64,000 bases of DNA from assembly GCF_028561335.1 (NCBI RefSeq), contig NZ_JAQQTG010000047.1, positions 1-64,000 on the forward strand. The letters run 5' to 3'. Below the pieces are notes generated by a model that had not been told where the DNA came from, made no database searches, and saw nothing but the letters and a program-made list of their open reading frames with translations. Below, piece after piece: positions 1-64,000 of this stretch. A program made the translations under genes and the position numbers. The DNA is from Aequorivita todarodis (GTDB taxonomy: Bacteria > Bacteroidota > Bacteroidia > Flavobacteriales > Flavobacteriaceae). Position 1 is the first letter of the stretch. Each line of letters opens with the position of its first letter.

Positions 1-85
1 ACATACATAGTATTGTTGTTGTCTAGGTTTAAATGGCAACCTTAACCTGATCTTATTCCTTTAATTTAAAAGCCTAAAATAATCG

Positions 86-93
86 TATTTTTG
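86..93 (+). promoter_or_regulatory. -7 promoter box ahead of guaA
   Basis: TATTTTTG matches the Bacteroidota primary-sigma -7 consensus TAnnTTTG. It lies about 160 bp before the guaA ATG, so the leader would be long. No clear -33 TTG was found at the usual 17-23 bp spacing. Downstream, 128-147 holds a short A/T-rich inverted repeat around CTTTGG with no T-tract. The rest of 1-247 shows no gene. Confidence 0.5.
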
Positions 94-253
94 GACAAAT
101 CATTTAATGACCAAACATAAGAGGTTTCAAAAACCTTTGGGGTTTTGTCAGCAATCTGCATTAAAAATATTCGTGAATTCTAAGGTTAAAAACCCATTTC
201 CAAAATTTTGAAGTTTGAATTTCTAAATCATAATTAAAAAAGTATTTTTGCCT

Positions 254-1783
254 ATGCAAAACAACGTCCTCATTTTAGATTTTGGTTCGCAGTACACCCA
301 ACTTATCGCCAGACGCGTGCGGGAACTGAACATTTACTGCGAAATTCACCCTTACCATCACATTCCGGAAAGCCTTGACCCGTTTAAGGCCGTAATCCTT
401 TCGGGCAGTCCGTTTTCCGTTCGCGCGGAAGATGCGCCCCACCCAGACCTTTCAAAGATTCGCGGTCACAAACCCCTTTTGGCGGTCTGTTATGGCGCAC
501 AGTATTTGGCACATTTCAACGGCGGAAGCGTGGAACCTTCAAACATACGCGAGTACGGAAGGGCAAAACTATCCATGATAAAATCAGGCGAGGAATTTTT
601 TAAGGATATTCCAGAAAACACCAACGTGTGGATGAGCCATAGCGACACCATTGCGCAACTTCCCGAAAAGGGAGTGCGTTTGGCGAGCACGGTTGATGTT
701 TTGAACGCCGCCTATAGAATTGAAGGCGAGGAAACGTATGCAATCCAATTCCACCCGGAAGTATATCACACCACCCACGGCAAGCAGTTGCTTGAAAATT
801 TTCTTGTAAATATTGCCGAAGTGCCACAAACCTGGACGCCCGCAGCTTTTGTTGAAACTACTGTTGAAACTTTAAAAGAGCAGATTGGCGACGGAAAGGT
901 AGTACTTGGTTTAAGTGGCGGCGTAGATTCTACGGTTGCAGCAATTCTTTTGAACAAAGCCATCGGCAAAAACCTATTCTGTATTTTCGTAAACAACGGT
1001 TTGCTCCGTAAAAACGAATTTGAAAACGTGCTGCACCAATATAAGGATATGGGATTGAACGTAAAAGGCGTGGATGCCTCGGAACGTTTTTTGGAAGCAT
1101 TGAAAAACGAGAGCGACCCAGAGCGAAAACGAAAAGCCATCGGCAACGCCTTCATCGAAGTTTTTGATGACGAGGCACATCAGTTGACTGGTGTGGATTG
1201 GTTGGCGCAGGGAACAATTTATCCCGATGTTATTGAAAGCGTTTCGGTAAATGGCCCCTCGGTTACCATAAAAAGCCATCACAACGTAGGCGGTTTACCT
1301 GATTTTATGAAACTCAAAGTTGTGGAACCACTGCGCATGCTTTTTAAGGATGAAGTGAGACGAGTGGGGAAAGAAATGGGCATAGACCCCGAACTTTTGG
1401 GCAGACACCCTTTCCCCGGACCAGGTTTGGCAATTCGGATTTTGGGCGATATTACGGCCGAAAAAGTTCGTATCTTACAAGAGGTTGATGCAATCTTTAT
1501 CAACGGTTTGAAAAAGTGGGAACTTTACGATAAAGTATGGCAGGCGGGCGCAATTTTACTTCCAGTGAATAGCGTTGGCGTAATGGGCGACGAACGTACT
1601 TACGAAAAAGTAGTTGCGTTACGCGCCGTTGAATCCACAGATGGAATGACGGCAGATTGGGTAAATCTTCCCTATGAATTTTTACAGGAAGTAAGCAACC
1701 ATATAATAAACCGCGTTAAAGGCGTTAATAGAGTAGTCTATGACATCAGCTCAAAACCGCCCGCGACAATCGAGTGGGAATAA
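254..1783 (+). CDS. guaA: GMP synthase (glutamine-hydrolysing)
   Basis: Cytosolic enzyme that aminates XMP to GMP using glutamine and ATP, the last step of guanine nucleotide synthesis. The 509-residue product has the family's normal length. An N-terminal class I glutamine amidotransferase domain carries the nucleophile motif AVCYGAQ (Cys near residue 79) and the FHPEV His/Glu pair near 171. An ATP-pyrophosphatase domain follows with the P-loop GLSGGVDST, then the dimerisation domain ending [13 protein letters not shown] lies two codons upstream at 248, but the ATG at 254 gives the standard N-terminus [13 protein letters not shown]. The downstream lipoprotein gene is on the same strand 80 bp away. 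Confidence 0.97.
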
Positions 1784-1808
1784 AGCCCCCTAACCCCCAA
1801 AGGGGGAA
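1784..1808. repeat. C5/G5 inverted repeat after guaA
   Basis: A short palindrome starts right after the guaA stop codon: CCCCC at 1794-1798, loop AAA, GGGGG at 1802-1806, preceded by another C-run at 1786-1790. There is no T-tract, so it is not a standard intrinsic terminator. It looks like a small dispersed intergenic palindrome. Confidence 0.5.
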
Positions 1809-1862
1809 CCTGTACGTAAATAACTTGCGGGAATTATAGAGATGAAATTTTAGAACGAAACA

Positions 1863-3791
1863 ATGTTTTACAAACTTAAAAACCAGATTATTTCTATGTT
1901 GAAATGTTTAATATACGTTTCGGTGACCTTCCTATTTATGGTTAGCTGTGGCTCGGCTGCGCAACAACAGTACAAAAGCCACTCGGTACAAAAAGGCGAA
2001 ACCGTTTACAGCATTGCAAAAAAGTATAATATTTCAGAAGAAACCATTTACAATCTTAACCCAGACTCCAGAAATGAGTTGAAGGTAAATAGCGTATTGA
2101 TTATTCCCTCCAATGAGGCAATCAGCTCTGGAACCGATAAAAACAACTACCGCGACCACAGGGTTAAAAAGAAGGAAACCCTCTTCGGAATTGCGCAGCT
2201 TTACAACGTAAGCGTTGACGATATCAAAAAGCTAAATAAGGAATTGTATTCCCGCGGTCTGCGAAAAGGCGAGCGATTGTTGATTCCTGCCGCTTCAAAA
2301 AAAGATGAAAATACAACTGTTGGAAATGCCCTGCCCGGCACCCAGAAATATACCGTAAAAGCAAAGGAAACAAAGTTTGGGATTGCCCGAAAATTCGGCA
2401 TTTCAATTGCTGAACTGGAAGATTTGAACCCCGATTTGGGCGAAGGCCTTAAAGTGGGCACAACCTTGATAGTTCCAGACAAAACTGTAATAGAAAATGC
2501 TGAAATAGACGAAGAAAATTTTCAGTATTACGAAGTGAAACCCAAGGAAGGTTTTTACAGGTTAAAAGCAAAATTCGGTCTTTCGGAAGAAGAAATCATT
2601 GCGCTAAATCCGTATGCAAAAGATGGGCTGAAAGAAGGAATGATCCTAAAATTGCCGAAGGATGAAGGCGGCATTTCAAAAGAGGATATCTCGGTAATCG
2701 ATCTGGAAAAAAGAATTGACAACAAAAAAATGAAAACGGTAGCATTGATGCTCCCTTTTCGATTAATGCGAAGCGCCAGCGACACCACTGGCAACGACCA
2801 AGACTTACTGAAACGCGACCCTACCCTTCGCGTAGCTTTGGACTTTTACAGCGGCGCTTTGATGGCTGCGGAATTCGCAAAGAACCACGGCATTTCCGTG
2901 ACCCTGAATGTGTATGACACCGAAAAGAGCGATAGCAAGGTGGCCTCCATCGTTTCAAGAAACGAGTTCAAAAACGTGGACGCCGTGATTGGGCCGTTGC
3001 TTCAAAAAAATGTGGAGAAAGCTTCTGACATGCTGAAAGGTGATAAAATCCCGGTCTTTTCACCCTTGAGCAACAGGGAAATGGCTATGAACGACAACCT
3101 TTTCCAAACCCTTCCCACCGATGCCGTGCTACAGAAAACGATGATCCGTTACATAAAAGAGCATAGTGCCGGAAAGAACGTCATCATTATTTCGGACTCC
3201 AAAAGAGCCGCTCAAAGGGAGATGATTCAAACCGCAATTCCATCAGCCAAAACCGTATCGCCCCGTGGCGGTGGATATATACAGGCTAGTGATGTAACTT
3301 CAGTAGCTTCGGAAGGAATGGAAAACTGGGTAATCCTTGAATCCCAAAATCCGGTGTTGGTAAGCAGTGCCGTAAACGTACTTTCCACAATGCCGCACAA
3401 TTACAAAATGCGTTTATTTACCTTGAATAGAAACGAAGCCTATGAGTGGCACGAGGTTTCCAGCACCCGCTTGGCAAAACTGAACTTCACTTTCCCTTCG
3501 GTGAACAAAAACATTGATGAAGAAGACCGCAATCCGTTCTTGATTAGTTACAAAAACAAGTACGGTGTCCTTCCGAACCGCTACGCAATCCGGGGCTTCG
3601 ACGTAACTTATGATGTCTTGCTGCGATTGGCTGCCGAAAAGGATATTTACGACGCCATTATGCCCGAAAGCGAAACGGTATATATTGAGAACAAATTTCG
3701 ATATGAGAAATCGAAAAATGAAGGCTACTGCAACGAAGCAGCCTATATTTTAAAATATAACGACGACCTTAAATTTGAAGTAGTAGAATGA
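1863..3791 (+). CDS. LysM-repeat lipoprotein with periplasmic-binding-protein-like domain
   Basis: The 642-residue product has a lipoprotein signal with lipobox FMVSC (Cys29) and four LysM peptidoglycan-binding repeats at about 40-84, 97-140, 162-205 and 222-266. A C-terminal half (about 288-640) resembles the type 1 periplasmic binding fold of branched-chain amino acid receptors. The inferred role is a cell-wall-anchored envelope protein; its ligand is unknown. An in-frame ATG at 1896 (residue 12) gives a tighter signal peptide and could be the true start. The osmC-like gene begins inside its stop codon (ATGA, 3788-3791), so the two are probably co-transcribed. Confidence 0.85.
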   Translation: MFYKLKNQIISMLKCLIYVSVTFLFMVSCGSAAQQQYKSHSVQKGETVYSIAKKYNISEETIYNLNPDSRNELKVNSVLIIPSNEAISSGTDKNNYRDHRVKKKETLFGIAQLYNVSVDDIKKLNKELYSRGLRKGERLLIPAASKKDENTTVGNALPGTQKYTVKAKETKFGIARKFGISIAELEDLNPDLGEGLKVGTTLIVPDKTVIENAEIDEENFQYYEVKPKEGFYRLKAKFGLSEEEIIALNPYAKDGLKEGMILKLPKDEGGISKEDISVIDLEKRIDNKKMKTVALMLPFRLMRSASDTTGNDQDLLKRDPTLRVALDFYSGALMAAEFAKNHGISVTLNVYDTEKSDSKVASIVSRNEFKNVDAVIGPLLQKNVEKASDMLKGDKIPVFSPLSNREMAMNDNLFQTLPTDAVLQKTMIRYIKEHSAGKNVIIISDSKRAAQREMIQTAIPSAKTVSPRGGGYIQASDVTSVASEGMENWVILESQNPVLVSSAVNVLSTMPHNYKMRLFTLNRNEAYEWHEVSSTRLAKLNFTFPSVNKNIDEEDRNPFLISYKNKYGVLPNRYAIRGFDVTYDVLLRLAAEKDIYDAIMPESETVYIENKFRYEKSKNEGYCNEAAYILKYNDDLKFEVVE

Positions 3792-4189
3792 ACACCGCCA
3801 AAGTAACCTATCTCGGAAACCTCCGTACCGAAAATGAACATTTAAAATCGGGCAGTACATTTATTACCGATGCTCCCACGGACAACAACGGAAAGGGCGA
3901 AGCATTTTCTCCCACCGATACTGTGGCCACGGGACTTGCCAACTGCATGATTACGGTTATGGGCATAAAGGCCCGCGATATGCAGGTAAATATGGACGGC
4001 ACTACGGCGATGGTAACCAAAACGATGGCTGCGGATCCACGCCGTATTTCAAAAATTGAAGTGGTCCTCAATTTTCCATCGGGCATAGATGAAAAAGCGC
4101 GAAAAATATTGGAAAATACCGGCAGGACCTGTCCCGTGCTCTATAGCCTGCATCCCGATATTGAGAAGGTGATTACCTTTAATTGGTAG
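3788..4189 (+). CDS. OsmC family peroxiredoxin-like protein
   Basis: A 133-residue small alpha/beta protein of the OsmC/Ohr family, typically thiol-dependent peroxidases that reduce organic hydroperoxides in the cytosol. The two family cysteines are visible in LANCMITVMG (middle) and GRTCPVLYSL (C-terminal). It overlaps the preceding lipoprotein gene by 4 bp, indicating translational coupling. Whether it is an OsmC, Ohr or YhfA-type member cannot be decided from the motifs alone. Confidence 0.9.
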   Translation: MNTAKVTYLGNLRTENEHLKSGSTFITDAPTDNNGKGEAFSPTDTVATGLANCMITVMGIKARDMQVNMDGTTAMVTKTMAADPRRISKIEVVLNFPSGIDEKARKILENTGRTCPVLYSLHPDIEKVITFNW

Positions 4190-4251
4190 GCTACTCCAAA
4201 CCCCTTTCAAAGAAAACTTTAAACAGGTATTGTTTTTGATGTTCTTTAAAT

Positions 4252-4782
4252 ATGAAACTACTTTTCATTTTTATATTTTCCATGGTTCTTTTCCCGCAAA
4301 ATAATCCGGAAAAGATGCTGTGGAATGAAAACCAGAAACTCACCTGGAAAGATTTCCGCGGAAAACCTGTGCCGAGCGCCAGTTTTGTGGCAAGCACCAA
4401 TACAGGTATCAGTTTCCAATATTCCTATTCCATCAAAAACGGAGCAGTAAACGTGGAATATTCCGTTGAAAGTTTTTTCAATCCAGAGGGTTCGTGGTAC
4501 ATTCCAGAAAGGGTGAACGCCCATATTTTAAGGCACGAACAGGCCCATTTTGATATATCGGAACTGCACGCCCGCATGCTTCGGAAAAATCTTCACGGAA
4601 AAAAGTTCACTAAAAGAATAAAATCTGAAATAGAGGGTATCTACAAACAGGTAGAACAGAAAAGACGGGCCATGCAAACCAGATTTGACGCCGAAACCGA
4701 CCATTCCCGGAACGAGGAAAAAGAAGCTTTCTGGCAGCAATACATCGCCAAACAACTCGCCGATTATGAATCTTGGAAATAA
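4252..4782 (+). CDS. DUF922 secreted zinc-protease-like protein
   Basis: A 176-residue protein with a short signal peptide (KLLFIFIFSMVLFPQ). The motif RHEQAHFDI contains HExxH, the zinc-binding signature of the DUF922 putative metalloprotease family, and the early WKDFRGKP segment is also typical. The C-terminal third is charged and probably helical. It is likely exported to the periplasm; its substrate is unknown. The next gene starts 17 bp before its stop in a different frame, so the pair is probably translationally coupled. Confidence 0.85.
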   Translation: MKLLFIFIFSMVLFPQNNPEKMLWNENQKLTWKDFRGKPVPSASFVASTNTGISFQYSYSIKNGAVNVEYSVESFFNPEGSWYIPERVNAHILRHEQAHFDISELHARMLRKNLHGKKFTKRIKSEIEGIYKQVEQKRRAMQTRFDAETDHSRNEEKEAFWQQYIAKQLADYESWK

Positions 4783-4996
4783 CCCAGACCCAAACCATTT
4801 GGTGGAATTGGCAAATTATAAAATGCCTTTCGGAAAATACGAAGGCTATTATTTGGCAAACATTCCTGAATATTACTTTGTGTGGTTTAAACAAAAAGGC
4901 TTTCCCGAAGGAAAACTGGGCCGGATGATGGCCGAAATGTACGAGCTTAAATTGAACGGGCTGGAAGGATTGGTGCAGAAGCTTATTAAAAAATAA
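4766..4996 (+). CDS. DUF3820 family small protein
   Basis: A 76-residue cytosolic protein. The core from YKMPFGKYEGYYLANIPEYY to WFKQKGFP is characteristic of DUF3820, a small family often found near nucleases or exonuclease-like domains and of unknown function. The ATG at 4766 overlaps the DUF922 gene; the same frame is open further upstream to 4685, but that part has no family-like sequence. A short heptamer-periodic stretch starts at its stop codon. Confidence 0.8.
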   Translation: MNLGNNPDPNHLVELANYKMPFGKYEGYYLANIPEYYFVWFKQKGFPEGKLGRMMAEMYELKLNGLEGLVQKLIKK

Positions 4997-5029
4997 CTGT
5001 AAGTAGTTGCAGTTGGCTGTTAACTTTGA
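4995..5029. repeat. Weak heptamer-periodic intergenic array
   Basis: Five successive 7-bp units (AACTGTA, AGTAGTT, GCAGTTG, GCTGTTA, ACTTTGA) start at the stop codon of the DUF3820 gene. The units resemble the CAGTTGT/CTGTTAA units at 49069. Periodicity is imperfect, so this locus alone would not be convincing. Confidence 0.35.
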
Positions 5030-5033
5030 TAAT

Positions 5034-6410
5034 TTAAACTTGCAGTTCTCTTATTTCAAATAAATGAGATGCTATTTTCACCTCCTTCAACCTTTTATCT
5101 TCGGGGTTTTTACGCTCCAGTAAAATTTTATCTTTCGGTATATTCAGTAAGGTACTCAGCTTAAAAAGAAGTTCCGTTTGGGTTATTTCCCTGCGTTTGC
5201 TTATAACATTAAAGTTATCTTCAGTACCATTGCCAAACAAATCATTCAGTTTGTTCAAAGGAAGGTAATTGTCCCTATTTTGAACAAGAAACTTCAATAA
5301 ATCGTGCTGTTGTTTGTTCAATCTAATTTCCTGTTTATTGTGATAAAAAACGTTTTCCTTCTCATTAAAAATAATTAAGTTTTTCTTTTGAGTTTGTTTC
5401 TTCAATCGCGTAAATACAAACCAAAAAATCACAATAAAAAATAACCCTGCTAAAACATAAGCATATAAATAATTTTCTTTTTGAACAAATTCCTTTTCAG
5501 ATTCCAGTTTTCCTAAAAAAGAAGTTAATGGTTCGCTCAAAATTTTATATTTACCACTGTTGGTAAGTTTATATGTATAAGTTACCTTTTTGGTTATAGA
5601 GTCATAAACAATGTTCTTAATGCCCTTCCACTCACGGAATGCATATCTTTTAAGAGCATTATTTTTTAAGTCAATCTCATAGATTTTCTCATAAAGCAAA
5701 TACAGTTTGTTTTCCGCATGAAACGAAACATAAGGTTCATTACCTAAGAAAGAAGGATCGTATTTCCCGTAACGGCTCCAACGCATTTTGGGCAAATGTA
5801 GCCGCCATACCGTTTGGTCCTGAACCTTAATGTGTTCTTGCACTTTAAATGGGTTTTTCATCAACCCGTCAAAAACATAGAAATTATCGTCTATAGCTAT
5901 TGAAAAACTTTTAAATCGCGCAGTTGGTTTTGGTTCTATGAAAACTTGTTCCTCAGTCCATTCCCCAATTTTAAAATTGTATTTGGTAATAATATTTTTG
6001 TGGGTAAACAATCCGTAACCTCCAAACAGATAAAAATTCTTGTCAAAAACAAAAGGAGCTGCAAAATACTGGTTCCGCTGTGGGAATGAATTATCTAATC
6101 TGTAAAAGTTATTATCTCTAAATTCCAGTACAGGACCACCGCCATCTGATACTAAATAAGTTTCATTATCTATTTGAAAACTATATGGGTTATCAATATC
6201 TAAACCTTTGAAATCCTTTGATGGTTTTATGGGCAGTTTCTCAAACCCATATCCCTTATAAAGAACCGAATCATTGATTACCAATACGGGTTCATTTGTT
6301 TTGGCATCAAAAAAAAGGAAATGATTCTCGTTAAAAACAGGACTCTCCTGTGCCGACACCGAAGTACTTATGATCGTAAAAAGAAAAATATAGTATAAAA
6401 ACTTGAGCAC
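5034..6410 (-). CDS. Membrane-tethered beta-propeller protein with C-terminal winged-helix-like domain
   Basis: A 458-residue protein with a signal peptide (ends SVSAQE), then about 290 residues rich in aromatic beta-strand repeats resembling a kelch/propeller fold (for example FYLFGGYGLFTHK). One transmembrane helix follows at about 313-333 (LAGLFFIVIFWFVF), then a basic stretch and a cytoplasmic region of about 120 residues. That tail contains LNKQQHDLLKFLVQNRD and NVISKRREITQTELL, which look like a PhoB/ToxR-type winged helix. The inferred role is a one-component sensor reading the periplasm and acting on DNA from the membrane. It faces away from the 6602-8335 genes and is AT-rich relative to guaA and pyrG. 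Confidence 0.7.
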   Translation of the reverse strand: MLKFLYYIFLFTIISTSVSAQESPVFNENHFLFFDAKTNEPVLVINDSVLYKGYGFEKLPIKPSKDFKGLDIDNPYSFQIDNETYLVSDGGGPVLEFRDNNFYRLDNSFPQRNQYFAAPFVFDKNFYLFGGYGLFTHKNIITKYNFKIGEWTEEQVFIEPKPTARFKSFSIAIDDNFYVFDGLMKNPFKVQEHIKVQDQTVWRLHLPKMRWSRYGKYDPSFLGNEPYVSFHAENKLYLLYEKIYEIDLKNNALKRYAFREWKGIKNIVYDSITKKVTYTYKLTNSGKYKILSEPLTSFLGKLESEKEFVQKENYLYAYVLAGLFFIVIFWFVFTRLKKQTQKKNLIIFNEKENVFYHNKQEIRLNKQQHDLLKFLVQNRDNYLPLNKLNDLFGNGTEDNFNVISKRREITQTELLFKLSTLLNIPKDKILLERKNPEDKRLKEVKIASHLFEIRELQV

Positions 6411-6601
6411 GGAATGTTTGGTTAGCTGTAAAGGGCAACTAAATTACTAAAAAATATTAATGCTCCGTTTTATATAAACACATAGTTTTGAGATACTTGC
6501 AAATTTATAGAATATCCGAAAGTATGGTTTCGGATGTTTTTTTGTGAAAGAGGGGATTGAATTTCTAATTTTCGGAGACAAAACATAAATTTTGAAAAAT
6601 T

Positions 6602-6802
6602 ATGAAAAACATAAAATTAATTTGTTGGATTTTGGCCGTAATTGGACCTTTTGTTGGCGGAAGCATGTTTTTGACCGAATCATTTGGAGCTACAACATCT
6701 ATGGAAATTGCCCCAATAGCCGCAGTTTCAATTTTGTTTGCAGTACTTCCTTATTGCTTGGCAAGAGCTATTTCTGAAATTGATAAAATCTCGAACGGAT
6801 GA
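6602..6802 (+). CDS. Small two-helix membrane protein, unknown function
   Basis: A 66-residue hydrophobic protein with two predicted membrane segments (about 5-22 and 35-55) and a short charged tail (SEIDKISNG). It is not recognised as a named family. Its TGA overlaps the ATG of the next gene (ATGA, 6799-6802), which supports that it is translated. It opens a three-gene AT-rich cluster whose members are all unknown. A longer-looking frame starting at 6592 is an out-of-frame shadow. Confidence 0.6.
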   Translation: MKNIKLICWILAVIGPFVGGSMFLTESFGATTSMEIAPIAAVSILFAVLPYCLARAISEIDKISNG

Positions 6803-8127
6803 AAAAAATTTTATACTTAGTGATAGTAGTTGCCTTACTTTTAAAATGCAAAGATTCGGAAGAGAAAAACTTGGATCTTACATTTGAAGAATCTATCCAA
6901 AATATTCTGACAAACTCAACTTGGAATTATATGAATATTGATACTAAAATTATAATTAATGTTGAGTTAAAAGCCAATAAAAATATAACCTTAACGACTT
7001 ATAATATTGTCAATACAACTGAACTTGGCAAAGAAATATTTCAATCAATTGGAACATGGAAGATTGAACGAGACAAAATCCTCGTGAATTTTAATGGTTC
7101 CAAAGAAACTCAAAGATGGGCTATTGAAAATGATTTTTCAAAGATATATCAAGATGAAAAATATATCTTCAACAGATATAAACCTGAAATTATAAAAAAT
7201 ACAATTGATGAATTAAAAACCAAATACAACCTTTCCGAAAAAGATAATTTTCCTTTAGGAAATGGCTCAAAAAATCTTCCCAATAGTTTACTTGGTAAAT
7301 ATGAAGGGATTCAAGAATCCTATTACATGAAAAATGAAGAAGGAAGGCCAGTGATTATTAAAGGACAAAAAATCGCAGTGCCATCTTCACAATTTTCCTT
7401 TGTTTTAAAAGCAAAAAATTTGGTTGATTTAAAACAAAAGAATCTTCAAGATAATTCAGTCTATAATTATCAAACGGGAAAATATAAAATAATCGAAGAA
7501 AAAGACAACCTTTTTATTCTTGAATGTTCTTCATTTGGTCAAGATTATGCATCTCTTACTTATATTTTAAAATTTAACAACTTGAATAAAACAGCTATTG
7601 TCAATAGTGAGAATAATTCAGAGCCCAGTTTTACAATTTCAAAAATTAATGAGACCGGAAATAAACATGTCTCATTTGATAATGATTATGTTGAGCTTGC
7701 TTCGGATGAGGATATTGACATAATTGAGCCTGAAAATACAAATGACGACATATTATTAATCCCCCAAGAAATTGAATATAACGGCAAACCAGATTTGGAA
7801 TATTCTATGGATGGAAAAAGAACAGTTTTAGATGATTATTCAGAAAATAATCCTAATGAAAAATATATCCGAATGAAGTTTAATGATAAGGAGATACTTT
7901 TCAAAAATATAAAAAACGAGACAACAAAATATAAAAGAGTATATGCAGGTAATAGTTACAAGGTTGTTTTTAAAATAAAAAAATACGGTGATTGCGCTGG
8001 AGAAGGAGCGCAATGGGTTTATGGCGATGTTTTAATTAAACTGGGCAAAAAACAATATTCCACATCTTTTGAAGGAAGTGATACACTCTTTTCAAGTCAA
8101 AAATGTAAAGAGATAGGAAATGGATAA
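6799..8127 (+). CDS. Hypothetical lipoprotein
   Basis: A 442-residue protein with a lipoprotein signal (lipobox LLLKC, Cys16) followed by an acidic linker. The mature part is rich in Lys, Asn, Ile and Glu, with beta-strand-like segments (TWKIERDKILVNF, YIFNRYKPE, YKVVFKIKKYGDC) and a paired-cysteine C-terminus (GDCAGEG, SSQKCKE). No family is recognised. It overlaps both flanking genes (4 bp upstream, 8 bp downstream), so all three are probably one transcript. The A/T-rich codon choice contrasts with pyrG just downstream and suggests an acquired accessory module. Confidence 0.7.
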   Translation: MKKILYLVIVVALLLKCKDSEEKNLDLTFEESIQNILTNSTWNYMNIDTKIIINVELKANKNITLTTYNIVNTTELGKEIFQSIGTWKIERDKILVNFNGSKETQRWAIENDFSKIYQDEKYIFNRYKPEIIKNTIDELKTKYNLSEKDNFPLGNGSKNLPNSLLGKYEGIQESYYMKNEEGRPVIIKGQKIAVPSSQFSFVLKAKNLVDLKQKNLQDNSVYNYQTGKYKIIEEKDNLFILECSSFGQDYASLTYILKFNNLNKTAIVNSENNSEPSFTISKINETGNKHVSFDNDYVELASDEDIDIIEPENTNDDILLIPQEIEYNGKPDLEYSMDGKRTVLDDYSENNPNEKYIRMKFNDKEILFKNIKNETTKYKRVYAGNSYKVVFKIKKYGDCAGEGAQWVYGDVLIKLGKKQYSTSFEGSDTLFSSQKCKEIGNG

Positions 8128-8335
8128 AAGAAAAATGTCAACATATAAAGAATTACAGCTAATGCATAAAAAAAAGTTTGGCAAGACCATTAAATCTTGC
8201 TGGATTGCTGATGTAAAGAGAGAACTAGGATTGATAAAAAGGATTGCCCATAATAGAATAGATTCAAAAAAAGTTAAATATCCTTGTCCTGATGGCGCGC
8301 ATAAAACGTGGCTTATAGAAAAGTTAAAAGAATAA
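8120..8335 (+). CDS. Short hypothetical protein with SCWIADVK and PCPDG motifs
   Basis: A 71-residue basic protein. The pattern is YKELQLMHKKKFGKTIKSC, then WIADVKRELGL, then KYPCPDG, and resembles a family of very short Bacteroidota proteins with TCWIA(D/H)VK and PCP motifs; that likeness is recalled, not tested. No enzymatic motif is visible. An inner ATG at 8135 is an alternative start. It overlaps the lipoprotein gene by 8 bp and ends 3 bp before a heptamer repeat. Confidence 0.6.
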   Translation: MDKRKMSTYKELQLMHKKKFGKTIKSCWIADVKRELGLIKRIAHNRIDSKKVKYPCPDGAHKTWLIEKLKE

Positions 8336-8337
8336 GA

Positions 8338-10098
<1,761 letters not shown>

Positions 10099-10197
10099 GA
10101 CAATTTGGCGCAATAAAAGAAAAGGCGGGATTATTGCCCTGCCAGATAAAATTAATGATAATATGCTTTTGATTAATTTCAAAAGAAGAAATAAAAG

Positions 10198-12084
10198 ATG
10201 GAACAAAAGAAATTCGACTTTAACTCACTTATTGGTTTTTTATTAATCGGCGGTATCCTAATCTGGATGTTGTACCTCAACAAACCTACCGAGGAAGAAA
10301 TACAAGCGGAAAAAGCCAAGACCGAAGCCGCTGCAAAACAAGAGGCAGAAGCTGCAAAACCCACAGATGAAGTTACACTTGCGCAGGCAACTTCAGATAC
10401 AATGAATGCTGTGAAACAAGGTGATTCCCTGGCTTTTGAACAGTTAAAGAACAAGCTCGGTTCTTTTGCGTATTCTGAAACGCTTCCATCGGCAACCGAT
10501 GCCACAACGGTTTTGGAGAACGATGTGCTTTATTTGGAAATAAGCAATAAAGGCGGATACATTACGGAAGCGCTTTTGAAAAATTTCACCAAATATGACT
10601 CCGTTCCAGTGTATTTGATAAAGGATGGAACCGCTTCCTTAAATCTTCAGTTTACGTCAGAAAACCGAACGCTAAACTCACAAGACCTTTATTTTGAACC
10701 TACCTTGAGCAAAAATGGCGAAGACCAAGTGCTCTCCATGAAGCTCAAAACTTCAGAAAACGGATTTATTGAATACCGTTATACCCTGCATCCGGGTGAA
10801 TATATGATGGATTTCAGCATCAACAGCCAGGGCTTGGACGGTATTATCAATACTTCGCAGCCGATGTATCTGGACTGGCAATTAAAGGGCTATCGCCACG
10901 CCAAGAGTATTTCATACGAAAACCGTTATTCGCGTTTAACCTATGAATACGATGACGAAAAGCACTCAAAACTTTCCCCTTCGGGCGAAGATGATGAACT
11001 GGAGAAGGACGTAACCTGGATGAACTTCCGTCAGCATTTCTTCAGCTCCATGCTCCTTACCGATACTCCTTTCAAGGAAGTGAAATTGACTTCCGTTGAT
11101 TTGGTGAAAGACGAAGAAGTGGATACCGTTTTCACAAAACAATACGGAGCAAAGATGCTTTTGGAACCAAAAAATGGGGCGTTGTCGTATAATATGAATA
11201 TGTACTACGGCCCATCCGATTATCAAATTTTCAAAAAATACGGCCGTAATCTGGACGAAGCCATGCCGTTGGGCTGGGGTATTTTTGGGGTGATAAACAA
11301 ATACATTATCATTCCGTTATTCGGCTTTTTAACCGATTTTCTTCCCGCGGGAATAGCCATCATCGTTTTGACGATTCTTATAAAACTTATGCTTTCGCCA
11401 GTGCAGTACAAGCAGTATTTGGCACAGGCGAAGATGAAAGTGCTGAAACCCGAACTCGACGAGATAAAGGAAAAGTATAAAGGCAACAGCTTAAAAATCC
11501 AACAGGAAACCATGAAGCTGCAAAACTCCGCCGGCGCCAGTCCGCTGAAGGGTTGTTTGCCAGCTCTGTTGCAAATTCCGGTGTTTTATGCGCTGTTTAC
11601 GTTCTTCCCCTCGGCTTTTGATTTGCGGCAGAAAAGTTTCCTTTGGGCAGATGACCTTTCCAGTTATGATACCATTGCCGAATTGCCGTTCCACATTCCA
11701 TTTTATGGAGACCACGTGAGCCTCTTCCCTATTTTGGCCTCTATCGCCATTTTTGTTTATATGATGATGACCATGGGCGCAAACATGCAGCAACAGCAGC
11801 AGCCGGGAATGCCGAACATGAAATTCCTTATGTACCTTTCGCCATTGTTTATGTTGGTATTCTTCAACAACTATGCGAGTGGACTTTCGCTGTATTACTT
11901 CGTTTCAAACTTGATTACCATTGGCATTATGCTCGTAATTAAGAATTTCATCATTGATGAGGACAAAATTCACGCTAAAATTCAGGTGAAAAAAGCCACG
12001 CCAAAAAAACAGAACAAGTTCCAGCGCAAAATGGCCGAAATGATGGAACAGGCCGAGCAACAGAAAAAAGCCGGAAAACGTTAG
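10198..12084 (+). CDS. yidC: Membrane protein insertase YidC
   Basis: Inner-membrane insertase that integrates proteins alone or with SecYEG. The 628-residue product has an N-terminal anchor (IGFLLIGGILIWMLYL), a charged Ala/Glu/Lys linker at about 35-75, and the periplasmic beta-sandwich domain at about 100-350. The conserved YidC/Oxa1 membrane core follows at about 375-590 (SPVQYKQYLAQAKMK, GCLPALLQIPVFYALF), then a basic tail expected to bind ribosomes. It lies downstream of pyrG on the same strand; no terminator was seen between them. Confidence 0.96.
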   Translation: MEQKKFDFNSLIGFLLIGGILIWMLYLNKPTEEEIQAEKAKTEAAAKQEAEAAKPTDEVTLAQATSDTMNAVKQGDSLAFEQLKNKLGSFAYSETLPSATDATTVLENDVLYLEISNKGGYITEALLKNFTKYDSVPVYLIKDGTASLNLQFTSENRTLNSQDLYFEPTLSKNGEDQVLSMKLKTSENGFIEYRYTLHPGEYMMDFSINSQGLDGIINTSQPMYLDWQLKGYRHAKSISYENRYSRLTYEYDDEKHSKLSPSGEDDELEKDVTWMNFRQHFFSSMLLTDTPFKEVKLTSVDLVKDEEVDTVFTKQYGAKMLLEPKNGALSYNMNMYYGPSDYQIFKKYGRNLDEAMPLGWGIFGVINKYIIIPLFGFLTDFLPAGIAIIVLTILIKLMLSPVQYKQYLAQAKMKVLKPELDEIKEKYKGNSLKIQQETMKLQNSAGASPLKGCLPALLQIPVFYALFTFFPSAFDLRQKSFLWADDLSSYDTIAELPFHIPFYGDHVSLFPILASIAIFVYMMMTMGANMQQQQQPGMPNMKFLMYLSPLFMLVFFNNYASGLSLYYFVSNLITIGIMLVIKNFIIDEDKIHAKIQVKKATPKKQNKFQRKMAEMMEQAEQQKKAGKR

Positions 12085-12093
12085 ATTTTTCTT

Positions 12094-12128
12094 TAGATTT
12101 AAAATGTTTGAAAATAGATTTTAGATTT
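12094..12128. repeat. Heptamer array (TAGATTT-type), five units
   Basis: Five in-register 7-mers (TAGATTT, AAAATGT, TTGAAAA, TAGATTT, TAGATTT) start 10 bp after the yidC stop codon. A further TAGATTT occurs just upstream, out of register, at 12082. Confidence 0.5.
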
Positions 12129-12156
12129 AAGCGTTTGCTTTTTAAGTAAATGAACA

Positions 12157-12849
12157 ATGAAAAAAATTGCTTTAACTTTCTTCTTCGGAATTGTACTCTG
12201 CTCCCAAGTTTCCTTTTCACAAAGCGAAATAAACCAAATGGACGCGCAGGGAAAACGCCACGGCCTTTGGAAAAAGACTTTTGAAGGCACCGATCAGCTT
12301 CGCTATGAGGGCACTTTTGAACACGGAAAGGAAGTGGGCGAATTCAAGTTTTATTGTGAAGATTGCAAAAGCCAGCCGATGGTCATTAAAAACTTCACGG
12401 GGAAAGACGATATCGCCGAGGTAAAATATTTCACCGTAAAAGGAAAACTGGTAAGTGAAGGAAAAATGCAGGGCAAGGACCGCGTTGGCGAATGGGTCTA
12501 TTACCACGAAAAATCTAAAAATATAATGACCCGTGAGCAATATGTGAACGGCAAACTTGACGGCAAAGTAATTACTTACTATCCCAACGGAAAAATCACT
12601 GAAGAAACAAGTTACCAAAACGGCATAAAAGAAGGCGAAGACAATTATTATTCGCCGGACGGGGTTCTTTTAAAAAAGCTGTTATACGCAAACGATCAAC
12701 TTCAGGGTCCGGCTTTATATTATGATGCCTACGGCAATGTGGTAATCGAAGGTTTTTACAAGAATGGCAAAAAGCACGGACTTTGGAAATACTACAAGGA
12801 TGGGAAGGTAATTTTGGAAGAGACGTTTCCAAAACCTAAAGATAAATAA
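12157..12849 (+). CDS. MORN/YwqK-type repeat protein, secreted
   Basis: A 230-residue protein with a signal peptide (ends QVSFSQ) followed by MORN-like repeats of the YwqK type (GKRHGLWKKTFEG, GKLDGKVITYYPNG, GKKHGLWKYYKDG). Such beta-hairpin repeats usually mediate envelope or protein contacts. Related proteins are often named 'YwqK family antitoxin'; nothing here supports an antitoxin role, and the true toxin-antitoxin pair next door is on the other strand. Its stop codon abuts the stop codon of the convergent hepT gene with no gap (12849/12850). Confidence 0.8.
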   Translation: MKKIALTFFFGIVLCSQVSFSQSEINQMDAQGKRHGLWKKTFEGTDQLRYEGTFEHGKEVGEFKFYCEDCKSQPMVIKNFTGKDDIAEVKYFTVKGKLVSEGKMQGKDRVGEWVYYHEKSKNIMTREQYVNGKLDGKVITYYPNGKITEETSYQNGIKEGEDNYYSPDGVLLKKLLYANDQLQGPALYYDAYGNVVIEGFYKNGKKHGLWKYYKDGKVILEETFPKPKDK

Positions 12850-13230
12850 TCACTCATTCGCACTAGTTCCATTTTGTAGTAATTTTTCTTCAATTAACCT
12901 TTTTATCGGTAGTTCAAGGTTTGGAATATCCACGGTACAAACCTTCCAAATCAAACCAATACTTACCCCAAAATATTGATGGACGACAACATCTCTCATC
13001 CCAGCCATTTCGCGCCATGGAATAGTAGAGTTTTGATTTCTGATAGTTGTTGAAATATTTTTAACAGCTTCTCCTATTATCTCCAATCTTCGAATAACAG
13101 CATCTTGTTTTTCATCATTAGCCTCAAAATCTTGTCGGGATACTCCTTCGATATATTCATTTATTTTTTTAATACATTCCAAAATGTCCTCTAGAAATAC
13201 AAGATCATCTCGCTTTGCTCTATTATCCAT
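12850..13230 (-). CDS. HepT-like HEPN ribonuclease toxin (DUF86)
   Basis: A 126-residue helical protein with the HEPN toxin signature RX4HXY: Arg79, His84 and Tyr86 in MRDVVVHQYFG. In characterised MntA-HepT systems this motif forms the RNase site, and the tyrosine is AMPylated by the antitoxin to silence it. The upstream MntA-like gene overlaps it by 8 bp (13223-13230), the usual order of antitoxin then toxin. Convergent with the MORN-protein gene. The catalytic residues appear intact, so the toxin is probably functional. Confidence 0.85.
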   Translation of the reverse strand: MDNRAKRDDLVFLEDILECIKKINEYIEGVSRQDFEANDEKQDAVIRRLEIIGEAVKNISTTIRNQNSTIPWREMAGMRDVVVHQYFGVSIGLIWKVCTVDIPNLELPIKRLIEEKLLQNGTSANE

Positions 13231-13507
13231 AAATCCTTAATTCTTCAGATAAGATACGGTTTTTCAATCTCGGTTTTAGCGCTTTATATTCTACGAGGTC
13301 AACTTTTTTATCGAGTAAACTTTCAAGGTCCATTTTAATCCTAATAAAATCCAACAAGCTCATCTCCTTGTCCAGTTCAACTAAAATATCAACGTCGCTG
13401 GATTCAGAATTTATTCCTTTTGCATAAGACCCGAATACACCCGCACGGACAATGTTGTGTTTTTTTAGCAGAGGAACAATGCGTTGTTTTAGGTTTTCTA
13501 TTGTCAT
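13223..13507 (-). CDS. MntA-like minimal nucleotidyltransferase antitoxin
   Basis: A 94-residue minimal nucleotidyltransferase. The motif GSX10DXD is complete: Gly26-Ser27 in VFGSYAKG, then Asp38 and Asp40 in SSDVDILVEL. In studied pairs the enzyme transfers AMP to a HepT tyrosine to neutralise the toxin. It is the first gene of the minus-strand pair and lies back to back with mnmA, with about 80 bp for two divergent promoters. Confidence 0.87.
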   Translation of the reverse strand: MTIENLKQRIVPLLKKHNIVRAGVFGSYAKGINSESSDVDILVELDKEMSLLDFIRIKMDLESLLDKKVDLVEYKALKPRLKNRILSEELRIYG

Positions 13508-13572
13508 TGTTGAAGACGTTTTATAACTTTAAAATTAAGCTATTTTGAACAAAATGAAAGATTTAATTATTG

Positions 13573-13580
13573 TAATTTTG
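13573..13580 (+). promoter_or_regulatory. -7 promoter box of mnmA
   Basis: TAATTTTG fits TAnnTTTG and ends 7 bp before the mnmA ATG at 13588. If it is used, the transcript would be leaderless or nearly so. Confidence 0.55.
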
Positions 13581-13587
13581 CAAATCC

Positions 13588-14778
13588 ATGAAAAAACGAG
13601 TAGTTGTCGGTCTTAGCGGAGGCGTTGACTCCAGCGTTGCAGCCTATCTTTTAAAAGAGCAGGGCTACGACGTTATTGGGCTATTTATGAAGAATTGGCA
13701 CGACGACTCCGTAACCATTTCTGATGAATGCCCATGGCTTGAGGACAGCAACGACGCAATGCTCGTGGCAGAAAAACTGGGCATTCCCTTTCAAACGGTC
13801 GATTTAAGTGAGCAATACAAAGAACGCATCGTTGACTATATGTTCCGCGAATATCAAATGGGCCGCACCCCCAACCCAGACGTGCTCTGCAATCGTGAAA
13901 TAAAGTTTGACGTGTTTATGAAAATCGCCCTCGGGCTGGGAGCAGATTTTGTGGCAACGGGCCATTATTGCCGGAAAGGCACCATTGAAAAAGACGGAAA
14001 AAAAATATATCAATTGCTCGCCGGAAAAGATCCAAACAAAGACCAATCGTATTTTCTGTGCCAACTTTCGCAGGAGCAACTTTCCAAAACCCTCTTTCCA
14101 ATTGGGGAATTGTTGAAGCCGGAGGTTCGCAAGCTTGCTTCGGAACAAAATTTAATAACCGCCGAAAAACGCGATTCGCAAGGGTTGTGCTTTATCGGAA
14201 AGGTGAGGCTCCCGGAATTTCTTCAGCAGAAATTGGCTCCAAAAGACGGTGCAATTGTGGAAGTGCCGGCCAGTTTTTCAGAATATAAATTGAAAGCCCC
14301 GGCCTTTTCTTCCGAAGAAGAAAAACTGCAATATCTTGCTGCAAAATATACCTATTCACAAACCGATGGCAAGCAAGTGGGCATCCACCATGGGGCGCAT
14401 TATTTTACCAAAGGCCAGCGTAAAGGCCTGGCGGTTGGTGGAACCAAGGAACCCTTGTTTGTAATCGACACCGATGTGGAAGAAAATGTAATCTACACCG
14501 GCCAAGGCAAGGATCACCCCGGCCTGTATCGTCGTGGCCTTTTCGTTAAAAACGAAGAAATACACTGGATTCGCGAAGACCTAAAACTTGCCGAAGATGA
14601 AAAAATGGAGGTCAAAGCCCGCATACGTTATAGGCAACCCTTAGAAAAAGCAACATTACACCGCACAGTTTCCGGACTTTATATTATATTTGACAACCCG
14701 CAATCCGCCATTACCGAAGGTCAGTTTGTTGCTTGGTATGACGGCCCCGAATTACTGGGAAGCGGAGTAATCTCTTAA
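13588..14778 (+). CDS. mnmA: tRNA-specific 2-thiouridylase MnmA
   Basis: Cytosolic enzyme that thiolates U34 of tRNAs for Lys, Glu and Gln using ATP and a sulfur relay. The 396-residue product has the N-terminal PP-loop ([13 protein letters not shown]), the central catalytic region and the C-terminal beta-barrel. One catalytic cysteine is in [12 protein letters not shown] and the second in SQGLCFIGK. The insert around residues 225-255 lengthens it beyond the about 370 residues of E. coli MnmA, as is common in Bacteroidota. The T9SS subtilase gene follows 10 bp after its stop. Confidence 0.96.
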
Positions 14779-14788
14779 AAAAAATTTA

Positions 14789-16417
14789 ATGATGAAAAAA
14801 TTATCCCTATTACTTCTTGTTTTTGTTTCAACCTTTAGTTTTGCCCAAACCGAGGATGCACTCGTGTTTTTGGAAGCAAAAGATCCGGCTGTGGTTTCAG
14901 CAGCTTTGGCTAACCCGATAACTATTTTGACCCAAGCAGCCATTGATAGGAAAAATGCACAAGGCATTGCCATTGATGATCGTGATGTTCCACTGAACGA
15001 AACCCAAAAGGCCGCTATTGATGCAGCCACCGGAATTACGGTTCTTGCAAAATCAAAATGGCTGAATGCCGTTTACGTGCGCGGAACGGAAAGCAACATC
15101 AATGACCTTTTGAACCTTCCATTCGTGGTCGATGTAGAATTTGCCGATAAAAGTCTAAACAGACCTACGGGAGGCAGACAATTCACCAAAGACAAATTTG
15201 AAATTGAAAATCAAGCCAGACCTGTTTATAACTACGGAAGTGCGGCCAACCAGACCGAAATGATAAACGTGGATTATCTTCACGAAAACGATTATACAGG
15301 CCAAAACATCATCGTGGCTTTTATGGATAATGGTTATCCGGGAGTATTGACCAACCCAGCTTATGCAATCCTTAGAAATGAAGGCAGACTGTTAGGATAT
15401 TACGATTTTGTGGATCGTGTTGAAAATCCAAACGGAACTGGAAGCCACGGTGCTGGAACTTTCAGCGACGCTGCCGGATTTTTGAACGGTCAGTTTGTAG
15501 GTACTGCCCCGGGAGCATCTTATTACTTGTATATCACGGAAGACGGCAATGAGGAGTCTCCGGCAGAAGAGGCATATTGGGTTGAGGCTTTGGAACGTGC
15601 TGATAGCTTAGGGGTATATGTAACCAATACTTCCTTGGGCTACCAAGATTTTGATAACCCGGCATACGACCATCAATATGTGGACCTTGACGGACAGACA
15701 ACGATTGCCGCCCGGGGTGCCAATGCCTCTTTTGACAAAGGAATGATTACTGTTACCTCTGCTGGAAATGATGGTGGTGGCTTCGGATATGTAGGTACGC
15801 CAGCCGATGCACCCGGTTCATTTACAGTCGGTGCCGTTGATGCCAATGAAAATTATGTGTATTTCAGTTCTCACGGGCCAAATTCTTCTGGAGATATTAA
15901 GCCAGACGTAATGGCCAAAGGCCTTGATGCAGCTATCGTGGGCCAATATGGTAATGTAACAACGTCGAGCGGGACCTCTTTCAGCTCGCCAATTACTGCT
16001 GGCGCCGTTGCTGCTTTATGGAGTGCGGTTCCCACTTTAAAAAATGATGTGGTTATGCAGGCCATTCGCGAATCTGCTGATAGATATAACAATCCTACAA
16101 ACGAATATGGCTATGGAATCCCAAATTTTGGCGATGCCCTGAATGCCCTTTTAACCATAGGCATTGAAGAGCAAATGCTTGATACCAATTTTGCTTTGTA
16201 TCCAAACCCCGTAAGCACAGAGATAAATATTTCTTTTCCAAAATCGGCAGAGAATGCTGTATTCGCGATCTATAATATTTTGGGTGAAAGAATCCTTGAA
16301 AAAAACATTACTACCTTAAATAACAGGGTTGATGTTTCAGGACTCTCTTCTGGAATGTATATTGCTTCCATCACTTCAAACAACAAAACAACGAGCTATA
16401 AAATTATTAAGGAATAG
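14789..16417 (+). CDS. Subtilisin-like (S8) serine protease with T9SS sorting domain
   Basis: A 542-residue secreted protease with a signal peptide (VFVSTFSFAQ). The S8 catalytic triad is visible: Asp in VAFMDNGYPG (about 179; DNG instead of the usual DTG/DSG), His in GSHGAGTFSDAAG (about 220) and Ser in GTSFSSPITAGAVAALW (about 396). The last 75 residues form a type A T9SS sorting domain (LYPNPVSTEINI ending TSYKIIKE), so it is inferred to be exported through the type IX system. Ten bp after mnmA; its TAG shares its G with the GTG start of the next gene. Confidence 0.92.
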   Translation: MMKKLSLLLLVFVSTFSFAQTEDALVFLEAKDPAVVSAALANPITILTQAAIDRKNAQGIAIDDRDVPLNETQKAAIDAATGITVLAKSKWLNAVYVRGTESNINDLLNLPFVVDVEFADKSLNRPTGGRQFTKDKFEIENQARPVYNYGSAANQTEMINVDYLHENDYTGQNIIVAFMDNGYPGVLTNPAYAILRNEGRLLGYYDFVDRVENPNGTGSHGAGTFSDAAGFLNGQFVGTAPGASYYLYITEDGNEESPAEEAYWVEALERADSLGVYVTNTSLGYQDFDNPAYDHQYVDLDGQTTIAARGANASFDKGMITVTSAGNDGGGFGYVGTPADAPGSFTVGAVDANENYVYFSSHGPNSSGDIKPDVMAKGLDAAIVGQYGNVTTSSGTSFSSPITAGAVAALWSAVPTLKNDVVMQAIRESADRYNNPTNEYGYGIPNFGDALNALLTIGIEEQMLDTNFALYPNPVSTEINISFPKSAENAVFAIYNILGERILEKNITTLNNRVDVSGLSSGMYIASITSNNKTTSYKIIKE

Positions 16418-17358
16418 TGAATAACCGGATTACCGAACTTTTTAATATTCAATACCCTATAATTCAGGCCGGAATGATTTGGAACAGCGGTTGGCGACTT
16501 GCCACCGCTGTTTCCAATTGTGGCGGTTTGGGTCTTTTGGGCGCAGGCTCTATGTATCCTGAAGTGCTTCGGGAACATATTCAGAAATGTAAAAAGGCAA
16601 CTGATAAACCTTTCGGCGTAAACGTACCTATGCTCTACCCCGATATTGAAAAAATAATCGATATCATTATTGAGGAAGGGGTAAAAATTGTTTTCACATC
16701 CGCGGGCAATCCAAAGACACATACCTCAAAATTAAAGGAACACGGAATTACCGTTGTTCACGTGGTGAGCAGTGTGAAATTTGCTTTAAAAGCACAGGAA
16801 GCTGGCGTTGACGCGGTAGTTGCCGAAGGCTTTGAGGCTGGTGGCCACAATGGCCGCGAAGAAACCACGACTTTCACTTTGATTCCAATGGTAAAGGAAC
16901 AGTTGGAAATTCCCCTGATAGCCGCTGGCGGAATTGCTACCGGCCGTGGCATGTTGGCCGCAATGGTTCTGGGTGCCGATGGCGTGCAAGTGGGAAGCCG
17001 CTTTGTAGCTTCGGAAGAAGCTTCATCGCATCGCGCCTTTAAGCAAATGGTCGTTGATGCCAAAGAAGGCGATACCTATTTAACCTTAAAGGAATTGGCC
17101 CCCGTGCGGATGCTAAAAAATAAATTCTTTGAAAGTGTGATGCAACTTTATAAAACTAATCCTACCAAAGAAGATCTTATAAAACATTTGGGCCGCGCCC
17201 GTGCCAAACGTGGCATGTTTGAAGGCGATTTGGAAGAAGGAGAATTGGAAATTGGGCAGATTGCGGGCCTTATCCACGATATAAAACCTGCTGCCCAAAT
17301 TCTTAAGGATATGGTGGAAGAGTTTGAAATTGCCAAGAAAGAGGTTTCTGATCTTTAG
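16417..17358 (+). CDS. Nitronate monooxygenase family FMN protein
   Basis: A 313-residue TIM-barrel flavoprotein of the nitronate monooxygenase / 2-nitropropane dioxygenase family. These oxidise propionate 3-nitronate and alkyl nitronates; relatives include enoyl-ACP reductase FabK, which cannot be fully excluded. Family motifs are IQAGMIWNSG at the N-terminus, EGFEAGGHNGREETTT in the middle, and the FMN-phosphate region AAGGIATGRGMLAAM with GADGVQVGSRF. The start is GTG, whose G is the last base of the preceding stop codon, so the pair is coupled even though the functions are unrelated. Confidence 0.85.
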   Translation: MNNRITELFNIQYPIIQAGMIWNSGWRLATAVSNCGGLGLLGAGSMYPEVLREHIQKCKKATDKPFGVNVPMLYPDIEKIIDIIIEEGVKIVFTSAGNPKTHTSKLKEHGITVVHVVSSVKFALKAQEAGVDAVVAEGFEAGGHNGREETTTFTLIPMVKEQLEIPLIAAGGIATGRGMLAAMVLGADGVQVGSRFVASEEASSHRAFKQMVVDAKEGDTYLTLKELAPVRMLKNKFFESVMQLYKTNPTKEDLIKHLGRARAKRGMFEGDLEEGELEIGQIAGLIHDIKPAAQILKDMVEEFEIAKKEVSDL

Positions 17359-17611
17359 TCGAAACGAAAAATCACATCGGTTGAATCCCTGTTTTTTTTT
17401 AAGACTACTGAATAATTTCTTGAAGTAGCTTCCGTACAACCTTGCTATGGAATATCTTCCGAAGAAATGCTACCTGTATATTCCACTAAAAATACGGCTT
17501 TTCCTTAGGCTACAAATGATCTGGATTCTTCATAAAATTTAAGCTGCAAAAGGCACCTTCGGTAAGAATCCGTTCAAATTCAGCATACAATTTGGTAATA
17601 TTTCAAAAAAA

Positions 17612-17633
17612 AAGCCCCCCAACTGGGAGGCTT
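17612..17633 (-). terminator. Intrinsic terminator of the cold shock gene
   Basis: Nine-bp arms AAGCCTCCC/GGGGGGCTT (one mismatch, minus strand) flank the loop AGTT and are followed on the minus strand by an uninterrupted run of T. It lies 22 bp past the csp stop. The region 17359-17610 before it holds no gene that I can support. Confidence 0.85.
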
Positions 17634-17655
17634 TGTCTTAAAAAAATTGTGTGTA

Positions 17656-17847
17656 TTAAAGCACTTTTACGTTAACCGCGTTCAATCCTTTTTTTCCTTC
17701 TTGAAGATCAAATTCTACTTCGTCACCTTCACGAACTTCGTCGATTAGGCCTGTAACGTGTACAAAATGTTCTTTGTTTGTTCCTTCTTCAGTGATAAAG
17801 CCAAAACCTTTGGTGTCGTTGAAGAATTTTACTGTTCCTTTGTTCAT
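17656..17847 (-). CDS. Cold shock protein, CspA family
   Basis: A 63-residue single cold-shock domain that binds single-stranded nucleic acid and acts as an RNA chaperone. Both RNP motifs are present: KFFNDTKGFGFITEE (RNP1 KGFGFI) and KEHFVHVTGL (RNP2 HFVHV). It is a stand-alone gene with its own -7 promoter box and a strong terminator. The leader is about 30 nt, much shorter than the thermosensing leader of E. coli cspA. Confidence 0.95.
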   Translation of the reverse strand: MNKGTVKFFNDTKGFGFITEEGTNKEHFVHVTGLIDEVREGDEVEFDLQEGKKGLNAVNVKVL

Positions 17848-17878
17848 TGTAATTAATTAAAAAATTTATAATAAGTGG

Positions 17879-17886
17879 CAAAGATA
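17879..17886 (-). promoter_or_regulatory. -7 promoter box of the cold shock gene
   Basis: On the minus strand the sequence reads TATCTTTG followed by CC, fitting TAnnTTTG, 31 bp before the csp ATG. Confidence 0.65.
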
Positions 17887-18006
17887 GAATTAATATTGAC
17901 AAATAAGCTTTTTTTAATTGTTTATTTTAAAACTTAAAAAATTATGGTTTTTTTAAAAAATTAACAATTCGTTTTTAAGAATTTGAAAATAGCCTTTTTA
18001 TTTTGG

Positions 18007-19212
18007 TTATAAAGCCACGACAATTTGATTTTTCAAAATATCCTCAAAAGTTTCCCTTTTCCTGATTAAATGCGCCTTTCCTTTATACCAAAGCACTTCC
18101 GCGGGACGATAACGGGAATTGTAATTGCTCGCCATTGTGAAACAATAGGCACCAGCGTTGTGGAAAGAAAGAATATCACCCTCGTGCAATTCTGGAATGC
18201 GGCGGTTGTTCGCAAACGTATCGGTTTCGCAGATGTAACCCGTTACGGTATAAAAACGATCCCTTCCGTGCGGGCGGGAAATGTTTGAAATTTCGTGCTG
18301 CGACCCGTAAAGCATCGGGCGGATCAAATGGTTAAAGCCACTGTCAACCTGTGCAAATACGGTGGAAGTAGTCTGTTTTATCACATTTACCTTTACCAAA
18401 AACTGTCCGGCTTCACTCACCAAAAACTTGCCCGGCTCAAAGGCCAAGGTCAATTTTTTACCGTATTTTTTACAGAAATCGTTGAAACGCTTGCTCAGTT
18501 TTTTGCCGAGTTCCTCAACATTGGTTTCAATATCGCCATCTTTATAGGGTACTTTGAAACCGCTTCCGAAGTCAATAAATTCCAAATTATCGAAATTTTC
18601 CGCAGCATTAAAAAGTATTTCCGAAGCATAGAGAAAAACATCAATGTCCAAAATATCGCTACCCGTGTGCATGTGGATCCCGTTGATGTTCATCCCCGTG
18701 TTTTCCACAATCCTTTTCAGCAAAGGCATTTGGTGGATTGAAATCCCGAACTTGCTATCAATATGCCCCACGGAAATATTTGCGTTTCCGCCTGCCATAA
18801 CGTGCGGATTTATTCGGATACAAACAGGGATTTTGGGATGTTTGGTCCCGAATTGCTCCAAAATGGAAAGATTGTCTATATTTATTTGCACCCCAAGTTT
18901 TGCGGCTTTTTCGATCTCTTCCAACGAAATTCCGTTGGGGGTATAGATTATGTTCTCTGGTTTAGCACCAGCTTCCAGGCCCAGCATCACTTCCTGTATG
19001 GAAACCGTGTCCAGGCCACTGCCCATATTAATGAGCAATTTCAACACAGAAATATTTGAAAGCGCCTTTACGGCGTAATTTATTCTCAAACTATCCACCT
19101 TATCAAAAGCGCTGGTCAACCGTTTATACTGCTTTTCAATTTTAGCAGCATCATAAACATACACAGGGCTTCCGAATTCTTGGGCAATTGCCAAAAGGTC
19201 TTGGTTTTTCAT
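18007..19212 (-). CDS. lysA: Diaminopimelate decarboxylase
   Basis: PLP-dependent enzyme that decarboxylates meso-diaminopimelate to L-lysine. The 401-residue product has the alanine-racemase-like barrel with the PLP lysine in INYAVKALSN, the HMHTGSD segment, the glycine-rich phosphate loop DFGSGFKVPY, and the C-terminal AGAYCFTMASNYNSR motif. The frame is open to a TTG at 19248, but the ATG at 19212 (MKNQDLLAIAQ) gives the family N-terminus and lies after the promoter box. No terminator was seen downstream. Confidence 0.95.
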   Translation of the reverse strand: MKNQDLLAIAQEFGSPVYVYDAAKIEKQYKRLTSAFDKVDSLRINYAVKALSNISVLKLLINMGSGLDTVSIQEVMLGLEAGAKPENIIYTPNGISLEEIEKAAKLGVQINIDNLSILEQFGTKHPKIPVCIRINPHVMAGGNANISVGHIDSKFGISIHQMPLLKRIVENTGMNINGIHMHTGSDILDIDVFLYASEILFNAAENFDNLEFIDFGSGFKVPYKDGDIETNVEELGKKLSKRFNDFCKKYGKKLTLAFEPGKFLVSEAGQFLVKVNVIKQTTSTVFAQVDSGFNHLIRPMLYGSQHEISNISRPHGRDRFYTVTGYICETDTFANNRRIPELHEGDILSFHNAGAYCFTMASNYNSRYRPAEVLWYKGKAHLIRKRETFEDILKNQIVVAL

Positions 19213-19245
19213 TTCTTTAGAATAAATTTTTAAAAAATTAAGGCG

Positions 19246-19253
19246 CAAAAATA
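19246..19253 (-). promoter_or_regulatory. -7 promoter box of lysA
   Basis: The minus strand reads TATTTTTG followed by CGCC, a full TAnnTTTG match 33 bp before the lysA ATG at 19212. It overlaps the upstream in-frame TTG at 19248, arguing against that TTG as start. Confidence 0.65.
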
Positions 19254-19399
19254 AGGATGTAGCCCGAAATACTTCATTAATAAATACTTAATTTTTATTC
19301 GTTACTATCAAAAGGTTTATAAATGTATGGTTTTCTTCCCCTCTGGGCGATGAAGGAGAGGGATTGAAAAAAACATTAGCGCATTCCTATGACATTTGT

Positions 19400-19407
19400 T
19401 ATTTTTG
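19400..19407 (+). promoter_or_regulatory. -7 promoter box of sucC
   Basis: TATTTTTG followed by C matches TAnnTTTG, 52 bp before the sucC ATG. No consensus -33 TTG was seen at the normal spacing. Confidence 0.6.
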
Positions 19408-19459
19408 CAATCCATAAACAAGCCTGCCCGGCAAGTGGGGAGGATACAAAACCGCAACT

Positions 19460-20650
19460 ATGAATTTACACGAATATCAGGGAAAAGAAATCTTAAACAG
19501 TTTTGGCGTTGAAATACAGCGCGGTATCGTGGCAACCACGCCAAAAGAGGCCGTGGAAGCCGCAAAAAAACTTACCGAACAAACCGGAACGGGCTGGCAC
19601 GTTATCAAAGCCCAAGTGCACGCCGGTGGCCGCGGAAAAGGTGGCGGTGTAAAACTTGCAAAAAACATACAGGAAGTTGAGGATATTGCCGGAAAAATCA
19701 TCGGGATGAACCTCGTTACCCCGCAAACTTCGGCTGAAGGAAAAAAAGTACACCAGGTCTTGGTTGCCGAAGATGTTTATTATCCCGGCGAGAGTGAGCC
19801 AAATGAATTTTATATGAGCGTGCTGTTAAATCGTTCCACAGGAAGAAATATGATTATGTATTCTACCGAGGGAGGGATGGATATTGAAACGGTTGCCGAG
19901 GAGACCCCACATTTAATTTTTACTGAAGAAATTGACCCAGCCGTAGGCCTTTTGGGCTTTCAGGCGCGAAGAGTGGCTTTCAACCTTGGTTTGGAAGGAA
20001 AGGCTTTTAAGGAGATGACGAAATTCGTTACCGCGCTTTACAAAGCTTACAATGAATCTGATTCTTCTCTTTTCGAAATTAATCCTGTTTTAAAAACCAG
20101 CGACGATAAAATTATCGCCGTTGATGCAAAAGTAAGTATTGACGACAATGCACTTTTTCGCCATAAGGATTATATGGCAATGCGCGACAAACGCGAAGAA
20201 AACCCAGTTGAGGTTGAAGCAAAAGAGAAGGGCTTGAATTACGTGGACCTCGACGGAAACGTTGGCTGTATGGTAAACGGTGCCGGACTTGCAATGGCAA
20301 CGATGGATCTTATTAAACAAGCCGGCGGGGAGCCCGCAAACTTCCTTGACGTAGGTGGAACTGCCGATGCCGAACGTGTGGAGGCTGCTTTCAAATTAAT
20401 CCTGAAAGACCCAAATGTAAAGGCGATCCTCATAAATATTTTTGGTGGAATTGTTCGTTGCGACCGTGTGGCCCAGGGTGTGATTGATGCCTATAAAAAT
20501 ATGGGAACCATCCACGTGCCAATCATTGTACGTTTGCAGGGAACAAATGCCGACATCGCAAAGAAACTGATTGACGACAGCGGCCTGGACGTACAAAGCG
20601 CTATTGAATTTCAGGAAGCCGCAGATAAAGTAAAAGCTGTGCTTTCTTAA
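19460..20650 (+). CDS. sucC: Succinyl-CoA synthetase (ADP-forming) beta subunit
   Basis: TCA-cycle enzyme subunit that couples succinyl-CoA cleavage to nucleotide triphosphate synthesis. The 396-residue length is typical. The N-terminal ATP-grasp domain starts MNLHEYQGKEIL with KAQVHAGGRGKGGG; the CoA-ligase domain carries GCMVNGAGLAMATMD and NIFGGIVRCD. The alpha subunit gene sucD is not adjacent, as is common in Bacteroidota. Its own promoter box and an intrinsic terminator suggest a monocistronic unit. Confidence 0.97.
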   Translation: MNLHEYQGKEILNSFGVEIQRGIVATTPKEAVEAAKKLTEQTGTGWHVIKAQVHAGGRGKGGGVKLAKNIQEVEDIAGKIIGMNLVTPQTSAEGKKVHQVLVAEDVYYPGESEPNEFYMSVLLNRSTGRNMIMYSTEGGMDIETVAEETPHLIFTEEIDPAVGLLGFQARRVAFNLGLEGKAFKEMTKFVTALYKAYNESDSSLFEINPVLKTSDDKIIAVDAKVSIDDNALFRHKDYMAMRDKREENPVEVEAKEKGLNYVDLDGNVGCMVNGAGLAMATMDLIKQAGGEPANFLDVGGTADAERVEAAFKLILKDPNVKAILINIFGGIVRCDRVAQGVIDAYKNMGTIHVPIIVRLQGTNADIAKKLIDDSGLDVQSAIEFQEAADKVKAVLS

Positions 20651-20670
20651 AAATTAATAATTTACATAAA

Positions 20671-20702
20671 GGCCCTTCGCACCTAGCAAGGGTCTTTTTT
20701 TT
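20671..20702 (+). terminator. Intrinsic terminator of sucC
   Basis: Arms GGCCCTT and AAGGGTC (one G-T wobble) flank a ten-base loop and are followed by eight T, 21 bp after the sucC stop. Confidence 0.85.
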
Positions 20703-20713
20703 GAATTTTAGTT

Positions 20714-21109
20714 ATGGAGAAAAATCCCAAATCTCTTTTAAGTGATTTAATAAATATGGTCATGGCCGACGGGAAAATAAAAACTTCAGAAATAGAATTT
20801 ATTAAGAAATTGGCCAAACGAATGGATATTTCAAATACGGAACTTCTTGCCCTTTTTGAAAATCCGCAGCCCTCGCGCCCCGTTTATAGTGAAGTTGAAC
20901 GCATCACCCATTTCTATAAATTGATTTTGATGATGAAGATTGACAACGAAACGCATGAAACCGAAATAGTGGCATTAAAAAATTTCGGATTAAAAATGGG
21001 CATCCGCCCTATTGTCGCCGATCAAATTCTGAAAAAGCTGGAACAGTCTGAAGAAAAAATGGTGCCCGCGGAGGAGCTGTTGAAAATTTTCAAAATATAT
21101 TACAACTAA
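20714..21109 (+). CDS. TerB-like helical protein
   Basis: A 131-residue all-helical protein of the TerB (tellurite resistance protein B-like) superfamily, recognised from LLSDLINMVMADGKIKTSEIEF and FIKKLAKRMDIS near the N-terminus. TerB domains bind metal at acidic clusters and sit at the membrane in stress complexes, but the specific role here is unknown. Its TAA overlaps the stop codon of the convergent DUF2254 gene by 3-4 bp. Confidence 0.7.
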   Translation: MEKNPKSLLSDLINMVMADGKIKTSEIEFIKKLAKRMDISNTELLALFENPQPSRPVYSEVERITHFYKLILMMKIDNETHETEIVALKNFGLKMGIRPIVADQILKKLEQSEEKMVPAEELLKIFKIYYN

Positions 21110-22380
21110 CCTCGCGTCATTTTCTCAATAGAAGCGATATCTTTTTTTGAAGTGAATGAACTTTTTGCCTGCTCCAAAAGGGTTTTCATTTCTTCCTGTA
21201 TCGCAATGATATACGCTGTTTCCGCGGCTGGTTGTTTTTGAAGATAATCCAGCATCCAAAATAACTTCTGGACCATGATCGGATCGTGCTTACAATAGGT
21301 CCGTAGCGATGCCATCACATTATACAAAAGCTCATTAAAGGTCACAACCGCCAGCCGTAGCGTTGGCTTTTCTTCGTGGACAATAATCCCATTGTCATTT
21401 TTTTGCATTCTCAAAGCAAAAATAGCGGTTAAATAGTCAATGGCGTTAATGGCCGTTCCGGGATCGTTTATACCTGGCGACATCGCTTTCACGGCTATCT
21501 CGGTAATTTGCTTAAAAGCCAGGATATAATTGTCCTCCACCAATTCCCCACGCGCAAAACTGATATTTGAAATTATGGACTCAACTACCTTTTCATCCAA
21601 CTCCTTTTCCGATTTTAAAAAAACCGAATTCCCAAGTACAAATAGCCCCTTGGGCACGGTTATATACAGCTTGGTTTCTTCATCTTCACAAATTTTTAGA
21701 ATATTCTTTATGGAAATGTTTTGAAAATAACCACTTCGCCCTGCTTGGTATTCGTGCCAACCGGCCGTATCGGGAAACGTCTTGGCTTGTCCTTTTTCAG
21801 AGGCAATTAGCTTTTGAAGTCTCTTTTCAGCTTCTTCAAAAATGGTGTCCAAAATATTGCTGATCTGAATGCTTTGTGAAATATTATGAATAAAATAAAT
21901 AAAGGCCACCAAGCAAACAATGGTAAGGGCAATTCCCAAAAGCACTGAAAAACCCGGCAGTGTATATTTTTTTTCACTCGGCTCAATGGAAAAAAGGGTG
22001 AAAATACTGTAAAGAATCGTCGCTAAATAAATCCCCAATATCAATTGATGCCGTTTATCGCTTATCAATCCCGGAAGCAATCGCGGCGAATAATTATTGG
22101 AAGCCTGGCTGAGCAGCAACATAACCATGGAGAAGCTAAAGACCATCAACGAAATGAGCCCACCAAGACAAGCACTGAGCACTGTTAGCGCAGTATCGCC
22201 ATCCTCCACCATTAACAGCGGGAATACGTCCATTATTTTTCTGGAAATACCGTGCTGCTCCAAATAAATCATCAAAAGCGCGACCAAAAAACCTGAAAAT
22301 GCCAACAAGGTTGGATAAAAAGCAATCTTGCTCTCAACCGTGTTGAAGAAATCGGAAATACGAATAAAGATTTTTTTCAT
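21106..22380 (-). CDS. DUF2254 family membrane protein
   Basis: A 424-residue inner-membrane protein with about four membrane segments in the first 185 residues (FYPTLLAFSGFLVALLMIY, SACLGGLISLMVFSFSMVM, LILGIYLATILYSIFTLF, VLLGIALTIVCLVAFIYFI). A cytoplasmic C-terminal region includes the conserved KAMSPGINDPGTAINAIDYL motif of DUF2254. Function unknown. It stands alone on the minus strand; its stop codon overlaps the TerB-like gene tail-to-tail. Confidence 0.87.
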   Translation of the reverse strand: MKKIFIRISDFFNTVESKIAFYPTLLAFSGFLVALLMIYLEQHGISRKIMDVFPLLMVEDGDTALTVLSACLGGLISLMVFSFSMVMLLLSQASNNYSPRLLPGLISDKRHQLILGIYLATILYSIFTLFSIEPSEKKYTLPGFSVLLGIALTIVCLVAFIYFIHNISQSIQISNILDTIFEEAEKRLQKLIASEKGQAKTFPDTAGWHEYQAGRSGYFQNISIKNILKICEDEETKLYITVPKGLFVLGNSVFLKSEKELDEKVVESIISNISFARGELVEDNYILAFKQITEIAVKAMSPGINDPGTAINAIDYLTAIFALRMQKNDNGIIVHEEKPTLRLAVVTFNELLYNVMASLRTYCKHDPIMVQKLFWMLDYLQKQPAAETAYIIAIQEEMKTLLEQAKSSFTSKKDIASIEKMTRG

Positions 22381-22587
22381 AACAATCGGTTAGTGTATTT
22401 TAAAATTAAGGAAAGGCCGCCTTAATATTCTTAATATTGAATTAAATGTTCCATCCCCCAACAAATCAACCGACAAAACGTCATTAAAAATATACACATA
22501 TCAGCCAAAATGTCCTGATTTATCACTTGGAATTGTTATTGACTATCTATTGAAAAATTTAGTCAAAAACTTAAACAATATTTAGAG

Positions 22588-23022
22588 ATGAAGACAGTTA
22601 ATAAAAACAGTATTTGGTTGCCGGGCCTTTTGGATAATTTTCTTTTTGACAACAAGCTGGATGCGTTTAAAAACAATTATGAAACATTTAGCATTCCTAC
22701 AGTAAATATTATTGAAAATTTACCGAATTTTGTAGTCGAATTGGCTGCACCTGGATTACAGAAAGAAGATTTCACCATTGAGGTTGAGGAAGATACAATG
22801 AAAATCGCTTCCAAAAAGATAGAAACGAACAAAGAAGAAACCAATGATTTTTCCTTTATAAGAAGGGAGTTTAATTACAAGAGTTTTGAACGTTCTTTCA
22901 AACTTCCTGAGAACATTAAAGTTGAAGATATTCAGGCCAGTTACGAAAATGGAGTCCTTCGGGTTACCATTCCAAAAATGGAAGAAAAGCAAGCATTGAA
23001 GAAAATGGTTGAGATTTCATAA
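22588..23022 (+). CDS. Small heat shock protein (Hsp20/IbpA family)
   Basis: A 144-residue cytosolic ATP-independent chaperone that holds unfolding proteins. The alpha-crystallin domain spans about 35-135, starting PTVNIIENLPNFVVELAAPG, with RREFNYKSFERSFKLPENI and the ENGVLRVTIPK motif near its end. The 206-bp upstream gap holds no recognised heat-shock element, only a weak -24/-12-like sequence. An intrinsic terminator follows. Confidence 0.94.
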   Translation: MKTVNKNSIWLPGLLDNFLFDNKLDAFKNNYETFSIPTVNIIENLPNFVVELAAPGLQKEDFTIEVEEDTMKIASKKIETNKEETNDFSFIRREFNYKSFERSFKLPENIKVEDIQASYENGVLRVTIPKMEEKQALKKMVEIS

Positions 23023-23055
23023 TTGAAATTTAATTTGGTTAGTTAGTTGAAAATG

Positions 23056-23088
23056 ACCGCGTGCTACTCAATCGGTACGCGGTTTTTT
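23056..23088 (+). terminator. Intrinsic terminator of the hsp20 gene
   Basis: Perfect seven-bp arms ACCGCGT/ACGCGGT flank a 14-base loop and run into six T, 34 bp after the stop. Confidence 0.87.
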
Positions 23089-23095
23089 CTTGGGG

Positions 23096-23950
23096 TCACT
23101 TCGGCCCCCTTCTCCTTCGCCCTCCCGTACTTTTTTGCTCCCTCTTTAAATTCCGCTCCGCTTGCCTTTTCTTTTCAGGTTTTAGTGTCTCTACCGCTTT
23201 TTCCCGGCCATCTTTTTGGTAAACCTTTGGCAATCCGTCGCTATCCTTTACCGAATCTTTCAGGGTTTTCAGTTCTTCCGCAGTAAGGTCGCGCCACTGC
23301 CCTTCGGGCAAATCGCCCAATTCCAGATTCATTATCCGAATTCGTTGCAAGGCCACAACTTCATACCCCAAATATTCACACATTCTGCGTATCTGCCTAT
23401 TTAAGCCCTGTACCAATACAATCCGGAATTCAAACCTGCTTATCCGTTCCACTTTACAGCGTTTGGTTACCGTGTCCAAAATAGGGATTCCGGAGCCCAT
23501 CCGTTTTAGAAATTCATCGGTAACGGGCCTATCCACTTTTACAATATATTCCTTTTCGTGTTTGTTGCCGGCGCGCAGAATCTTGTTTACAATATCGCCT
23601 TCATTGGTCAACAATAGTAGGCCCGAACTGGGCTTATCCAATCTTCCCACGGGGAAAATACGTTCGGGATGGTTTATAAAATCCACCACATTATCATCAA
23701 AACGGGTATCGGTTGTACAGGTAATCCCCACGGGTTTGTTCAGCATTATATAGACTTCGGCAGTATTTTCCTTGATGAGTTTTCCGTCCACACGAACCTC
23801 ATCATTGGGCATTACCCGATCTCCCAGCCCACTCTTTTCGCCATTTACGGTTACGCGGCCTTTTTCAATTAAGGTATCGGCCTCGCGGCGCGAACAGTAG
23901 CCGCTATCGCTGATTGCTTTGTTTAGTCGGACGGAATCTGGATGGTGCAT
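23096..23950 (-). CDS. rluF: 23S rRNA pseudouridine synthase, RluF family
   Basis: A 284-residue enzyme of the RsuA/RluB/E/F group that isomerises uridine in 23S rRNA. It has an N-terminal S4 RNA-binding domain ([18 protein letters not shown]) and the catalytic domain with the nucleophile Asp in [18 protein letters not shown]. The basic pattern KNIVxVQG is seen here as [17 protein letters not shown] Lys/Arg-rich C-terminal tail of about 50 residues extends it beyond E. coli RluF. Heptamer repeats fill the gap between it and uvrB upstream. Confidence 0.9.
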
Positions 23951-23956
23951 ATTTTT

Positions 23957-24046
23957 AGTGTTCAGTGTTCAGTGTTCAGTAAATCAGTACGCAGTGGTTA
24001 AATTCAGGGCTCCGTATTGAATTTTGAACCTTAAATCTTGAATTTT
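23957..24046. repeat. Heptamer-register array filling the rluF-uvrB gap
   Basis: Three perfect AGTGTTC units (23957-23977) are followed in the same 7-bp register by AGTAAAT, CAGTACG, CAGTGGT and others. The end of the gap reads CGTATTG, AATTTTG, AACCTTA, AATCTTG, AATTTTT. The array starts 7 bp from the rluF ATG and reaches the uvrB stop codon. The middle units are degenerate. Confidence 0.65.
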
Positions 24047-26044
24047 TTATACTTCCCCCAATTGTTTTTGATATGTTTTAATTTTATCCCGCAACTTGGC
24101 GGCCATCATAAAATCGAGATCTTTGGCGGCTGTTTCCATGGCTTTGCGGGTGTCGCGGATTTTCTTTTCTATCTGTGCCTTGGTCAAATATTCCACTTCC
24201 GATTCGGCGGCGAGGGTTTCGGCATTTTCAAAAGTATAAGCCTCCTGTTTCGATTTCGTCAATGAGTTTTCAAATGATTTTTTTATCTGCGTTGGCGTAA
24301 TGCCGTGCTCTTGGTTATAGGCAATCTGCTTTTCCCTTTTGTAATTCGTGCTATCAATCGTTTTTTGCATACTGTTGGTTATTTTATCGGCATACATAAT
24401 TGCTTTTCCGTTCAGGTTTCGCGCGGCGCGGCCCACGGTTTGGGTCAGGGAGCGCTCGCTTCTTAAAAATCCTTCCTTGTCCGCATCCAAGATTGCAACC
24501 AAAGAAACTTCAGGTAAATCCAAGCCTTCCCGCAAAAGGTTTACGCCAACCAGAACATCAAAAAGACCAAGGCGTAAATCCTGCATAATCTCCACACGTT
24601 CCAAGGTGTCCACATCACTGTGAATGTAACGGGTCCTGATTTGTACCCGAATTAAATATTTGGTCAATTCCTCCGCCATTCTTTTGGTCAACGTGGTTAC
24701 CAAAACGCGTTCGTCTTTCTCTACCCGCAATTGGATTTCCTCCAACAAATCGTCAATCTGGTTTAGGCTCGGGCGCACTTCAATGGGCGGATCCAGCAAA
24801 CCTGTGGGACGGATAATCTGTTCCACATACACGCCGCCGCTTTTTTCCAATTCGTAATCGGCCGGCGTGGCGCTTACGTAGATTACTTGGTTTTGCAGGG
24901 CTTCAAATTCCTCAAACTTTAGCGGACGGTTATCCATCGCGGCGGGCAATCTGAAGCCATATTCCACCAAGTTTTCCTTTCGGGAACGGTCGCCGCCATA
25001 CATCGCGCCTACCTGAGGAATGGTTACGTGGCTCTCATCCACCACCATCAAATAATCCTTTGGAAAGTAATCCAGCAAACAGAACGGGCGTGTACCGGGC
25101 AGGCGCTGGTCCAAGTAGCGCGAATAGTTTTCTATCCCACTGCAATAGCCGAGTTCGCGTATCATTTCAAGGTCGAAATTGGTACGCTCGTCAAGACGTT
25201 TTGCTTCCAGATGTTTTCCTATTTCCTTAAAATATTCCACTTGTTTTACCAAATCGTCCTGAATCTGGTGGATGGCGCCCTGTATCACATCAGGCGAAGT
25301 CACGAACATATTTGCCGGATAAATATTGAGTCGGTCGTATTTTGCTTTTATGTTGTTATTCAATGGGTCAAAGACTTCTATTTCTTCAATTTCATCGCCG
25401 AAAAAGTGGATTCTGAAAGCATCATCGGCATACCCCGGGTACACATCCACCGTATCGCCCTTTATGCGGAAACGCCCGTGGTTGAATTCCGCTTCGGTAC
25501 GGGAATAGAGGCTTTGTACCAAACGGTGCAACAACTTGGTGCGGGAAATGATCTGCCCTTTTTCCAAACTGATTACGTTTTTCTGAAATTCCGCAGGGTT
25601 CCCGATACCGTACAGGCAGGAAACCGAGGAAACCACCAGCACATCCCTCCTGCCCGAGAGCAATGACGAAGTGGTGCTAAGGCGCATTTTTTCAATCTCT
25701 TCGTTGATAGATAGATCCTTTTCAATGTATGTTCCGCTACTCGGGATAAACGCTTCGGGCTGGTAATAATCGTAGTAGGAAACAAAGTACTCCACCGCAT
25801 TTTCGGGGAAGAGGTTTTTAAACTCTGTGTACAACTGTGCCGCAAGGGTTTTGTTGTGCGCCAAAACCAGGGTTGGTTTTTGCACCTGCTGCACCACATT
25901 GCCCACGGTAAAGGTTTTTCCGGAGCCGGTAACGCCCAGTAGGGTTTGGTATTTTTCGCCGGCATCCAAGCCTTCCACCAAGGCTTTTATGGCTTGGGGC
26001 TGGTCGCCGGCAGGTTGAAAATCTGTGGCTATTTTAAAGTTCAT
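24047..26044 (-). CDS. uvrB: UvrABC system protein B
   Basis: Helicase-like damage-verification subunit of nucleotide excision repair; it receives DNA from UvrA and recruits UvrC. The 665-residue product has the Walker A motif GVTGSGKTFT near residue 40, the beta-hairpin region YYDYYQPEAF, motif II VVDESHVTIPQ, and motifs V-VI with GVNLLREGLDLPEV and QTVGRAARN. The C-terminal UVR domain (KAQIEKKIRDTRKAM to KLRDKIKTYQ) binds UvrC. It has its own -7 promoter box. Confidence 0.98.
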   Translation of the reverse strand: MNFKIATDFQPAGDQPQAIKALVEGLDAGEKYQTLLGVTGSGKTFTVGNVVQQVQKPTLVLAHNKTLAAQLYTEFKNLFPENAVEYFVSYYDYYQPEAFIPSSGTYIEKDLSINEEIEKMRLSTTSSLLSGRRDVLVVSSVSCLYGIGNPAEFQKNVISLEKGQIISRTKLLHRLVQSLYSRTEAEFNHGRFRIKGDTVDVYPGYADDAFRIHFFGDEIEEIEVFDPLNNNIKAKYDRLNIYPANMFVTSPDVIQGAIHQIQDDLVKQVEYFKEIGKHLEAKRLDERTNFDLEMIRELGYCSGIENYSRYLDQRLPGTRPFCLLDYFPKDYLMVVDESHVTIPQVGAMYGGDRSRKENLVEYGFRLPAAMDNRPLKFEEFEALQNQVIYVSATPADYELEKSGGVYVEQIIRPTGLLDPPIEVRPSLNQIDDLLEEIQLRVEKDERVLVTTLTKRMAEELTKYLIRVQIRTRYIHSDVDTLERVEIMQDLRLGLFDVLVGVNLLREGLDLPEVSLVAILDADKEGFLRSERSLTQTVGRAARNLNGKAIMYADKITNSMQKTIDSTNYKREKQIAYNQEHGITPTQIKKSFENSLTKSKQEAYTFENAETLAAESEVEYLTKAQIEKKIRDTRKAMETAAKDLDFMMAAKLRDKIKTYQKQLGEV

Positions 26045-26065
26045 GGATTCTTTTTCATTGCTTTA

Positions 26066-26073
26066 CAAAAGTA
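26066..26073 (-). promoter_or_regulatory. -7 promoter box of uvrB
   Basis: The minus strand reads TACTTTTG, a full TAnnTTTG match, 21 bp before the uvrB ATG. No LexA-type palindrome was recognised nearby. Confidence 0.55.
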
Positions 26074-26116
26074 ATGAAAATAGCTGTGAGACTTGAGGTG
26101 TAACTACTGTTTGTGG

Positions 26117-26137
26117 GCACACGTTGCAAACGTGCGC
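26117..26137. repeat. Palindrome GCACACGTT-GCA-AACGTGCGC
   Basis: Nine-bp inverted arms with one mismatch around a three-base loop, in the gap between the uvrB start and the end of the SnoaL-like gene. There is no T-tract, so it resembles a dispersed extragenic palindrome rather than a terminator. Confidence 0.5.
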
Positions 26138-26140
26138 TAA

Positions 26141-26518
26141 CTAGGGCGTATTCTTGTCAAATGTCAGCGTATCGAAGAAAATGGTTAATGAAGTTAGTTT
26201 TCCGTCTTTAGCAGTCCAAACTTCCGCTACATCTCCGTTTATTTTTTTGCCATTGGGAAATTGATAATCGTAATTTCCAATCACACAGGCATTGTCTCCA
26301 TCCACAATCATTGTTTTTACTCGCATTTCTTGAAAAATACGTGAAAATCGATTTATGACTGCAATGTATCCATCTTTTCCTATTATCGGAACTCGGTTTG
26401 TCATATCTCCGCCAATATATTTGAAGTCGTCCGCAATTACACTTTCCCAACCTTCCTTTATTGCAAAACCTTTGTAGTAGGTTTCCAAAAGTTCTTTTGT
26501 TGTTTTTGGATTTTCCAT
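26141..26518 (-). CDS. SnoaL-like / NTF2-fold protein
   Basis: A 125-residue cone-shaped alpha+beta barrel protein of the SnoaL-like/DUF4440 type. The pattern is TTKELLETYYKGF, then VIADDFKYIGGDMTNRVPI, then VIGNYDYQFPNGKKI, then VAEVWTAKDGKL. Members are isomerases, dehydratases or small-molecule binders; the substrate here is not predictable. It is divergent from the HxlR regulator, with two operator-like repeats between, so it is the probable regulated target. Confidence 0.75.
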   Translation of the reverse strand: MENPKTTKELLETYYKGFAIKEGWESVIADDFKYIGGDMTNRVPIIGKDGYIAVINRFSRIFQEMRVKTMIVDGDNACVIGNYDYQFPNGKKINGDVAEVWTAKDGKLTSLTIFFDTLTFDKNTP

Positions 26519-26546
26519 TTTTTAGAAGTTTTAAGTTTATTACATT

Positions 26547-26564
26547 TGTTATTGCATTTTGCAA
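26547..26564. promoter_or_regulatory. Operator-like site 1 (TGTTATTGCATTTTGCAA)
   Basis: It contains the palindrome TTGCA-TTT-TGCAA. The 18-bp site recurs 36 bp away with 15 of 18 bases identical. It lies between the divergent SnoaL-like and HxlR genes, starting 29 bp from the SnoaL start codon. The HxlR protein is the obvious candidate ligand. Confidence 0.6.
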
Positions 26565-26582
26565 CAACCACAAATATACAAA

Positions 26583-26600
26583 TGTTATTGCAAATCGCAA
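26583..26600. promoter_or_regulatory. Operator-like site 2 (TGTTATTGCAAATCGCAA)
   Basis: Second copy of the 18-bp site, with the weaker palindrome TTGC-AAATC-GCAA, 19 bp before the HxlR ATG at 26619. Together the sites suggest repression of both divergent genes. Confidence 0.6.
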
Positions 26601-26618
26601 GTGCTTAAAATTTTAGAT

Positions 26619-27026
26619 ATGAAAAAGAATAGGTCGGATTGTCCAATCAGTTGTTCGTTAGACGTTTTCGGTGATAAATGGTCATTGTTAATAATCAGGG
26701 ATATTATGCTCCGCGGGAAGTTATCCTATAGCGAATTTTTGAAATCAGAGGAAAAAATTGCCACAAATATTCTTGTCAATCGATTAAATATTCTTGAGGC
26801 AGAAAATATTTTGTCCAAAAAAGTTTCTCCCGAAAATAAGTCGAAGTTTATTTACAGTTTGACAGAAAAGGGAATTGACTTACTTCCGATTGTTATTGAG
26901 ATAATGGATTGGGGGGCAAAGTACAATGAAAACAGTCCGAGAAGGGAACTCGGCAAACAAATCCAAAAGAACAAATCAAAAGTCGTTTCCGAATATCTTG
27001 AAAAGCTGAAGGTTGAATTTGGTTAG
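26619..27026 (+). CDS. HxlR family transcriptional regulator
   Basis: A 135-residue winged-helix regulator. The HxlR signature is clear: CPISCSLDVFGDKWSLLII, then RDIMLRGKLSYSEFLKSEEKI, then ATNILVNRLNILEAENIL. The Cys near position 8 aligns with the redox- or aldehyde-reactive cysteine of some HxlR proteins. The frame is open to 26559, but that part overlaps both operator-like sites; ATG 26619 gives the family N-terminus. Divergent from the SnoaL-like gene, its likely target. Confidence 0.88.
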   Translation: MKKNRSDCPISCSLDVFGDKWSLLIIRDIMLRGKLSYSEFLKSEEKIATNILVNRLNILEAENILSKKVSPENKSKFIYSLTEKGIDLLPIVIEIMDWGAKYNENSPRRELGKQIQKNKSKVVSEYLEKLKVEFG

Positions 27027-27133
27027 CCGTTCGTTTTTTCGTATTGCGACCAACCTGGGGATAAAAACAACTGTTACTTTTATTCCACTTAGATGGTTAA
27101 ATTGATTATCTCCAAATATACTCAAAAACCAAA

Positions 27134-27232
27134 CTACTTCCCCACCACCGCCATTAAGGTTTCCTTCTTAGGCTTCAATGTTTTATTTTCCTTCTCCAGA
27201 GAAAAAACCGCTCCTACAAAGGCGCAGAACAT
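27134..27232 (-). other. Possible short ORF or gene remnant in a 340-bp gap
   Basis: The 27027-27366 gap between HxlR and the FHA-protease gene has no clear gene. One minus-strand frame encodes 32 residues (MFCAFVGAVFSLEKEN then KTLKPKKETLMAVVGK and stop), with a hydrophobic start and basic end. It could be the tail of a decayed gene or chance. No other structure was recognised in the gap. Confidence 0.2.
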
Positions 27233-27366
27233 TTAATTTAGAAATAAATCCCTATTTGAATGATGACATTTTTCCGATTTTCCGATATATGATTGTAAAG
27301 TGGAAATGAGTAAACAGCATTCCCAACTTTTTACGAATCAATTCTAACCAATTAAATCTAAACACA

Positions 27367-29037
27367 ATGAATGAGCAAAAAATTTCCTTGTTAATTCGTC
27401 ACATCGCGGGCTCCAAAAAAGGAGAGGTTGAAAAATTTTCAGTTGAAAACACTCCCGAAATTCGGATAGGTCGCGGATTGGAGAACCATGTAAGCTTCGA
27501 CCCCGTTAAGGAAGATACCATCAGCCGCGATCATTGCCGTATTATTCAAGATAGCACCAATCGTGAGCATTTCTACATCTCTGATAGCCATAGTAAAAAT
27601 GGAACATTTGTAAATGACGTGTCTATTGCCGGTAAAACCGAACTTTTTGCTGGCGACATCGTTAAGCTTGGGAAGGAAGGCCCTTCCTTTGAATTTGATC
27701 TTGATCCGCGCCCGCAGTCACATATTAAAAAGACCCGTATCATCGATCCAATCGTAGCAAAAGAAACGAAGATGCATACTGCTACTGATTTGCCCAAGGC
27801 CACTTCAGAAAAAACACCGCCCGCAAAAGAAGGTATCGGCAAGAATACCATGCAGCACATGATTCGCGAATCTGAAAAGAAAAGTAAGACCGGTTTGGTG
27901 ATTACAATAATCGCAGTTTTGTTGCTGGCTGCAACGGGAGGTTATTTGTTTTATAAAAACAAGAATGTAAAGGAAATCGTTCACGTAAGAGATCCTAAAA
28001 CCACCTTTACTCCTACCGAGATAGCAAAGGCGAACAAAGAGAAAGTGGTATATATAGAGATGGCCTGGAAACTCACAAGTACGGCATCTAGCGAGGAAAT
28101 GTATCAGGTTTATTATCCTGTATGGCAGAATAAGAAAATTATCGGGTACCAGGGTGGCTATACTCAAAATGACCAGGGCGCGATCGTACCATATTTAGTA
28201 ACAAAGGGGGACTATCTCAAGGCATTTAGTAATTATCAAGGTATAGAACTTGACCTCATTGCGAGCGGTGGCAGTGGCAGCGGCTTTGTGGTGGACGAGC
28301 GGGGTTTTATTGCCACAAATAGGCACGTAGCTTCCAATTGGCTTACAAGTTTTCACTTTCAGGATTATGCCTTCCCCGGTGTGATTGCGGAGCCTAATAA
28401 GGAAGGACAAATGGCACCAGTGTGGGATAAGCAGGTATCAAAGGAAATGGTTGGCGAATGGGTTCCCGGCAACGATAGAAGATACACAGGTGTGAATACC
28501 TATCTTGACGTGACCTTTGCCAATAACTCACAAAGAACACCGGCCAAGATTGTCCGTATCTCATCCACCCATGACGTGGCTATGATTAAAATTGATCTGC
28601 CTGAGTCATTACCAAAAGTGGAACTTTTTGACAGTTATGATGAAATCCAGCCAGGCGATCCGGCGATTGTTATGGGCTATCCTGGTATTGCCCCGGTACA
28701 ACTTGTACTGAAGCGTTCCCAGGATGTATTTAACAGCAATCCAAATATTACTTCCGTTCCCGTACCTACTGTAAGCACAGGAAACGTTGGGCGCATGGTG
28801 CGTGGTTCGGAAAAAAATAGCAAGATTGACGATTACAAATCTACCTTTGGAGATTATTATCAACTTACCATCAATTCTACCGGTGGCGGCAATAGCGGTG
28901 GGCCCATGTTTGATGAGAAAGGGCGCGTAGTGGGCGTGTACAGCGCCGGCAAATGGGAGCCGGGTACCTCCATAAGTTTTGCCGTTCCCATTAAGTATGT
29001 AATGGAGCTCATGGGGCGCCAGGAAGTAATTAAATAA
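27367..29037 (+). CDS. FHA domain-transmembrane-trypsin-like protease fusion
   Basis: A 556-residue protein. An N-terminal cytoplasmic FHA domain (about 22-105) has the phosphothreonine-binding residues in IRIGRGLENH, TISRDHCR and SKNGTFVND. A Lys/Glu-rich linker leads to one membrane helix (about 176-197). The C-terminal half is a trypsin/DegP-fold protease with His320 (TNRHVAS), Asp403 (HDVAMIK) and Ser510 (GGNSGGPMF), predicted to be periplasmic. No PDZ domain is seen. It heads a same-strand cluster with a PP2C phosphatase and a Ser/Thr kinase, so FHA probably reads phosphothreonine made by that kinase and passes a signal to the protease. The arrangement is inferred, not demonstrated. Confidence 0.88.
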   Translation: MNEQKISLLIRHIAGSKKGEVEKFSVENTPEIRIGRGLENHVSFDPVKEDTISRDHCRIIQDSTNREHFYISDSHSKNGTFVNDVSIAGKTELFAGDIVKLGKEGPSFEFDLDPRPQSHIKKTRIIDPIVAKETKMHTATDLPKATSEKTPPAKEGIGKNTMQHMIRESEKKSKTGLVITIIAVLLLAATGGYLFYKNKNVKEIVHVRDPKTTFTPTEIAKANKEKVVYIEMAWKLTSTASSEEMYQVYYPVWQNKKIIGYQGGYTQNDQGAIVPYLVTKGDYLKAFSNYQGIELDLIASGGSGSGFVVDERGFIATNRHVASNWLTSFHFQDYAFPGVIAEPNKEGQMAPVWDKQVSKEMVGEWVPGNDRRYTGVNTYLDVTFANNSQRTPAKIVRISSTHDVAMIKIDLPESLPKVELFDSYDEIQPGDPAIVMGYPGIAPVQLVLKRSQDVFNSNPNITSVPVPTVSTGNVGRMVRGSEKNSKIDDYKSTFGDYYQLTINSTGGGNSGGPMFDEKGRVVGVYSAGKWEPGTSISFAVPIKYVMELMGRQEVIK

Positions 29038-29072
29038 TAATTTTTTTCAACTAACTAATTTTTTTAGAGGAG

Positions 29073-29123
29073 TACTGTCACTTTTTCCACCAGTTCTGAT
29101 TCCAGTACTGGTGGAAGACAGTA
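29073..29123 (+). other. Compound stem-loop between protease and phosphatase genes
   Basis: Outer arms TACTGTC/GACAGTA (7 bp) and inner arms TTCCACCAGT/ACTGGTGGAA (10 bp) are both perfect, separated on the left by the five-base bulge ACTTT, with a 12-base loop. No T-tract follows, so it is not a classic terminator. It could adjust the ratio of upstream to downstream transcript or act as a processing site. Confidence 0.6.
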
Positions 29124-29147
29124 AACCAGCCTGTAACATCAATAACT

Positions 29148-30008
29148 ATGAAGTTTTTGTTTTCAAAGAAGAAAAAGAAGAAGCCTGATTCAACTGCGAG
29201 CGGCATCGGCAATAACGGAAAATCCTGTGCAGTCTATGCGGTTTCGGAAACGGGTCCGGTACGCGACCACAACGAAGACTCCATCGCATTTTCTTTTCCC
29301 GAAAACGACAAAAAAAGCCTTATTGCCGTGGTTGCCGATGGTATGGGCGGACACAAGGCGGGTGAAGTGGCCAGCAAGATGGCCTGCGATTTATTGCTTG
29401 ATTACTGCGTGACAAACTGGAAACAACAAGCTCCGGAAACACTGCTTCAGAATGCGTTTTTAGAAGCACACCAAAATATTATAGCCGCCGGCAATTCAAA
29501 TTCCGAGCAAAAGGGAATGGGCACCACGGCCACCTCGGTGATTATTCAGCAAGATATTTTTTATATAGGGCACATTGGCGATAGTCGTGTTTATATGCTT
29601 CGGAATGGCACGTTGAGGCAATTGAGCACAGACCATACCCTCGTAAATCAAATGTTTGAAGGCGGCGAGATTACAGAAAAAGAACGGGATAACCATCCAA
29701 TGAAAAATGTGTTATTGCAGGCCTTGGGCACTACGCCTACAATCCAACCTCAAATTACGTCTGAGGGATGGGAGATTCGTGAAGGCGACCGTTTGTTGCT
29801 CTGCTCCGATGGGGTGTACGATGCGCTGAGCATGGAAGACATCAAAGACTTACTTTTAATGGAGCAACCTGAATTTGTATTGGAGTGTCTCAGTTCGATG
29901 GCAATCTCCCGCAAGGTATCCGACAATTTCTCCGCTTTGCTTATCGCCATTTCATCGGAAGTTCCCTCAGTTCCTGCGGTTACTAAAGAACATACTATAG
30001 CAAAATGA
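29148..30008 (+). CDS. PP2C-type Ser/Thr protein phosphatase
   Basis: A 286-residue cytoplasmic metal-dependent phosphatase of the PPM/PP2C family. The metal-binding aspartates are in RDHNEDS (about 40-46), VVADGMGGHKAGE (about 63-75), LLCSDGVYDAL and the C-terminal SDNFSALL. A basic Lys-rich head of about 14 residues precedes the domain. Inferred to reverse phosphorylation by the adjacent kinase, whose ATG lies inside its stop codon (ATGA, 30005-30008), giving strict translational coupling. Confidence 0.93.
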   Translation: MKFLFSKKKKKKPDSTASGIGNNGKSCAVYAVSETGPVRDHNEDSIAFSFPENDKKSLIAVVADGMGGHKAGEVASKMACDLLLDYCVTNWKQQAPETLLQNAFLEAHQNIIAAGNSNSEQKGMGTTATSVIIQQDIFYIGHIGDSRVYMLRNGTLRQLSTDHTLVNQMFEGGEITEKERDNHPMKNVLLQALGTTPTIQPQITSEGWEIREGDRLLLCSDGVYDALSMEDIKDLLLMEQPEFVLECLSSMAISRKVSDNFSALLIAISSEVPSVPAVTKEHTIAK

Positions 30009-31789
30009 GCAGACAAGGAAGTCAATATGAAATTATCCAAAAGCTCGGAGAAGGCGGCATGGGAACGGTGTATCTGGCAAAAGATACCATGATTGACAGA
30101 TTGGTTGCCATAAAGCAACTTCACCGAAATACGGGTTCAGAAGAAGAAAGTCTGGGAGAACGTTTTCAGGCAGAAGCACTCGCCCTGGCAAAACTGAACC
30201 ATCTCAATGTAACCCATCTTTATTCCTTCATTCCTCAGGAAGATACCTATTGGATGGTCATGGAATACGTGGAAGGAAAGACCCTCGAAGAATGGCTTTT
30301 TATCCATAAAAAAATTACCCACCAGCTTGCGGCGAGTATTGCAGTGCAAATGCTCGACGGGTTGTACCACGCACACCGCAAGGGCATCATTCACCGCGAT
30401 ATCAAGCCTGCCAATGTGATGATTAATGAAGAAGGTGAGGTAAAGATCATGGACTTCGGCATCGCAAGAATGCGCAATGCACAGCGCATTACCAGTCACG
30501 GGAAATCCGTAGGGACCTTAGAGTATATGGCACCAGAACAAATTCAAGGCCATGAAGGCGACGAGCGAACAGACGTCTATGCCGTGGGCAATATGCTGTA
30601 CGAAATGCTCTGCGGCTCCCCTCCCTTTCACAGCGATACCGATTATAGTTTGATGAAGGACAAACTGGAGAAACGGCCGGAATCTATCCTTCGGGAAAAC
30701 CCCACCGTTCCTAATTCACTTGAGAAAATTATTTTTAAGGCATTGGACCGCAATCCGAAAAAAAGATACCAGTCTGCCAAGGAAATGAAATCGGCCATTG
30801 AGAAATGTCTGGATGGCGCACTGCTCGATCACGCTACACTCACTAAAGTGCTTCGGGCTTCACAGGTTTTTACAGAGCCCGAAAAAGGAAACGAAATCAT
30901 CTCTGTCAGCAAGATTTTGTCCCGGGCGAAAGCGATCTCGGGAAGGTTTAAAGTTCCCGCTGTGGGAAATCTCAAGATCCCTGCATTTAGTAAGTTCAAT
31001 AGGTCTTTACTCATTCTTGGAGCCTCGGTACTTGTGTGCGCAATCCTTTTGGTTTGGAATGGAGGAACAGATACCGCCGACACGGAAGAAATATCCGAAA
31101 CCCCTGTTATTACCTGGGAAGCGCCTACGGATGAGCCAGAAGAGGTTGTTTCGAATCAAACAACGGGCAATTTTGAGGAAACGCCCAGCGAGATGTACCG
31201 TCGTATTGCTGGGCAAAAGCAACACGAGGAAAAAGCAAAACCCAAAGAGAAACGGAACAACAGTGAAAAAACGATTGAGAATGACCGATCGGTCAGTAAG
31301 CCATCGAACACATCCAAACCAACCGAAAGCAATGAACGCAATGAACACAATGAACGCAATGAACGCAATGAACGCAATGAACGCAATGAAAATATAGATA
31401 AAAAACGCATCGTTCCACAAACCCCTGTGGACGTTCCTGCGGGAAAAACAATTCTTGTAACCTTAAGGGAAGATATCACTTCGGAAGAAAAAGAGCGGGA
31501 CGGAAAGTTTGTTCGGCTCACTTGCAATGAAGATGTGGTTGCGGAAAACAGGATTATTATTCGTAAAGGCGCGGCGGTAACGGGAAAGATTGTGGACTGC
31601 GTACCGTCAAACGACCGAAAGAAAGCTTTAATTGGCTTTGTAATCCTGTGGGTGGAAGCAGTGGACGGAAGCACCGTGAAATTAAAGTCGGAACGGTTTC
31701 GCTTATATGCCGATGAGCCCGGAACTGCCGTAAAATATCGTTCCGGCCAGACTTTTGAAGCAAAATTGCGGCGAGGCAGCGTCCAATAG
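30005..31789 (+). CDS. Transmembrane Ser/Thr protein kinase
   Basis: A 594-residue PknB/Hanks-type kinase. The cytoplasmic kinase domain (about 8-270) has the Gly-loop LGEGGMGTVYLA, the VAIK lysine, catalytic Asp132 in IIHRDIKPANVM, MDFGIARM and YMAPEQIQGHEGDERTDVYA. A membrane helix follows at about 334-352 (LLILGASVLVCAILLVW). The predicted periplasmic part has a charged linker with a 9-bp repeat coding Asn-Glu-Arg. A C-terminal beta-rich domain (about 478-594, starting VPAGKTILVTLREDI) is of a type recalled from other secreted proteins but not named here. It closes the FHA-PP2C-kinase cluster. Confidence 0.92.
   Translation: MSRQGSQYEIIQKLGEGGMGTVYLAKDTMIDRLVAIKQLHRNTGSEEESLGERFQAEALALAKLNHLNVTHLYSFIPQEDTYWMVMEYVEGKTLEEWLFIHKKITHQLAASIAVQMLDGLYHAHRKGIIHRDIKPANVMINEEGEVKIMDFGIARMRNAQRITSHGKSVGTLEYMAPEQIQGHEGDERTDVYAVGNMLYEMLCGSPPFHSDTDYSLMKDKLEKRPESILRENPTVPNSLEKIIFKALDRNPKKRYQSAKEMKSAIEKCLDGALLDHATLTKVLRASQVFTEPEKGNEIISVSKILSRAKAISGRFKVPAVGNLKIPAFSKFNRSLLILGASVLVCAILLVWNGGTDTADTEEISETPVITWEAPTDEPEEVVSNQTTGNFEETPSEMYRRIAGQKQHEEKAKPKEKRNNSEKTIENDRSVSKPSNTSKPTESNERNEHNERNERNERNERNENIDKKRIVPQTPVDVPAGKTILVTLREDITSEEKERDGKFVRLTCNEDVVAENRIIIRKGAAVTGKIVDCVPSNDRKKALIGFVILWVEAVDGSTVKLKSERFRLYADEPGTAVKYRSGQTFEAKLRRGSVQ
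31331..31393 (+). repeat. 9-bp tandem repeat AATGAACGC inside the kinase gene
   Basis: Seven in-frame copies (the second reads AATGAACAC, the last partial) encode a run of Asn-Glu-Arg triplets in the extracytoplasmic linker of the kinase. Copy-number change would keep the reading frame and alter linker length only. Confidence 0.85.
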
Positions 31790-31829
31790 GCTTGTTACTT
31801 CAAATTTCAAATGAATTGGGACAACTTTG

Positions 31830-32405
31830 CTATTCCTCAATCTTAATTTGATAACTATCCAAAAGCCCAACAACTTCGGGTAAGGAAAATTTCGCACCTT
31901 TCAGACGGTTTTGCGCTGGGTTTATGGAATAATTTGTGGCGTTTCTGAAATCTGCCATTTCAAGATTTGTATTTAGGAAGGTCGCGTTTTGCAGGTTGCA
32001 GGATAGTAGTTTGGAGTGCTTTAAATCTGCTTCGGAAAAATCTACACTTTGCAGTTGGCAATTTATAAAGGAGCTTCTGCTGAGTTTCATTTTGTAGAAA
32101 ATGGAATGGTCCAACTGGCAGGTGTCAAAAGTTGTGGCAAAACCAAAGCCGTTACAGGCGTCAAACTGCAGACCGAGCATTTTGCAGTTTTTAAATTGCA
32201 CATCTTGAAAGGAAGTGTTTTTCAGGTTGGCATTGCTGAAATTGCAATCCAAAAACTCACATTCCGAAAAACGGATTTCAGCAAGACTTGAGTTCGAAAA
32301 ATTACAGCCAATGAAGGTGCAATATTCATACTCCCCTATTTCCAATGGTTTTTCGGAATAGTCAACTTTTTTGAAGGTTTGTTCGTCTGTGTATTTCACT
32401 TCCAT
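31830..32405 (-). CDS. Pentapeptide repeat protein
   Basis: A 191-residue protein built almost entirely of A(D/N)LXX-type pentapeptide repeats (for example CTFIGCNFSNSSLAEI, ANLKNTSFQDVQFKN, ADLKHSKLLSCNLQNATF), forming a right-handed quadrilateral beta-helix. Its size and layout resemble the McbG/Qnr group that mimics DNA and protects gyrase, but many pentapeptide proteins have other roles, so resistance is only a possibility. ATG 32405 lies 4 bp after the DHFR-family stop; the frame is open further upstream into that gene. Last gene of a three-gene operon. Confidence 0.85.
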   Translation of the reverse strand: MEVKYTDEQTFKKVDYSEKPLEIGEYEYCTFIGCNFSNSSLAEIRFSECEFLDCNFSNANLKNTSFQDVQFKNCKMLGLQFDACNGFGFATTFDTCQLDHSIFYKMKLSRSSFINCQLQSVDFSEADLKHSKLLSCNLQNATFLNTNLEMADFRNATNYSINPAQNRLKGAKFSLPEVVGLLDSYQIKIEE

Positions 32406-32409
32406 AAAA

Positions 32410-32964
32410 TTAATTGGCGGCCTTGTCCGGTTCATAGTAAAACAACACCGCGCCTCCTTTAAAGGTTTTGGTCTTTATGAGTTTAAGCATTTTCCTGTCC
32501 TTTAAATTATCGAACAATGGCAATCCCGCCCCGGCAATTACAGGGTGCACGCACAACTGCAGTTCATCCAGCAAATTGAGTTTCAGTAGCTGAATAATCA
32601 AACTTCGGCAGCCCACTAAACTCTTGCCCGCTTGCTTTTTATGGGTTAAAACTTCTACAACAAGCGGGCGGTCTGCCAAACGGGCACTCTCCCAGCCCGT
32701 AGTTTTAAGGGTATGTGAAAAAACAATCTTTGGAATCCCGTCAATAGCCAGGGCGAAGTCGTCCATTGCCTTTTCCCCGGAGGGATTTTTTAGCAGCGTT
32801 TTCCAATATTCCATAAGTTGATAGGTAATCCTACCGTAGAGTATGGCGTCTGCCCCAAGTAAAAGTTGTTCGTAATGTTGGTGTATTTCCGCATCCGGGG
32901 TTATTGCGGTGTGGTCGCAATAACCATCCAGGGTCATATTGATTGCGCCTATTAGCTTTCCCAT
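32410..32964 (-). CDS. Dihydrofolate reductase family (RibD C-terminal-like) protein
   Basis: A 184-residue protein of the DHFR/RibD-C fold. Family features are KLIGAINMTLDGYCDH at the N-terminus, LLLGADAILYGRITYQLMEYW in the NADPH-binding region and LCVHPVIAGAGLPLFDN near the end. It is not the housekeeping folA type; related stand-alone proteins are NADPH-dependent reductases of unknown substrate. ATG 32964 gives the family start; the upstream extension to 33069 overlaps the preceding VOC gene. Operon with VOC and pentapeptide genes. Confidence 0.87.
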   Translation of the reverse strand: MGKLIGAINMTLDGYCDHTAITPDAEIHQHYEQLLLGADAILYGRITYQLMEYWKTLLKNPSGEKAMDDFALAIDGIPKIVFSHTLKTTGWESARLADRPLVVEVLTHKKQAGKSLVGCRSLIIQLLKLNLLDELQLCVHPVIAGAGLPLFDNLKDRKMLKLIKTKTFKGGAVLFYYEPDKAAN

Positions 32965-32977
32965 GGCTATGTTCAAA

Positions 32978-33352
32978 TTATTTGATCTTCCTCGATTGTA
33001 AGTTAAAAACAGTGCCCGCCGGATCTTGGATCCAATGCATATTTTTAGGCAATTTTTCAAGCTCATCACAAGTTTGCACGCCTTGGGCCTCCAAATAGCT
33101 GGTAGCTTCTTCTACGTCGGGAACCGTAAGCTGCAACCAAGTTTCTGAATGCGTATAATTGTCCACACAGTCCAACCACAGCATATTGTTGCCAAATTTC
33201 ACGGCATGCGTTTTGGAGATGGTTGGGTTGTCTATGGGTTTTTCTTCCACTTCCAACTTCAAGATATCCCTGTAAAAAGCAACCGTCTTATCGTATTTGC
33301 TTTTGGGAATTTTTATAGCAATGTTGATTCCTGCTTCAAATTTTGGGCTCAT
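32978..33352 (-). CDS. VOC superfamily (glyoxalase/dioxygenase fold) protein
   Basis: A 124-residue protein with the paired beta-alpha-beta3 modules of the vicinal oxygen chelate fold (AINIAIKIPKSKYDKTVAFY, then RDILKLEVEE; WLQLTVPDVEEATSYLEAQG; IQDPAGTVFNLQSRK). Members include glyoxalases, dioxygenases and antibiotic-binding proteins; the metal ligands are not clear enough to choose. First gene of the minus-strand operon, 13 bp before the DHFR-family gene. Confidence 0.82.
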   Translation of the reverse strand: MSPKFEAGINIAIKIPKSKYDKTVAFYRDILKLEVEEKPIDNPTISKTHAVKFGNNMLWLDCVDNYTHSETWLQLTVPDVEEATSYLEAQGVQTCDELEKLPKNMHWIQDPAGTVFNLQSRKIK

Positions 33353-33697
33353 AATGATAGGTTTTGTTTACTAAGTTGAAGTTAATTTTATTATTGCAAC
33401 AATTTTTATAGAATACCCCGCATCGCAAAACCCTTTTCGGTGCCAAATAAAAGATTTGGGTGGGAGCGTGCACAGCTGTTTCTGATTTCTTGATTGGTTG
33501 GCCTGCTATTTTAACAGCAATATAGCTAAAATTATTCTTCAATCTTAACCTAATGCGCGACACCTTCTGCAGCTGATTTTAGTTTCCCAATTTTCAAAAC
33601 CCTGCAAACTATTGCTTTAGAACAATTAGTTTTTCATACATTTATCACTTTCGAAAAAAATAATTCGCCTATTACTCTAAAACTACTACCGATTATT
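33353..33697. other. 345-bp intergenic region without a supported gene
   Basis: This divergent gap separates the VOC gene from the cytochrome gene. A minus-strand frame at 33336-33563 stays open for 75 codons but has a non-globular composition and overlaps the VOC gene. A short hairpin-like GCTAT/ATAGC repeat occurs near 33508-33529. No full TAnnTTTG box was recognised in either direction. Confidence 0.4.
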
Positions 33698-35086
33698 ATG
33701 AAATTCTCTCTTTCCCGAATCACCCTTCTCTTGGCTGCAGTCCTTGTGTTACAGGCCTGTAAGGACGATGAAGGCCCTGGGTACATTCCCCTAAACATTG
33801 TTGCCAATGCCGATAGCGGCGAGGTATTCCAAAATGCCACTTTGGAAATTCCCGTGCTGGCCAATGACTCCAACATTCCGCAAAATGGTGAAATTACCCT
33901 TACGGCCCCACAAAGCGGAACAGCGGTTATAAACAACAACGGCACCCCCGCAAATATTCTGGACGATACCGTGCAGTACAGCCCGGACGTTACTTTTGTG
34001 GGCGAAGTTACTTTTGATTATACGGTTTGCGACCCTACGGGACAAAGTTGCGCCACGGGCACGGTTACCATTACCGTTTTGCCTTTTTCTCCCGTAAATT
34101 TTGACATTAATGCCGTGCCGTATGAAAAGCTTTCCGATTATAATTTCTACGAAGGAAATCTTGCAGATCTATCGCCGGTTTACGGTGTTTTGCCGTATGA
34201 GCCCATAAACACGCTGTTTACGGATTACGCACACAAAAAGCGGTTTGTGTGGATGCCCTATAATGTTTCGGCAACCTATGTGAGTGATGGGGACAATTTA
34301 GATTTTCCCACGGGAAGTGTCCTGATCAAAACCTTCTTTTATGAAAATGTTCTGCCCAACAATACTACCAAAAACATCGAGACCCGCTTGCTGATAAAAA
34401 AAGCAGATGGTTGGATTTTTGCAAATTACATCTGGGACGAAGCCCAACAGGAAGCCATTCTAAACACAACGGGCTATGGTTTTAATGTTCCCGTTGAATG
34501 GATTGAAAATGGGCAAACAAAATCCGTTAATTACAGAATTCCTTCAGAAACGGAATGTTTTCTTTGCCATAAATCGTTTGATGTTATCATTCCCATTGCA
34601 CCAAAACCACAAAATTTAAATGCCGTCTATGAGTATGCAGATGGGATGGCAAACCAACTCCAAAAATGGGAAGAAATGGGCTATATTGCGGCCAATGGTA
34701 TTCCTTCCAACATTGAAACGGTTCCAAATTGGAAAGATATATCACAGAGCCTGGAAGTAAGGGTTCGCTCCTATTTTGATATAAATTGCGCCCACTGCCA
34801 CGTATATGGCGGCCATTGCGGCGCACGCTCGTTGCGATTGGCTTATAGGGAAAGCAGCAATCCCGATAACCTAGGTATTTGTGTGGATCCCGATCTACAG
34901 ATTCCTAACTATGATGGCGCAAAGCTCATTACTCCCGGCGATGCTGAAAACTCAATCCTCTTTTTTAGACAAGCCACAACCTTAGAAGAATACAGGATGC
35001 CCATGAACGGCCGGACCTTAACGGACGACAATTTTCTTCCCGTTTTGGAAGCATGGATCAATTCCCTAACAATACCTTGTGATTAA
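33698..35086 (+). CDS. SO2930-type dihaem cytochrome c lipoprotein
   Basis: A 462-residue lipoprotein (lipobox LQAC, Cys21). Residues about 30-130 form an Ig/cadherin-like domain with tandem strands (VLANDSNIPQNGEITL, DYTVCDPTGQSCATGTVTI). The rest matches the SO2930 family of dihaem c-type cytochromes: two CxxCH haem sites (CFLCHK and CAHCHVY), with a likely distal Met in YRMPMNG. It probably transfers electrons at the outer surface or in the periplasm; partner unknown. The T9SS FG-GAP gene starts 20 bp after its stop. Confidence 0.86.
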   Translation: MKFSLSRITLLLAAVLVLQACKDDEGPGYIPLNIVANADSGEVFQNATLEIPVLANDSNIPQNGEITLTAPQSGTAVINNNGTPANILDDTVQYSPDVTFVGEVTFDYTVCDPTGQSCATGTVTITVLPFSPVNFDINAVPYEKLSDYNFYEGNLADLSPVYGVLPYEPINTLFTDYAHKKRFVWMPYNVSATYVSDGDNLDFPTGSVLIKTFFYENVLPNNTTKNIETRLLIKKADGWIFANYIWDEAQQEAILNTTGYGFNVPVEWIENGQTKSVNYRIPSETECFLCHKSFDVIIPIAPKPQNLNAVYEYADGMANQLQKWEEMGYIAANGIPSNIETVPNWKDISQSLEVRVRSYFDINCAHCHVYGGHCGARSLRLAYRESSNPDNLGICVDPDLQIPNYDGAKLITPGDAENSILFFRQATTLEEYRMPMNGRTLTDDNFLPVLEAWINSLTIPCD

Positions 35087-35105
35087 CCAATTAAAACTAT
35101 TGATT

Positions 35106-36713
35106 ATGAAAAAAATATTTACGCTATTTTTAATATTGACATTTTTCGGAATGGGAAACGCCCAGGTGTCATTTACCGCATCCCCTATTTCCACAACTGG
35201 GGCAGAGCGCGCCGCGGTGGATATGAACGGGGATTTTTTGGACGATTTGGTTTCCGTAAACGAAACCAATATTCAAATTTACTATCAACAACCAAACGGT
35301 AGTTTTGTAATGAGAAACATCCCCACTTCCTTTGCAGACAATTTACCTTCTTGGAGCCTTGCCGCTGCAGATTATGACAAGAACGGTTTTACCGATTTAC
35401 TTTATGCAGGGGGTAATGGGGTTACTTTTATGAGAGCCAACAACAACGACGGCTACGACGAAATTACCTTTCCGCAATATGTGTTTTCGCAGCGTTCCAA
35501 CTTTGTGGATATCAACAACGATGGCCATTTAGATGCCTTTGTATGCCACGATGTGGCTCCAAGCGTTTATTATATCAATAACGGCGATGGAACCTTTACC
35601 TTTCATCAAGGCGATATTGGCGATTATCCCACCGGAGGGAATTACGGTTCCGTTTGGATAGATTACGACAATGATGGCGATATGGACTGTTTTATAGCAA
35701 AGTGCAATGTGAACGGAGACGTTAACGAAAGAAGTGAAAACCAACTCTATCAAAATGACGGCGCAGGCAATTTTGTGGAAGTAGGTGAAGCTGCAGGGTT
35801 AAAGGACAATATGCAAACTTGGTCTTCTGCTTGGGCAGATTTTGATAACGATGGTTATTTGGACGTATTTGTAGGAAGTAGCGATGGTAGTTTCACACAT
35901 AAATTAAATAGAAATAACGGCGACGGAACCTTTACCGATATTTCCGCTTCAACGGGAATTAACGCATTAACTATTACCGGTATTGAAAATTGCACCTACG
36001 ATTTCAATAACGATGGCTATACGGATATTTTATCCAATGGCAATATCCTTTTAAATAATGGAGACCTAACTTTTTCTTTGATTCCCTTCGCCCTGCCAAA
36101 TAACAACGGCTCCTTGGGCGATTTGAACAATGACGGATTTATAGATTCCTTCACGGGTGGAAATATTTATTACAATGACGCAAACGCAAACCATTGGCTC
36201 ACCATCAATACCATAGGCGTGGAGAGCAACATAAACGGTATTGGGGCGCGGGTTACCATAACCTCAGCGTTGGGAACACAGATTCGCGAAGTGCGCAGTG
36301 GCGAAGGTTTTAAATACATGAGCACACTCAACACACATTTCGGTCTTGGCCAGGATACCGAGATTGCCACCCTTACCATTGCTTGGCCCTCTGGCATCGT
36401 TGACACTCTGGAAAACGTTGCGGTAGATCAAGTTATTTCGGTAGTGGAAGGTTCTACGGTCATCGGGATAGATGAAAACATAACTAACAACCTTATCCTT
36501 TATCCCAATCCAACACAAAACGTTTTGTACCTCGGGGACATAACCGATTTTACAAACCCAGCCTATTCCATTTTTGATACGCAGGGAAAAAAGGTACTGG
36601 ACGCTAAAGTAGAATTAAACACTATTGACGTTTCAAATTTGGCAACAGGAAATTACATCCTGAAAATTCACGACGGCAGCACCTTAAAAGCGCAGCGCTT
36701 TATTAAAAAGTAG
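35106..36713 (+). CDS. FG-GAP/ASPIC-UnbV repeat protein with T9SS sorting domain
   Basis: A 535-residue secreted protein with a signal peptide (ends FGMGNAQ). It has seven or so FG-GAP/VCBS repeats carrying calcium-loop motifs (DMNGDFLDDL, DINNDGHLDAF, DYDNDGDMDCF, DFDNDGYLDVF, DFNNDGYTDIL). An ASPIC/UnbV domain follows (NGIGARVTI with RSGEGFKYMS and TIAWPSG), then a type A T9SS sorting domain (LYPNPTQNVLYL ending RFIKK). It is probably displayed on the cell surface. The ATG at 35106 starts the signal peptide; the frame is open to 35079 inside the cytochrome gene. Likely co-transcribed with the cytochrome. Confidence 0.9.
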   Translation: MKKIFTLFLILTFFGMGNAQVSFTASPISTTGAERAAVDMNGDFLDDLVSVNETNIQIYYQQPNGSFVMRNIPTSFADNLPSWSLAAADYDKNGFTDLLYAGGNGVTFMRANNNDGYDEITFPQYVFSQRSNFVDINNDGHLDAFVCHDVAPSVYYINNGDGTFTFHQGDIGDYPTGGNYGSVWIDYDNDGDMDCFIAKCNVNGDVNERSENQLYQNDGAGNFVEVGEAAGLKDNMQTWSSAWADFDNDGYLDVFVGSSDGSFTHKLNRNNGDGTFTDISASTGINALTITGIENCTYDFNNDGYTDILSNGNILLNNGDLTFSLIPFALPNNNGSLGDLNNDGFIDSFTGGNIYYNDANANHWLTINTIGVESNINGIGARVTITSALGTQIREVRSGEGFKYMSTLNTHFGLGQDTEIATLTIAWPSGIVDTLENVAVDQVISVVEGSTVIGIDENITNNLILYPNPTQNVLYLGDITDFTNPAYSIFDTQGKKVLDAKVELNTIDVSNLATGNYILKIHDGSTLKAQRFIKK

Positions 36714-36735
36714 GTTTCTAAAAGAAGGAAAAAAA

Positions 36736-36771
36736 GAGGGTGTCCAAAACAGTAATTTTAGACACCCTCTT
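36736..36771. terminator. Bidirectional terminator between convergent genes
   Basis: A perfect ten-bp stem AGAGGGTGTC/GACACCCTCT with a 16-base loop lies between the FG-GAP gene and the PorT-like gene. A-runs lie on the left side and pyrimidines on the right, so it can serve both strands. Confidence 0.8.
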
Positions 36772-36785
36772 CCTTAAAGCACAAT

Positions 36786-37421
36786 TTACAAGCTGTATTC
36801 CAGACCTATATTCAATACGGAGGAATAAATGCCGTAATCCCTTTTTACCAATCCAAAATAGTAACGGGCGTTGAGGCCTAAGTTTTCAGTGAGCTTATAG
36901 CCCGCACCAAATGCAAGTCCTGCATCAAATGTGTCAGGATCTTTGGTGTTTGGGACGTTAAAATTAGGATCGTCCGTCGGTGATGTGATTATTTTTTCCT
37001 TGTTGCTCAAGATAAAGCCAAACTGCGGTCCGGCTTCCACATAAAAGGTTTCGGTGATGCAATATCGCGCCATTATGGGCAGTAATATCGTGGCTTCGTT
37101 AATATTCTTTTTTAAGTCACCGACTTTCGGTTCGTTGTTGGCTCCATCACGAATTTCAATATCCTTCAACACGAAACGTGCGCCCTGCATTGCAAAAAGA
37201 AGTTCGGGCTGCACCTTAAATTTTTCAGTAATGCCGATATTGGCAAAACCGCCAACAAAGAATCCCAATTTTCCTTTATATACATCTATAAAGGCATCTG
37301 GGGTTCTGTAGGATGCGTAATTAACCCCGCCCTTAAAGCCAAGGCTAAGGTTGCTTTGCTGTGCCTGTGCACCCAAGGCCCATAGCATAAAGATGAGGAA
37401 TAGGTATAAGTGTTTTTTCAT
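36786..37421 (-). CDS. PorT-family outer-membrane beta-barrel protein
   Basis: A 211-residue protein with a signal peptide (ends LGAQAQQ) and eight-strand beta-barrel pattern (LSLGFKGGVNYASY, GKLGFFVGGFANIGI, YCITETFYVEAGPQFGF, AGLAFGAGYKLTENLGL, VLNIGLEYSL). It is a small OmpA/PorT-like outer-membrane barrel; many paralogues exist per Bacteroidota genome, so this need not be the T9SS PorT itself. Start set at ATG 37421, which begins the signal peptide. Convergent with the FG-GAP gene. Confidence 0.85.
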   Translation of the reverse strand: MKKHLYLFLIFMLWALGAQAQQSNLSLGFKGGVNYASYRTPDAFIDVYKGKLGFFVGGFANIGITEKFKVQPELLFAMQGARFVLKDIEIRDGANNEPKVGDLKKNINEATILLPIMARYCITETFYVEAGPQFGFILSNKEKIITSPTDDPNFNVPNTKDPDTFDAGLAFGAGYKLTENLGLNARYYFGLVKRDYGIYSSVLNIGLEYSL

Positions 37422-37547
37422 GTCTAATTTTTTCGTTTTAGGGCTGCAAAATAGTTTTTTCGGGCCCATGAAAAAAATATATTTGGAATATGTAGCTTGC
37501 AGAAAAAACCGGCCTTGGTTTTCAGTGCTTTAGGAGAAATATGGCAG

Positions 37548-38762
37548 TTACTTATTTTTTGCCTCAATCCATTTACCCAAATATTTAGTGCTCTGCAACG
37601 TGTGATGCTGAAGAATTTGCCCCACGAAGTTTTCCCGCCGGTGTTTTTCAAGATTCGCCAAGAGCAATTGTATTTGATTTTTGAAAACTTCGGAAAACAT
37701 TTTTTTTTGAAAACGATTTTCGATTATTGTGAAACCTCGCTGCTGAGCCTGAACCCAATGGGCTTTTACGGAATATAGTTGTACCGCCGCGCCGCAGAAA
37801 TCTTCTTCCGAAGAAATAATGCTTCCGCCAGAAGGAAGCTCGCCGCACATTCCTTCCACCCCAATTTCCGTAGTTACTGTCGGCAGGCCAAAACGCATGG
37901 CATCCAAAAGTTTTCCCTTTAAACCGGCACCAAACCGCAGTGGAGCCAATTGCACACGAAAGGTTTTCATCGCAATCTCTAAATCATCTGCCCACCCCTT
38001 AATGAGAAAACCTTCTTTTATATTATTTAGCTGAACCACTTGATGCGGGGCATAGGCTCCGTAAATATGCAATTCGGCATTGGGAAGCTGTTGTCTTATT
38101 TCCGGCCAAAGTTTTTTCAGTTGCAGCACCGAATCTACATTGGGCGCATGCAGCAAGTTGCCGATGGCGAGAAAATTTTGTCGCTCCTCAAAAGCGGGAG
38201 TGCTTTCTGAAACTGCTGCTACCAAAAACGGCAAATAATAAAGTATTTCTGAAGCAATCTTAAACCTGTTTTGTAACAGTTCCATTTCATATTCTGAAAT
38301 GATAAGCGACAGATCACATCTCAGGATGCTGGCCAGTTCGCGTTTAGCGGTTTCTGAGAAAAGGTTCGCTTCGGAAACGGGCTTGCCGTTCTTAATTGCC
38401 TCTTCCCTCGCTTTCCGCAAAAAGTGAAGATCTTCGGTGTCGAGAATTTTTAATGCGTTGGGGCAGTTTTCGGAAACCCGCCACCCGAATTGTTCCTCGG
38501 TAATATAACGGTCAAAAACGACGATTTCGGGGTTCAATTTTTTTATAAATTCATCAAAGGAAACATCGTTCAACTTAATATTTTGTATTGAAATATGCTG
38601 CCTTTGAAGATCTGCGGTCTTTTCGGAAACCGCAGCTGTACTGGCAAAGGTGATTTGGTACTTTTCTTCATTGAATAATTCGATCAACTGCATCATCCTA
38701 CTACCCGCAGCAGTGGTGCTGGGCTCGGGAAAGGTGTGGCCGATAATTAAAAGTTGTTTCAA
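37548..38762 (-). CDS. Glycosyltransferase, GT4-like family
   Basis: A 404-residue GT-B-fold glycosyltransferase of the GT4 type. The N-terminal half begins with KQLLIIGHTFPEP; the donor-binding half has AIGNLLHAPNVDSV, ELHIYGAYAPHQV and the GLKGKLLDAMRFGLPTVTT region with the usual conserved Glu replaced by Gly-Leu. Sugar and acceptor are unknown. The start is TTG: an in-frame stop lies five codons upstream, no ATG occurs before residue 22, and KQLLIIGHTF is a natural N-terminus. No cell-wall cluster surrounds it. Confidence 0.82.
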   Translation of the reverse strand: MKQLLIIGHTFPEPSTTAAGSRMMQLIELFNEEKYQITFASTAAVSEKTADLQRQHISIQNIKLNDVSFDEFIKKLNPEIVVFDRYITEEQFGWRVSENCPNALKILDTEDLHFLRKAREEAIKNGKPVSEANLFSETAKRELASILRCDLSLIISEYEMELLQNRFKIASEILYYLPFLVAAVSESTPAFEERQNFLAIGNLLHAPNVDSVLQLKKLWPEIRQQLPNAELHIYGAYAPHQVVQLNNIKEGFLIKGWADDLEIAMKTFRVQLAPLRFGAGLKGKLLDAMRFGLPTVTTEIGVEGMCGELPSGGSIISSEEDFCGAAVQLYSVKAHWVQAQQRGFTIIENRFQKKMFSEVFKNQIQLLLANLEKHRRENFVGQILQHHTLQSTKYLGKWIEAKNK

Positions 38763-38812
38763 GTTTTTGGTTTCGAATTACAGGTTTCGGAATAAAAAAA
38801 TCTATCGGTTGG

Positions 38813-39118
38813 TCAAAATCCGTAAAGCTCACACATCATTCCGAGATTGAAGAAAGCCGTAAGTGCTCCGAGAAAAAGCATTGCACTTACAAAAAGCGTG
38901 GCCAATATTACGATTTTATTTTTTGAGTGGTAATTTATATAATTGAGCGCCACTTGAAATAACAGTGCAATTGCCTGGGCAGACAACATACGCTGGGCAC
39001 AGACAATTACGGGTTCTTTGTAGTAAAGAAAATAAGTGGCCACCATCAATACGATATATAGTGCTGTTATTCCGAAAAGGACTGTTTTTGGAAATTTGAA
39101 GCGTTGAGAATTGGTCAT
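38813..39118 (-). CDS. Small membrane protein, unknown function
   Basis: A 101-residue protein with three predicted membrane helices (TVLFGITALYIVLMVATYFL, AIALLFQVALNYI, IVILATLFVSAMLFLGALTAFF). No family recognised. ATG 39118 is preferred over an upstream start at 39166 because the extra residues are not membrane-like. It is 50 bp upstream of the glycosyltransferase on the same strand and may be co-transcribed with it. Confidence 0.6.
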   Translation of the reverse strand: MTNSQRFKFPKTVLFGITALYIVLMVATYFLYYKEPVIVCAQRMLSAQAIALLFQVALNYINYHSKNKIVILATLFVSAMLFLGALTAFFNLGMMCELYGF

Positions 39119-39174
39119 AGCGCAAGGTTTTATCCAAAGATAATTATTAAACCTAAGTATCGCCAAAAAACAAA

Positions 39175-39207
39175 AGCCTTTCGGAGAAGTAAGTCTTCCG
39201 AAAGGCT
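39175..39207 (-). terminator. Intrinsic terminator of the beta-helix lipoprotein gene
   Basis: Perfect 11-bp arms AGCCTTTCGGA/TCCGAAAGGCT flank an 11-base loop; on the minus strand TTTTGTTTTTTGG follows. It lies 47 bp past the stop of the lipoprotein gene. Confidence 0.85.
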
Positions 39208-39253
39208 CTTAACAAAGGATAGTGAAACCTATTGTTGCAACTTATATGGGCTA

Positions 39254-40459
39254 TTATTCAAAAAATTCAGAACACGGGGTGTTGGTAAAGGTAAGATTGT
39301 AGGAGGAATAATTGGGGTTTGAAGTTTGGCCGCCAAGCAATCTGCCGTACACACCGCAGGATGCAAGATCCTTAAATTGGGTATCGTGTACGCTCAGTTT
39401 GGCATTGTACCAAAGATCAATTGCACCTTTGTTGGTACTTGGGTCCTCCCCTGCATTGCTTATGGTAGCAAATGCGATTTCATTCATCGGGTTGGTGCCG
39501 TCAATCTTAATGCCCACCCAAGAGCCGGGGGTATTGGACACCCCTTTAATGGTTATGGGATTCGCTGCATTTCCTACCATTTTCAATCCCCCTGTATCAC
39601 GGATGTTTATCTCGGTGCCGGGCGACATTTCTATGGTTACTCCCGGTTCAATGGTCAACTCGCCTCTTGCATTTACGCCACTAATACCGGTATTGAGCAC
39701 CCGGTAGGGTACATTTACTTTCTTCCAAACGCTTGAGTTCTCAAATTCAGCCGAATAATTGTAAAGCAAGACCCTGTCCAGATCGTTACCCGAATAATTA
39801 TCGGTTGCCGAAGTTTGGGTGGCATAAACGGTATTTATAAGCAATGGATTTGCATTGCCATTGAAGACGTTGTTTTGCAGCGTGAGACGTGTATTTCTAT
39901 ATACCGCATTTAAGCCAGAGGTTTGACTGTTAATTACAGTACAGTTTTTTAACGTTAGAGCTCCATCGGCATATACAATAACATTACCGCGGTCGCCATT
40001 GCTATTAAAAGCTTGACCGCCACCATAACTAACGGTGACAAATTCCATAATATTTGATGAATTTTCACTTTCCACAAAAATCCCACGCCATGAACCACGG
40101 GTTGGCTGGGTTCCAGTAAATACGATAGGCTTATTGGCAGTACCCACTGCTTGGATTGAAGATACATTTTCTCTCAAAATAAGTCCGGAATCTGGCGTGA
40201 AGGCAATAACAACACCCGGCTCTACAATTAAATTGGCTCGAACCTGTGAAACACAGCTCACGATATAATCTATTGGAGCGTTTGGATTGTCTACCAAAGT
40301 TCTGTTCTCGAGAAAATAATCACAGTCCAACTGGATAGGATCTACGTTTACGGGCGGTTCAACAGGATCGTCGCTGGAGCAGGAAGCCGCTATCAAGGCA
40401 AGTGAACACAACACTAAAAGACTTAGCTTTTCGGAAGCATTTTTCAGTAGTTTTTTCAT
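39254..40459 (-). CDS. Right-handed beta-helix lipoprotein
   Basis: A 401-residue lipoprotein (lipobox IAASC, Cys27) followed by SSDDPVEPP. The mature part is a parallel beta-helix with repeating PGV-type turns (VEPGVVIAFTPDSGLILREN, GTANKPIVFTG, IEPGVTIEMSPGTEINIRDTG, GNAANPITIKG). No catalytic residues of pectate lyases are evident, so it is more likely an adhesin or structural surface protein. Divergent from the sensor kinase gene; its -7 box lies at 40503-40510. Confidence 0.85.
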   Translation of the reverse strand: MKKLLKNASEKLSLLVLCSLALIAASCSSDDPVEPPVNVDPIQLDCDYFLENRTLVDNPNAPIDYIVSCVSQVRANLIVEPGVVIAFTPDSGLILRENVSSIQAVGTANKPIVFTGTQPTRGSWRGIFVESENSSNIMEFVTVSYGGGQAFNSNGDRGNVIVYADGALTLKNCTVINSQTSGLNAVYRNTRLTLQNNVFNGNANPLLINTVYATQTSATDNYSGNDLDRVLLYNYSAEFENSSVWKKVNVPYRVLNTGISGVNARGELTIEPGVTIEMSPGTEINIRDTGGLKMVGNAANPITIKGVSNTPGSWVGIKIDGTNPMNEIAFATISNAGEDPSTNKGAIDLWYNAKLSVHDTQFKDLASCGVYGRLLGGQTSNPNYSSYNLTFTNTPCSEFFE

Positions 40460-40502
40460 AATTAAGTGTTTTAATATTTAAAGGTTTTCAATATTCTTTG
40501 CA

Positions 40503-40510
40503 CAAACCTA
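40503..40510 (-). promoter_or_regulatory. -7 promoter box of the beta-helix lipoprotein
   Basis: The minus strand reads TAGGTTTG followed by TGC, fitting TAnnTTTG, 44 bp before the ATG. It lies in the 209-bp divergent gap shared with the sensor kinase. I saw no convincing LytTR-type direct repeat there. Confidence 0.45.
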
Positions 40511-40668
40511 CTCATCACCCGTACAGAAAAAAACAGCCACTTAGCATATGACGGTTGTGGGTTAGAATTTGGAAAAATGCTATTAGCAATACCAAATACT
40601 CAATAAAAACCACCAAATACTAAAATTTCAAAAAACCTTAGCAAATAGAATGGTATTTTAGCTAATTG

Positions 40669-42696
40669 ATGAAAAAATCCTTTTTTATAGTCTTCATTGT
40701 CTTAGCAAACCTATGGCAACTTTCTGCACAGATAGCAGCCGATTCTATCGTGGGAGAATTGAAGCTACTTAATAATTCTGAAGTAAAAGCACAGCGTACT
40801 TCTCTTCAAGCAACATTTGAAGAAGTACAAAATACGCCCGACTGGAAACCTTATGATGCGAATTACGAAAATGAACCCGAAACCGCCATTTGGTTAAAAT
40901 TTGAACTCGAGAACCGATCAAATGATACGCTGCCCATTTATTGCTTTACCGCACACGATTATGCCTACGTGTATCAACAAGTAGGTACGGATTTTAAAAC
41001 TTTTAAGAATGGTAATTTAGTCCCCCTCTATAAACGCAGCAATAAGAGAGAATTTTACATCACTGAACTCGTGCTGCCACCTTCCCAAAAATCGCAAGTT
41101 TTCATAAGGGTCAACAGTACTAGAAAAATAAAAAATGGAAATGTCGCGCTTTTTACAAAAGCATATTATTTAGAATTTGCCAATAACTATATCGAATCCG
41201 AAAAGCATTCGGTAGCGTTTATGGTTTTTTATATACTTTCCCTATTCACCATTTTTCTATTTGGAGTGGTTTTTTGGTTGCGGACGCGCCATAACCTCTA
41301 TGCCTATTATTTGGCCTACATATTCTTTCAATTGGTCTTTGCATTTGCTGCCTTGAGAGGAACAACCGTTAGCGTTGGCAATTTCTTTCTCCATTTATCT
41401 TATCGTTCCGGTACGTTACCAGAGGCTTCCCAGTTTCTATTTATTGGCTTTTACATCTTTTTTATCATCAATCTACTGGAAATTAAAAAGTATAACCAAT
41501 CCCTCACTAAGGCCCTCAACTATTTTGGATGGTTCTGTTTGCTCTACGGATTAACTATTTTTATTTACTTAATATTCTGGAAAGATGCTGCCATTTCTAG
41601 TGACATAACCACCACCGTACGGTTTATAGTATTGCCATTGAATTTGGTAATGCTCATTTGGATCATTTATAAAGTAAAGCATCCTTTATTGAAGTACTTT
41701 GTAGTGGGCCACAGTTTCTTTTTTATTGGTGCGGTTCTGGCTTCTTATGTTATGATAACCAAAAGCAATCACCACCCAGAGAGCATTTTTAATTTTCCCT
41801 ATGCTCCCACTATAATTTTTCAGGCAGGCTTACTTGCCGAAGTTTTCTGTTTTGCATTTGCTTTGGGAGAAAATATTTTCCTGCTTCAAAAAGAAAAGGA
41901 AACCACCAGCCAAAACCTAATTACACAATTACAAAAAAACCAACAGCTTCAAGAGAATATGCGCGTGGAACTGGACAGAAAGATAAACCAAAAGACCGAG
42001 GAGTTGATCCAACTCTATTCAAAAATTGAAAAACAAAAAGAAGAACAGCTTAAAAACTCTTTTACCCAAAAGTTGCAGGAAATGGAAATGCTTGCCCTTC
42101 GATCGCAGATGAATCCGCATTTTCTTTTCAATAGTCTCAATTCCATAAAACATTTAATTATGACCTCGCGCAATGAGGATGCCATTTCATATTTAGATGA
42201 TTTTTCAACCTTACTACGCAGCATCCTCTACAACAGCAACCGTGAAATTATTTCGGTGGAAGAAGAACTTGAAATAATAAAACTTTATCTTTCTTTGGAA
42301 AAAAATAGAATGGGCGATACCTTCAACTATACGATCGATGTATCCTCAATCGAAGAACTCTCGCAGTTCAACATACCGCCCCTTTTACTCCAACCTTTTG
42401 TTGAGAACGCCATTTGGCACGGGTTAAGGCCGAGCCAGAGCGGCCAAAAGTTGCTGAAGATTACCTTTGACACCAGCGATATTTTAAAAATAATAATTGA
42501 AGATAACGGCATAGGCAGAAAAGCGAGCAGCTCTGAAAATAAGATGCATAAATCCATGGGAATGGAGATTACCAGAGAACGGTTGGCGTTGTTCAACCAT
42601 TCAAATGAAACATCCATAAAGCTTGAAATAATAGATCTGGAAAGTGAAAATAAACCCTTGGGGACAAAAGTTGTATTAACCTATTTTTATTCATAA
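40669..42696 (+). CDS. 7TMR-DISM sensor histidine kinase (LytS/YehU type)
   Basis: A 675-residue inner-membrane kinase. A signal peptide (LWQLSAQ) leads to an extracytoplasmic 7TMR-DISM extracellular domain (about 25-160), seven membrane helices (about 185-395) and a coiled coil (about 395-460). The cytoplasmic His_kinase domain has the phospho-His484 in MNPHFLFNSLNSIK, then the ATPase N-box FVENAIWHGL and IEDNGIGRK. A TTG one codon upstream (40666) is less likely than the ATG. Its partner response regulator begins 2 bp after its stop. Confidence 0.93.
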   Translation: MKKSFFIVFIVLANLWQLSAQIAADSIVGELKLLNNSEVKAQRTSLQATFEEVQNTPDWKPYDANYENEPETAIWLKFELENRSNDTLPIYCFTAHDYAYVYQQVGTDFKTFKNGNLVPLYKRSNKREFYITELVLPPSQKSQVFIRVNSTRKIKNGNVALFTKAYYLEFANNYIESEKHSVAFMVFYILSLFTIFLFGVVFWLRTRHNLYAYYLAYIFFQLVFAFAALRGTTVSVGNFFLHLSYRSGTLPEASQFLFIGFYIFFIINLLEIKKYNQSLTKALNYFGWFCLLYGLTIFIYLIFWKDAAISSDITTTVRFIVLPLNLVMLIWIIYKVKHPLLKYFVVGHSFFFIGAVLASYVMITKSNHHPESIFNFPYAPTIIFQAGLLAEVFCFAFALGENIFLLQKEKETTSQNLITQLQKNQQLQENMRVELDRKINQKTEELIQLYSKIEKQKEEQLKNSFTQKLQEMEMLALRSQMNPHFLFNSLNSIKHLIMTSRNEDAISYLDDFSTLLRSILYNSNREIISVEEELEIIKLYLSLEKNRMGDTFNYTIDVSSIEELSQFNIPPLLLQPFVENAIWHGLRPSQSGQKLLKITFDTSDILKIIIEDNGIGRKASSSENKMHKSMGMEITRERLALFNHSNETSIKLEIIDLESENKPLGTKVVLTYFYS

Positions 42697-42697
42697 A

Positions 42698-43456
42698 ATG
42701 ACTAAAGTAATCATTATTGACGACGAGGCACATTGTACGGAGGTCCTTGCCAATCTCATCAAAAAGGTACATTCAGATTATGAAATATTGGGCATTTTCA
42801 CCAACCCGATCGAGGGACTGCTATATATTCAGAACAACCCGCCAGACTTGCTTTTCCTAGATATTGAAATGCCCAACTTAAACGGTTTTGCGTTGCTGGA
42901 CAAACTTTTGCCCATAGATTTTGACATTATATTCACAACGGCTTATGACCGATATGCCATTCGTGCTTTTAATTATAGCGCCATCAACTATCTCTTAAAA
43001 CCCATTTCGGAGCGAAATATAGTGGCGGCACTCGCCAATTGGGAAAAGAGAAGAAAGAAAATCAGTACTGAACAGTGGCGATTGCTTCAAAGCAGCTTTG
43101 AAAAATCGAATAAGGAATGTACTAAAATTGCACTCCCCACGGGAATAGGCTTTAATATTGTAGAGATAAAAAACATAATGCGCTGCCAGTCTGATAATAA
43201 CTACACCAACTTTTTCTTACAGGACGGTACAAAAATTTTGATTAGCCGCACCCTGAAAGAAATAGATGATATACTTTCAGAGCACAAGTTTATAAGAGTG
43301 CATCAATCACATCTTATAAACCCCAAGTTTGTAAAAGGAATTTTAAAACAGGATGGCGGTAGTTTAATTATGAGCGATAATATTGAAATACCCGTATCCA
43401 GACAGAAGCGAATACAGATAAATGAGATTCTGGAAACCATGCTTCGCTTTAAATAA
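42698..43456 (+). CDS. LytTR-family response regulator
   Basis: A 252-residue cytoplasmic response regulator. The receiver domain has acidic pair Asp8-Asp9, phosphoacceptor Asp55 in LLFLDIEMPNLNG, the switch Thr in IIFTTAYD and Lys101 in YLLKPIS. A LytTR DNA-binding domain follows (about 145-250) with IMRCQSDNNYTNFF and the RVHQSHLINPKFV motif. It pairs with the upstream kinase in a cotranscribed unit. Target promoters are not identifiable from the sequence alone. Confidence 0.94.
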   Translation: MTKVIIIDDEAHCTEVLANLIKKVHSDYEILGIFTNPIEGLLYIQNNPPDLLFLDIEMPNLNGFALLDKLLPIDFDIIFTTAYDRYAIRAFNYSAINYLLKPISERNIVAALANWEKRRKKISTEQWRLLQSSFEKSNKECTKIALPTGIGFNIVEIKNIMRCQSDNNYTNFFLQDGTKILISRTLKEIDDILSEHKFIRVHQSHLINPKFVKGILKQDGGSLIMSDNIEIPVSRQKRIQINEILETMLRFK

Positions 43457-43519
43457 TTAGGAAAAACCTTTTTGCATACCAACCAAAGTCCTAGGCGGCA
43501 GAAGTATTAAGGACAACAA

Positions 43520-43816
43520 TTAAGAATTTCGTTTTTGCCAGTTCTGGGGATCACGACTGGTGTGAAATATAGAAATCACTTTTATGGTTTCATTTTCAAT
43601 TATAAAATGGATTCCATAGGGGTAGGAATTGCAATAATAAACTCGGACATCTTTAAATTTTAATTGAAAAGAAAAAGGTGTTTTTCTGATATATTCAAAA
43701 CCGAGATTAATTTCTGTTTTTAATCTTTCGGAAAGTTTACTGCTTCGCTTTTTATACCACTCCAAAGCTTCTGCAACATCTAAAGTTGCCTCTTCAGATA
43801 TTACAATAATATACAT
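43520..43816 (-). CDS. ParE/RelE-family toxin
   Basis: A 98-residue protein with the type II toxin fold of the ParE/RelE superfamily: ATLDVAEALEWYKKRSSKLSE, FPFSFQ-like core, and the C-terminal pattern KVISIFHTSRDPQNW. ParE-type members inhibit gyrase, RelE-type cut mRNA; this sequence does not decide. Its ATG shares one base with the stop codon of the upstream antitoxin gene, a typical antitoxin-toxin arrangement. It lies just after the response regulator in the opposite orientation. Confidence 0.82.
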   Translation of the reverse strand: MYIIVISEEATLDVAEALEWYKKRSSKLSERLKTEINLGFEYIRKTPFSFQLKFKDVRVYYCNSYPYGIHFIIENETIKVISIFHTSRDPQNWQKRNS

Positions 43817-44040
43817 TATCGAGGTTCGTATAAACGATTTTCAAATTCTTCCAAGGAATAGAACTTCATTTGTCCTTCGGCATTCTTTTTTAAGCGGCGG
43901 TCAAGTTCAGCTATTTGTGAGTCGGGAAGTTCTGCATTCTGCTCGCGTTGTAGTAATTGTCTTATTTCCTTTAAGACTTCTTCGTTATCTGAATCCAATA
44001 ATAATTGTATTAGCTCTATTTTTTCTGCTTCCAGGTTCAT
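43816..44040 (-). CDS. Antitoxin partner of the ParE/RelE toxin
   Basis: A 74-residue, acidic, helical protein (MNLEAEKIELIQLLLDSDNE, then VLKEIRQLLQREQ) with a C-terminal tail likely to wrap the toxin (MKFYSLEEFENRLYE). Its size and order fit a type II antitoxin, probably with a short N-terminal DNA-binding segment. ATG 44040 is preferred over a TTG two codons upstream. It overlaps the toxin by one base. Confidence 0.72.
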   Translation of the reverse strand: MNLEAEKIELIQLLLDSDNEEVLKEIRQLLQREQNAELPDSQIAELDRRLKKNAEGQMKFYSLEEFENRLYEPR

Positions 44041-44212
44041 TTGCAATTTATTTATGAACTAAGATAATAAATTAATCAACCTCTTTAACAAAAATTCAGC
44101 TACCTACTGTCCGGTTTGGGGAAAGAGTGGTGAATCCATTTTAAACCCTCCAAATAAAAATCAATTCCGCATCTCTTCAAATTCGCTCAATACTATCTAC
44201 ATGGAGTGGCAA

Positions 44213-45514
44213 TTAAACCACCTCCGCGTAAAGATCAAAATCTTCGGCGGCCGTAATTTTCACAGTACAGAATTCGCCGGTTCGCAGATAGCCTTCTTCG
44301 GCATTGATCAATACTTCGTTGTCCACGTCGGGACTGTCAAATTCGGTTCTTCCCACAAAATAGCCGCCTTCCTTACGGTCTATCACTACTTTGAATTCCT
44401 TTCCTATTTTCTGTTGGTTCAATTCCCAAGAAATTTGCGACTGTATTTCCATAATCTGGTTGGCGCGATCCATTTTAACCTCTTCCGGCACGTCATCCTC
44501 AAGATTGTAGGCGTGCGTATTTTCTTCGTGGGAATAGGTAAAACAACCCAAACGCTCAAAGCGCATCTCTTTTACCCATTGATTTAGGGTTTGGAAATCT
44601 TCGTCAGTCTCCCCCGGATAGCCGACGATTAACGTGGTTCTGATTGCCATTTCTGGAACTGCCGCTCTAAATTCTTCCAACAATTTGGTAGTCTTCGCTT
44701 TGGTAGTTCCTCGGCGCATCGATTTCAAAATAGAATCTGAAATGTGCTGCAGCGGAATATCCAGATAATTACAAATCTTGGGCTCGGTGCGCATCACTTC
44801 CAATACATCCATCGGGAAACCCGTTGGGAAGGCGTAGTGCAAACGGATCCATTCAATCCCTTCAACCCCTGCGAGCTTGCGAAGCAGCCTCGCCAATGCA
44901 CGCTCCTTATATAAATCCAATCCGTAATACGTTAAATCCTGTGCAATCAAAATCAATTCTTTCACCCCTTTTGCGGCAAGTTTTTCGGCTTCCGTTACCA
45001 AATCCTCCATTGGGGTGCTTCGGTGCTTTCCGCGCATAATGGGGATTGCGCAAAATGAACAAGGCCGATCGCAGCCTTCGGCTATTTTGAAATAGGCATA
45101 ATTTTTTGGGGTAGTTGTAATTCGTTCGCCAATCAACTCGTGTTTGTAATCGGCGCCAAGCGCTTTTAAAAGTCCGGGAAGTTCGGTAGTGCCAAAATAT
45201 TCATCCACATTCGGGATTTCCTTTTGCAGATCTGGCTTGTACCTTTCCGAAAGACAGCCCGTAACAAAAACCTTGTCCACCAAACCCTCTTCTTTTTTCT
45301 GCACAAATTCGAGAATGGTATTTATACTTTCCTCTTTTGCATTGTTTATAAACCCGCAGGTGTTTATTACCACAATATTCCCTTCCTCTTCGTGCACTAC
45401 CTCTTTATTGCTGGCGCGCAACTGGCCCATCAGCACTTCGCTGTCATAGACATTCTTGGAGCAGCCTAAGGTTACTACGTTAATTTTGTTTTTCTTTAGG
45501 GTTTTGGTGCGCAT
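44213..45514 (-). CDS. rimO: Ribosomal protein S12 methylthiotransferase RimO
   Basis: Radical-SAM enzyme that adds a methylthio group to an aspartate of ribosomal protein S12. The 433-residue product has the N-terminal UPF0004 domain with cluster cysteines in LGCSKNVYDSE, INTCGFI and TGCLSERY, the radical-SAM CxxxCxxC in GCDRPCSFCAIPIMRG, and a C-terminal TRAM domain. Its own promoter box lies about 100 bp upstream. The gap to the S9 peptidase gene holds a long heptamer array starting 3 bp before the ATG. Confidence 0.95.
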   Translation of the reverse strand: MRTKTLKKNKINVVTLGCSKNVYDSEVLMGQLRASNKEVVHEEEGNIVVINTCGFINNAKEESINTILEFVQKKEEGLVDKVFVTGCLSERYKPDLQKEIPNVDEYFGTTELPGLLKALGADYKHELIGERITTTPKNYAYFKIAEGCDRPCSFCAIPIMRGKHRSTPMEDLVTEAEKLAAKGVKELILIAQDLTYYGLDLYKERALARLLRKLAGVEGIEWIRLHYAFPTGFPMDVLEVMRTEPKICNYLDIPLQHISDSILKSMRRGTTKAKTTKLLEEFRAAVPEMAIRTTLIVGYPGETDEDFQTLNQWVKEMRFERLGCFTYSHEENTHAYNLEDDVPEEVKMDRANQIMEIQSQISWELNQQKIGKEFKVVIDRKEGGYFVGRTEFDSPDVDNEVLINAEEGYLRTGEFCTVKITAAEDFDLYAEVV

Positions 45515-45516
45515 TG

Positions 45517-45600
45517 TTGAATTTTGAATTTACGAATTACGATTTACGAATTTTGAATTTTGAATTTTGAGTTTTGAATTTTGAATTTTGAATTTTGAAT
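45517..45600. repeat. Heptamer array, 12 in-register units (TTTGAAT-type)
   Basis: Read in the + direction: two TTGAATT, then TACGAAT, TACGATT, TACGAAT, then seven TTTGAAT/TTTGAGT units, all in a strict 7-bp register with no indels. It begins 2 bp beyond the rimO start codon. This is the longest heptamer tract of the window. Confidence 0.9.
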
Positions 45601-45613
45601 TTTTAAAAGCGTG

Positions 45614-45621
45614 CAAAGATA
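45614..45621 (-). promoter_or_regulatory. -7 promoter box of rimO
   Basis: The minus strand reads TATCTTTG followed by CACG, matching TAnnTTTG. The transcript would include the whole heptamer array in its leader. Confidence 0.6.
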
Positions 45622-45657
45622 CGACTAAATAAGATAAACCCATGCCAGATTCCAATT

Positions 45658-45685
45658 ACTGCCAACTGCGACTGAACACTGCGAC
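45658..45685. repeat. Heptamer array (ACTGCGA-type), four units
   Basis: ACTGCCA, ACTGCGA, CTGAACA, CTGCGAC in one 7-bp register. On the minus strand the units read as CAGT-containing heptamers like those at 23957 and 47634. The gap to the S9 peptidase ATG is 48 bp. Confidence 0.6.
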
Positions 45686-45732
45686 TTTTTAAGTAACTTT
45701 ACATTTCCTAAAATTTCAATAAATATTTCAAG

Positions 45733-47631
45733 ATGAAAAAAATATCCTTTCTGCTGGCCTTTCTCTGTGCCGGCTTCCTGTTCGCACAAAAAACAATGAC
45801 ACCCGAGCTTTTATGGCAGGTGAAAAAAGTTAGTCCGATTGGAATTTCCGACAACGGCGAAGTGCTTTTTTACAAAGTTACCACCCCAAATATGGAAGAA
45901 AACAGCTTCGACTCTAAGTATTACGCCATGCGCGTTTCGGGAGGTAATTTTGCCGAGGTTACTAAAGAAGAAGCCAAGGTTGCCGATAAAAACCTTTCCC
46001 CAAACGGGCAGTATCTTTTGCTGAACAAACCCGTTCACGTAAAGGATGTAACCGGAAAAGACATTTACAAAGATTTGCCGAAAAGCGATGCCTACGTTTA
46101 TACTTCTTTGGACTACCGTCATTGGGACACGTGGAATGACGGCAGCTACAACCACGTTTTCTATAAAGATGTGAACACTGGCGTTGAAACTGACATTATG
46201 CCAAAACAACCCTATTATACACCACAGGCTCCTTTTGGCGGCGATGAGGATTATATCTGGGGCCCGAAAGGGGAAAACATCTATTACGTAAGCAAGAAGC
46301 TGGCAGGTACTGAATATGCCGTTAGCACCAATACGGATATTTACAAATTTAATTTGGCCGATAGAAAAACTGAAAATATAACCGAGGAAAACAAAGGGTA
46401 CGACACCCAGCCGGCATTTTCAAAAGCTGGGGCTTTGGCCTATTTACAGATGAAAACCCCCGGCTATGAAGCTGATAAAAATGATATTATAGTGCTTCAA
46501 GATGGCGTAAAGCAAAATCTTACTTCACAATGGGATGGAACGGTAAACGGATTTCTTTGGGCAAACAATGCTAAGGATATTTATTTTACCGCTCCCGTTG
46601 ATGGAACGCAACAAATCTTCAAAGTTGACTATCCTGGAAAAACCCGAAAAATGGCAGTGGTTGAGCAACTTTCAAAAGGACAGTTTGACGTTACGGGCAT
46701 TGTTGCCGAAATAAACGGGCAATTGATTGTTACGAGAACCGATATGAACCATGCTTCGGAAATTTTCTCTTTTGATTTGAAGAGCAAAACCTTTAAACAG
46801 CTTACGCAGGTAAACAATGAATTCTACGGAAAACTTGATTTGCCGACCGTTGAAAAGCGAATGGTTACCACAAAAGACGGCAAACAGATGTTGGTTTGGG
46901 TAATTCTTCCACCAAACTTCGATAAAAACAAAAAGTATCCAACCTTGCTTTATGCGCAGGGCGGGCCGCAATCGGCCTTGTCGCAATTTTATTCCTTTCG
47001 CTGGAATTTCCAGTTAATGGCTTCAGAGGGATATATAATTGTAGCACCCAACCGTCGGGGAATGCCCGGCCACGGCGTGGAATGGAATGCCGAAATAAGC
47101 GGCGATTGGGGCGGTGGCGCGATGCAGGATTACCTTGATGCCATTGACGCTATTGCCAAAGAACCGTATGTTGACAAAGACCGTCTGGGTGCCGTAGGCG
47201 CTAGTTTTGGGGGTTATTCCGTGTTTTGGCTTGCCGGAAATCACGATGGACGTTTCAAAACCTTTATTGCCCACGACGGCGTATTTGACACCCGCGCTAT
47301 GTACGGAACCACCGAGGAACTCTTCTTCGTAAACCACGATATGGGCGGGGCTTATTGGGAAAAGGATAATGCCACTGCACAAAAATCTTTTAACGAATTC
47401 AACCCAATAACCTATGTTGACAAATGGGACACGCCCATTATGATCGTGCAGGGCGGAAAAGATTACCGCGTACCGATTGAGCAGGGATTGGGTGCTTTCC
47501 AAGCGGCGCAGCTAAAGGGAATAAAAAGCAAATTGCTATATTTTCCCGAAGAAAACCATTGGGTATTGCAGCCGCAGAATGCACTTGTTTGGCAACGGGA
47601 GTTTTTTGATTGGTTAAAGGAAACGCTTTAA
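45733..47631 (+). CDS. S9 family prolyl-oligopeptidase-like serine peptidase
   Basis: A 632-residue secreted peptidase with a signal peptide (ends GFLFAQ). An N-terminal beta-propeller (about 25-380) is followed by an alpha/beta-hydrolase domain with nucleophile Ser491 in VGASFGGYS, the Asp near 577 in VQGGKDYRVP and His near 609 in PEENHWVLQ. Members remove dipeptides or act as acylaminoacyl peptidases; the exact specificity is unknown. It stands between rimO and the ftsY cluster, oriented opposite to both, and is flanked by heptamer arrays at both ends. Confidence 0.92.
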   Translation: MKKISFLLAFLCAGFLFAQKTMTPELLWQVKKVSPIGISDNGEVLFYKVTTPNMEENSFDSKYYAMRVSGGNFAEVTKEEAKVADKNLSPNGQYLLLNKPVHVKDVTGKDIYKDLPKSDAYVYTSLDYRHWDTWNDGSYNHVFYKDVNTGVETDIMPKQPYYTPQAPFGGDEDYIWGPKGENIYYVSKKLAGTEYAVSTNTDIYKFNLADRKTENITEENKGYDTQPAFSKAGALAYLQMKTPGYEADKNDIIVLQDGVKQNLTSQWDGTVNGFLWANNAKDIYFTAPVDGTQQIFKVDYPGKTRKMAVVEQLSKGQFDVTGIVAEINGQLIVTRTDMNHASEIFSFDLKSKTFKQLTQVNNEFYGKLDLPTVEKRMVTTKDGKQMLVWVILPPNFDKNKKYPTLLYAQGGPQSALSQFYSFRWNFQLMASEGYIIVAPNRRGMPGHGVEWNAEISGDWGGGAMQDYLDAIDAIAKEPYVDKDRLGAVGASFGGYSVFWLAGNHDGRFKTFIAHDGVFDTRAMYGTTEELFFVNHDMGGAYWEKDNATAQKSFNEFNPITYVDKWDTPIMIVQGGKDYRVPIEQGLGAFQAAQLKGIKSKLLYFPEENHWVLQPQNALVWQREFFDWLKETL

Positions 47632-47633
47632 AC

Positions 47634-47673
47634 AGTCGGTAGTCGGTAGTCGGTAGTCGGTAGTCGGTAGTCG
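47634..47673. repeat. Perfect heptamer array AGTCGGT, 5.7 copies
   Basis: Five perfect AGTCGGT units plus AGTCG start 3 bp after the S9 peptidase stop codon. Identical units argue for recent expansion by slipped-strand copying. Confidence 0.9.
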
Positions 47674-47700
47674 AAAAAATGCAACCACGAATTATTTAAT

Positions 47701-47737
47701 AACCTGCAAGGTTTCCAAAATCTTGTAGGTTTTTTTA
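47701..47737 (+). terminator. Intrinsic terminator of the S9 peptidase gene
   Basis: Arms AACCTGCAAG/CTTGTAGGTT (one G-T wobble) flank an 11-base loop and run into seven T. Confidence 0.8.
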
Positions 47738-47756
47738 TGTCTATAATTCTACGATT

Positions 47757-48110
47757 TTATCCTCCGTAAGGATTGAAACTATCGAAAAAAGCAAGAAGAC
47801 TGCTTTGCGAAAGATGAAAAAACAGAATTAATATGGCATAAAAAATCACGTAACCTTTTGCGAAATATTCCTTTCTAACAAAATAAATTCCTAAAAAAAG
47901 CAATGCCAAAAGAAAAGGTATAAAAGACAAATAAGGAAAGGCTATGTATTTATACAAATCCAAAGGCATCAACGGGTTTGGAACAGGTTTTATAAAATAT
48001 TCAATAATTTTAAAAGAATGATACCCTGTAAGCATGCCAATATAGCCTACCAATATCCATAACATATAAATGAACGGCTTACTGGGTTTTGTAGTCACTT
48101 TTTCTTCCAT
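47757..48110 (-). CDS. Small membrane protein downstream of ftsY
   Basis: A 117-residue protein with three predicted membrane helices (FIYMLWILVGYIGMLTGY, YLSFIPFLLALLFLGIYFV, GYVIFYAILILFFHLSQS) and a short cytosolic tail ending NPYGG. No family recognised. Its ATG directly abuts the ftsY stop codon (48110/48111), so it is probably co-transcribed and may be coupled. Confidence 0.6.
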   Translation of the reverse strand: MEEKVTTKPSKPFIYMLWILVGYIGMLTGYHSFKIIEYFIKPVPNPLMPLDLYKYIAFPYLSFIPFLLALLFLGIYFVRKEYFAKGYVIFYAILILFFHLSQSSLLAFFDSFNPYGG

Positions 48111-49064
48111 TTATTTGAAAAAAGAATCCACAAATTCAAACTTATTGAAAACCTGAAGATCTTCCATTCCCTCGCCCACGCCAATATATTTCACGGGAAT
48201 TTTAAACTGATCGCTGATGCCGATAACCACGCCGCCTTTGGCAGTTCCGTCGAGTTTTGTGACTGCAAGTGAAGTTACTTCTGTTGCGGCGGTAAACTGT
48301 TTGGCCTGTTCAAAAGCATTCTGACCTGTAGAACCATCCAATACCAAAAGTACATCGTGCGGCGCATCGGGCACAACCTTTTGCATCACGCGCTTCACTT
48401 TTGTAAGCTCGTTCATCAAGTTTACCTTATTGTGAAGGCGTCCTGCGGTATCAATGATAACTACGTCGGCATTTTGTGTTACGGCGCTTTGTAGCGTATC
48501 AAAAGCTACGCTGGCAGGGTCGCTGCCCATACTTTGTTTTACGATGGAAACATCGGTTCTATCGGCCCAAATTTGCAGTTGGTCAATTGCCGCAGCACGG
48601 AAAGTGTCCGCTGCGCCCAAAACTACTTTCTTTCCAGCTTTTTTAAACTGATATGCAAGCTTCCCGATGGTCGTAGTTTTTCCAACCCCATTTACACCAA
48701 CCACCATAATCACGTAGGGTTTTTTGTTCTCGGGCACCTCAAACTCGGTGGCGTTGCCGGAATCTATTTCGCTTAAAAGCCCTGCTATTTCCTCACGGAG
48801 AATTTTGTTCAATTCATCGGTGCCCAAGTATTTATCCTTTGCAACCCGATCCTCAATCCTATCGATTATTTTTAAGGTGGTATTTACCCCAACATCGCTG
48901 GAAACGAGCACTTCTTCCAAATTGTCCAAAACGTCATCGTCAACCTTGCTTTTTCCCGCAACGGCTTTGCTCAGCTTATCAAAAAAGGAAGTCTTGGTTT
49001 TTTCAAGACCTTTATCGAGGGTTTCCTTTTTTTCTTTTGAAAATATATTTTTAAAAAAACTCAT
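48111..49064 (-). CDS. ftsY: Signal recognition particle receptor FtsY
   Basis: Membrane-associated GTPase that docks SRP-ribosome complexes at SecYEG. The 317-residue product has a short charged head (no long acidic A domain as in E. coli), the N helical bundle, and the G domain with P-loop GVNGVGKTTTIGKLA, DTFRAAA, DTAGR and TKLDGTAKGG. The heptamer array starts 5 bp before its ATG, and two dispersed-type hairpins lie further upstream. Confidence 0.97.
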   Translation of the reverse strand: MSFFKNIFSKEKKETLDKGLEKTKTSFFDKLSKAVAGKSKVDDDVLDNLEEVLVSSDVGVNTTLKIIDRIEDRVAKDKYLGTDELNKILREEIAGLLSEIDSGNATEFEVPENKKPYVIMVVGVNGVGKTTTIGKLAYQFKKAGKKVVLGAADTFRAAAIDQLQIWADRTDVSIVKQSMGSDPASVAFDTLQSAVTQNADVVIIDTAGRLHNKVNLMNELTKVKRVMQKVVPDAPHDVLLVLDGSTGQNAFEQAKQFTAATEVTSLAVTKLDGTAKGGVVIGISDQFKIPVKYIGVGEGMEDLQVFNKFEFVDSFFK

Positions 49065-49068
49065 TTTT

Positions 49069-49103
49069 CAGTTGTCTGTTAATGGTTGTCAGTTGTCCTG
49101 TTT
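49069..49103. repeat. Heptamer array (CAGTTGT-type), five units
   Basis: CAGTTGT, CTGTTAA, TGGTTGT, CAGTTGT, CCTGTTT in one register, starting 5 bp before the ftsY ATG. It occupies the ftsY leader. Confidence 0.6.
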
Positions 49104-49134
49104 TTTGCAAAGTTTGAAATTGACCCCTTCCGTC

Positions 49135-49193
49135 TTTTAAATCGCCTTTTTGGGCGATTTAAAATCCACCTTCCCCTGAAAAAGGGGAAGGTG
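49135..49193. repeat. Two adjacent perfect palindromes upstream of ftsY
   Basis: Arms TTTTAAATCGCC/GGCGATTTAAAA (49135-49146 and 49153-49164, 12 bp) are followed by CACCTTCCCC/GGGGAAGGTG (49167-49176 and 49184-49193, 10 bp). Neither runs into a T-tract on the minus strand. They look like dispersed intergenic elements placed between the ribosomal-protein operon and ftsY. Confidence 0.65.
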
Positions 49194-49244
49194 CCGTAAA
49201 GATGAAACCTTGTAAAAATTATTTTTGTAAAAAGGTAAAAATAC

Positions 49245-49276
49245 GAAAAGCCACCTTCGCAAAAAAGTGGCTTTTC
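49245..49276 (-). terminator. Intrinsic terminator of the rpmB-rpmG-DUF4295 operon
   Basis: Arms GAAAAGCCAC/GTGGCTTTTC (10 bp, perfect) flank a 12-base loop; on the minus strand a T-rich tail follows. It lies 19 bp past the DUF4295 stop. Confidence 0.78.
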
Positions 49277-49294
49277 CTCAATATTTTAAGCTGG

Positions 49295-49447
49295 TTATTT
49301 TTTGTTCAACCAGTCGTTTACAAATTCTGGAGCCATGATAGACTCAGAAAATGTATAAGCTCCTGTTTTTGGCGATTTAACCATTTTTATTGCTTTGGTT
49401 AAACGCTTTGAACCTGTTTGTAACGATGCTACTGATTTCTTTGCCAT
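49295..49447 (-). CDS. DUF4295 small protein of the ribosomal cluster
   Basis: A 50-residue basic protein (MAKKSVASLQTGSKRLTKAI with a C-terminal WLNKK) of the Bacteroidota-specific DUF4295 family. Family members sit right after rpmG and before ftsY, as here; the function is unknown but ribosome association is likely from context. It lies 8 bp after rpmG. It is shorter than many annotation cutoffs. Confidence 0.88.
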   Translation of the reverse strand: MAKKSVASLQTGSKRLTKAIKMVKSPKTGAYTFSESIMAPEFVNDWLNKK

Positions 49448-49455
49448 GACTTATA

Positions 49456-49638
49456 TTATTTAATCTCTTTATGAACGGTCATTTTCTTCAAGATTGGGTT
49501 GAATTTTTTCAACTCCATTCTGTCCGGGGTGTTCTTTTTATTTTTGGTCGTGATGTAACGTGAAGTTCCTGGTTGTCCAGACTCCTTGTGCTCTGTGCAC
49601 TCCAAAATCACTTGTACTCTATTTCCTTTTTTAGCCAT
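49456..49638 (-). CDS. rpmG: 50S ribosomal protein L33
   Basis: A 60-residue L33 with the family core [13 protein letters not shown] and [18 protein letters not shown]. It is a peripheral large-subunit protein near the E site. Only one Cys is present, so it is the zinc-independent (C-minus) form. Second gene of the operon with rpmB. Confidence 0.96.
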
Positions 49639-49665
49639 TGTAACAGACTTTATTGATTATTGCAA

Positions 49666-49905
49666 TTATTTAGTTAAAAAGCCTTTTTCGCGAGCTTCTT
49701 TCATAACCGCAGAAATACCTTTTTTATTGATGTCCTTTATCGCAGAAGCGGAAACACGAAGGGTTACCCACTTGTCCTCTTCTGGAATATAAAAACGCTT
49801 CTTAAGCAAATTTACATCAAACTTACGTTTGGTTTTGTTCATCGCGTGCGACACGTTATTTCCAACCATCGCTTTCTTTCCGGTAAGTTCACAAACTCTT
49901 GACAT
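49666..49905 (-). CDS. rpmB: 50S ribosomal protein L28
   Basis: A 79-residue L28 (SRVCELTGKKAMVGNNVSHA, then TKRKFDVNLLKKRFY), a large-subunit protein needed for late assembly. The single Cys in VCELTGKK is not part of a zinc site. First gene of the rpmB-rpmG-DUF4295 operon, driven by the full promoter at 49941-49971. Confidence 0.97.
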   Translation of the reverse strand: MSRVCELTGKKAMVGNNVSHAMNKTKRKFDVNLLKKRFYIPEEDKWVTLRVSASAIKDINKKGISAVMKEAREKGFLTK

Positions 49906-49940
49906 TCCTTAACCTTTTTAAGTTATTTTAAAACAGGGTG

Positions 49941-49971
49941 CAAATGTAAATAATTCTTTTGTGATGTACAA
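49941..49971 (-). promoter_or_regulatory. Full Bacteroidota promoter of the rpmB operon
   Basis: On the minus strand TTG (49969-49971), a 20-bp spacer and TACATTTG (49941-49948) match the -33/-7 consensus of the primary sigma factor. It is the best complete promoter in the window. Confidence 0.78.
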
Positions 49972-49981
49972 CAAAGAGAAA

Positions 49982-51229
49982 TCAGTTTTTTGAAATTTCT
50001 TTTAGAAACATTTCAAATGCTTTGTTTATGGTCTTTTCAATCACGCGGAAACGGTCATTTCCAAAGTTGAACTTTTCTGAAACAACACCTCTTGGCGAAG
50101 CAATAGCAATACATACCGTGCCTACCTCGTCAACGGCATCGCCTTTTGTGGGGCCTGCAATTCCCGTGGTTGAAATGGCATAATCCGTATTGAAAAGCTT
50201 GCAACAATTAAGTGCCATACTTTCGGCAACCGGGATACTTACCACGGAAAACTCTGCTATTAAGGAAGCGGGAACGCCCAAGATTGTGGTTTTCAGCTCG
50301 GTTTTGTATGGAATAATGCTTCCCGTAAAAAAGGAGGAGGCGCCTGCCTGGGCGGTAATCTGCTCAACGATCGCCCCTCCGGTGCAACTTTCAGCAAGAC
50401 TTAAAGTTTGCTTTTTTTGGTTGAGAATATGCGCAATCCTACCCACAATACTTGTTTCGTCCTCATAACCAATGGCAATATCCGAGAGCATTTCACTTAA
50501 AATTTCCATCCGCGAATCAATGCTCTCCCTTAAAGCATTTTCATCATTGCCGGTTGAGGACAATCTTAGCCGCACTTTTCCCAAAGAGGGCAAGTAGGCC
50601 AGTTTTATATTTTCTGGCAAACTGTTTTCCCAATCAGCAATTCTTTCGGCAATGGCACTTTCGCCAAGGCCATAGGTTAAAAGGGTTTTATGGTAAATAT
50701 GCGGACGGTTGAATCGTTTTACAACCCTGGGCAAAACCTCTTGCTGCAGCAGGTGTTTCATTTCATAGGGCACCCCGGGCAAGGAAACAAAAACAACCTC
50801 ATCTTTTTCCATCCACATTCCGGGAGCGGTCCCATAGTGATTCATTAAAATAGTTGCTTCGGAAGGAACCATCGCTTGCTGAAAATTGGCAGGCAGTGGT
50901 TTGCTTAGCTGGTATTTTTTGAAAAGCTGCTTAACGTTCTCAACAACGCTTTGATCCTCAATTAGCGTATCGCCGAAAAAATCACATAATGTCTGTTTTG
51001 TAATATCGTCTTTTGTGGGCCCTAAGCCACCGGTAATTATAACGAGGTCGGCATGCTTTTTTGCATCTTCAAAGGCTTGAAGAATATGGGCACGCTCATC
51101 CTGTACCGAAGTAATTTGATAGACCTTTACCCCTACTTTATTCAGTTCTTTCGAAATATAAGCTGAATTGGTATCAACAATCTGGCCTATGAGAATCTCA
51201 TCGCCTATGGTAATTATTTCTGCAAGCAT
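49982..51229 (-). CDS. cinA: CinA family protein (nicotinamide-nucleotide amidase)
   Basis: A 415-residue two-domain protein. The N-terminal MoCF-like domain (about 1-170) has IGDEILIGQIVDTNSAYI and VITGGLGPTKDD, an ADP-ribose/NAD pyrophosphatase-type fold. The C-terminal NMN amidohydrolase-like domain has LSLAESCTGGAI and TTGIAGPTKGD. It recycles nicotinamide nucleotides; competence is a historical name. It ends the operon dnaQ-FAH-hpt-cinA and overlaps nothing; a 1-bp gap separates it from hpt. Confidence 0.94.
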   Translation of the reverse strand: MLAEIITIGDEILIGQIVDTNSAYISKELNKVGVKVYQITSVQDERAHILQAFEDAKKHADLVIITGGLGPTKDDITKQTLCDFFGDTLIEDQSVVENVKQLFKKYQLSKPLPANFQQAMVPSEATILMNHYGTAPGMWMEKDEVVFVSLPGVPYEMKHLLQQEVLPRVVKRFNRPHIYHKTLLTYGLGESAIAERIADWENSLPENIKLAYLPSLGKVRLRLSSTGNDENALRESIDSRMEILSEMLSDIAIGYEDETSIVGRIAHILNQKKQTLSLAESCTGGAIVEQITAQAGASSFFTGSIIPYKTELKTTILGVPASLIAEFSVVSIPVAESMALNCCKLFNTDYAISTTGIAGPTKGDAVDEVGTVCIAIASPRGVVSEKFNFGNDRFRVIEKTINKAFEMFLKEISKN

Positions 51230-51230
51230 G

Positions 51231-51572
51231 TTATAATCGGAAGTCTCCCCTTAGCTCATCAAATACGTGGTTTAATGTAGTAAGAACGTTTTCAAGATGT
51301 GGAAGGACAGTAGCCTTATTTTTGGATGTTTTGGACCAAGCCTCAATACTTGTTATGTCTTTAAGGGCATCAATGCCGAACATTTCAATATTCGGTTTCA
51401 TTTTATGGGCAAATTGGTATGCCAATTCCCGGTTTTCATTTTCGATGGCCTCTTTCATGGAAAGTAAATCTGGCGGTATCTCCTCCAAAAAAGTTTGGGC
51501 CAATATCTTTAAAAAATCTTGGTCGCCATCGGCGATCTCGGCAAGATTTTCCTTTGCGTAATACTTTATCAT
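51231..51572 (-). CDS. Histidine phosphotransfer (Hpt) domain protein
   Basis: A 113-residue four-helix Hpt protein. The phosphoacceptor His is in YQFAHKMKPNIEMFG (about residue 56). Hpt proteins relay phosphate between receiver domains in multistep phosphorelays. No kinase or response regulator of that type adjoins it; the LytTR pair 8 kb away is a single-step system, so the partner is elsewhere. It lies 2 bp from the FAH-family gene and 1 bp from cinA. Confidence 0.87.
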   Translation of the reverse strand: MIKYYAKENLAEIADGDQDFLKILAQTFLEEIPPDLLSMKEAIENENRELAYQFAHKMKPNIEMFGIDALKDITSIEAWSKTSKNKATVLPHLENVLTTLNHVFDELRGDFRL

Positions 51573-51574
51573 TT

Positions 51575-52186
51575 CTACTTTACTTTTATGGAAAACATTT
51601 CTGTTTCGCCAATAAATCCCGTCAATACATCATCGGCTTTAATGCTGCCAACACCCGCGGGAGTTCCTGTAAAGATAATGTCCCCAATTTTTAGTGTAAA
51701 ATATTTTGAAATATATTCGATTAAAGCATCAATTTTCCATATCATCAGCATAGAATTGCCTTTTTGGACTATATTTCCGTTGCGTTTCAAACTAAATTCT
51801 ACATTATTTATATCTTCAAATTCTTCTTTTTTTAAGAAATTTCCCACGACCGCAGCACCGTCAAATGCTTTTGCCTTTTCCCAGGGCAGCCCTTTTTCCT
51901 TCAATTCCGTTTGTAAATCCCTGGCAGTGAAGTCTATTCCCAGTCCAATTTCGTCATAATATTTATGGGCAAATTTTTGGTCGATATGCTTCCCAATTCG
52001 GTTGATGCGGACCAACAGTTCTACCTCGTGGTGCACATCCTTTGAAAAATCTGGAATAAAAAAAGGTTGTTTCTTCAGCAATATTGCCGTGTCCGGCTTT
52101 AAAAAAATAACTGGCTCGGTAGGAGTTGCGTTCTTAAGCTCATTAATATGGGCTGCATAATTGCGGCCAATACAAATTATTTTCAT
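51575..52186 (-). CDS. Fumarylacetoacetate hydrolase family protein
   Basis: A 203-residue FAH-fold enzyme. Family markers are IICIGRNYAAHINEL, EPVIFLKPDTAI, VELLVRINRIGKHI and DIIFTGTPAGVG, with the metal-ligand Glu-x-Glu seen in HHEVELLV. Members cleave or decarboxylate oxaloacetate, acylpyruvates or ring-cleavage products; bacterial short forms often act as oxaloacetate decarboxylase or acylpyruvase. Substrate here is not defined. Operon with dnaQ (7-bp gap) and hpt (2-bp gap). Confidence 0.9.
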   Translation of the reverse strand: MKIICIGRNYAAHINELKNATPTEPVIFLKPDTAILLKKQPFFIPDFSKDVHHEVELLVRINRIGKHIDQKFAHKYYDEIGLGIDFTARDLQTELKEKGLPWEKAKAFDGAAVVGNFLKKEEFEDINNVEFSLKRNGNIVQKGNSMLMIWKIDALIEYISKYFTLKIGDIIFTGTPAGVGSIKADDVLTGFIGETEMFSIKVK

Positions 52187-52193
52187 CTTGCAA

Positions 52194-52967
52194 TTAAAGT
52201 TTTGTATTCAACTTTTGAAGCCGAATGCGCGTCAATACTTTTTTGGTATAAAGTGGGAAATCGGCATTCAGCAACCATCCAAAATAGCCGGAATCCTTTT
52301 CCATAATTTCCGTAACCAGGCTTCCTTTGTATTTTCCGAAAGAGAAAACCTCTACCCCATCTTCGTTATAGCTTATGAAGCCAGCAAAATCTGCATGATC
52401 CCTGTGCGAACTAAAATCTGACAAAAAGTTTATATCGTTTTCAAGTTCAGGGTATCTGTCCAACTGCGCCTTTAAAACCTCATAGGTTGCATTGGTATCG
52501 GCAGCGGCGCTATGGGCATCGGTTAAATCCTTATTGCAATAAAATTTATAGGCTGCTTCCAGGGTGCGCTTTTCCATTTTGTGAAAAATAGTCTGCACAT
52601 CTACGGAAAGGGCTTTTTTCATATCAAAATCCACTTCGGCGCGAAGCAATTCTTCCGCAAGCAACGGAATATCAAAACGGTTGGAGTTGAACCCGCCCAG
52701 ATCGCTATCCTTTATTAAGGCATATATTTTGGGTGCCAATTCCTTAAACGTTGGTTCGTTGGCAACCATTTCATCGGTAATTCCATGGATGGCCGATGCC
52801 CCTTCCGGGATTGGCATCTCAGGATTTACGCGCCAAGTATGGCTTTCCTTGTTTCCGTTTGGGAATACTTTTAAGATTGCTATTTCAACAATTCTATCAG
52901 TTGCCACATTGATTCCTGTGGTTTCAAGGTCGAAGAAACAGATCGGTTTTTTTAAGTTGAGTTCCAT
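52194..52967 (-). CDS. DnaQ-like 3'-5' exonuclease (DEDDh)
   Basis: A 257-residue exonuclease of the DNA polymerase III epsilon type. ExoI is FFDLETTG (Asp and Glu), ExoII lies in GFNSNRFDIPLL, and ExoIII is the DAHSAAADTNATYEV segment with His and Asp. A C-terminal extension has LSDFSSHRDHADF and a DUF3820-like tail (SFGKYKGSLVTEIMEKDSGY), suggesting a fused exonuclease-DUF3820 module. ATG 52967 follows the promoter box; the upstream frame to 53048 overlaps the terminator hairpin. First gene of the four-gene operon. Confidence 0.9.
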   Translation of the reverse strand: MELNLKKPICFFDLETTGINVATDRIVEIAILKVFPNGNKESHTWRVNPEMPIPEGASAIHGITDEMVANEPTFKELAPKIYALIKDSDLGGFNSNRFDIPLLAEELLRAEVDFDMKKALSVDVQTIFHKMEKRTLEAAYKFYCNKDLTDAHSAAADTNATYEVLKAQLDRYPELENDINFLSDFSSHRDHADFAGFISYNEDGVEVFSFGKYKGSLVTEIMEKDSGYFGWLLNADFPLYTKKVLTRIRLQKLNTKL

Positions 52968-52984
52968 GGTTTTGTTTTGTGGTG

Positions 52985-52992
52985 CAAAGATA
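52985..52992 (-). promoter_or_regulatory. -7 promoter box of the dnaQ-FAH-hpt-cinA operon
   Basis: The minus strand reads TATCTTTG followed by CACC, matching TAnnTTTG, 17 bp before the ATG at 52967. Confidence 0.65.
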
Positions 52993-53027
52993 CTTTTTAT
53001 TGAAGTTTTGAAGGCGCAATAAAAAAG

Positions 53028-53059
53028 AAAAGGGGATTTTAAAACCAAAATCCCCTTTT
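53028..53059 (-). terminator. Intrinsic terminator of the E2 gene
   Basis: Arms AAAAGGGGATTTT/AAAATCCCCTTTT (13 bp, perfect) flank a six-base loop; the minus-strand tail is TTTTCTTTTTT. It separates the E2 gene from the dnaQ operon. Confidence 0.87.
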
Positions 53060-53078
53060 CCGCTATTATACTTATAGA

Positions 53079-54422
53079 TTAAATTTCTCTGTTAACATCC
53101 CAAGCCTCCAAGTAATCAGCCACCCGCTTTACGAATTGGCCGCCCAAAGCCCCGTTTACCACTCTGTGGTCGTAGCTATGCGAAAGGAACATTTTATAAC
53201 GAATACCGATGAAATCTCCCTCGGGAGTCTCAATAACCGCCGGCACTTTTCGGATCGCTCCCAAAGCTAAAATGCCCACTTGCGGCTGGTTGATTATTGG
53301 CGTTCCCATAATGCTTCCAAATGTCCCTACATTGGTAACTGTATAGGTTCCGCCTTGTATGTCATCCGGTTTCAGTTTGTTTTCGCGGGCACGGGTTGCA
53401 AGGTCGTTCACCGCTTTGCTCATTCCCACCAAATTCAGTCGGTCTGCATTTTTTATAACTGGAACTATCAAGTTTCCGTCCGGAAGGGCTGCCGCCATTC
53501 CCAAGTTTATATTTTTCCGTTTTATTATTTTGTCGCCATCAACCGCAATATTCATCATCGGGAAGTCTTTCAATGCTTTCGCTACGGCTTCCATAAATAT
53601 TGGGGTGAAAGTTAAGTTTTCCCCCTCGCGTTGGGCGAAACCATTTTTTACTTTATTCCTCCAGTTCCAAACATTGGTAACATCGCACTCCACAAACGAC
53701 TGCACGTGCGCGGAAGTCTGCGTGCTTTCAATCATGTGGTGGGCTATTAGCTTGCCCATTCGGGTCATTTCCACAATTTCGTCCTCCCCGTTTACCGAAA
53801 CTGAAGCCTTTGGCTTTGCAGCTTCTTCTTTTTTAGTTTCAACAACGGTTTGTGGCTGCGGCTGCTGCGGTTGCGTTTTCGCGGAAGACCGGTTTTCCAC
53901 ATACGCCAAAATATCATTTTTGGTTACACGACCCTCCTTTCCAGTACCGGAAATTCCGTCAAGTTCCGTTTGCGAGATACCTTCAGCAGCGGCAATATTC
54001 TTAACCAATGGCGAATAGAAACGGTCGCCCGTATTTTCAATGGGCGTTTGGGTGGTCTGTTTGGCTGTTTCAACTTGCTTTTCAACTTCTTTAACTGCAG
54101 TCTCTGCAGTTTTTGCAGCATCGGGAACAACTTCAGGTGAAGCAGCGCTTTCGGCAACAGCTTTTTCCGTTCCGTTGCTTCCGGCAGTTTCAATTATAGC
54201 GATGGTCTGGCCTACTTGCACCACATCGTCAACGTTAAAAAGCTTTTCAACCAAAACCCCATCTACCTCGCTGGGCACTTCGCTGTCCACCTTATCGGTA
54301 GCAATTTCCAGCACAGCTTCATCGGCCTCAATGGTGTCTCCCACTTCCTTTAGCCAGTTAGTTAAGGTTGCCTCCGCAACGCTTTCGCCCATCTTGGGTA
54401 GTTTCAATTCAAATTTTGCCAT
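53079..54422 (-). CDS. 2-oxo acid dehydrogenase E2 component (dihydrolipoamide acyltransferase)
   Basis: A 447-residue E2 subunit. One lipoyl domain (about 1-78, lipoyl Lys in EIATDKVDSEV), an Ala/Glu/Lys-rich linker, a peripheral subunit-binding domain (about 130-168, FYSPLVKNIAAAEGIS) and the catalytic domain (about 215-447). The active-site motif reads SHSYDHRVVNGALGG: His419 is present but the usual Asp of HRxxDG is Asn423. Gene context does not tell whether it serves the branched-chain, 2-oxoglutarate or pyruvate complex; the single lipoyl domain and sequence favour the branched-chain type. Confidence 0.88.
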   Translation of the reverse strand: MAKFELKLPKMGESVAEATLTNWLKEVGDTIEADEAVLEIATDKVDSEVPSEVDGVLVEKLFNVDDVVQVGQTIAIIETAGSNGTEKAVAESAASPEVVPDAAKTAETAVKEVEKQVETAKQTTQTPIENTGDRFYSPLVKNIAAAEGISQTELDGISGTGKEGRVTKNDILAYVENRSSAKTQPQQPQPQTVVETKKEEAAKPKASVSVNGEDEIVEMTRMGKLIAHHMIESTQTSAHVQSFVECDVTNVWNWRNKVKNGFAQREGENLTFTPIFMEAVAKALKDFPMMNIAVDGDKIIKRKNINLGMAAALPDGNLIVPVIKNADRLNLVGMSKAVNDLATRARENKLKPDDIQGGTYTVTNVGTFGSIMGTPIINQPQVGILALGAIRKVPAVIETPEGDFIGIRYKMFLSHSYDHRVVNGALGGQFVKRVADYLEAWDVNREI

Positions 54423-54424
54423 TG

Positions 54425-54452
54425 GATTTAAAGTTCAAGATTTAAAATTCAA
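54425..54452. repeat. Heptamer array (GATTTAA/AATTCAA), four units
   Basis: GATTTAA, AGTTCAA, GATTTAA, AATTCAA in register, starting 3 bp before the E2 ATG. Its complement gives TTGAATT, TTAAATC, TTGAACT, the same units as at 24017. Confidence 0.7.
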
Positions 54453-54459
54453 CCCTTCG

Positions 54460-54477
54460 TCCCGATACCTATCGGGA
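54460..54477. repeat. Palindrome TCCCGATA-CC-TATCGGGA
   Basis: Perfect eight-bp arms around two bases, 8 bp after the heptamer array and upstream of the E2 gene. No T-tract; resembles a small dispersed extragenic palindrome. Confidence 0.6.
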
Positions 54478-54544
54478 ATGCTCAGGGCGACAAGTTAAGT
54501 TTGCAAAATTAGTTAAAATTTGTTCGTTTTGGGTTTCAAATTTC

Positions 54545-55666
54545 TTAAAAAACGACTACACCGCCCTTTTCGTCGCTTTGATCGCTTCCTATTATGAAAT
54601 TGCAGCCGGGCGGACGAATGCGGAAAAGATTGTTGTGGCCTTTTAACTGTTTCATCAAATGGAAGATTTCCTTATAGGAAATATACTCGGCGTCAAAGAC
54701 GAGAATACTGTTTTTGAGCACGATCTGCGAATGCACATTTTTTGAAACCATTTGAAAAACTGTCGCTGTAGTTGCAGAGAGTTTTTCGAGCAGCTCAATA
54801 TTTTCCGTGAAGAAATAATTCCGTTCAAGTTTTGGGGGCGGTTTAACTTTCGTTTCCGAAGAAATTTTCCGCGCTTTTTTGGCCAAGGCAACCCCTGCGG
54901 AAACGGAACTTTCCAATAGAAAATTTTTGTTGAAATGTTTTCTGTAGAAAATCTGCATCGCGCCGTAAAAACGTTCAAAATAGGCATCGTCCTTTTTGGT
55001 GCTTTCGCCTTTATAGTGAAGCACCGTGGTACTTCCCAAATACTGGTTTTTATAACCAGCTTGGGTTATTTTATAGGAAAGATCGATGTCTTCGCCGTAC
55101 ATAAAATAATCCTCGTCAAAACCGCCGACTTCGTTGTAAATACTCCTTTTCAAAAGCATAAAGGCCCCTACCAATACATCGACCTCTCCGTTGGAGGTTT
55201 CGGAAATATGCCTGGCATAATACTTTTTTGTAAAGCCGGAAAGCTTCATTAACGAAACCCTTGGCGTGGGAAGATTGCGTTTGCTTTCGGGAAGAAAATT
55301 ACCCGTGCCGTCCATCAAATAAACGCCCAGAGCCCCGATATTCTCAACGCTTTCAGCATATTCAATGGCTTGCCTAAAAGTATCTTCCGAAACTGCGGTG
55401 TCCGGGTTCAAAATACAGACGTATTCTCCCTTTGCAACCGCAACCGCTTGATTGTTTGCTTTGCTGAAACCAACGTTTTCCCTGTTTTCAATCAAAACCA
55501 CATTTGGAAAGAGGGTTTTGACCATTTGGCAACTGTCGTCCTCGGAGTCGTTATCGATTACAATAATTTCAGCTTCCCAGTTCTCAATTGCTTTTTGGAC
55601 GGAACGAATGCATTGTTCCAAAAAATAACGCACATTATAATTAAGTATAACAACTGACAGTTTCAA
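54545..55666 (-). CDS. Glycosyltransferase family 2
   Basis: A 373-residue GT-A glycosyltransferase. The N-terminal domain has KLSVVILNYNVRYFLEQCI, IVIDNDSEDDS and the nucleotide-metal motif LNPDTAVSED (DxD-like), then GGFDEDYFMYGEDIDLSYKI. The C-terminal 110 residues are less conserved and could contact membrane or acceptor. Sugar unknown; rhamnosyltransferase-like members act in surface polysaccharide synthesis. Only 3 bp separate it from recR upstream. Confidence 0.9.
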   Translation of the reverse strand: MKLSVVILNYNVRYFLEQCIRSVQKAIENWEAEIIVIDNDSEDDSCQMVKTLFPNVVLIENRENVGFSKANNQAVAVAKGEYVCILNPDTAVSEDTFRQAIEYAESVENIGALGVYLMDGTGNFLPESKRNLPTPRVSLMKLSGFTKKYYARHISETSNGEVDVLVGAFMLLKRSIYNEVGGFDEDYFMYGEDIDLSYKITQAGYKNQYLGSTTVLHYKGESTKKDDAYFERFYGAMQIFYRKHFNKNFLLESSVSAGVALAKKARKISSETKVKPPPKLERNYFFTENIELLEKLSATTATVFQMVSKNVHSQIVLKNSILVFDAEYISYKEIFHLMKQLKGHNNLFRIRPPGCNFIIGSDQSDEKGGVVVF

Positions 55667-55669
55667 AAT

Positions 55670-56290
55670 TTATGTACTTTTTAATGAAGATTCAAAAGGG
55701 ATACGGTGCAGAATGCTTCGTCCCAAAGTAACCTCATCTGCATATTCAAGTTCATCGCCCACGGAAATACCACGGGCAATGGTGGTGGTGGTTATATTGT
55801 AGGGTTCTATTTGTTTATAGATATAGAAGTTTGTGGTGTCTCCCTCCATCGTTGAGCTGAGCGCAAAAATAAGTTCACGTACGTTTCCCGTTTTTACTTT
55901 TTCAACTAAGGAAGGAATGGTCAAATCGCCGGGGCCAATGCCGTCCATTGGAGATATTTTTCCGCCCAAAACATGGTAATGGCCGCGATATTGGCTGGTG
56001 TTTTCAATTGCCATCACATCGCGAATGTCTTCAACAACACATATTAATTGTTCGTCGCGTCGCGGGTTGGCGCATATTTCGCATAGTTTGGAATCACTAA
56101 TATTATGGCAGTTTGTGCAAAAATTTATTTCGTTGCGCATTTTTACCAAAGTTGCCGCCAATTTTTGCGATTGCTCCTTGGGCTGTTTCAATAAATGGAG
56201 CACCAAACGCAAAGCGGTCCGTTTCCCAATTCCGGGGAGTTGGGACATTTCGTTTACCGCGTTTTCAAGAAGTTTTGAAGAAAATTCCAT
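55670..56290 (-). CDS. recR: Recombination protein RecR
   Basis: DNA-binding mediator that loads RecA at gaps with RecO. The 206-residue product has the helix-hairpin-helix ([18 protein letters not shown]), the four-Cys zinc finger ([17 protein letters not shown]), the Toprim domain ([15 protein letters not shown]) and a Walker-B-like tail. ATG 56290 gives the family N-terminus; the frame is open to 56353. The GT2 gene follows closely and may be cotranscribed. Confidence 0.95.
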
Positions 56291-56319
56291 AGTGTTTTTC
56301 CTGCCGTCAAGATAAAAAA

Positions 56320-56354
56320 AATGCTTCAGAAAAAGTGGCTTTTCCCGAAGCATT
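56320..56354 (-). terminator. Intrinsic terminator of the BNR-repeat T9SS gene
   Basis: Arms AATGCTTC/GAAGCATT flank a 19-base region that itself can pair as GGGAAAA/TTTTTC-like. On the minus strand the run TTTTTTTT follows. It lies 78 bp after the BNR gene stop and before recR. Confidence 0.8.
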
Positions 56355-56431
56355 CTATTTTGTTTTGTCCCCAGTCCTAAAGGGAATAAAAAGCAGATGC
56401 GCTTTCTCTCCTTTAGTAGTTTGGGGTCCGA

Positions 56432-58924
56432 TTAATTTATAAGAAGCTTTTTGGTTGCGGTTCCTTCCTCAGTATTCAGGCGAACAAAATAGGTTCCCGA
56501 AGAAAGTGAAGAGACAGCAACAGTATGTCTGTTCGCAATTAATGCTTCAGCTTCATAAATAAGAAGTTTTCCGGTGATATCAAAAACCCGTACTTCTGCC
56601 TTGATTGATTTTGGCAATGCGATCGTAAATTCGGAAGTTGCCGGGTTTGGATAAAGGTCCATGCTGCTTTCGGAAATTACATCTTCAATACCTACAGTAT
56701 TGTCAACCAATGGGGAAGCCCAAAGGCCTCTTCCGTAGGTTCCCGCGAAAAGTGTGTTGGTTGTTTTGTTGATATCCAATTCGTTTATTATTACGTTTGG
56801 CAATAGGTTGCTGTATGGTTGCCAATCTGTAAAAGTGTTGTCTATATAATAGATTCCGTAATCCATCCCCAAATAGAGGCCGTCTTTCCCGTTATCATCC
56901 CAGATAACCGCCAACGCGCTGAAGTTTGGAAGGTTCAATTTATAGTCTGTCCAGGCGGTTCCCCCGTCATTGGAAATAAATACACGATTCGCACTTGTTG
57001 TTGCTACGGCTATTTTATCAGGATTTGTTGGGTGAATAGCTATAGAGTTGATAAGGCCCCCCGGGGTTGTCATTTGAGCCCAATTTGTAGCCCCTGCGTC
57101 TGCCGTTCTGTATAATATAGGGCCTTTTGAAGCGTACATTACCTGATTGTTGGAAGGGGAAATTTTCATATTGTCCAAATTGCCGCCAAAGTTTTGTGAA
57201 ATAGCTGACCAAGAGGTGCCAAAATTACCGGATTTATATATGATATTATACCCAACATATATTGTATTTGGCAGCACAGGGTCTTGTTCAAATGGTGTAA
57301 CCCAGTTTCCAGAACCGCTACCTGGCTCATTAAGGCCTACGTAACTGTTACCGCCGTTGTTGGTTCTATACAGTTGCCCACCTTGGCTCGTTCCGTAGAA
57401 TATACTGCTGTTCGTTTTATCAATAAATGATTCCATTCCATCGGCACCTAACCAATCTTTCCAGCCGGTTGTCGTAGAGTAAAAAGAAGTTCCGTTGTCT
57501 TGTGCGCCTCCTGAAACAATTGAATCTGTTGTCTGGGACACTCCAATTTTATAGAATTGACGTATTCCCAAACCATCCGTAAGGTCTTCATAATAGTTCG
57601 CATTGACTGTTCCGGTGTTTGCAGCTTTAAATATACCGCCATCGGTTATCGCGAAGAGCGTGGTTCCGTAAAACATAAGATCATCCACATCGGCATGGCA
57701 ATATCCAATATTTGCTGAAGCAGCATTTCCGGGAATCCAATCTGAGGTACAGGTAAAATTGGTGCCTCCATTTGTAGATTTCCAGGTAAGAATTCCTGCA
57801 ATGTGCACTTCATTTATATCGGTTGGGTTTACCGCTATAGCCATATCGCGCGGAGCTTGCCCGCTGTTATCGTTTCCGCTGGTGCTATATCCAAAAAAGT
57901 TAAGCCCTCCGTGATTCAGTTTCGTAAAACTGTCGCCACTATTACTTGAAGTATAAAAAGCTCCAAATCTACCATTTGATGCCTCTAAAACATAAACCAC
58001 GCTTGCATCGGCAGGAGATACTCCAATCATTTTGGGCCCGTTAGAAAAGCCACCAATTGTGGTAAATGTTGCGCCACCGTCAATAGATTTATGAAAACCA
58101 CTTCCTGAGGCATACACTACCGAAAGATCTCCCGGTTTAAATTCTACATCATAGCCTCTGTTGTCTCCAGAAATAATTTTTACCCAGTTGGCTCCGCCAT
58201 CTGTTGATCTGTATATACCAACATTTTCGGCAGTTGCAAACATCATATTCGTGTTAGACGGGTTTATAAGAATTTTATTTACAAGACTGCTCCCCGTTTG
58301 GCCATGCAAATTCCAAGTTGCGCCGGCATCGGTCGATTTAAAAATTCTTCCACCGGTAGAACCAAAAAAGTAAGTATTAGAATCTGTAGGGTCAATAGCT
58401 ACTGAATACACCGAAAGGTTTGAAAAATAATCATTCAGTGGAGTCCAGGTTTGCGCCCCGTCCGTGGTTCGCCAAACTCCGCCTGTATTGGCACCAATAA
58501 TCATATGGTTGCTGTTTCCTTCATCGATGGCAAGGCCTGTAATTCTGCCAACGCCCGGGTTCCATCCCGAAGTAGCATTCCATGATTTTGGGCCGAGTTC
58601 TTGCCAGTTATCAGGAAGTACTGCGCGGTTTTGGGCCGTACTGTTTAAGTATGCGTTCCAACGTTGAAGTTCATTCAAGCGCTCTTCGGTTGTTGGAAGA
58701 TATCCATCTTCCTTAACCATTCTAAGGGCGTTGTATTCCCATCTTTTAAATTGTTTGTAGCCACTGCCGCGGCCCTTGTCTTTATTGGCGAAGTAAGCTT
58801 CGGCATTGTCAATAATATCCTGCACTTTATAGGTGCCGGCATCTATCATTTGAAGGTATTCCTGTGCCTGACCGGCAAAAGAACCAAAAAATAACGCAAT
58901 AAGTAGAAGTAGTTTGAAACGCAT
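56432..58924 (-). CDS. BNR/VPS10-type repeat protein with T9SS sorting domain
   Basis: An 830-residue secreted protein with a signal peptide (ALFFGSFAGQAQ). It is composed of sialidase-like BNR/VPS10 repeats with Asp-box motifs (TTDGAQTWTPL, STDAGATWNLHG, STDGGANWVKI, SNDGGTAWTDY), forming one or two beta-propellers. The Cys-Thr-Ser rich linkers lead to a type A T9SS sorting domain (LYPNPATSEFTIALP ending KLLIN). No catalytic residues of sialidases are evident, so it is more likely an adhesin. ATG 58924 is preferred over the 59053 start because it begins the signal peptide. Confidence 0.9.
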   Translation of the reverse strand: MRFKLLLLIALFFGSFAGQAQEYLQMIDAGTYKVQDIIDNAEAYFANKDKGRGSGYKQFKRWEYNALRMVKEDGYLPTTEERLNELQRWNAYLNSTAQNRAVLPDNWQELGPKSWNATSGWNPGVGRITGLAIDEGNSNHMIIGANTGGVWRTTDGAQTWTPLNDYFSNLSVYSVAIDPTDSNTYFFGSTGGRIFKSTDAGATWNLHGQTGSSLVNKILINPSNTNMMFATAENVGIYRSTDGGANWVKIISGDNRGYDVEFKPGDLSVVYASGSGFHKSIDGGATFTTIGGFSNGPKMIGVSPADASVVYVLEASNGRFGAFYTSSNSGDSFTKLNHGGLNFFGYSTSGNDNSGQAPRDMAIAVNPTDINEVHIAGILTWKSTNGGTNFTCTSDWIPGNAASANIGYCHADVDDLMFYGTTLFAITDGGIFKAANTGTVNANYYEDLTDGLGIRQFYKIGVSQTTDSIVSGGAQDNGTSFYSTTTGWKDWLGADGMESFIDKTNSSIFYGTSQGGQLYRTNNGGNSYVGLNEPGSGSGNWVTPFEQDPVLPNTIYVGYNIIYKSGNFGTSWSAISQNFGGNLDNMKISPSNNQVMYASKGPILYRTADAGATNWAQMTTPGGLINSIAIHPTNPDKIAVATTSANRVFISNDGGTAWTDYKLNLPNFSALAVIWDDNGKDGLYLGMDYGIYYIDNTFTDWQPYSNLLPNVIINELDINKTTNTLFAGTYGRGLWASPLVDNTVGIEDVISESSMDLYPNPATSEFTIALPKSIKAEVRVFDITGKLLIYEAEALIANRHTVAVSSLSSGTYFVRLNTEEGTATKKLLIN

Positions 58925-58969
58925 CTTTTTAATTTTAAGGAAGTTACATAATATATTTATCAAAGTTTT

Positions 58970-58977
58970 CAAATGTA
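58970..58977 (-). promoter_or_regulatory. -7 promoter box of the BNR-repeat gene
   Basis: The minus strand reads TACATTTG followed by AA, matching TAnnTTTG, 45 bp before the ATG at 58924, in the divergent gap with the symporter gene. Confidence 0.5.
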
Positions 58978-59058
58978 TCAAAAATAAAAATGGTAGAGAA
59001 ACCAAACTTTGTATTTTTACCGAAAAAGTATCTCTAAACTTCTGTAGTCTCATATCTT

Positions 59059-60504
59059 ATGCAACCCTTACATATTCTGCTTTTAATTGTTGGTTATTTT
59101 TTGGTTTTGATTTTAGTTTCCTTTTTGACCAATAGAGGCGGAAGCAATGCCGATTTCTTTAAGGCAGGAAAACAGTCGCCATGGTATTTGGTTGCCTTTG
59201 GAATGATTGGCGCCTCGCTGAGTGGCGTTACCTTTATATCGGTTCCCGGATGGGTAGAGGCTTCAAAGTTTAGTTATTTTCAGGTTGTACTGGGCTATAT
59301 TGTGGGCTATGCGGTTATCGGCACGGTGCTGCTTCCGCTGTATTACCGTTTAAATTTGACTTCAATTTATACCTATTTGGAAGGACGATTCGGGAATGCT
59401 TCCTATAAAACAGGGGCATCGTTTTTTCTGCTGTCAAGAGTTGTGGGGGCAAGTTTTCGGCTGTATTTAGTGGCGGTGGTGCTGCAAAGCCTGATTTTTG
59501 ACGAAATGAACATTCCGTTTTGGGTGACGGTTACTATCACAATTTTACTTATTTGGCTTTATACCTTCAAAAGCGGAATAAAGACAATCGTGTGGACCGA
59601 TACGCTGCAAACGCTGTTTATGTTAATAGCCGTTGGCGTTTCGGTGTATTATGTTTCCACAGATTTAGGTCTTTCGGGAAGCAATCTTTTCAATTTTATT
59701 GCTGATAGCGATATGAGCCAGATTTTCTTTTTTGATGATTGGAAATCGGGCGACCATTTTGTAAAACAATTTATTAGCGGTGCATTTATCGCCATAGTAA
59801 TGACGGGACTGGACCAAGACATGATGCAGAAAAACCTGACCTGCCGCAATCTGAAGGATGCCCAAAAAAATATGTTTTGGTTTACCATAGTTTTGACCCT
59901 CGTAAATTTTGTGTTTTTGGTTTTAGGTTTACTGCTTACGGTTTACGCAGCACAGAATGGGATTGACGCCCATAAAGACCAATTGTACCCAACGCTGGCA
60001 ATGCAAAACGAATTTGGATTTGGGGTTGCAATTCTTTTCATTTTAGGATTGATTGCCGCAGCTTACAGCAGTGCCGATAGCGCTTTAACCGCGTTGACCA
60101 CCTCTTTCAGTATTGATATTTTGGGAATTGAGAAAAAGTATGATGAAGCAAAACAGGTACGCGTTCGCAAACTGATTCATATCTTGGTCTCGTTGGTGCT
60201 GATTGCGGTTATCATTATTTTTAAATATGTAATCGCTGATGCTTCGGTAATTGCGAAACTTTTTGTTTTTGCGGGATATACCTACGGCCCACTTTTGGGG
60301 CTTTACGCGTACGGACTTTTTACGAAATGGAACGTAAAAGATAAATTGGTGCCCGTGGTGGCCATATTGACTCCGTTTTTGGGATATGCAATAAGCGCCC
60401 TCAGCGCGGCATACCTAAATTTCGAATTCGGATTTTTTATACTTATCCTGAATGGTGCGCTTACCTTCTTCGGTTTAATATTGATTCGTACCCAAAAGCA
60501 CTAA
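59059..60504 (+). CDS. Sodium:solute symporter (SSS family)
   Basis: A 481-residue inner-membrane protein with about 13 helices of the SSS/LeuT fold. Family motifs are SGVTFISVPGWVEASKFSY, VGYIVGYAVIG, the region RVVGASFRLYLVA, and GLIAAAYSSADSALTALTTSF (sodium-site serines in helix 8). It imports a solute with sodium; sugars, sialic acid, amino acids or nucleosides are possible, and the substrate is not predictable. Its last 30 bp overlap the convergent CoA-binding protein gene. Confidence 0.9.
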   Translation: MQPLHILLLIVGYFLVLILVSFLTNRGGSNADFFKAGKQSPWYLVAFGMIGASLSGVTFISVPGWVEASKFSYFQVVLGYIVGYAVIGTVLLPLYYRLNLTSIYTYLEGRFGNASYKTGASFFLLSRVVGASFRLYLVAVVLQSLIFDEMNIPFWVTVTITILLIWLYTFKSGIKTIVWTDTLQTLFMLIAVGVSVYYVSTDLGLSGSNLFNFIADSDMSQIFFFDDWKSGDHFVKQFISGAFIAIVMTGLDQDMMQKNLTCRNLKDAQKNMFWFTIVLTLVNFVFLVLGLLLTVYAAQNGIDAHKDQLYPTLAMQNEFGFGVAILFILGLIAAAYSSADSALTALTTSFSIDILGIEKKYDEAKQVRVRKLIHILVSLVLIAVIIIFKYVIADASVIAKLFVFAGYTYGPLLGLYAYGLFTKWNVKDKLVPVVAILTPFLGYAISALSAAYLNFEFGFFILILNGALTFFGLILIRTQKH

Positions 60505-60834
60505 GGTGCAGGCCACTTCAAATTCAATATGGTTCTTTTTGAGAATTTCGTAAAATTCAGGATTTTCCGTGCCTGGATTGAAAACGACGCGTTTCGGCTT
60601 CAACGAAACAATATAATCGTAATATTCCACTTGGCGTTTCGGATTTAGATAGAGGGTTACCGTGTCAATATTTTCAAAGTGTTCCTTTTCCGTGGCAATG
60701 GTTACGCCGGCTACAACCCCTTTCTTAAGACCCACGGCCTCCACGGGATGCCCATGTTTTACCAAACGATTGATGGCAAGATTGGAATATCTTCCCGGAT
60801 TCAGGCTCGCGCCGAGTACTAATGTTTTCTTCAT
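60475..60834 (-). CDS. CoA-binding (Rossmann-fold) protein
   Basis: A 119-residue single CoA-binding domain of the YccU/DUF type (KKTLVLGASLNPGRYSNLAI, VEAVGLKKG, VTLYLNPKRQ, KRVVFNPGTENPEF). Related small proteins bind CoA, perhaps as a regulatory sensor. ATG 60834 gives the family start; the frame is open upstream to 60882. Its 3' end overlaps the symporter gene on the other strand by 30 bp. Confidence 0.87.
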   Translation of the reverse strand: MKKTLVLGASLNPGRYSNLAINRLVKHGHPVEAVGLKKGVVAGVTIATEKEHFENIDTVTLYLNPKRQVEYYDYIVSLKPKRVVFNPGTENPEFYEILKKNHIEFEVACTLVLLGTNQY

Positions 60835-60957
60835 TTTGATAGTTTTTTTATGAAAATACAATACTCTTGAGCAAGATTTCATAAATGTTCGTTAAAATGA
60901 AGCGGGGCTTGAAACATTCCGAAGATTTCAACGTCTATATAGTAATAAGAATTTATT

Positions 60958-61045
60958 CTTTACTGCAGCAATTTTTACGTTGATGGTTAGTGTTAATAAT
61001 TGCAGTAAAGATTCAAACCCGGGGCACTCGCTTCGGGTTTGTTTG
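60958..61045 (+). ncRNA. Candidate structured element in a 437-bp gap
   Basis: In the gene-free gap 60835-61271, perfect arms CTTTACTGCA (60958-60967) and TGCAGTAAAG (61001-61010) enclose 33 bases. Four bases later a second perfect hairpin CAAACCCG/CGGGTTTG (61014-61021, 61034-61041) follows, ending in the T-rich run TTTGTTTTA on the + strand. The order stem, stem, T-rich tail would suit a small RNA ending in a terminator. No promoter box was found just before it, so this remains tentative. The rest of the gap has the palindrome at 61160. Confidence 0.35.
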
Positions 61046-61159
61046 TTTTAAGGGGTTAATGTTATTGTTCTGTTAAATAAGCAAATTTCGTGAAACTATA
61101 GCTGGCTTTTCTTCGTCTATATACTAAATACCTAAAATTTTATTTTTATAATTTATTTG

Positions 61160-61183
61160 AACCTGCCTGCCGGCAGGCAGGTT
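61160..61183. repeat. 24-bp perfect palindrome AACCTGCCTGCC/GGCAGGCAGGTT
   Basis: A complete inverted repeat with no loop, in the gap between the CoA-binding gene and fabH. It is far more GC-rich than its surroundings. It is typical of a dispersed intergenic palindrome. Confidence 0.8.
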
Positions 61184-61220
61184 AGCCTTTTAACGAATTA
61201 TACCTTTTTTAGGTAAAACA

Positions 61221-61249
61221 AAAGCCTTTCAGGAAAACTGAGAGGCTTT
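61221..61249 (-). terminator. Intrinsic terminator of fabH
   Basis: Arms AAAGCCTTTCAG/CTGAGAGGCTTT (one wobble) flank a five-base loop; T-runs lie on both strands. It is 23 bp past the fabH stop. Confidence 0.8.
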
Positions 61250-61271
61250 TTTATATTTCTTCCAATACATT

Positions 61272-62279
61272 TTACCATCTAATAATAGCACTTCCCCAAG
61301 TGAAACCACTCCCGAAGGCCGCCAAAACCACAAGATCGCCTTCTTTGATTTTTCCCTCTTCCCACGCTTCTGTCAGTGCGATTGGAATGGATGCTGCCGT
61401 GGTATTTCCATATTTTTGGATGTTGTTAAAAACCTGCTCGTCGGTCAATTTCATTTTTTGTTGAATGAACTGCGAAATGCGAAGATTGGCCTGATGCGGA
61501 ATCAACATATCAATATCTTCAACCTTCAAATTATTGGCCTCCAACCCTTCCTGAATAACCTCAGCAAAGCGCACAATGGCGTGCTTAAACACAAACTGTC
61601 CGTTCATCACCGGATAATACGGGATGTCTTCCTGTGGGTTTTCGGCAATTATTTCCGGCACCCAATGTTCGGTGCTCGGCCCTTTAAGCGAGAGCTCGTT
61701 TTTATGTTGCCCTTCGCTATGTAGGTGTGTGGAGAGAATACCGCCTTTTCCGGTTTCATTTCTGGAAACAACCGCCGCCCCGGCGCCGTCGCCAAAAATA
61801 ACCGAAACATTTCTGCCGCGCGTGGTCATATCCAGTCCGCCGCTGTGGTTTTCGCTGCCAATCACCAAAATATTTTTATACATTCCCGTTTTCACAAATT
61901 GATCTGCTACGGAAAGCGCATACACAAACCCACTGCATTGGTTGCGAACGTCCAAGGCCGGAATGGTTCGCATGCCCATCATTTCCTGCACTTCTACCCC
62001 ACCGCCCGGAAAATACATATCGGGACTCAAGGTTGCAAAAACAATCATATCTATATCGTTTGGCTGAAGTTTGGCGCGCTCCAAAGCAATTTTTGAAGCC
62101 TTTACCCCCATTACCGAAGTAGAATTGCCGTCGCCCTTTTTTATATGCCGCCTTTCCTTAATTCCCGTGCGCTCTTGAATCCAAGCGTCGTTGGTGTCCA
62201 TTAGTTTTGAAAGATCGTCGTTGGTTACAACATTTTCGGGCACATAATAGCCCAAACCTGTAATTTTTGAAGTGTACAT
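61272..62279 (-). CDS. fabH: 3-oxoacyl-ACP synthase III (KAS III)
   Basis: Condensing enzyme that starts fatty acid synthesis by joining acyl-CoA to malonyl-ACP. The 335-residue product has the thiolase fold with catalytic Cys115 in VRNQCSGFVYAL, His in LIPHQANLRI and Asn in YGNTTAASIPIAL. The C-terminal FGSGFTWGSAIIRW is standard. It is not next to a fatty-acid gene cluster here (no plsX, rpmF). A near-consensus box lies upstream. Confidence 0.95.
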   Translation of the reverse strand: MYTSKITGLGYYVPENVVTNDDLSKLMDTNDAWIQERTGIKERRHIKKGDGNSTSVMGVKASKIALERAKLQPNDIDMIVFATLSPDMYFPGGGVEVQEMMGMRTIPALDVRNQCSGFVYALSVADQFVKTGMYKNILVIGSENHSGGLDMTTRGRNVSVIFGDGAGAAVVSRNETGKGGILSTHLHSEGQHKNELSLKGPSTEHWVPEIIAENPQEDIPYYPVMNGQFVFKHAIVRFAEVIQEGLEANNLKVEDIDMLIPHQANLRISQFIQQKMKLTDEQVFNNIQKYGNTTAASIPIALTEAWEEGKIKEGDLVVLAAFGSGFTWGSAIIRW

Positions 62280-62302
62280 TTAATTCAATTTAAAATAGTT
62301 CC

Positions 62303-62310
62303 GAAAGATA
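62303..62310 (-). promoter_or_regulatory. Near-consensus -7 box of fabH
   Basis: The minus strand reads TATCTTTC, one mismatch to TAnnTTTG, 24 bp before the fabH ATG. Confidence 0.35.
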
Positions 62311-62380
62311 ACCATATACCGCTTTTAACGGAAAGAAAACTCAGTTTATATAGTATGCGTGCATAGCAAATACGTTCTCC

Positions 62381-62388
62381 TAAATTTG
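62381..62388 (+). promoter_or_regulatory. -7 promoter box of the terminal S9 peptidase
   Basis: TAAATTTG matches TAnnTTTG, 30 bp before the ATG at 62418. Confidence 0.55.
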
Positions 62389-62417
62389 AATATCTTTAGC
62401 CCTTAAAAATTTTTGTT

Positions 62418-64000
62418 ATGAAAAAATTCTTCGCGATCGTCATTCTTCTCCTATTCTCAGGAAATTTTACTGCACAGGAAAAACTCACCTATCAAAAACC
62501 GCCAAAGGAAATTCTGGAACTTGTGGAAGCGCCCTTGGCACCTTCCGTGTGGATTGACAGCAAAGGGGAAAACGTAGTCCTTTATTATCGCGATGCCTAC
62601 AAATCTATCGCTGAGCTTTCCGAAGCTGAATTGCGGTTGGGCGGGCTTCGGATAAATCCAAAAACCAACATCGGTAGCCGAACCCGGTTTTACAACAATA
62701 TAAAAGTGAAAAAGGCTTCCGAAAAAGATGCCCGGCAAGTAGCGGGAATTCCCAACAATCCACGGCTTTCAAACTTTACCATTTCCCCCGACCAAAAAAT
62801 GGTTGCCTTTTTGAATACGGTGGAAGATGGCGTACAACTCTGGCTGGCAGATATTGAAAACGGCACCGCCAAACAACTGAGCACTTTAAAGGTAAATGCT
62901 AATATGGGCGACCCGATCAATTGGTTTGAGGACGGCAGCGCGTTGTTGGTAAATGTAATTCCGAAGGATAGAAAAGAATTGATAAACACAGACGAAGCAG
63001 TTCCCGATGGCCCGACCGTTACGGTGAGCGATGGTGAAAAGGCGCAAAACAGAACTTATCAGGATTTGCTCAGTAGCCCAAACGACGAATTTAACTTTGA
63101 GCAATTGGCGCTTTCGGAAATAAAAAAGATTTCCTTGGACGGAAAAGTTGCCGATTTTCTTCCCACGGCCATGTATGACGATATTGATTTTTCGCCCGAT
63201 GGCAATTATGTAATGGTAAATACCCTCAAAAGACCGTTCTCCTATATTGTGCCGTACAACCGTTTTCCTTTTGAAACTACTATTTATAGCAGCCAGGGGA
63301 AACTCATTCAGAAAGTAAACGATGTACCGCTGAATGAAGTAGAACCAAAAGGTTTTATGGCAACCCGAATGGGCAAACGCAGCATGGATTGGCGCGCCGA
63401 TAAACCCGCAACCATTTATTGGGCCGAGGCATTGGATAAAGGCGATCCGGAAGTAAAAGTGGATTATCGCGATGCCGTTTACCAATTGGAAGCTCCATTC
63501 AACGGAAAGGAAAAACTGCTTTTGAAAACGATAAACCGCTATTCAGGAATTACTTGGGGGAATGATAATCTTGCAATTGCATCCGACTATTGGTGGAACG
63601 ACCGAAATACAAAATCGTATCTGTTCAATCCTTCAAATGCTTCGGAAACGCCAAAGATTATTTTTGATAGGAATTATCAGGACCGTTATAACGATCCCGG
63701 CAATTTTGTAACTGCCCGAAACGATTTTGACGAAAGGGTTCTCGAAATGGTTGATGGCAACGCCTTTCTGATGGGTGATGGTTTTTCGGACAAGGGCCAG
63801 TTTCCCTTTGTGGATGAATTCAACTTAAAAACACAAAAAACGAAACGCATTTACCAGTCCGAATATACCGATAAGCTGGAAAATCTGAATTCCGCAATCG
63901 ATATGAAAAAAGGGAAGATTTTAGTGCGGATAGAATCGCAGAACGAATACCCCAATTATTATTTCAGAAATATTAAAAAGAAGAATGATTTAACGCCGGT
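62418..64000 (+). CDS. S9 family peptidase, glutamyl-endopeptidase-like (partial, runs off the window)
   Basis: The open frame from ATG 62418 continues to the window end, 527 codons without a stop. A signal peptide (VILLLFSGNFTAQ) precedes a long beta-propeller region typical of the S9 family. Motifs such as YQKPPKEILELVEAPLAPS, LGGLRINPKTNIGSR and FNFEQLALSEIKKISLDGK place it with the chloroplast-glutamyl-endopeptidase (CGEP)-like group. The catalytic hydrolase domain (GxSxGG, Asp, His) must lie beyond 64000. No downstream context is available. Confidence 0.88.
   Translation, partial: MKKFFAIVILLLFSGNFTAQEKLTYQKPPKEILELVEAPLAPSVWIDSKGENVVLYYRDAYKSIAELSEAELRLGGLRINPKTNIGSRTRFYNNIKVKKASEKDARQVAGIPNNPRLSNFTISPDQKMVAFLNTVEDGVQLWLADIENGTAKQLSTLKVNANMGDPINWFEDGSALLVNVIPKDRKELINTDEAVPDGPTVTVSDGEKAQNRTYQDLLSSPNDEFNFEQLALSEIKKISLDGKVADFLPTAMYDDIDFSPDGNYVMVNTLKRPFSYIVPYNRFPFETTIYSSQGKLIQKVNDVPLNEVEPKGFMATRMGKRSMDWRADKPATIYWAEALDKGDPEVKVDYRDAVYQLEAPFNGKEKLLLKTINRYSGITWGNDNLAIASDYWWNDRNTKSYLFNPSNASETPKIIFDRNYQDRYNDPGNFVTARNDFDERVLEMVDGNAFLMGDGFSDKGQFPFVDEFNLKTQKTKRIYQSEYTDKLENLNSAIDMKKGKILVRIESQNEYPNYYFRNIKKKNDLTP

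Follow-up and report, generated by a model that had tools for sequence, protein, structure and literature searches.

The window, a 64,000-nucleotide stretch from the genome of the marine bacterium Aequorivita todarodis (Flavobacteriaceae), was originally predicted to carry recurrent 7-bp tandem arrays that begin at gene edges. The locus thereby raises the question whether such arrays exceed chance, what holds their unit at seven bases, and why they should lie against coding sequence.

Heptameric arrays in the window

The lag-7 score of each of the nine predicted stretches was compared with 2,000 dinucleotide shuffles of that stretch. Four were strong, four weaker, and one, 4995-5029, was unsupported (p 0.25). 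The strong stretches were 8338-8409 (p 0.0015), which is in fact two short arrays (8337-8351 and 8382-8411); 23957-24046 (p 0.0005), where the clear array is confined to 23954-23980; 45517-45600 (p 0.0005), where the signal spans 45517-45606; and 47634-47673 (p 0.0005), with the expected 5.7 perfect copies. The 45517 array had been described as 12 units with no indel; TRF returned 12.3 copies with 87% matches, in keeping with the unit count, but also 2% indels. Weaker signals were obtained for 12094-12128 (lag-7 p 0.019), 45658-45685 (lag-7 p 0.05), 49069-49103 (lag-7 p 0.08, lag-14 p 0.01) and 54425-54452 (lag-7 p 0.06, lag-14 p 0.0005), with relatives lending some support to the last three. 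The short distances given to the neighbouring codon boundary were correct for most stretches, the gap being 2 bp at 45517, 47634 and 54425, but 45658-45685 is not at an edge. Gene models were taken from our own simple gene caller. The features are as follows.

8337..8351, plus strand: GGCAGTA x2.1, CAGT family, directly past the stop (8335) of a 71-aa ORF and beginning 2 bp beyond the ORF end
8382..8411, plus strand: TTGGAAT x4.3, sharing its gap with the 8337 array, upstream of a TACCTTTG box
12094..12128, plus strand: weak TAGATTT-type units past the stop at 12084
23954..23980, plus strand: TTCAGTG x3.4-4, a CAGT-family array within the leader of the pseudouridine-synthase gene on the minus strand (23096-23950), with CAGT on the plus strand pointing away from that gene
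45517..45606, no strand assigned: TTTGAAT/TACGAAT heptamers, 12-13 units, in the 5' leader of a minus-strand gene (44213-45514) that we take from its domains to be RimO/MiaB-like, between the ATG and the -7 box
45613..45621, minus strand: TATCTTTGC, taken to be a promoter box of the Bacteroidota -7 type (consensus TAnnTTTG), the outer limit of the 45517 array slot
45658..45685, minus strand: ACTG motifs spaced 6-7 bp apart, lying upstream of 45733-47631 (a plus-strand gene), with CAGT on the minus strand; a possible CAGT-family seed
47634..47673, plus strand: AGTCGGT x5.7, perfect, 2 bp past the stop codon of 45733-47631
47700..47737, plus strand: hairpin and T-run, read as an intrinsic terminator with a 14-bp stem in the predicted fold, the outer limit of the 47634 slot
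49069..49103, plus strand: degenerate heptamers, CAGTTGT/TGGTTGT, within the leader of an FtsY-like gene on the minus strand (48111-49064; SRP54 domains), with CAGT on the plus strand pointing away from that gene
54425..54452, no strand assigned: GATTTAA AGTTCAA GATTTAA AATTCAA, a 14-bp unit present twice, in the leader of the 2-oxoacid dehydrogenase E2 gene on the minus strand (53079-54422; by domains)

Period 7 across the genome

In a sample covering 21% of the genome, 69 period-7 arrays were found in 65 of 435 intergenic regions, as compared to 0.85 in shuffles, confirming the excess over shuffled intergenic DNA. The corresponding count was 19 at period 8 and 1-5 at periods 5, 6, 9, 10 and 11. 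Likewise, exact 10-base intergenic matches numbered 66, 62, 39 and 28 at lags 7, 14, 21 and 28 (shuffles 0.3-0.6), with 11 at lag 8 and none at lag 9. A chance origin is rejected on these comparisons together with the scores of the claimed stretches. Few period-7 arrays were observed in coding sequence; period 21 in coding DNA (11 cases) was considered as a trace of heptamers and rejected, as periods 15 and 18 were also raised (9 and 7). No array was found across 23.8 kb of intergenic DNA from E. coli K-12.

Length selectivity acts at growth more than at seeding. Repeats of two copies only were about equally frequent at period 7 (11) and period 8 (10; shuffles 2.25 each), whereas longer arrays numbered 51 and 11, respectively. 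In congeners the two-copy repeats were 9 and 6, and the longer arrays 32 and 3. Phylum and congener totals were added by hand from search tables, and array counts from draft genomes are probably too low, since some draft contigs end within heptamer arrays.

The 69 arrays comprise 51 distinct canonical units with a mean G+C content of 33%, few of them G-runs. The predicted single class thus holds for unit length and not for sequence. Of the two sequence types proposed, CAGTnnn forms a genuine family whose core is conserved; TTGAATT is one of many A/T-rich units. An identical twin elsewhere was found for 27 of the 69 arrays (10.5 expected), and long identical arrays occur at non-orthologous places; such identity of unlinked units beyond chance is not what blind slippage predicts. 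The likeness to known heptanucleotide repeats, such as the STRR elements of cyanobacteria, was borne out: tandem 7-nt units lie far above chance with other unit lengths rarer, the arrays are intergenic and dispersed, and copy number changes by whole units between species at three sites.

Position relative to gene edges

Arrays lay within 8 bp of a gene edge in 31 of 59 testable cases in the genome sample (10.5 expected), and in 26 of 43 in twenty congeners (5.8 expected). As the stretches L013, L017 and L021 had been picked for holding AGTCGGT, a separate count was made without them and the window; 22 of 44 testable arrays (of 53) were then within 8 bp as compared to 7.65 expected, a value reached in 0 of 5,000 random placements. 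The preference for gene boundaries is consequently a real excess, divided between stops (15) and starts (16). A Shine-Dalgarno signal was practically absent, AGGAG occurring once among the 612 stretches examined ahead of starts and once among the 604 past stops. Since the stop-edge excess is as large as that at starts, freedom from a Shine-Dalgarno sequence is only part of the reason. Seeding by duplication of the stop codon was considered and set aside, as 37 of 775 edges repeat the same stop triplet at +7, not clearly more than the 29.5 expected.

In several leaders the arrays stand between the promoter box and the start codon. Domain scans of 20 array-neighbour genes (18 of 27 start-edge genes plus two window genes) returned mostly housekeeping or metabolic functions, the exceptions being one Wzt-like ABC transporter, one DUF4252 protein and one gene without family.

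Orthologous gaps between species

The stretch corresponding to the 45517 array is 90 bp long in A. todarodis, 55 bp in G012 and 41 bp in G002, the differences being multiples of 7; in five genomes the leader is array-free and 21-22 bp long. The sequence GCAAAGATA was present 21-133 bp from the start codon, exactly in 19 of 20 genomes and as a 1-mismatch match in G004. The codon-nearest arrays of this gap stop short of the box, and G011 and G003 carry an extra array beyond it. ACTG motifs resembling those at 45658 were seen in many congeners, the G005 array having 13 units. The 47634 array has 5.7 copies in A. todarodis and 4.7 in G026, with other heptamers or none in other congeners, and inspection by eye revealed other inverted repeats where the 47700 hairpin stands. 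A period-7 array was found in 8 of 18 orthologous gaps at the 49065 edge (FtsY-like gene), and in 3 of 18, with other heptamers, at 54423. A GTTAAGT array measured 87, 73 and 136 bp in A. todarodis, G012 and G002, respectively.

Different heptamers reuse one site across species in the 45515, 47632, trp and L018 gaps. One stop edge carries TCAGTAG x13 in A. todarodis and CAGTAAG x9 in G008 as against a short and imperfect copy, TTTCAGTATTGAGTAAAA, in G012, as would suit a seed and its grown forms; the L017 comparison covered 10 of 14 loci. Flank-anchored indels across 1,708 orthologous gap pairs displayed no peak at 7 (distinct inserts: 8 at 7, 10 at 8, 12 at 10 and 8 at 14), an observation against slippage unless the congeners are too divergent, as they may be.

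Probable growth by slippage

We consider it fairly probable that the arrays are heptanucleotide satellites that arose through slipped-strand copying favouring a step of 7 bases. The length preference, the diversity of units and the whole-unit copy differences at orthologous sites are observed, as is, in the compared gaps, the position between a coding edge and a promoter box or terminator hairpin. Two similar 7-mers paired by chance would seed an array, which slippage would then lengthen or shorten in units of 7, less often 8. MutS-MutL repair has a loop-size limit, and matches to MutS1 and MutL above cut-off were found in the Aequorivita genome; a 7-base loop may escape this repair as too large, while the same repair would hold 1-4 bp repeats rare. 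Point mutation and renewed slippage could swap the unit, so that species would come to differ in the heptamer at one site. Coding sequence, promoter and terminator would reject insertions, whereas the bases adjoining start codons would be free for want of a Shine-Dalgarno signal, and arrays would consequently pile up against gene edges. The boundary preference, originally described as unknown, is explained at least in part by the places that tolerate a change in length, and most arrays presumably do nothing for their gene. TAnnTTTG boxes were not significantly avoided in the sample (3 of 17 overlap, 4.1 expected), and this, like the G011 and G003 arrays beyond the box, speaks against the slippage account.

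The CAGTNNN family

The CAGTNNN family is a partial exception to slippage. Four tandem units were found in 24 of 28 Aequorivita and 116 of 296 Bacteroidota genomes. The CAGT core gave 703 matches in 24 of the 28 genomes, as compared to 71 in 9 for GCAT of the same composition (matches overlap within long arrays; the sums 703, 71, 43 and 270 were added by hand). The reversed control TGACNNN gave 270 matches in the genus and is not independent, as TGAC occurs on the opposite strand of TCAGTAG arrays. In 13 arrays not selected on core conservation, four of which represent one orthologous gap, 15 changes fell in the core and 32 in the spacer (p 0.0006), a test applied to the CAGT family only. A fixed core with variable spacer was not detected as a general design (3.88 variable columns as compared to 3.864 expected, from the 50 usable arrays among 131).

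The family also has a polarity, absent from the original prediction. Among the matches listed, CAGT reads outward from the gene at 32 of 35 stop edges and 10 of 11 start edges, 42 of 46 in total. The genus set required CAGTNNN x4 within 15 bp of an edge, and that of other genera three or more CAGT spaced 6-8 bp apart, within 20 bp. The 40 genus loci, 24 of them from G004, were drawn from 55 separable array places among the matches listed (G001-G005), and 20 lay near stops and 6 near starts. Both inward cases in other genera belong to L298, where the called gene crosses the array.

Several simple origins of the polarity were considered. Lone TCAGT motifs are weakly outward (stop 38:28, start 53:34), which does not make it a single-motif property. 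Base composition is excluded at stop edges, where arrays of all families show no G/T bias (14 vs 16), but possible at start edges, where arrays are G/T-rich on the outward strand (22 vs 4) and 65% of 329 array-free edges are likewise. Remains of gap-wide hairpins were rejected for the genus, as partner arms are absent from its 25 gaps: the other 3,678 bp hold ACTG 8 times and CAGT 27 times. The 47634 array showed no pairing with the terminator stem in the predicted fold. Conversely, in all 8 loci with two or more CAGT arrays seen in other genera the arrays face each other, with a fold z of -8.7 for the pair at L306; at L297 and L305 a called gene lies across one or both arrays. Slippage accounts for neither the outward polarity nor the core constraint, and the polarity does not follow from stop composition, single motifs or Aequorivita hairpins either. 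As the core is steadier than the spacer and the arrays point outward, something more than slippage alone probably constrains a short CAGT seed at the edges of genes.

Such a constraint would arise if the arrays were functional sites for a regulator reading CAGT every 7 bases in DNA or RNA. The conserved core, its abundance over GCAT, the polarity among the listed matches and the presence of an array beside the FtsY gene in 8 of 18 congeners all suit this reading, which we nevertheless regard as unlikely: the mRNA reads ACTG at start edges and CAGT at stop edges, so a single RNA-binding protein fits poorly, the neighbouring genes have no common theme, and presence at one edge varies among close species. 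We know of no protein that binds CAGT at 7-base spacing.

It is doubtful, though conceivable, that a process measuring 7 bases and sensing direction writes CAGTNNN outward from both kinds of edge in Bacteroidota, for example by extending outward-facing 3' ends on a template; arrays would then mark and bracket genes at the DNA level. More specifically, a telomerase-like polymerase with a short template might write heptamers onto outward 3' ends, such as those of intergenic breaks, the rejoined gap then being bracketed by arrays pointing away from both genes. The polarity at both edge kinds, the facing arrays in other genera, the unit lengths of 7 and 8 and the G/T-rich outward strand at starts are consistent with such end filling. 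It is improbable, however, as stop-edge arrays lack the G/T bias, the 25 Aequorivita arrays have no facing partner, and the 45515 gap keeps its promoter box, its array having been gained without box loss.

Less likely readings: copying between loci and phase variation

Transfer of arrays between loci by recombination or a mobile element has little probability. The same unit recurs between unlinked loci and across several species, with 100% identity over as much as 134 bp, and a similar A-rich CTAAACTTT stretch follows some TCAGTAG arrays of different species (L243 and L251, possibly orthologous). Against this, the flanks of five AGTCGGT arrays share nothing evident by eye except an A-run on one side in three, perfect arrays are uninformative on copying, and 51 distinct units occur in 69 arrays. 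Tuning or switching of expression by phase variation, as with the 7-bp promoter repeats of H. influenzae hmw, could draw on the arrays between box and start codon and on the copy number varying among species, but is very improbable given that the 20 neighbours are mostly housekeeping genes and not the variable surface or modification genes of contingency loci, and that many arrays lie past stop codons (15 stop vs 16 start edges).

Comparison with known repeat systems

A bias to 7 in longer-unit bacterial repeats has been noted since 2007, and a polymerase-footprint idea has been offered for it, without a test in the passages concerned (as cited or given in PMC4679880 and PMC4692102). With many arrays at hand, and sites reused by different units across species, step size, seeding and growth become directly measurable. 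The CAGT polarity is moreover a quantitative rule that any account of such repeats must cover, and sequence analysis of complete genomes would be enough to check it. The literature searched yielded no description of an outward rule for starts and stops alike, which is not proof of absence.

One close relative is TAACTGA, proposed by MacGregor (2015) as a bound site in Beggiatoaceae (PMC4679880). Its reverse complement, TCAGTTA, is one CAGTNNN member, and the repeats are intergenic and near start codons, with one reversed set just past a stop in F. litoralis; A. sublithincola is among the genomes with TAACTGA, together with other heptamers, and Cyanothece strains differ mostly in 7-nt steps (PMC4679880). 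Of 170 sets in BOGUAY, 147 are directed at a start codon and 12 at a stop codon, which in our reading of the table is outward in the present terms, while a Microcystis sample is of mixed orientation (PMC4679880). The start-codon orientation is shared, 10 of 11 start edges having ACTG directed at the start codon. The Aequorivita arrays differ in that spacer bases vary within and between arrays, and that, among the matches listed, they are mostly at stop edges (20 vs 6). A TAACTGA doublet was found 0 times in the window with one mismatch allowed, and exactly in 1 of 314 loci; the window arrays are thus not TAACTGA repeats, though the CAGT family includes that unit.

The GGGAATC/GGGGAYT repeats of Xanthomonas and Nostoc are intergenic with lengths varying among related species, but are potential G-quadruplex formers, unlike the Aequorivita units with 33% G+C and few G-runs; Calothrix heptanucleotides are cited in the same source (PMC4692102). 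Heptamer-derived satellites, for example in Chloroflexus, scatter one unit per species (PMC6749651), where Aequorivita has many. The hmw repeats of H. influenzae are likewise 7-bp tandem units upstream of genes, but of putatively phase-variable adhesins (PMC2651432) as opposed to mostly housekeeping neighbours. A further relative is the class of heptanucleotide long simple sequence repeats of Mrazek 2007 (as cited in PMC4679880 and PMC4692102), in which 7-nt units are the commonest class of longer-unit repeats in most such genomes; the passages on the ten richest genomes name no Bacteroidota (PMC4679880). The Aequorivita arrays share their intergenic, dispersed 7-nt units, and differ in that dozens of different units are held within one genome.

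Abundance and period of the heptamer arrays

The genome to which the window (C42, 1-64000) belongs comprises 3.33 Mb in 51 contigs and was sampled as 41 stretches totalling 697,558 bp, the window among them. In the 435 intergenic regions of this sample (75,048 bp, with 50 shuffles as control), exact 10-base matches at lags 7, 14, 21 and 28 occurred at 66, 62, 39 and 28 places, as compared to 0.3-0.6 in shuffled sequence; lags 8 and 16 gave 11 and 13 matches, and lags 9 and 17 none. Scored period-7 arrays numbered 69 against 0.85 in shuffles, 61 of them holding at least 3 copies and 17 at least 10, with 1-5 arrays at periods 5, 6, 9, 10 and 11. When the window was left out, along with three stretches chosen because they hold a known array, 53 arrays remained over 62 kb, a density of 8.6 per 10 kb. 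Period-8 arrays, 19 in the sample, form a second, rarer class, several of them TAAACTTT-like (L010, L016, L019-L021, L032, L033, L036-L038, L040-L042), and in some gaps lie beyond a CAGT heptamer array (L038:1253/1313, L021:12526/12579).

Twenty congeners, covered over 27-40 kb each, yielded 43 period-7 arrays versus approximately 2.4 in shuffles, and 3 at period 8. A further 71 loci, mostly Flavobacteriaceae, held 32 in 82 kb, together with 15 at period 8, and 20 Bacteroidota genomes (20 kb each) held 6 in 81 kb. In E. coli K-12, 24 kb contained no such array. On these counts, a high heptamer load is a mark of this lineage among the lineages sampled. Contigs G016:C61 and G016:C42 start or end inside a heptamer array, and G004:C15 carries an N within one (L242, L244, L253); counts from draft assemblies are thus probably undercounts.

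The window features concerned are as follows.

8337/8382: short arrays by TRF
23957: short array by TRF
31325-31390: 9-bp repeat, GAACGCAAT x7.3, within open reading frame 30005-31789
44213-45514, minus strand: RimO/MiaB-like gene
45517: array of 12.3 copies in the leader of that gene, clearly detected by TRF
45733-47631: protein-coding gene
47634: AGTCGGT array, 5.7 copies at 100% by TRF, between the stop codon of 45733-47631 and a terminator-like hairpin

The protein encoded by 45733-47631 shows 87-92% identity to Aequorivita and two unclassified Flavobacteriaceae proteins, and 83-93% in 26 of 27 other genus genomes, G017 giving distant matches only. ARAGORN found no tRNA genes in the window. 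When the nine stretches that the original prediction had put forward as arrays were compared with per-stretch shuffles, four stood out strongly and four more weakly, and the one at 4995-5029 was unsupported. The proposals at 49069 and 54425 gain some support from period-7 arrays in 8 and 3, respectively, of 18 orthologous gaps of other species, and ACTG motifs resembling the 45658 set recur in many congeners.

Position at gene edges

Among the 59 testable arrays (of 69), 31 lay no more than 8 bp from a called start (16) or stop (15), compared to 10.5 by random placement in the same gaps; none of 5,000 placements reached 31. The unpicked set gave 22/44 (7.65 expected) and the congeners 26/43 (5.8 expected). 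The predicted preference for codon boundaries consequently withstands its own refutation test, with an excess in both sample and congeners.

In the gap holding the 45517 array, GCAAAGATA is exact in 19 of 20 genomes; its opposite-strand reading, TATCTTTGC, we take, from the consensus, to be the -7 box of the leftward gene. Five array-free genomes (G019, G021, G022, G009, G001) have the box at 21-22 bp from the start codon, and in others it is as far as 133 bp away. Codon-side arrays always stop short of it, and G011 and G003 carry one more array past it. The 49906-49981 gap, whose length is fixed (75-78 bp across 18 congeners), is free of arrays in all of them. Over the whole sample, avoidance of TAnnTTTG by arrays was not significant (3 of 17 overlapping, 4.1 expected), which argues against a promoter-limited account of the edge position. 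AGGAG occurred in 1 of 612 stretches before starts and 1 of 604 after stops; the genome thus shows no Shine-Dalgarno signal, leaving the bases adjoining the start codon free to change. For the 27 array ends lying no more than 15 bp from a start, the outward strand (reading away from the gene) was G/T-rich, 22 versus 4. Array-free leaders show the same tendency more weakly (65% of 329), and stop-edge arrays show no such bias (14 versus 16).

Twenty genes adjoining array ends, four of them in the window, were scanned for domains, and most look housekeeping or metabolic. Names read from domains include RimO/MiaB-like, FtsY-like, 2-oxoacid dehydrogenase E2, RecN-like, Obg, histidyl- and cysteinyl-tRNA synthetases, Mur ligase, IGPS and a PALP enzyme; the others include a DUF4252 protein, a Wzt-like ABC transporter and a gene for which no family was found. 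With such neighbours, the arrays are probably not contingency loci.

Growth and divergence between species

Array lengths differ between species in multiples of 7: the 45517 array spans 90 bp here, 55 bp in G012 and 41 bp in G002, and a GTTAAGT array 87, 73 and 136 bp, respectively. The 47634 array has 5.7 copies versus 4.7 in G026. Elsewhere the site is kept and the unit changed, as in the L018 gap (array in 7 of 14 loci, own genome counted) and the L017 gap (3 of 10 loci given, own counted). At the trp gap, 11 of 14 loci (own counted) have an array, with the unit differing by species (CAAGAAA + CACGACT, ACTCAAT, CTCAATA, CGATTAA, ATTAACG, TACTCAA, CGACTCA and others). At the L017 stop edge, TCAGTAG x13 is found here and CAGTAAG x9 in G008; in some array-free species there is a copy that is short and imperfect (in G012, TTTCAGTATTGAGTAAAA), and in G023, G025 and G026 nothing of the kind.

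Two-copy repeats were equally frequent at periods 7 and 8 (11 and 10), whereas longer arrays numbered 51 versus 11; growth is therefore the more selective step for unit length. The genome holds matches over cut-off to MutS1 and MutL. Mismatch repair of this kind misses loops above about 4 nt, a limit which would account for the rarity of short periods, but not for 7 over 5, 6, 9 and 10. Indel lengths over 1,708 orthologous gap pairs showed no peak at 7. In G015 (C15:663792-666354) the mutS1 match is split in two, with one over-cut-off match in each of the 19 other genomes searched.

The CAGT family and its outward polarity

The 69 arrays comprise 51 distinct units; for 27 of the arrays an identical one exists elsewhere (against 10.5 expected, sd 4.8), and some units therefore recur. 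Of five AGTCGGT arrays, four are in stretches picked for that unit and the fifth is the window's. With three array regions as queries, their units were found at non-orthologous positions both of this species and of others, over up to 134 bp at 100%. CAGTNNN x4 was found in 24 of the 28 genomes of the genus, with 703 matches that overlap one another, and in 116 of 296 Bacteroidota genomes. In the genus, GCATNNN x4, of the same composition, gave 71 matches (9/28 genomes), TACGNNN 43 (12/28), and the reversed TGACNNN, which is not independent of CAGT, 270.

Across 13 lag-7 arrays, not fully independent since a single orthologous gap contributes four of them and G005 three, the CAGT columns carried 4, 5, 2 and 4 variants and the spacer columns 11, 14 and 7 (15 versus 32, p 0.0006); with all arrays pooled, variable columns were not concentrated. 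Among the matches listed, three different spacers occurred in 45/90 CAGT matches in the phylum, 14/55 in the genus and 0/18 GCAT matches. TGACNNN x4 exceeds 100 matches in each of G326, G147, G155, G170, G213 and G135, CAGT being absent in four of the six; these Bacteroidota genera have another heptamer core.

The genus set comprised, among the matches listed, 43 CAGT arrays in 40 loci, 26 of them within 15 bp of an edge: 19 outward and 1 inward at stops, 5 and 1 at starts. At any distance, 34 of 42 listed were outward. In other genera (20 loci, ten genomes, within 20 bp), stops gave 13 outward and 2 inward, and starts 5 and 0. Combined, 42 of 46 edge arrays are outward, the genus part being among the matches listed. 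Summed over edge types, pairs of CAGT motifs spaced 6-8 bp apart that lie outside the scored arrays were 31 outward versus 6, and single TCAGT motifs 91 versus 62.

In other genera, arrays face each other in all eight loci with two or more, two of which have a gene call across one or both arrays. Folded, facing arrays gave predicted stems (L306 z -8.7, three others -3.9 to -4.4), that of L306 enclosing a terminator-like hairpin. In G224 and G180 facing arrays are the arms of predicted stems (L306:995-1128, L304:960-1020, L308:990-1078). In 25 Aequorivita gaps, there was no excess of facing partners, yet the polarity is present. Loci L072, L083, L073, L116 and L127 (about 8320-9860; three Flavobacterium) have arrays at both ends of one gap, resembling, by eye, inverted copies of one another. 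CACGAATTCACGAAT, with 10 genome copies (C7, C8, C44, C48-C50) and two facing pairs ~30 bp apart, resembles a recurrent terminator stem.

Relation to known repeats

Specialist attention is merited by two features that these results do not account for: the selectivity for unit length and, chiefly, the outward polarity that a family with a conserved core shows across Bacteroidota. In the available parts of the literature on heptanucleotide repeats, Aequorivita is mentioned only in passing. The Microcystis sample of PMC4679880 does not match the outward rule, whereas the TAACTGA table of that paper (170 sets, 147 toward the start and 12 toward the stop) does when re-read that way. For the most part, the phenomenon is a known one, that of heptanucleotide slippage repeats, in an extreme form.
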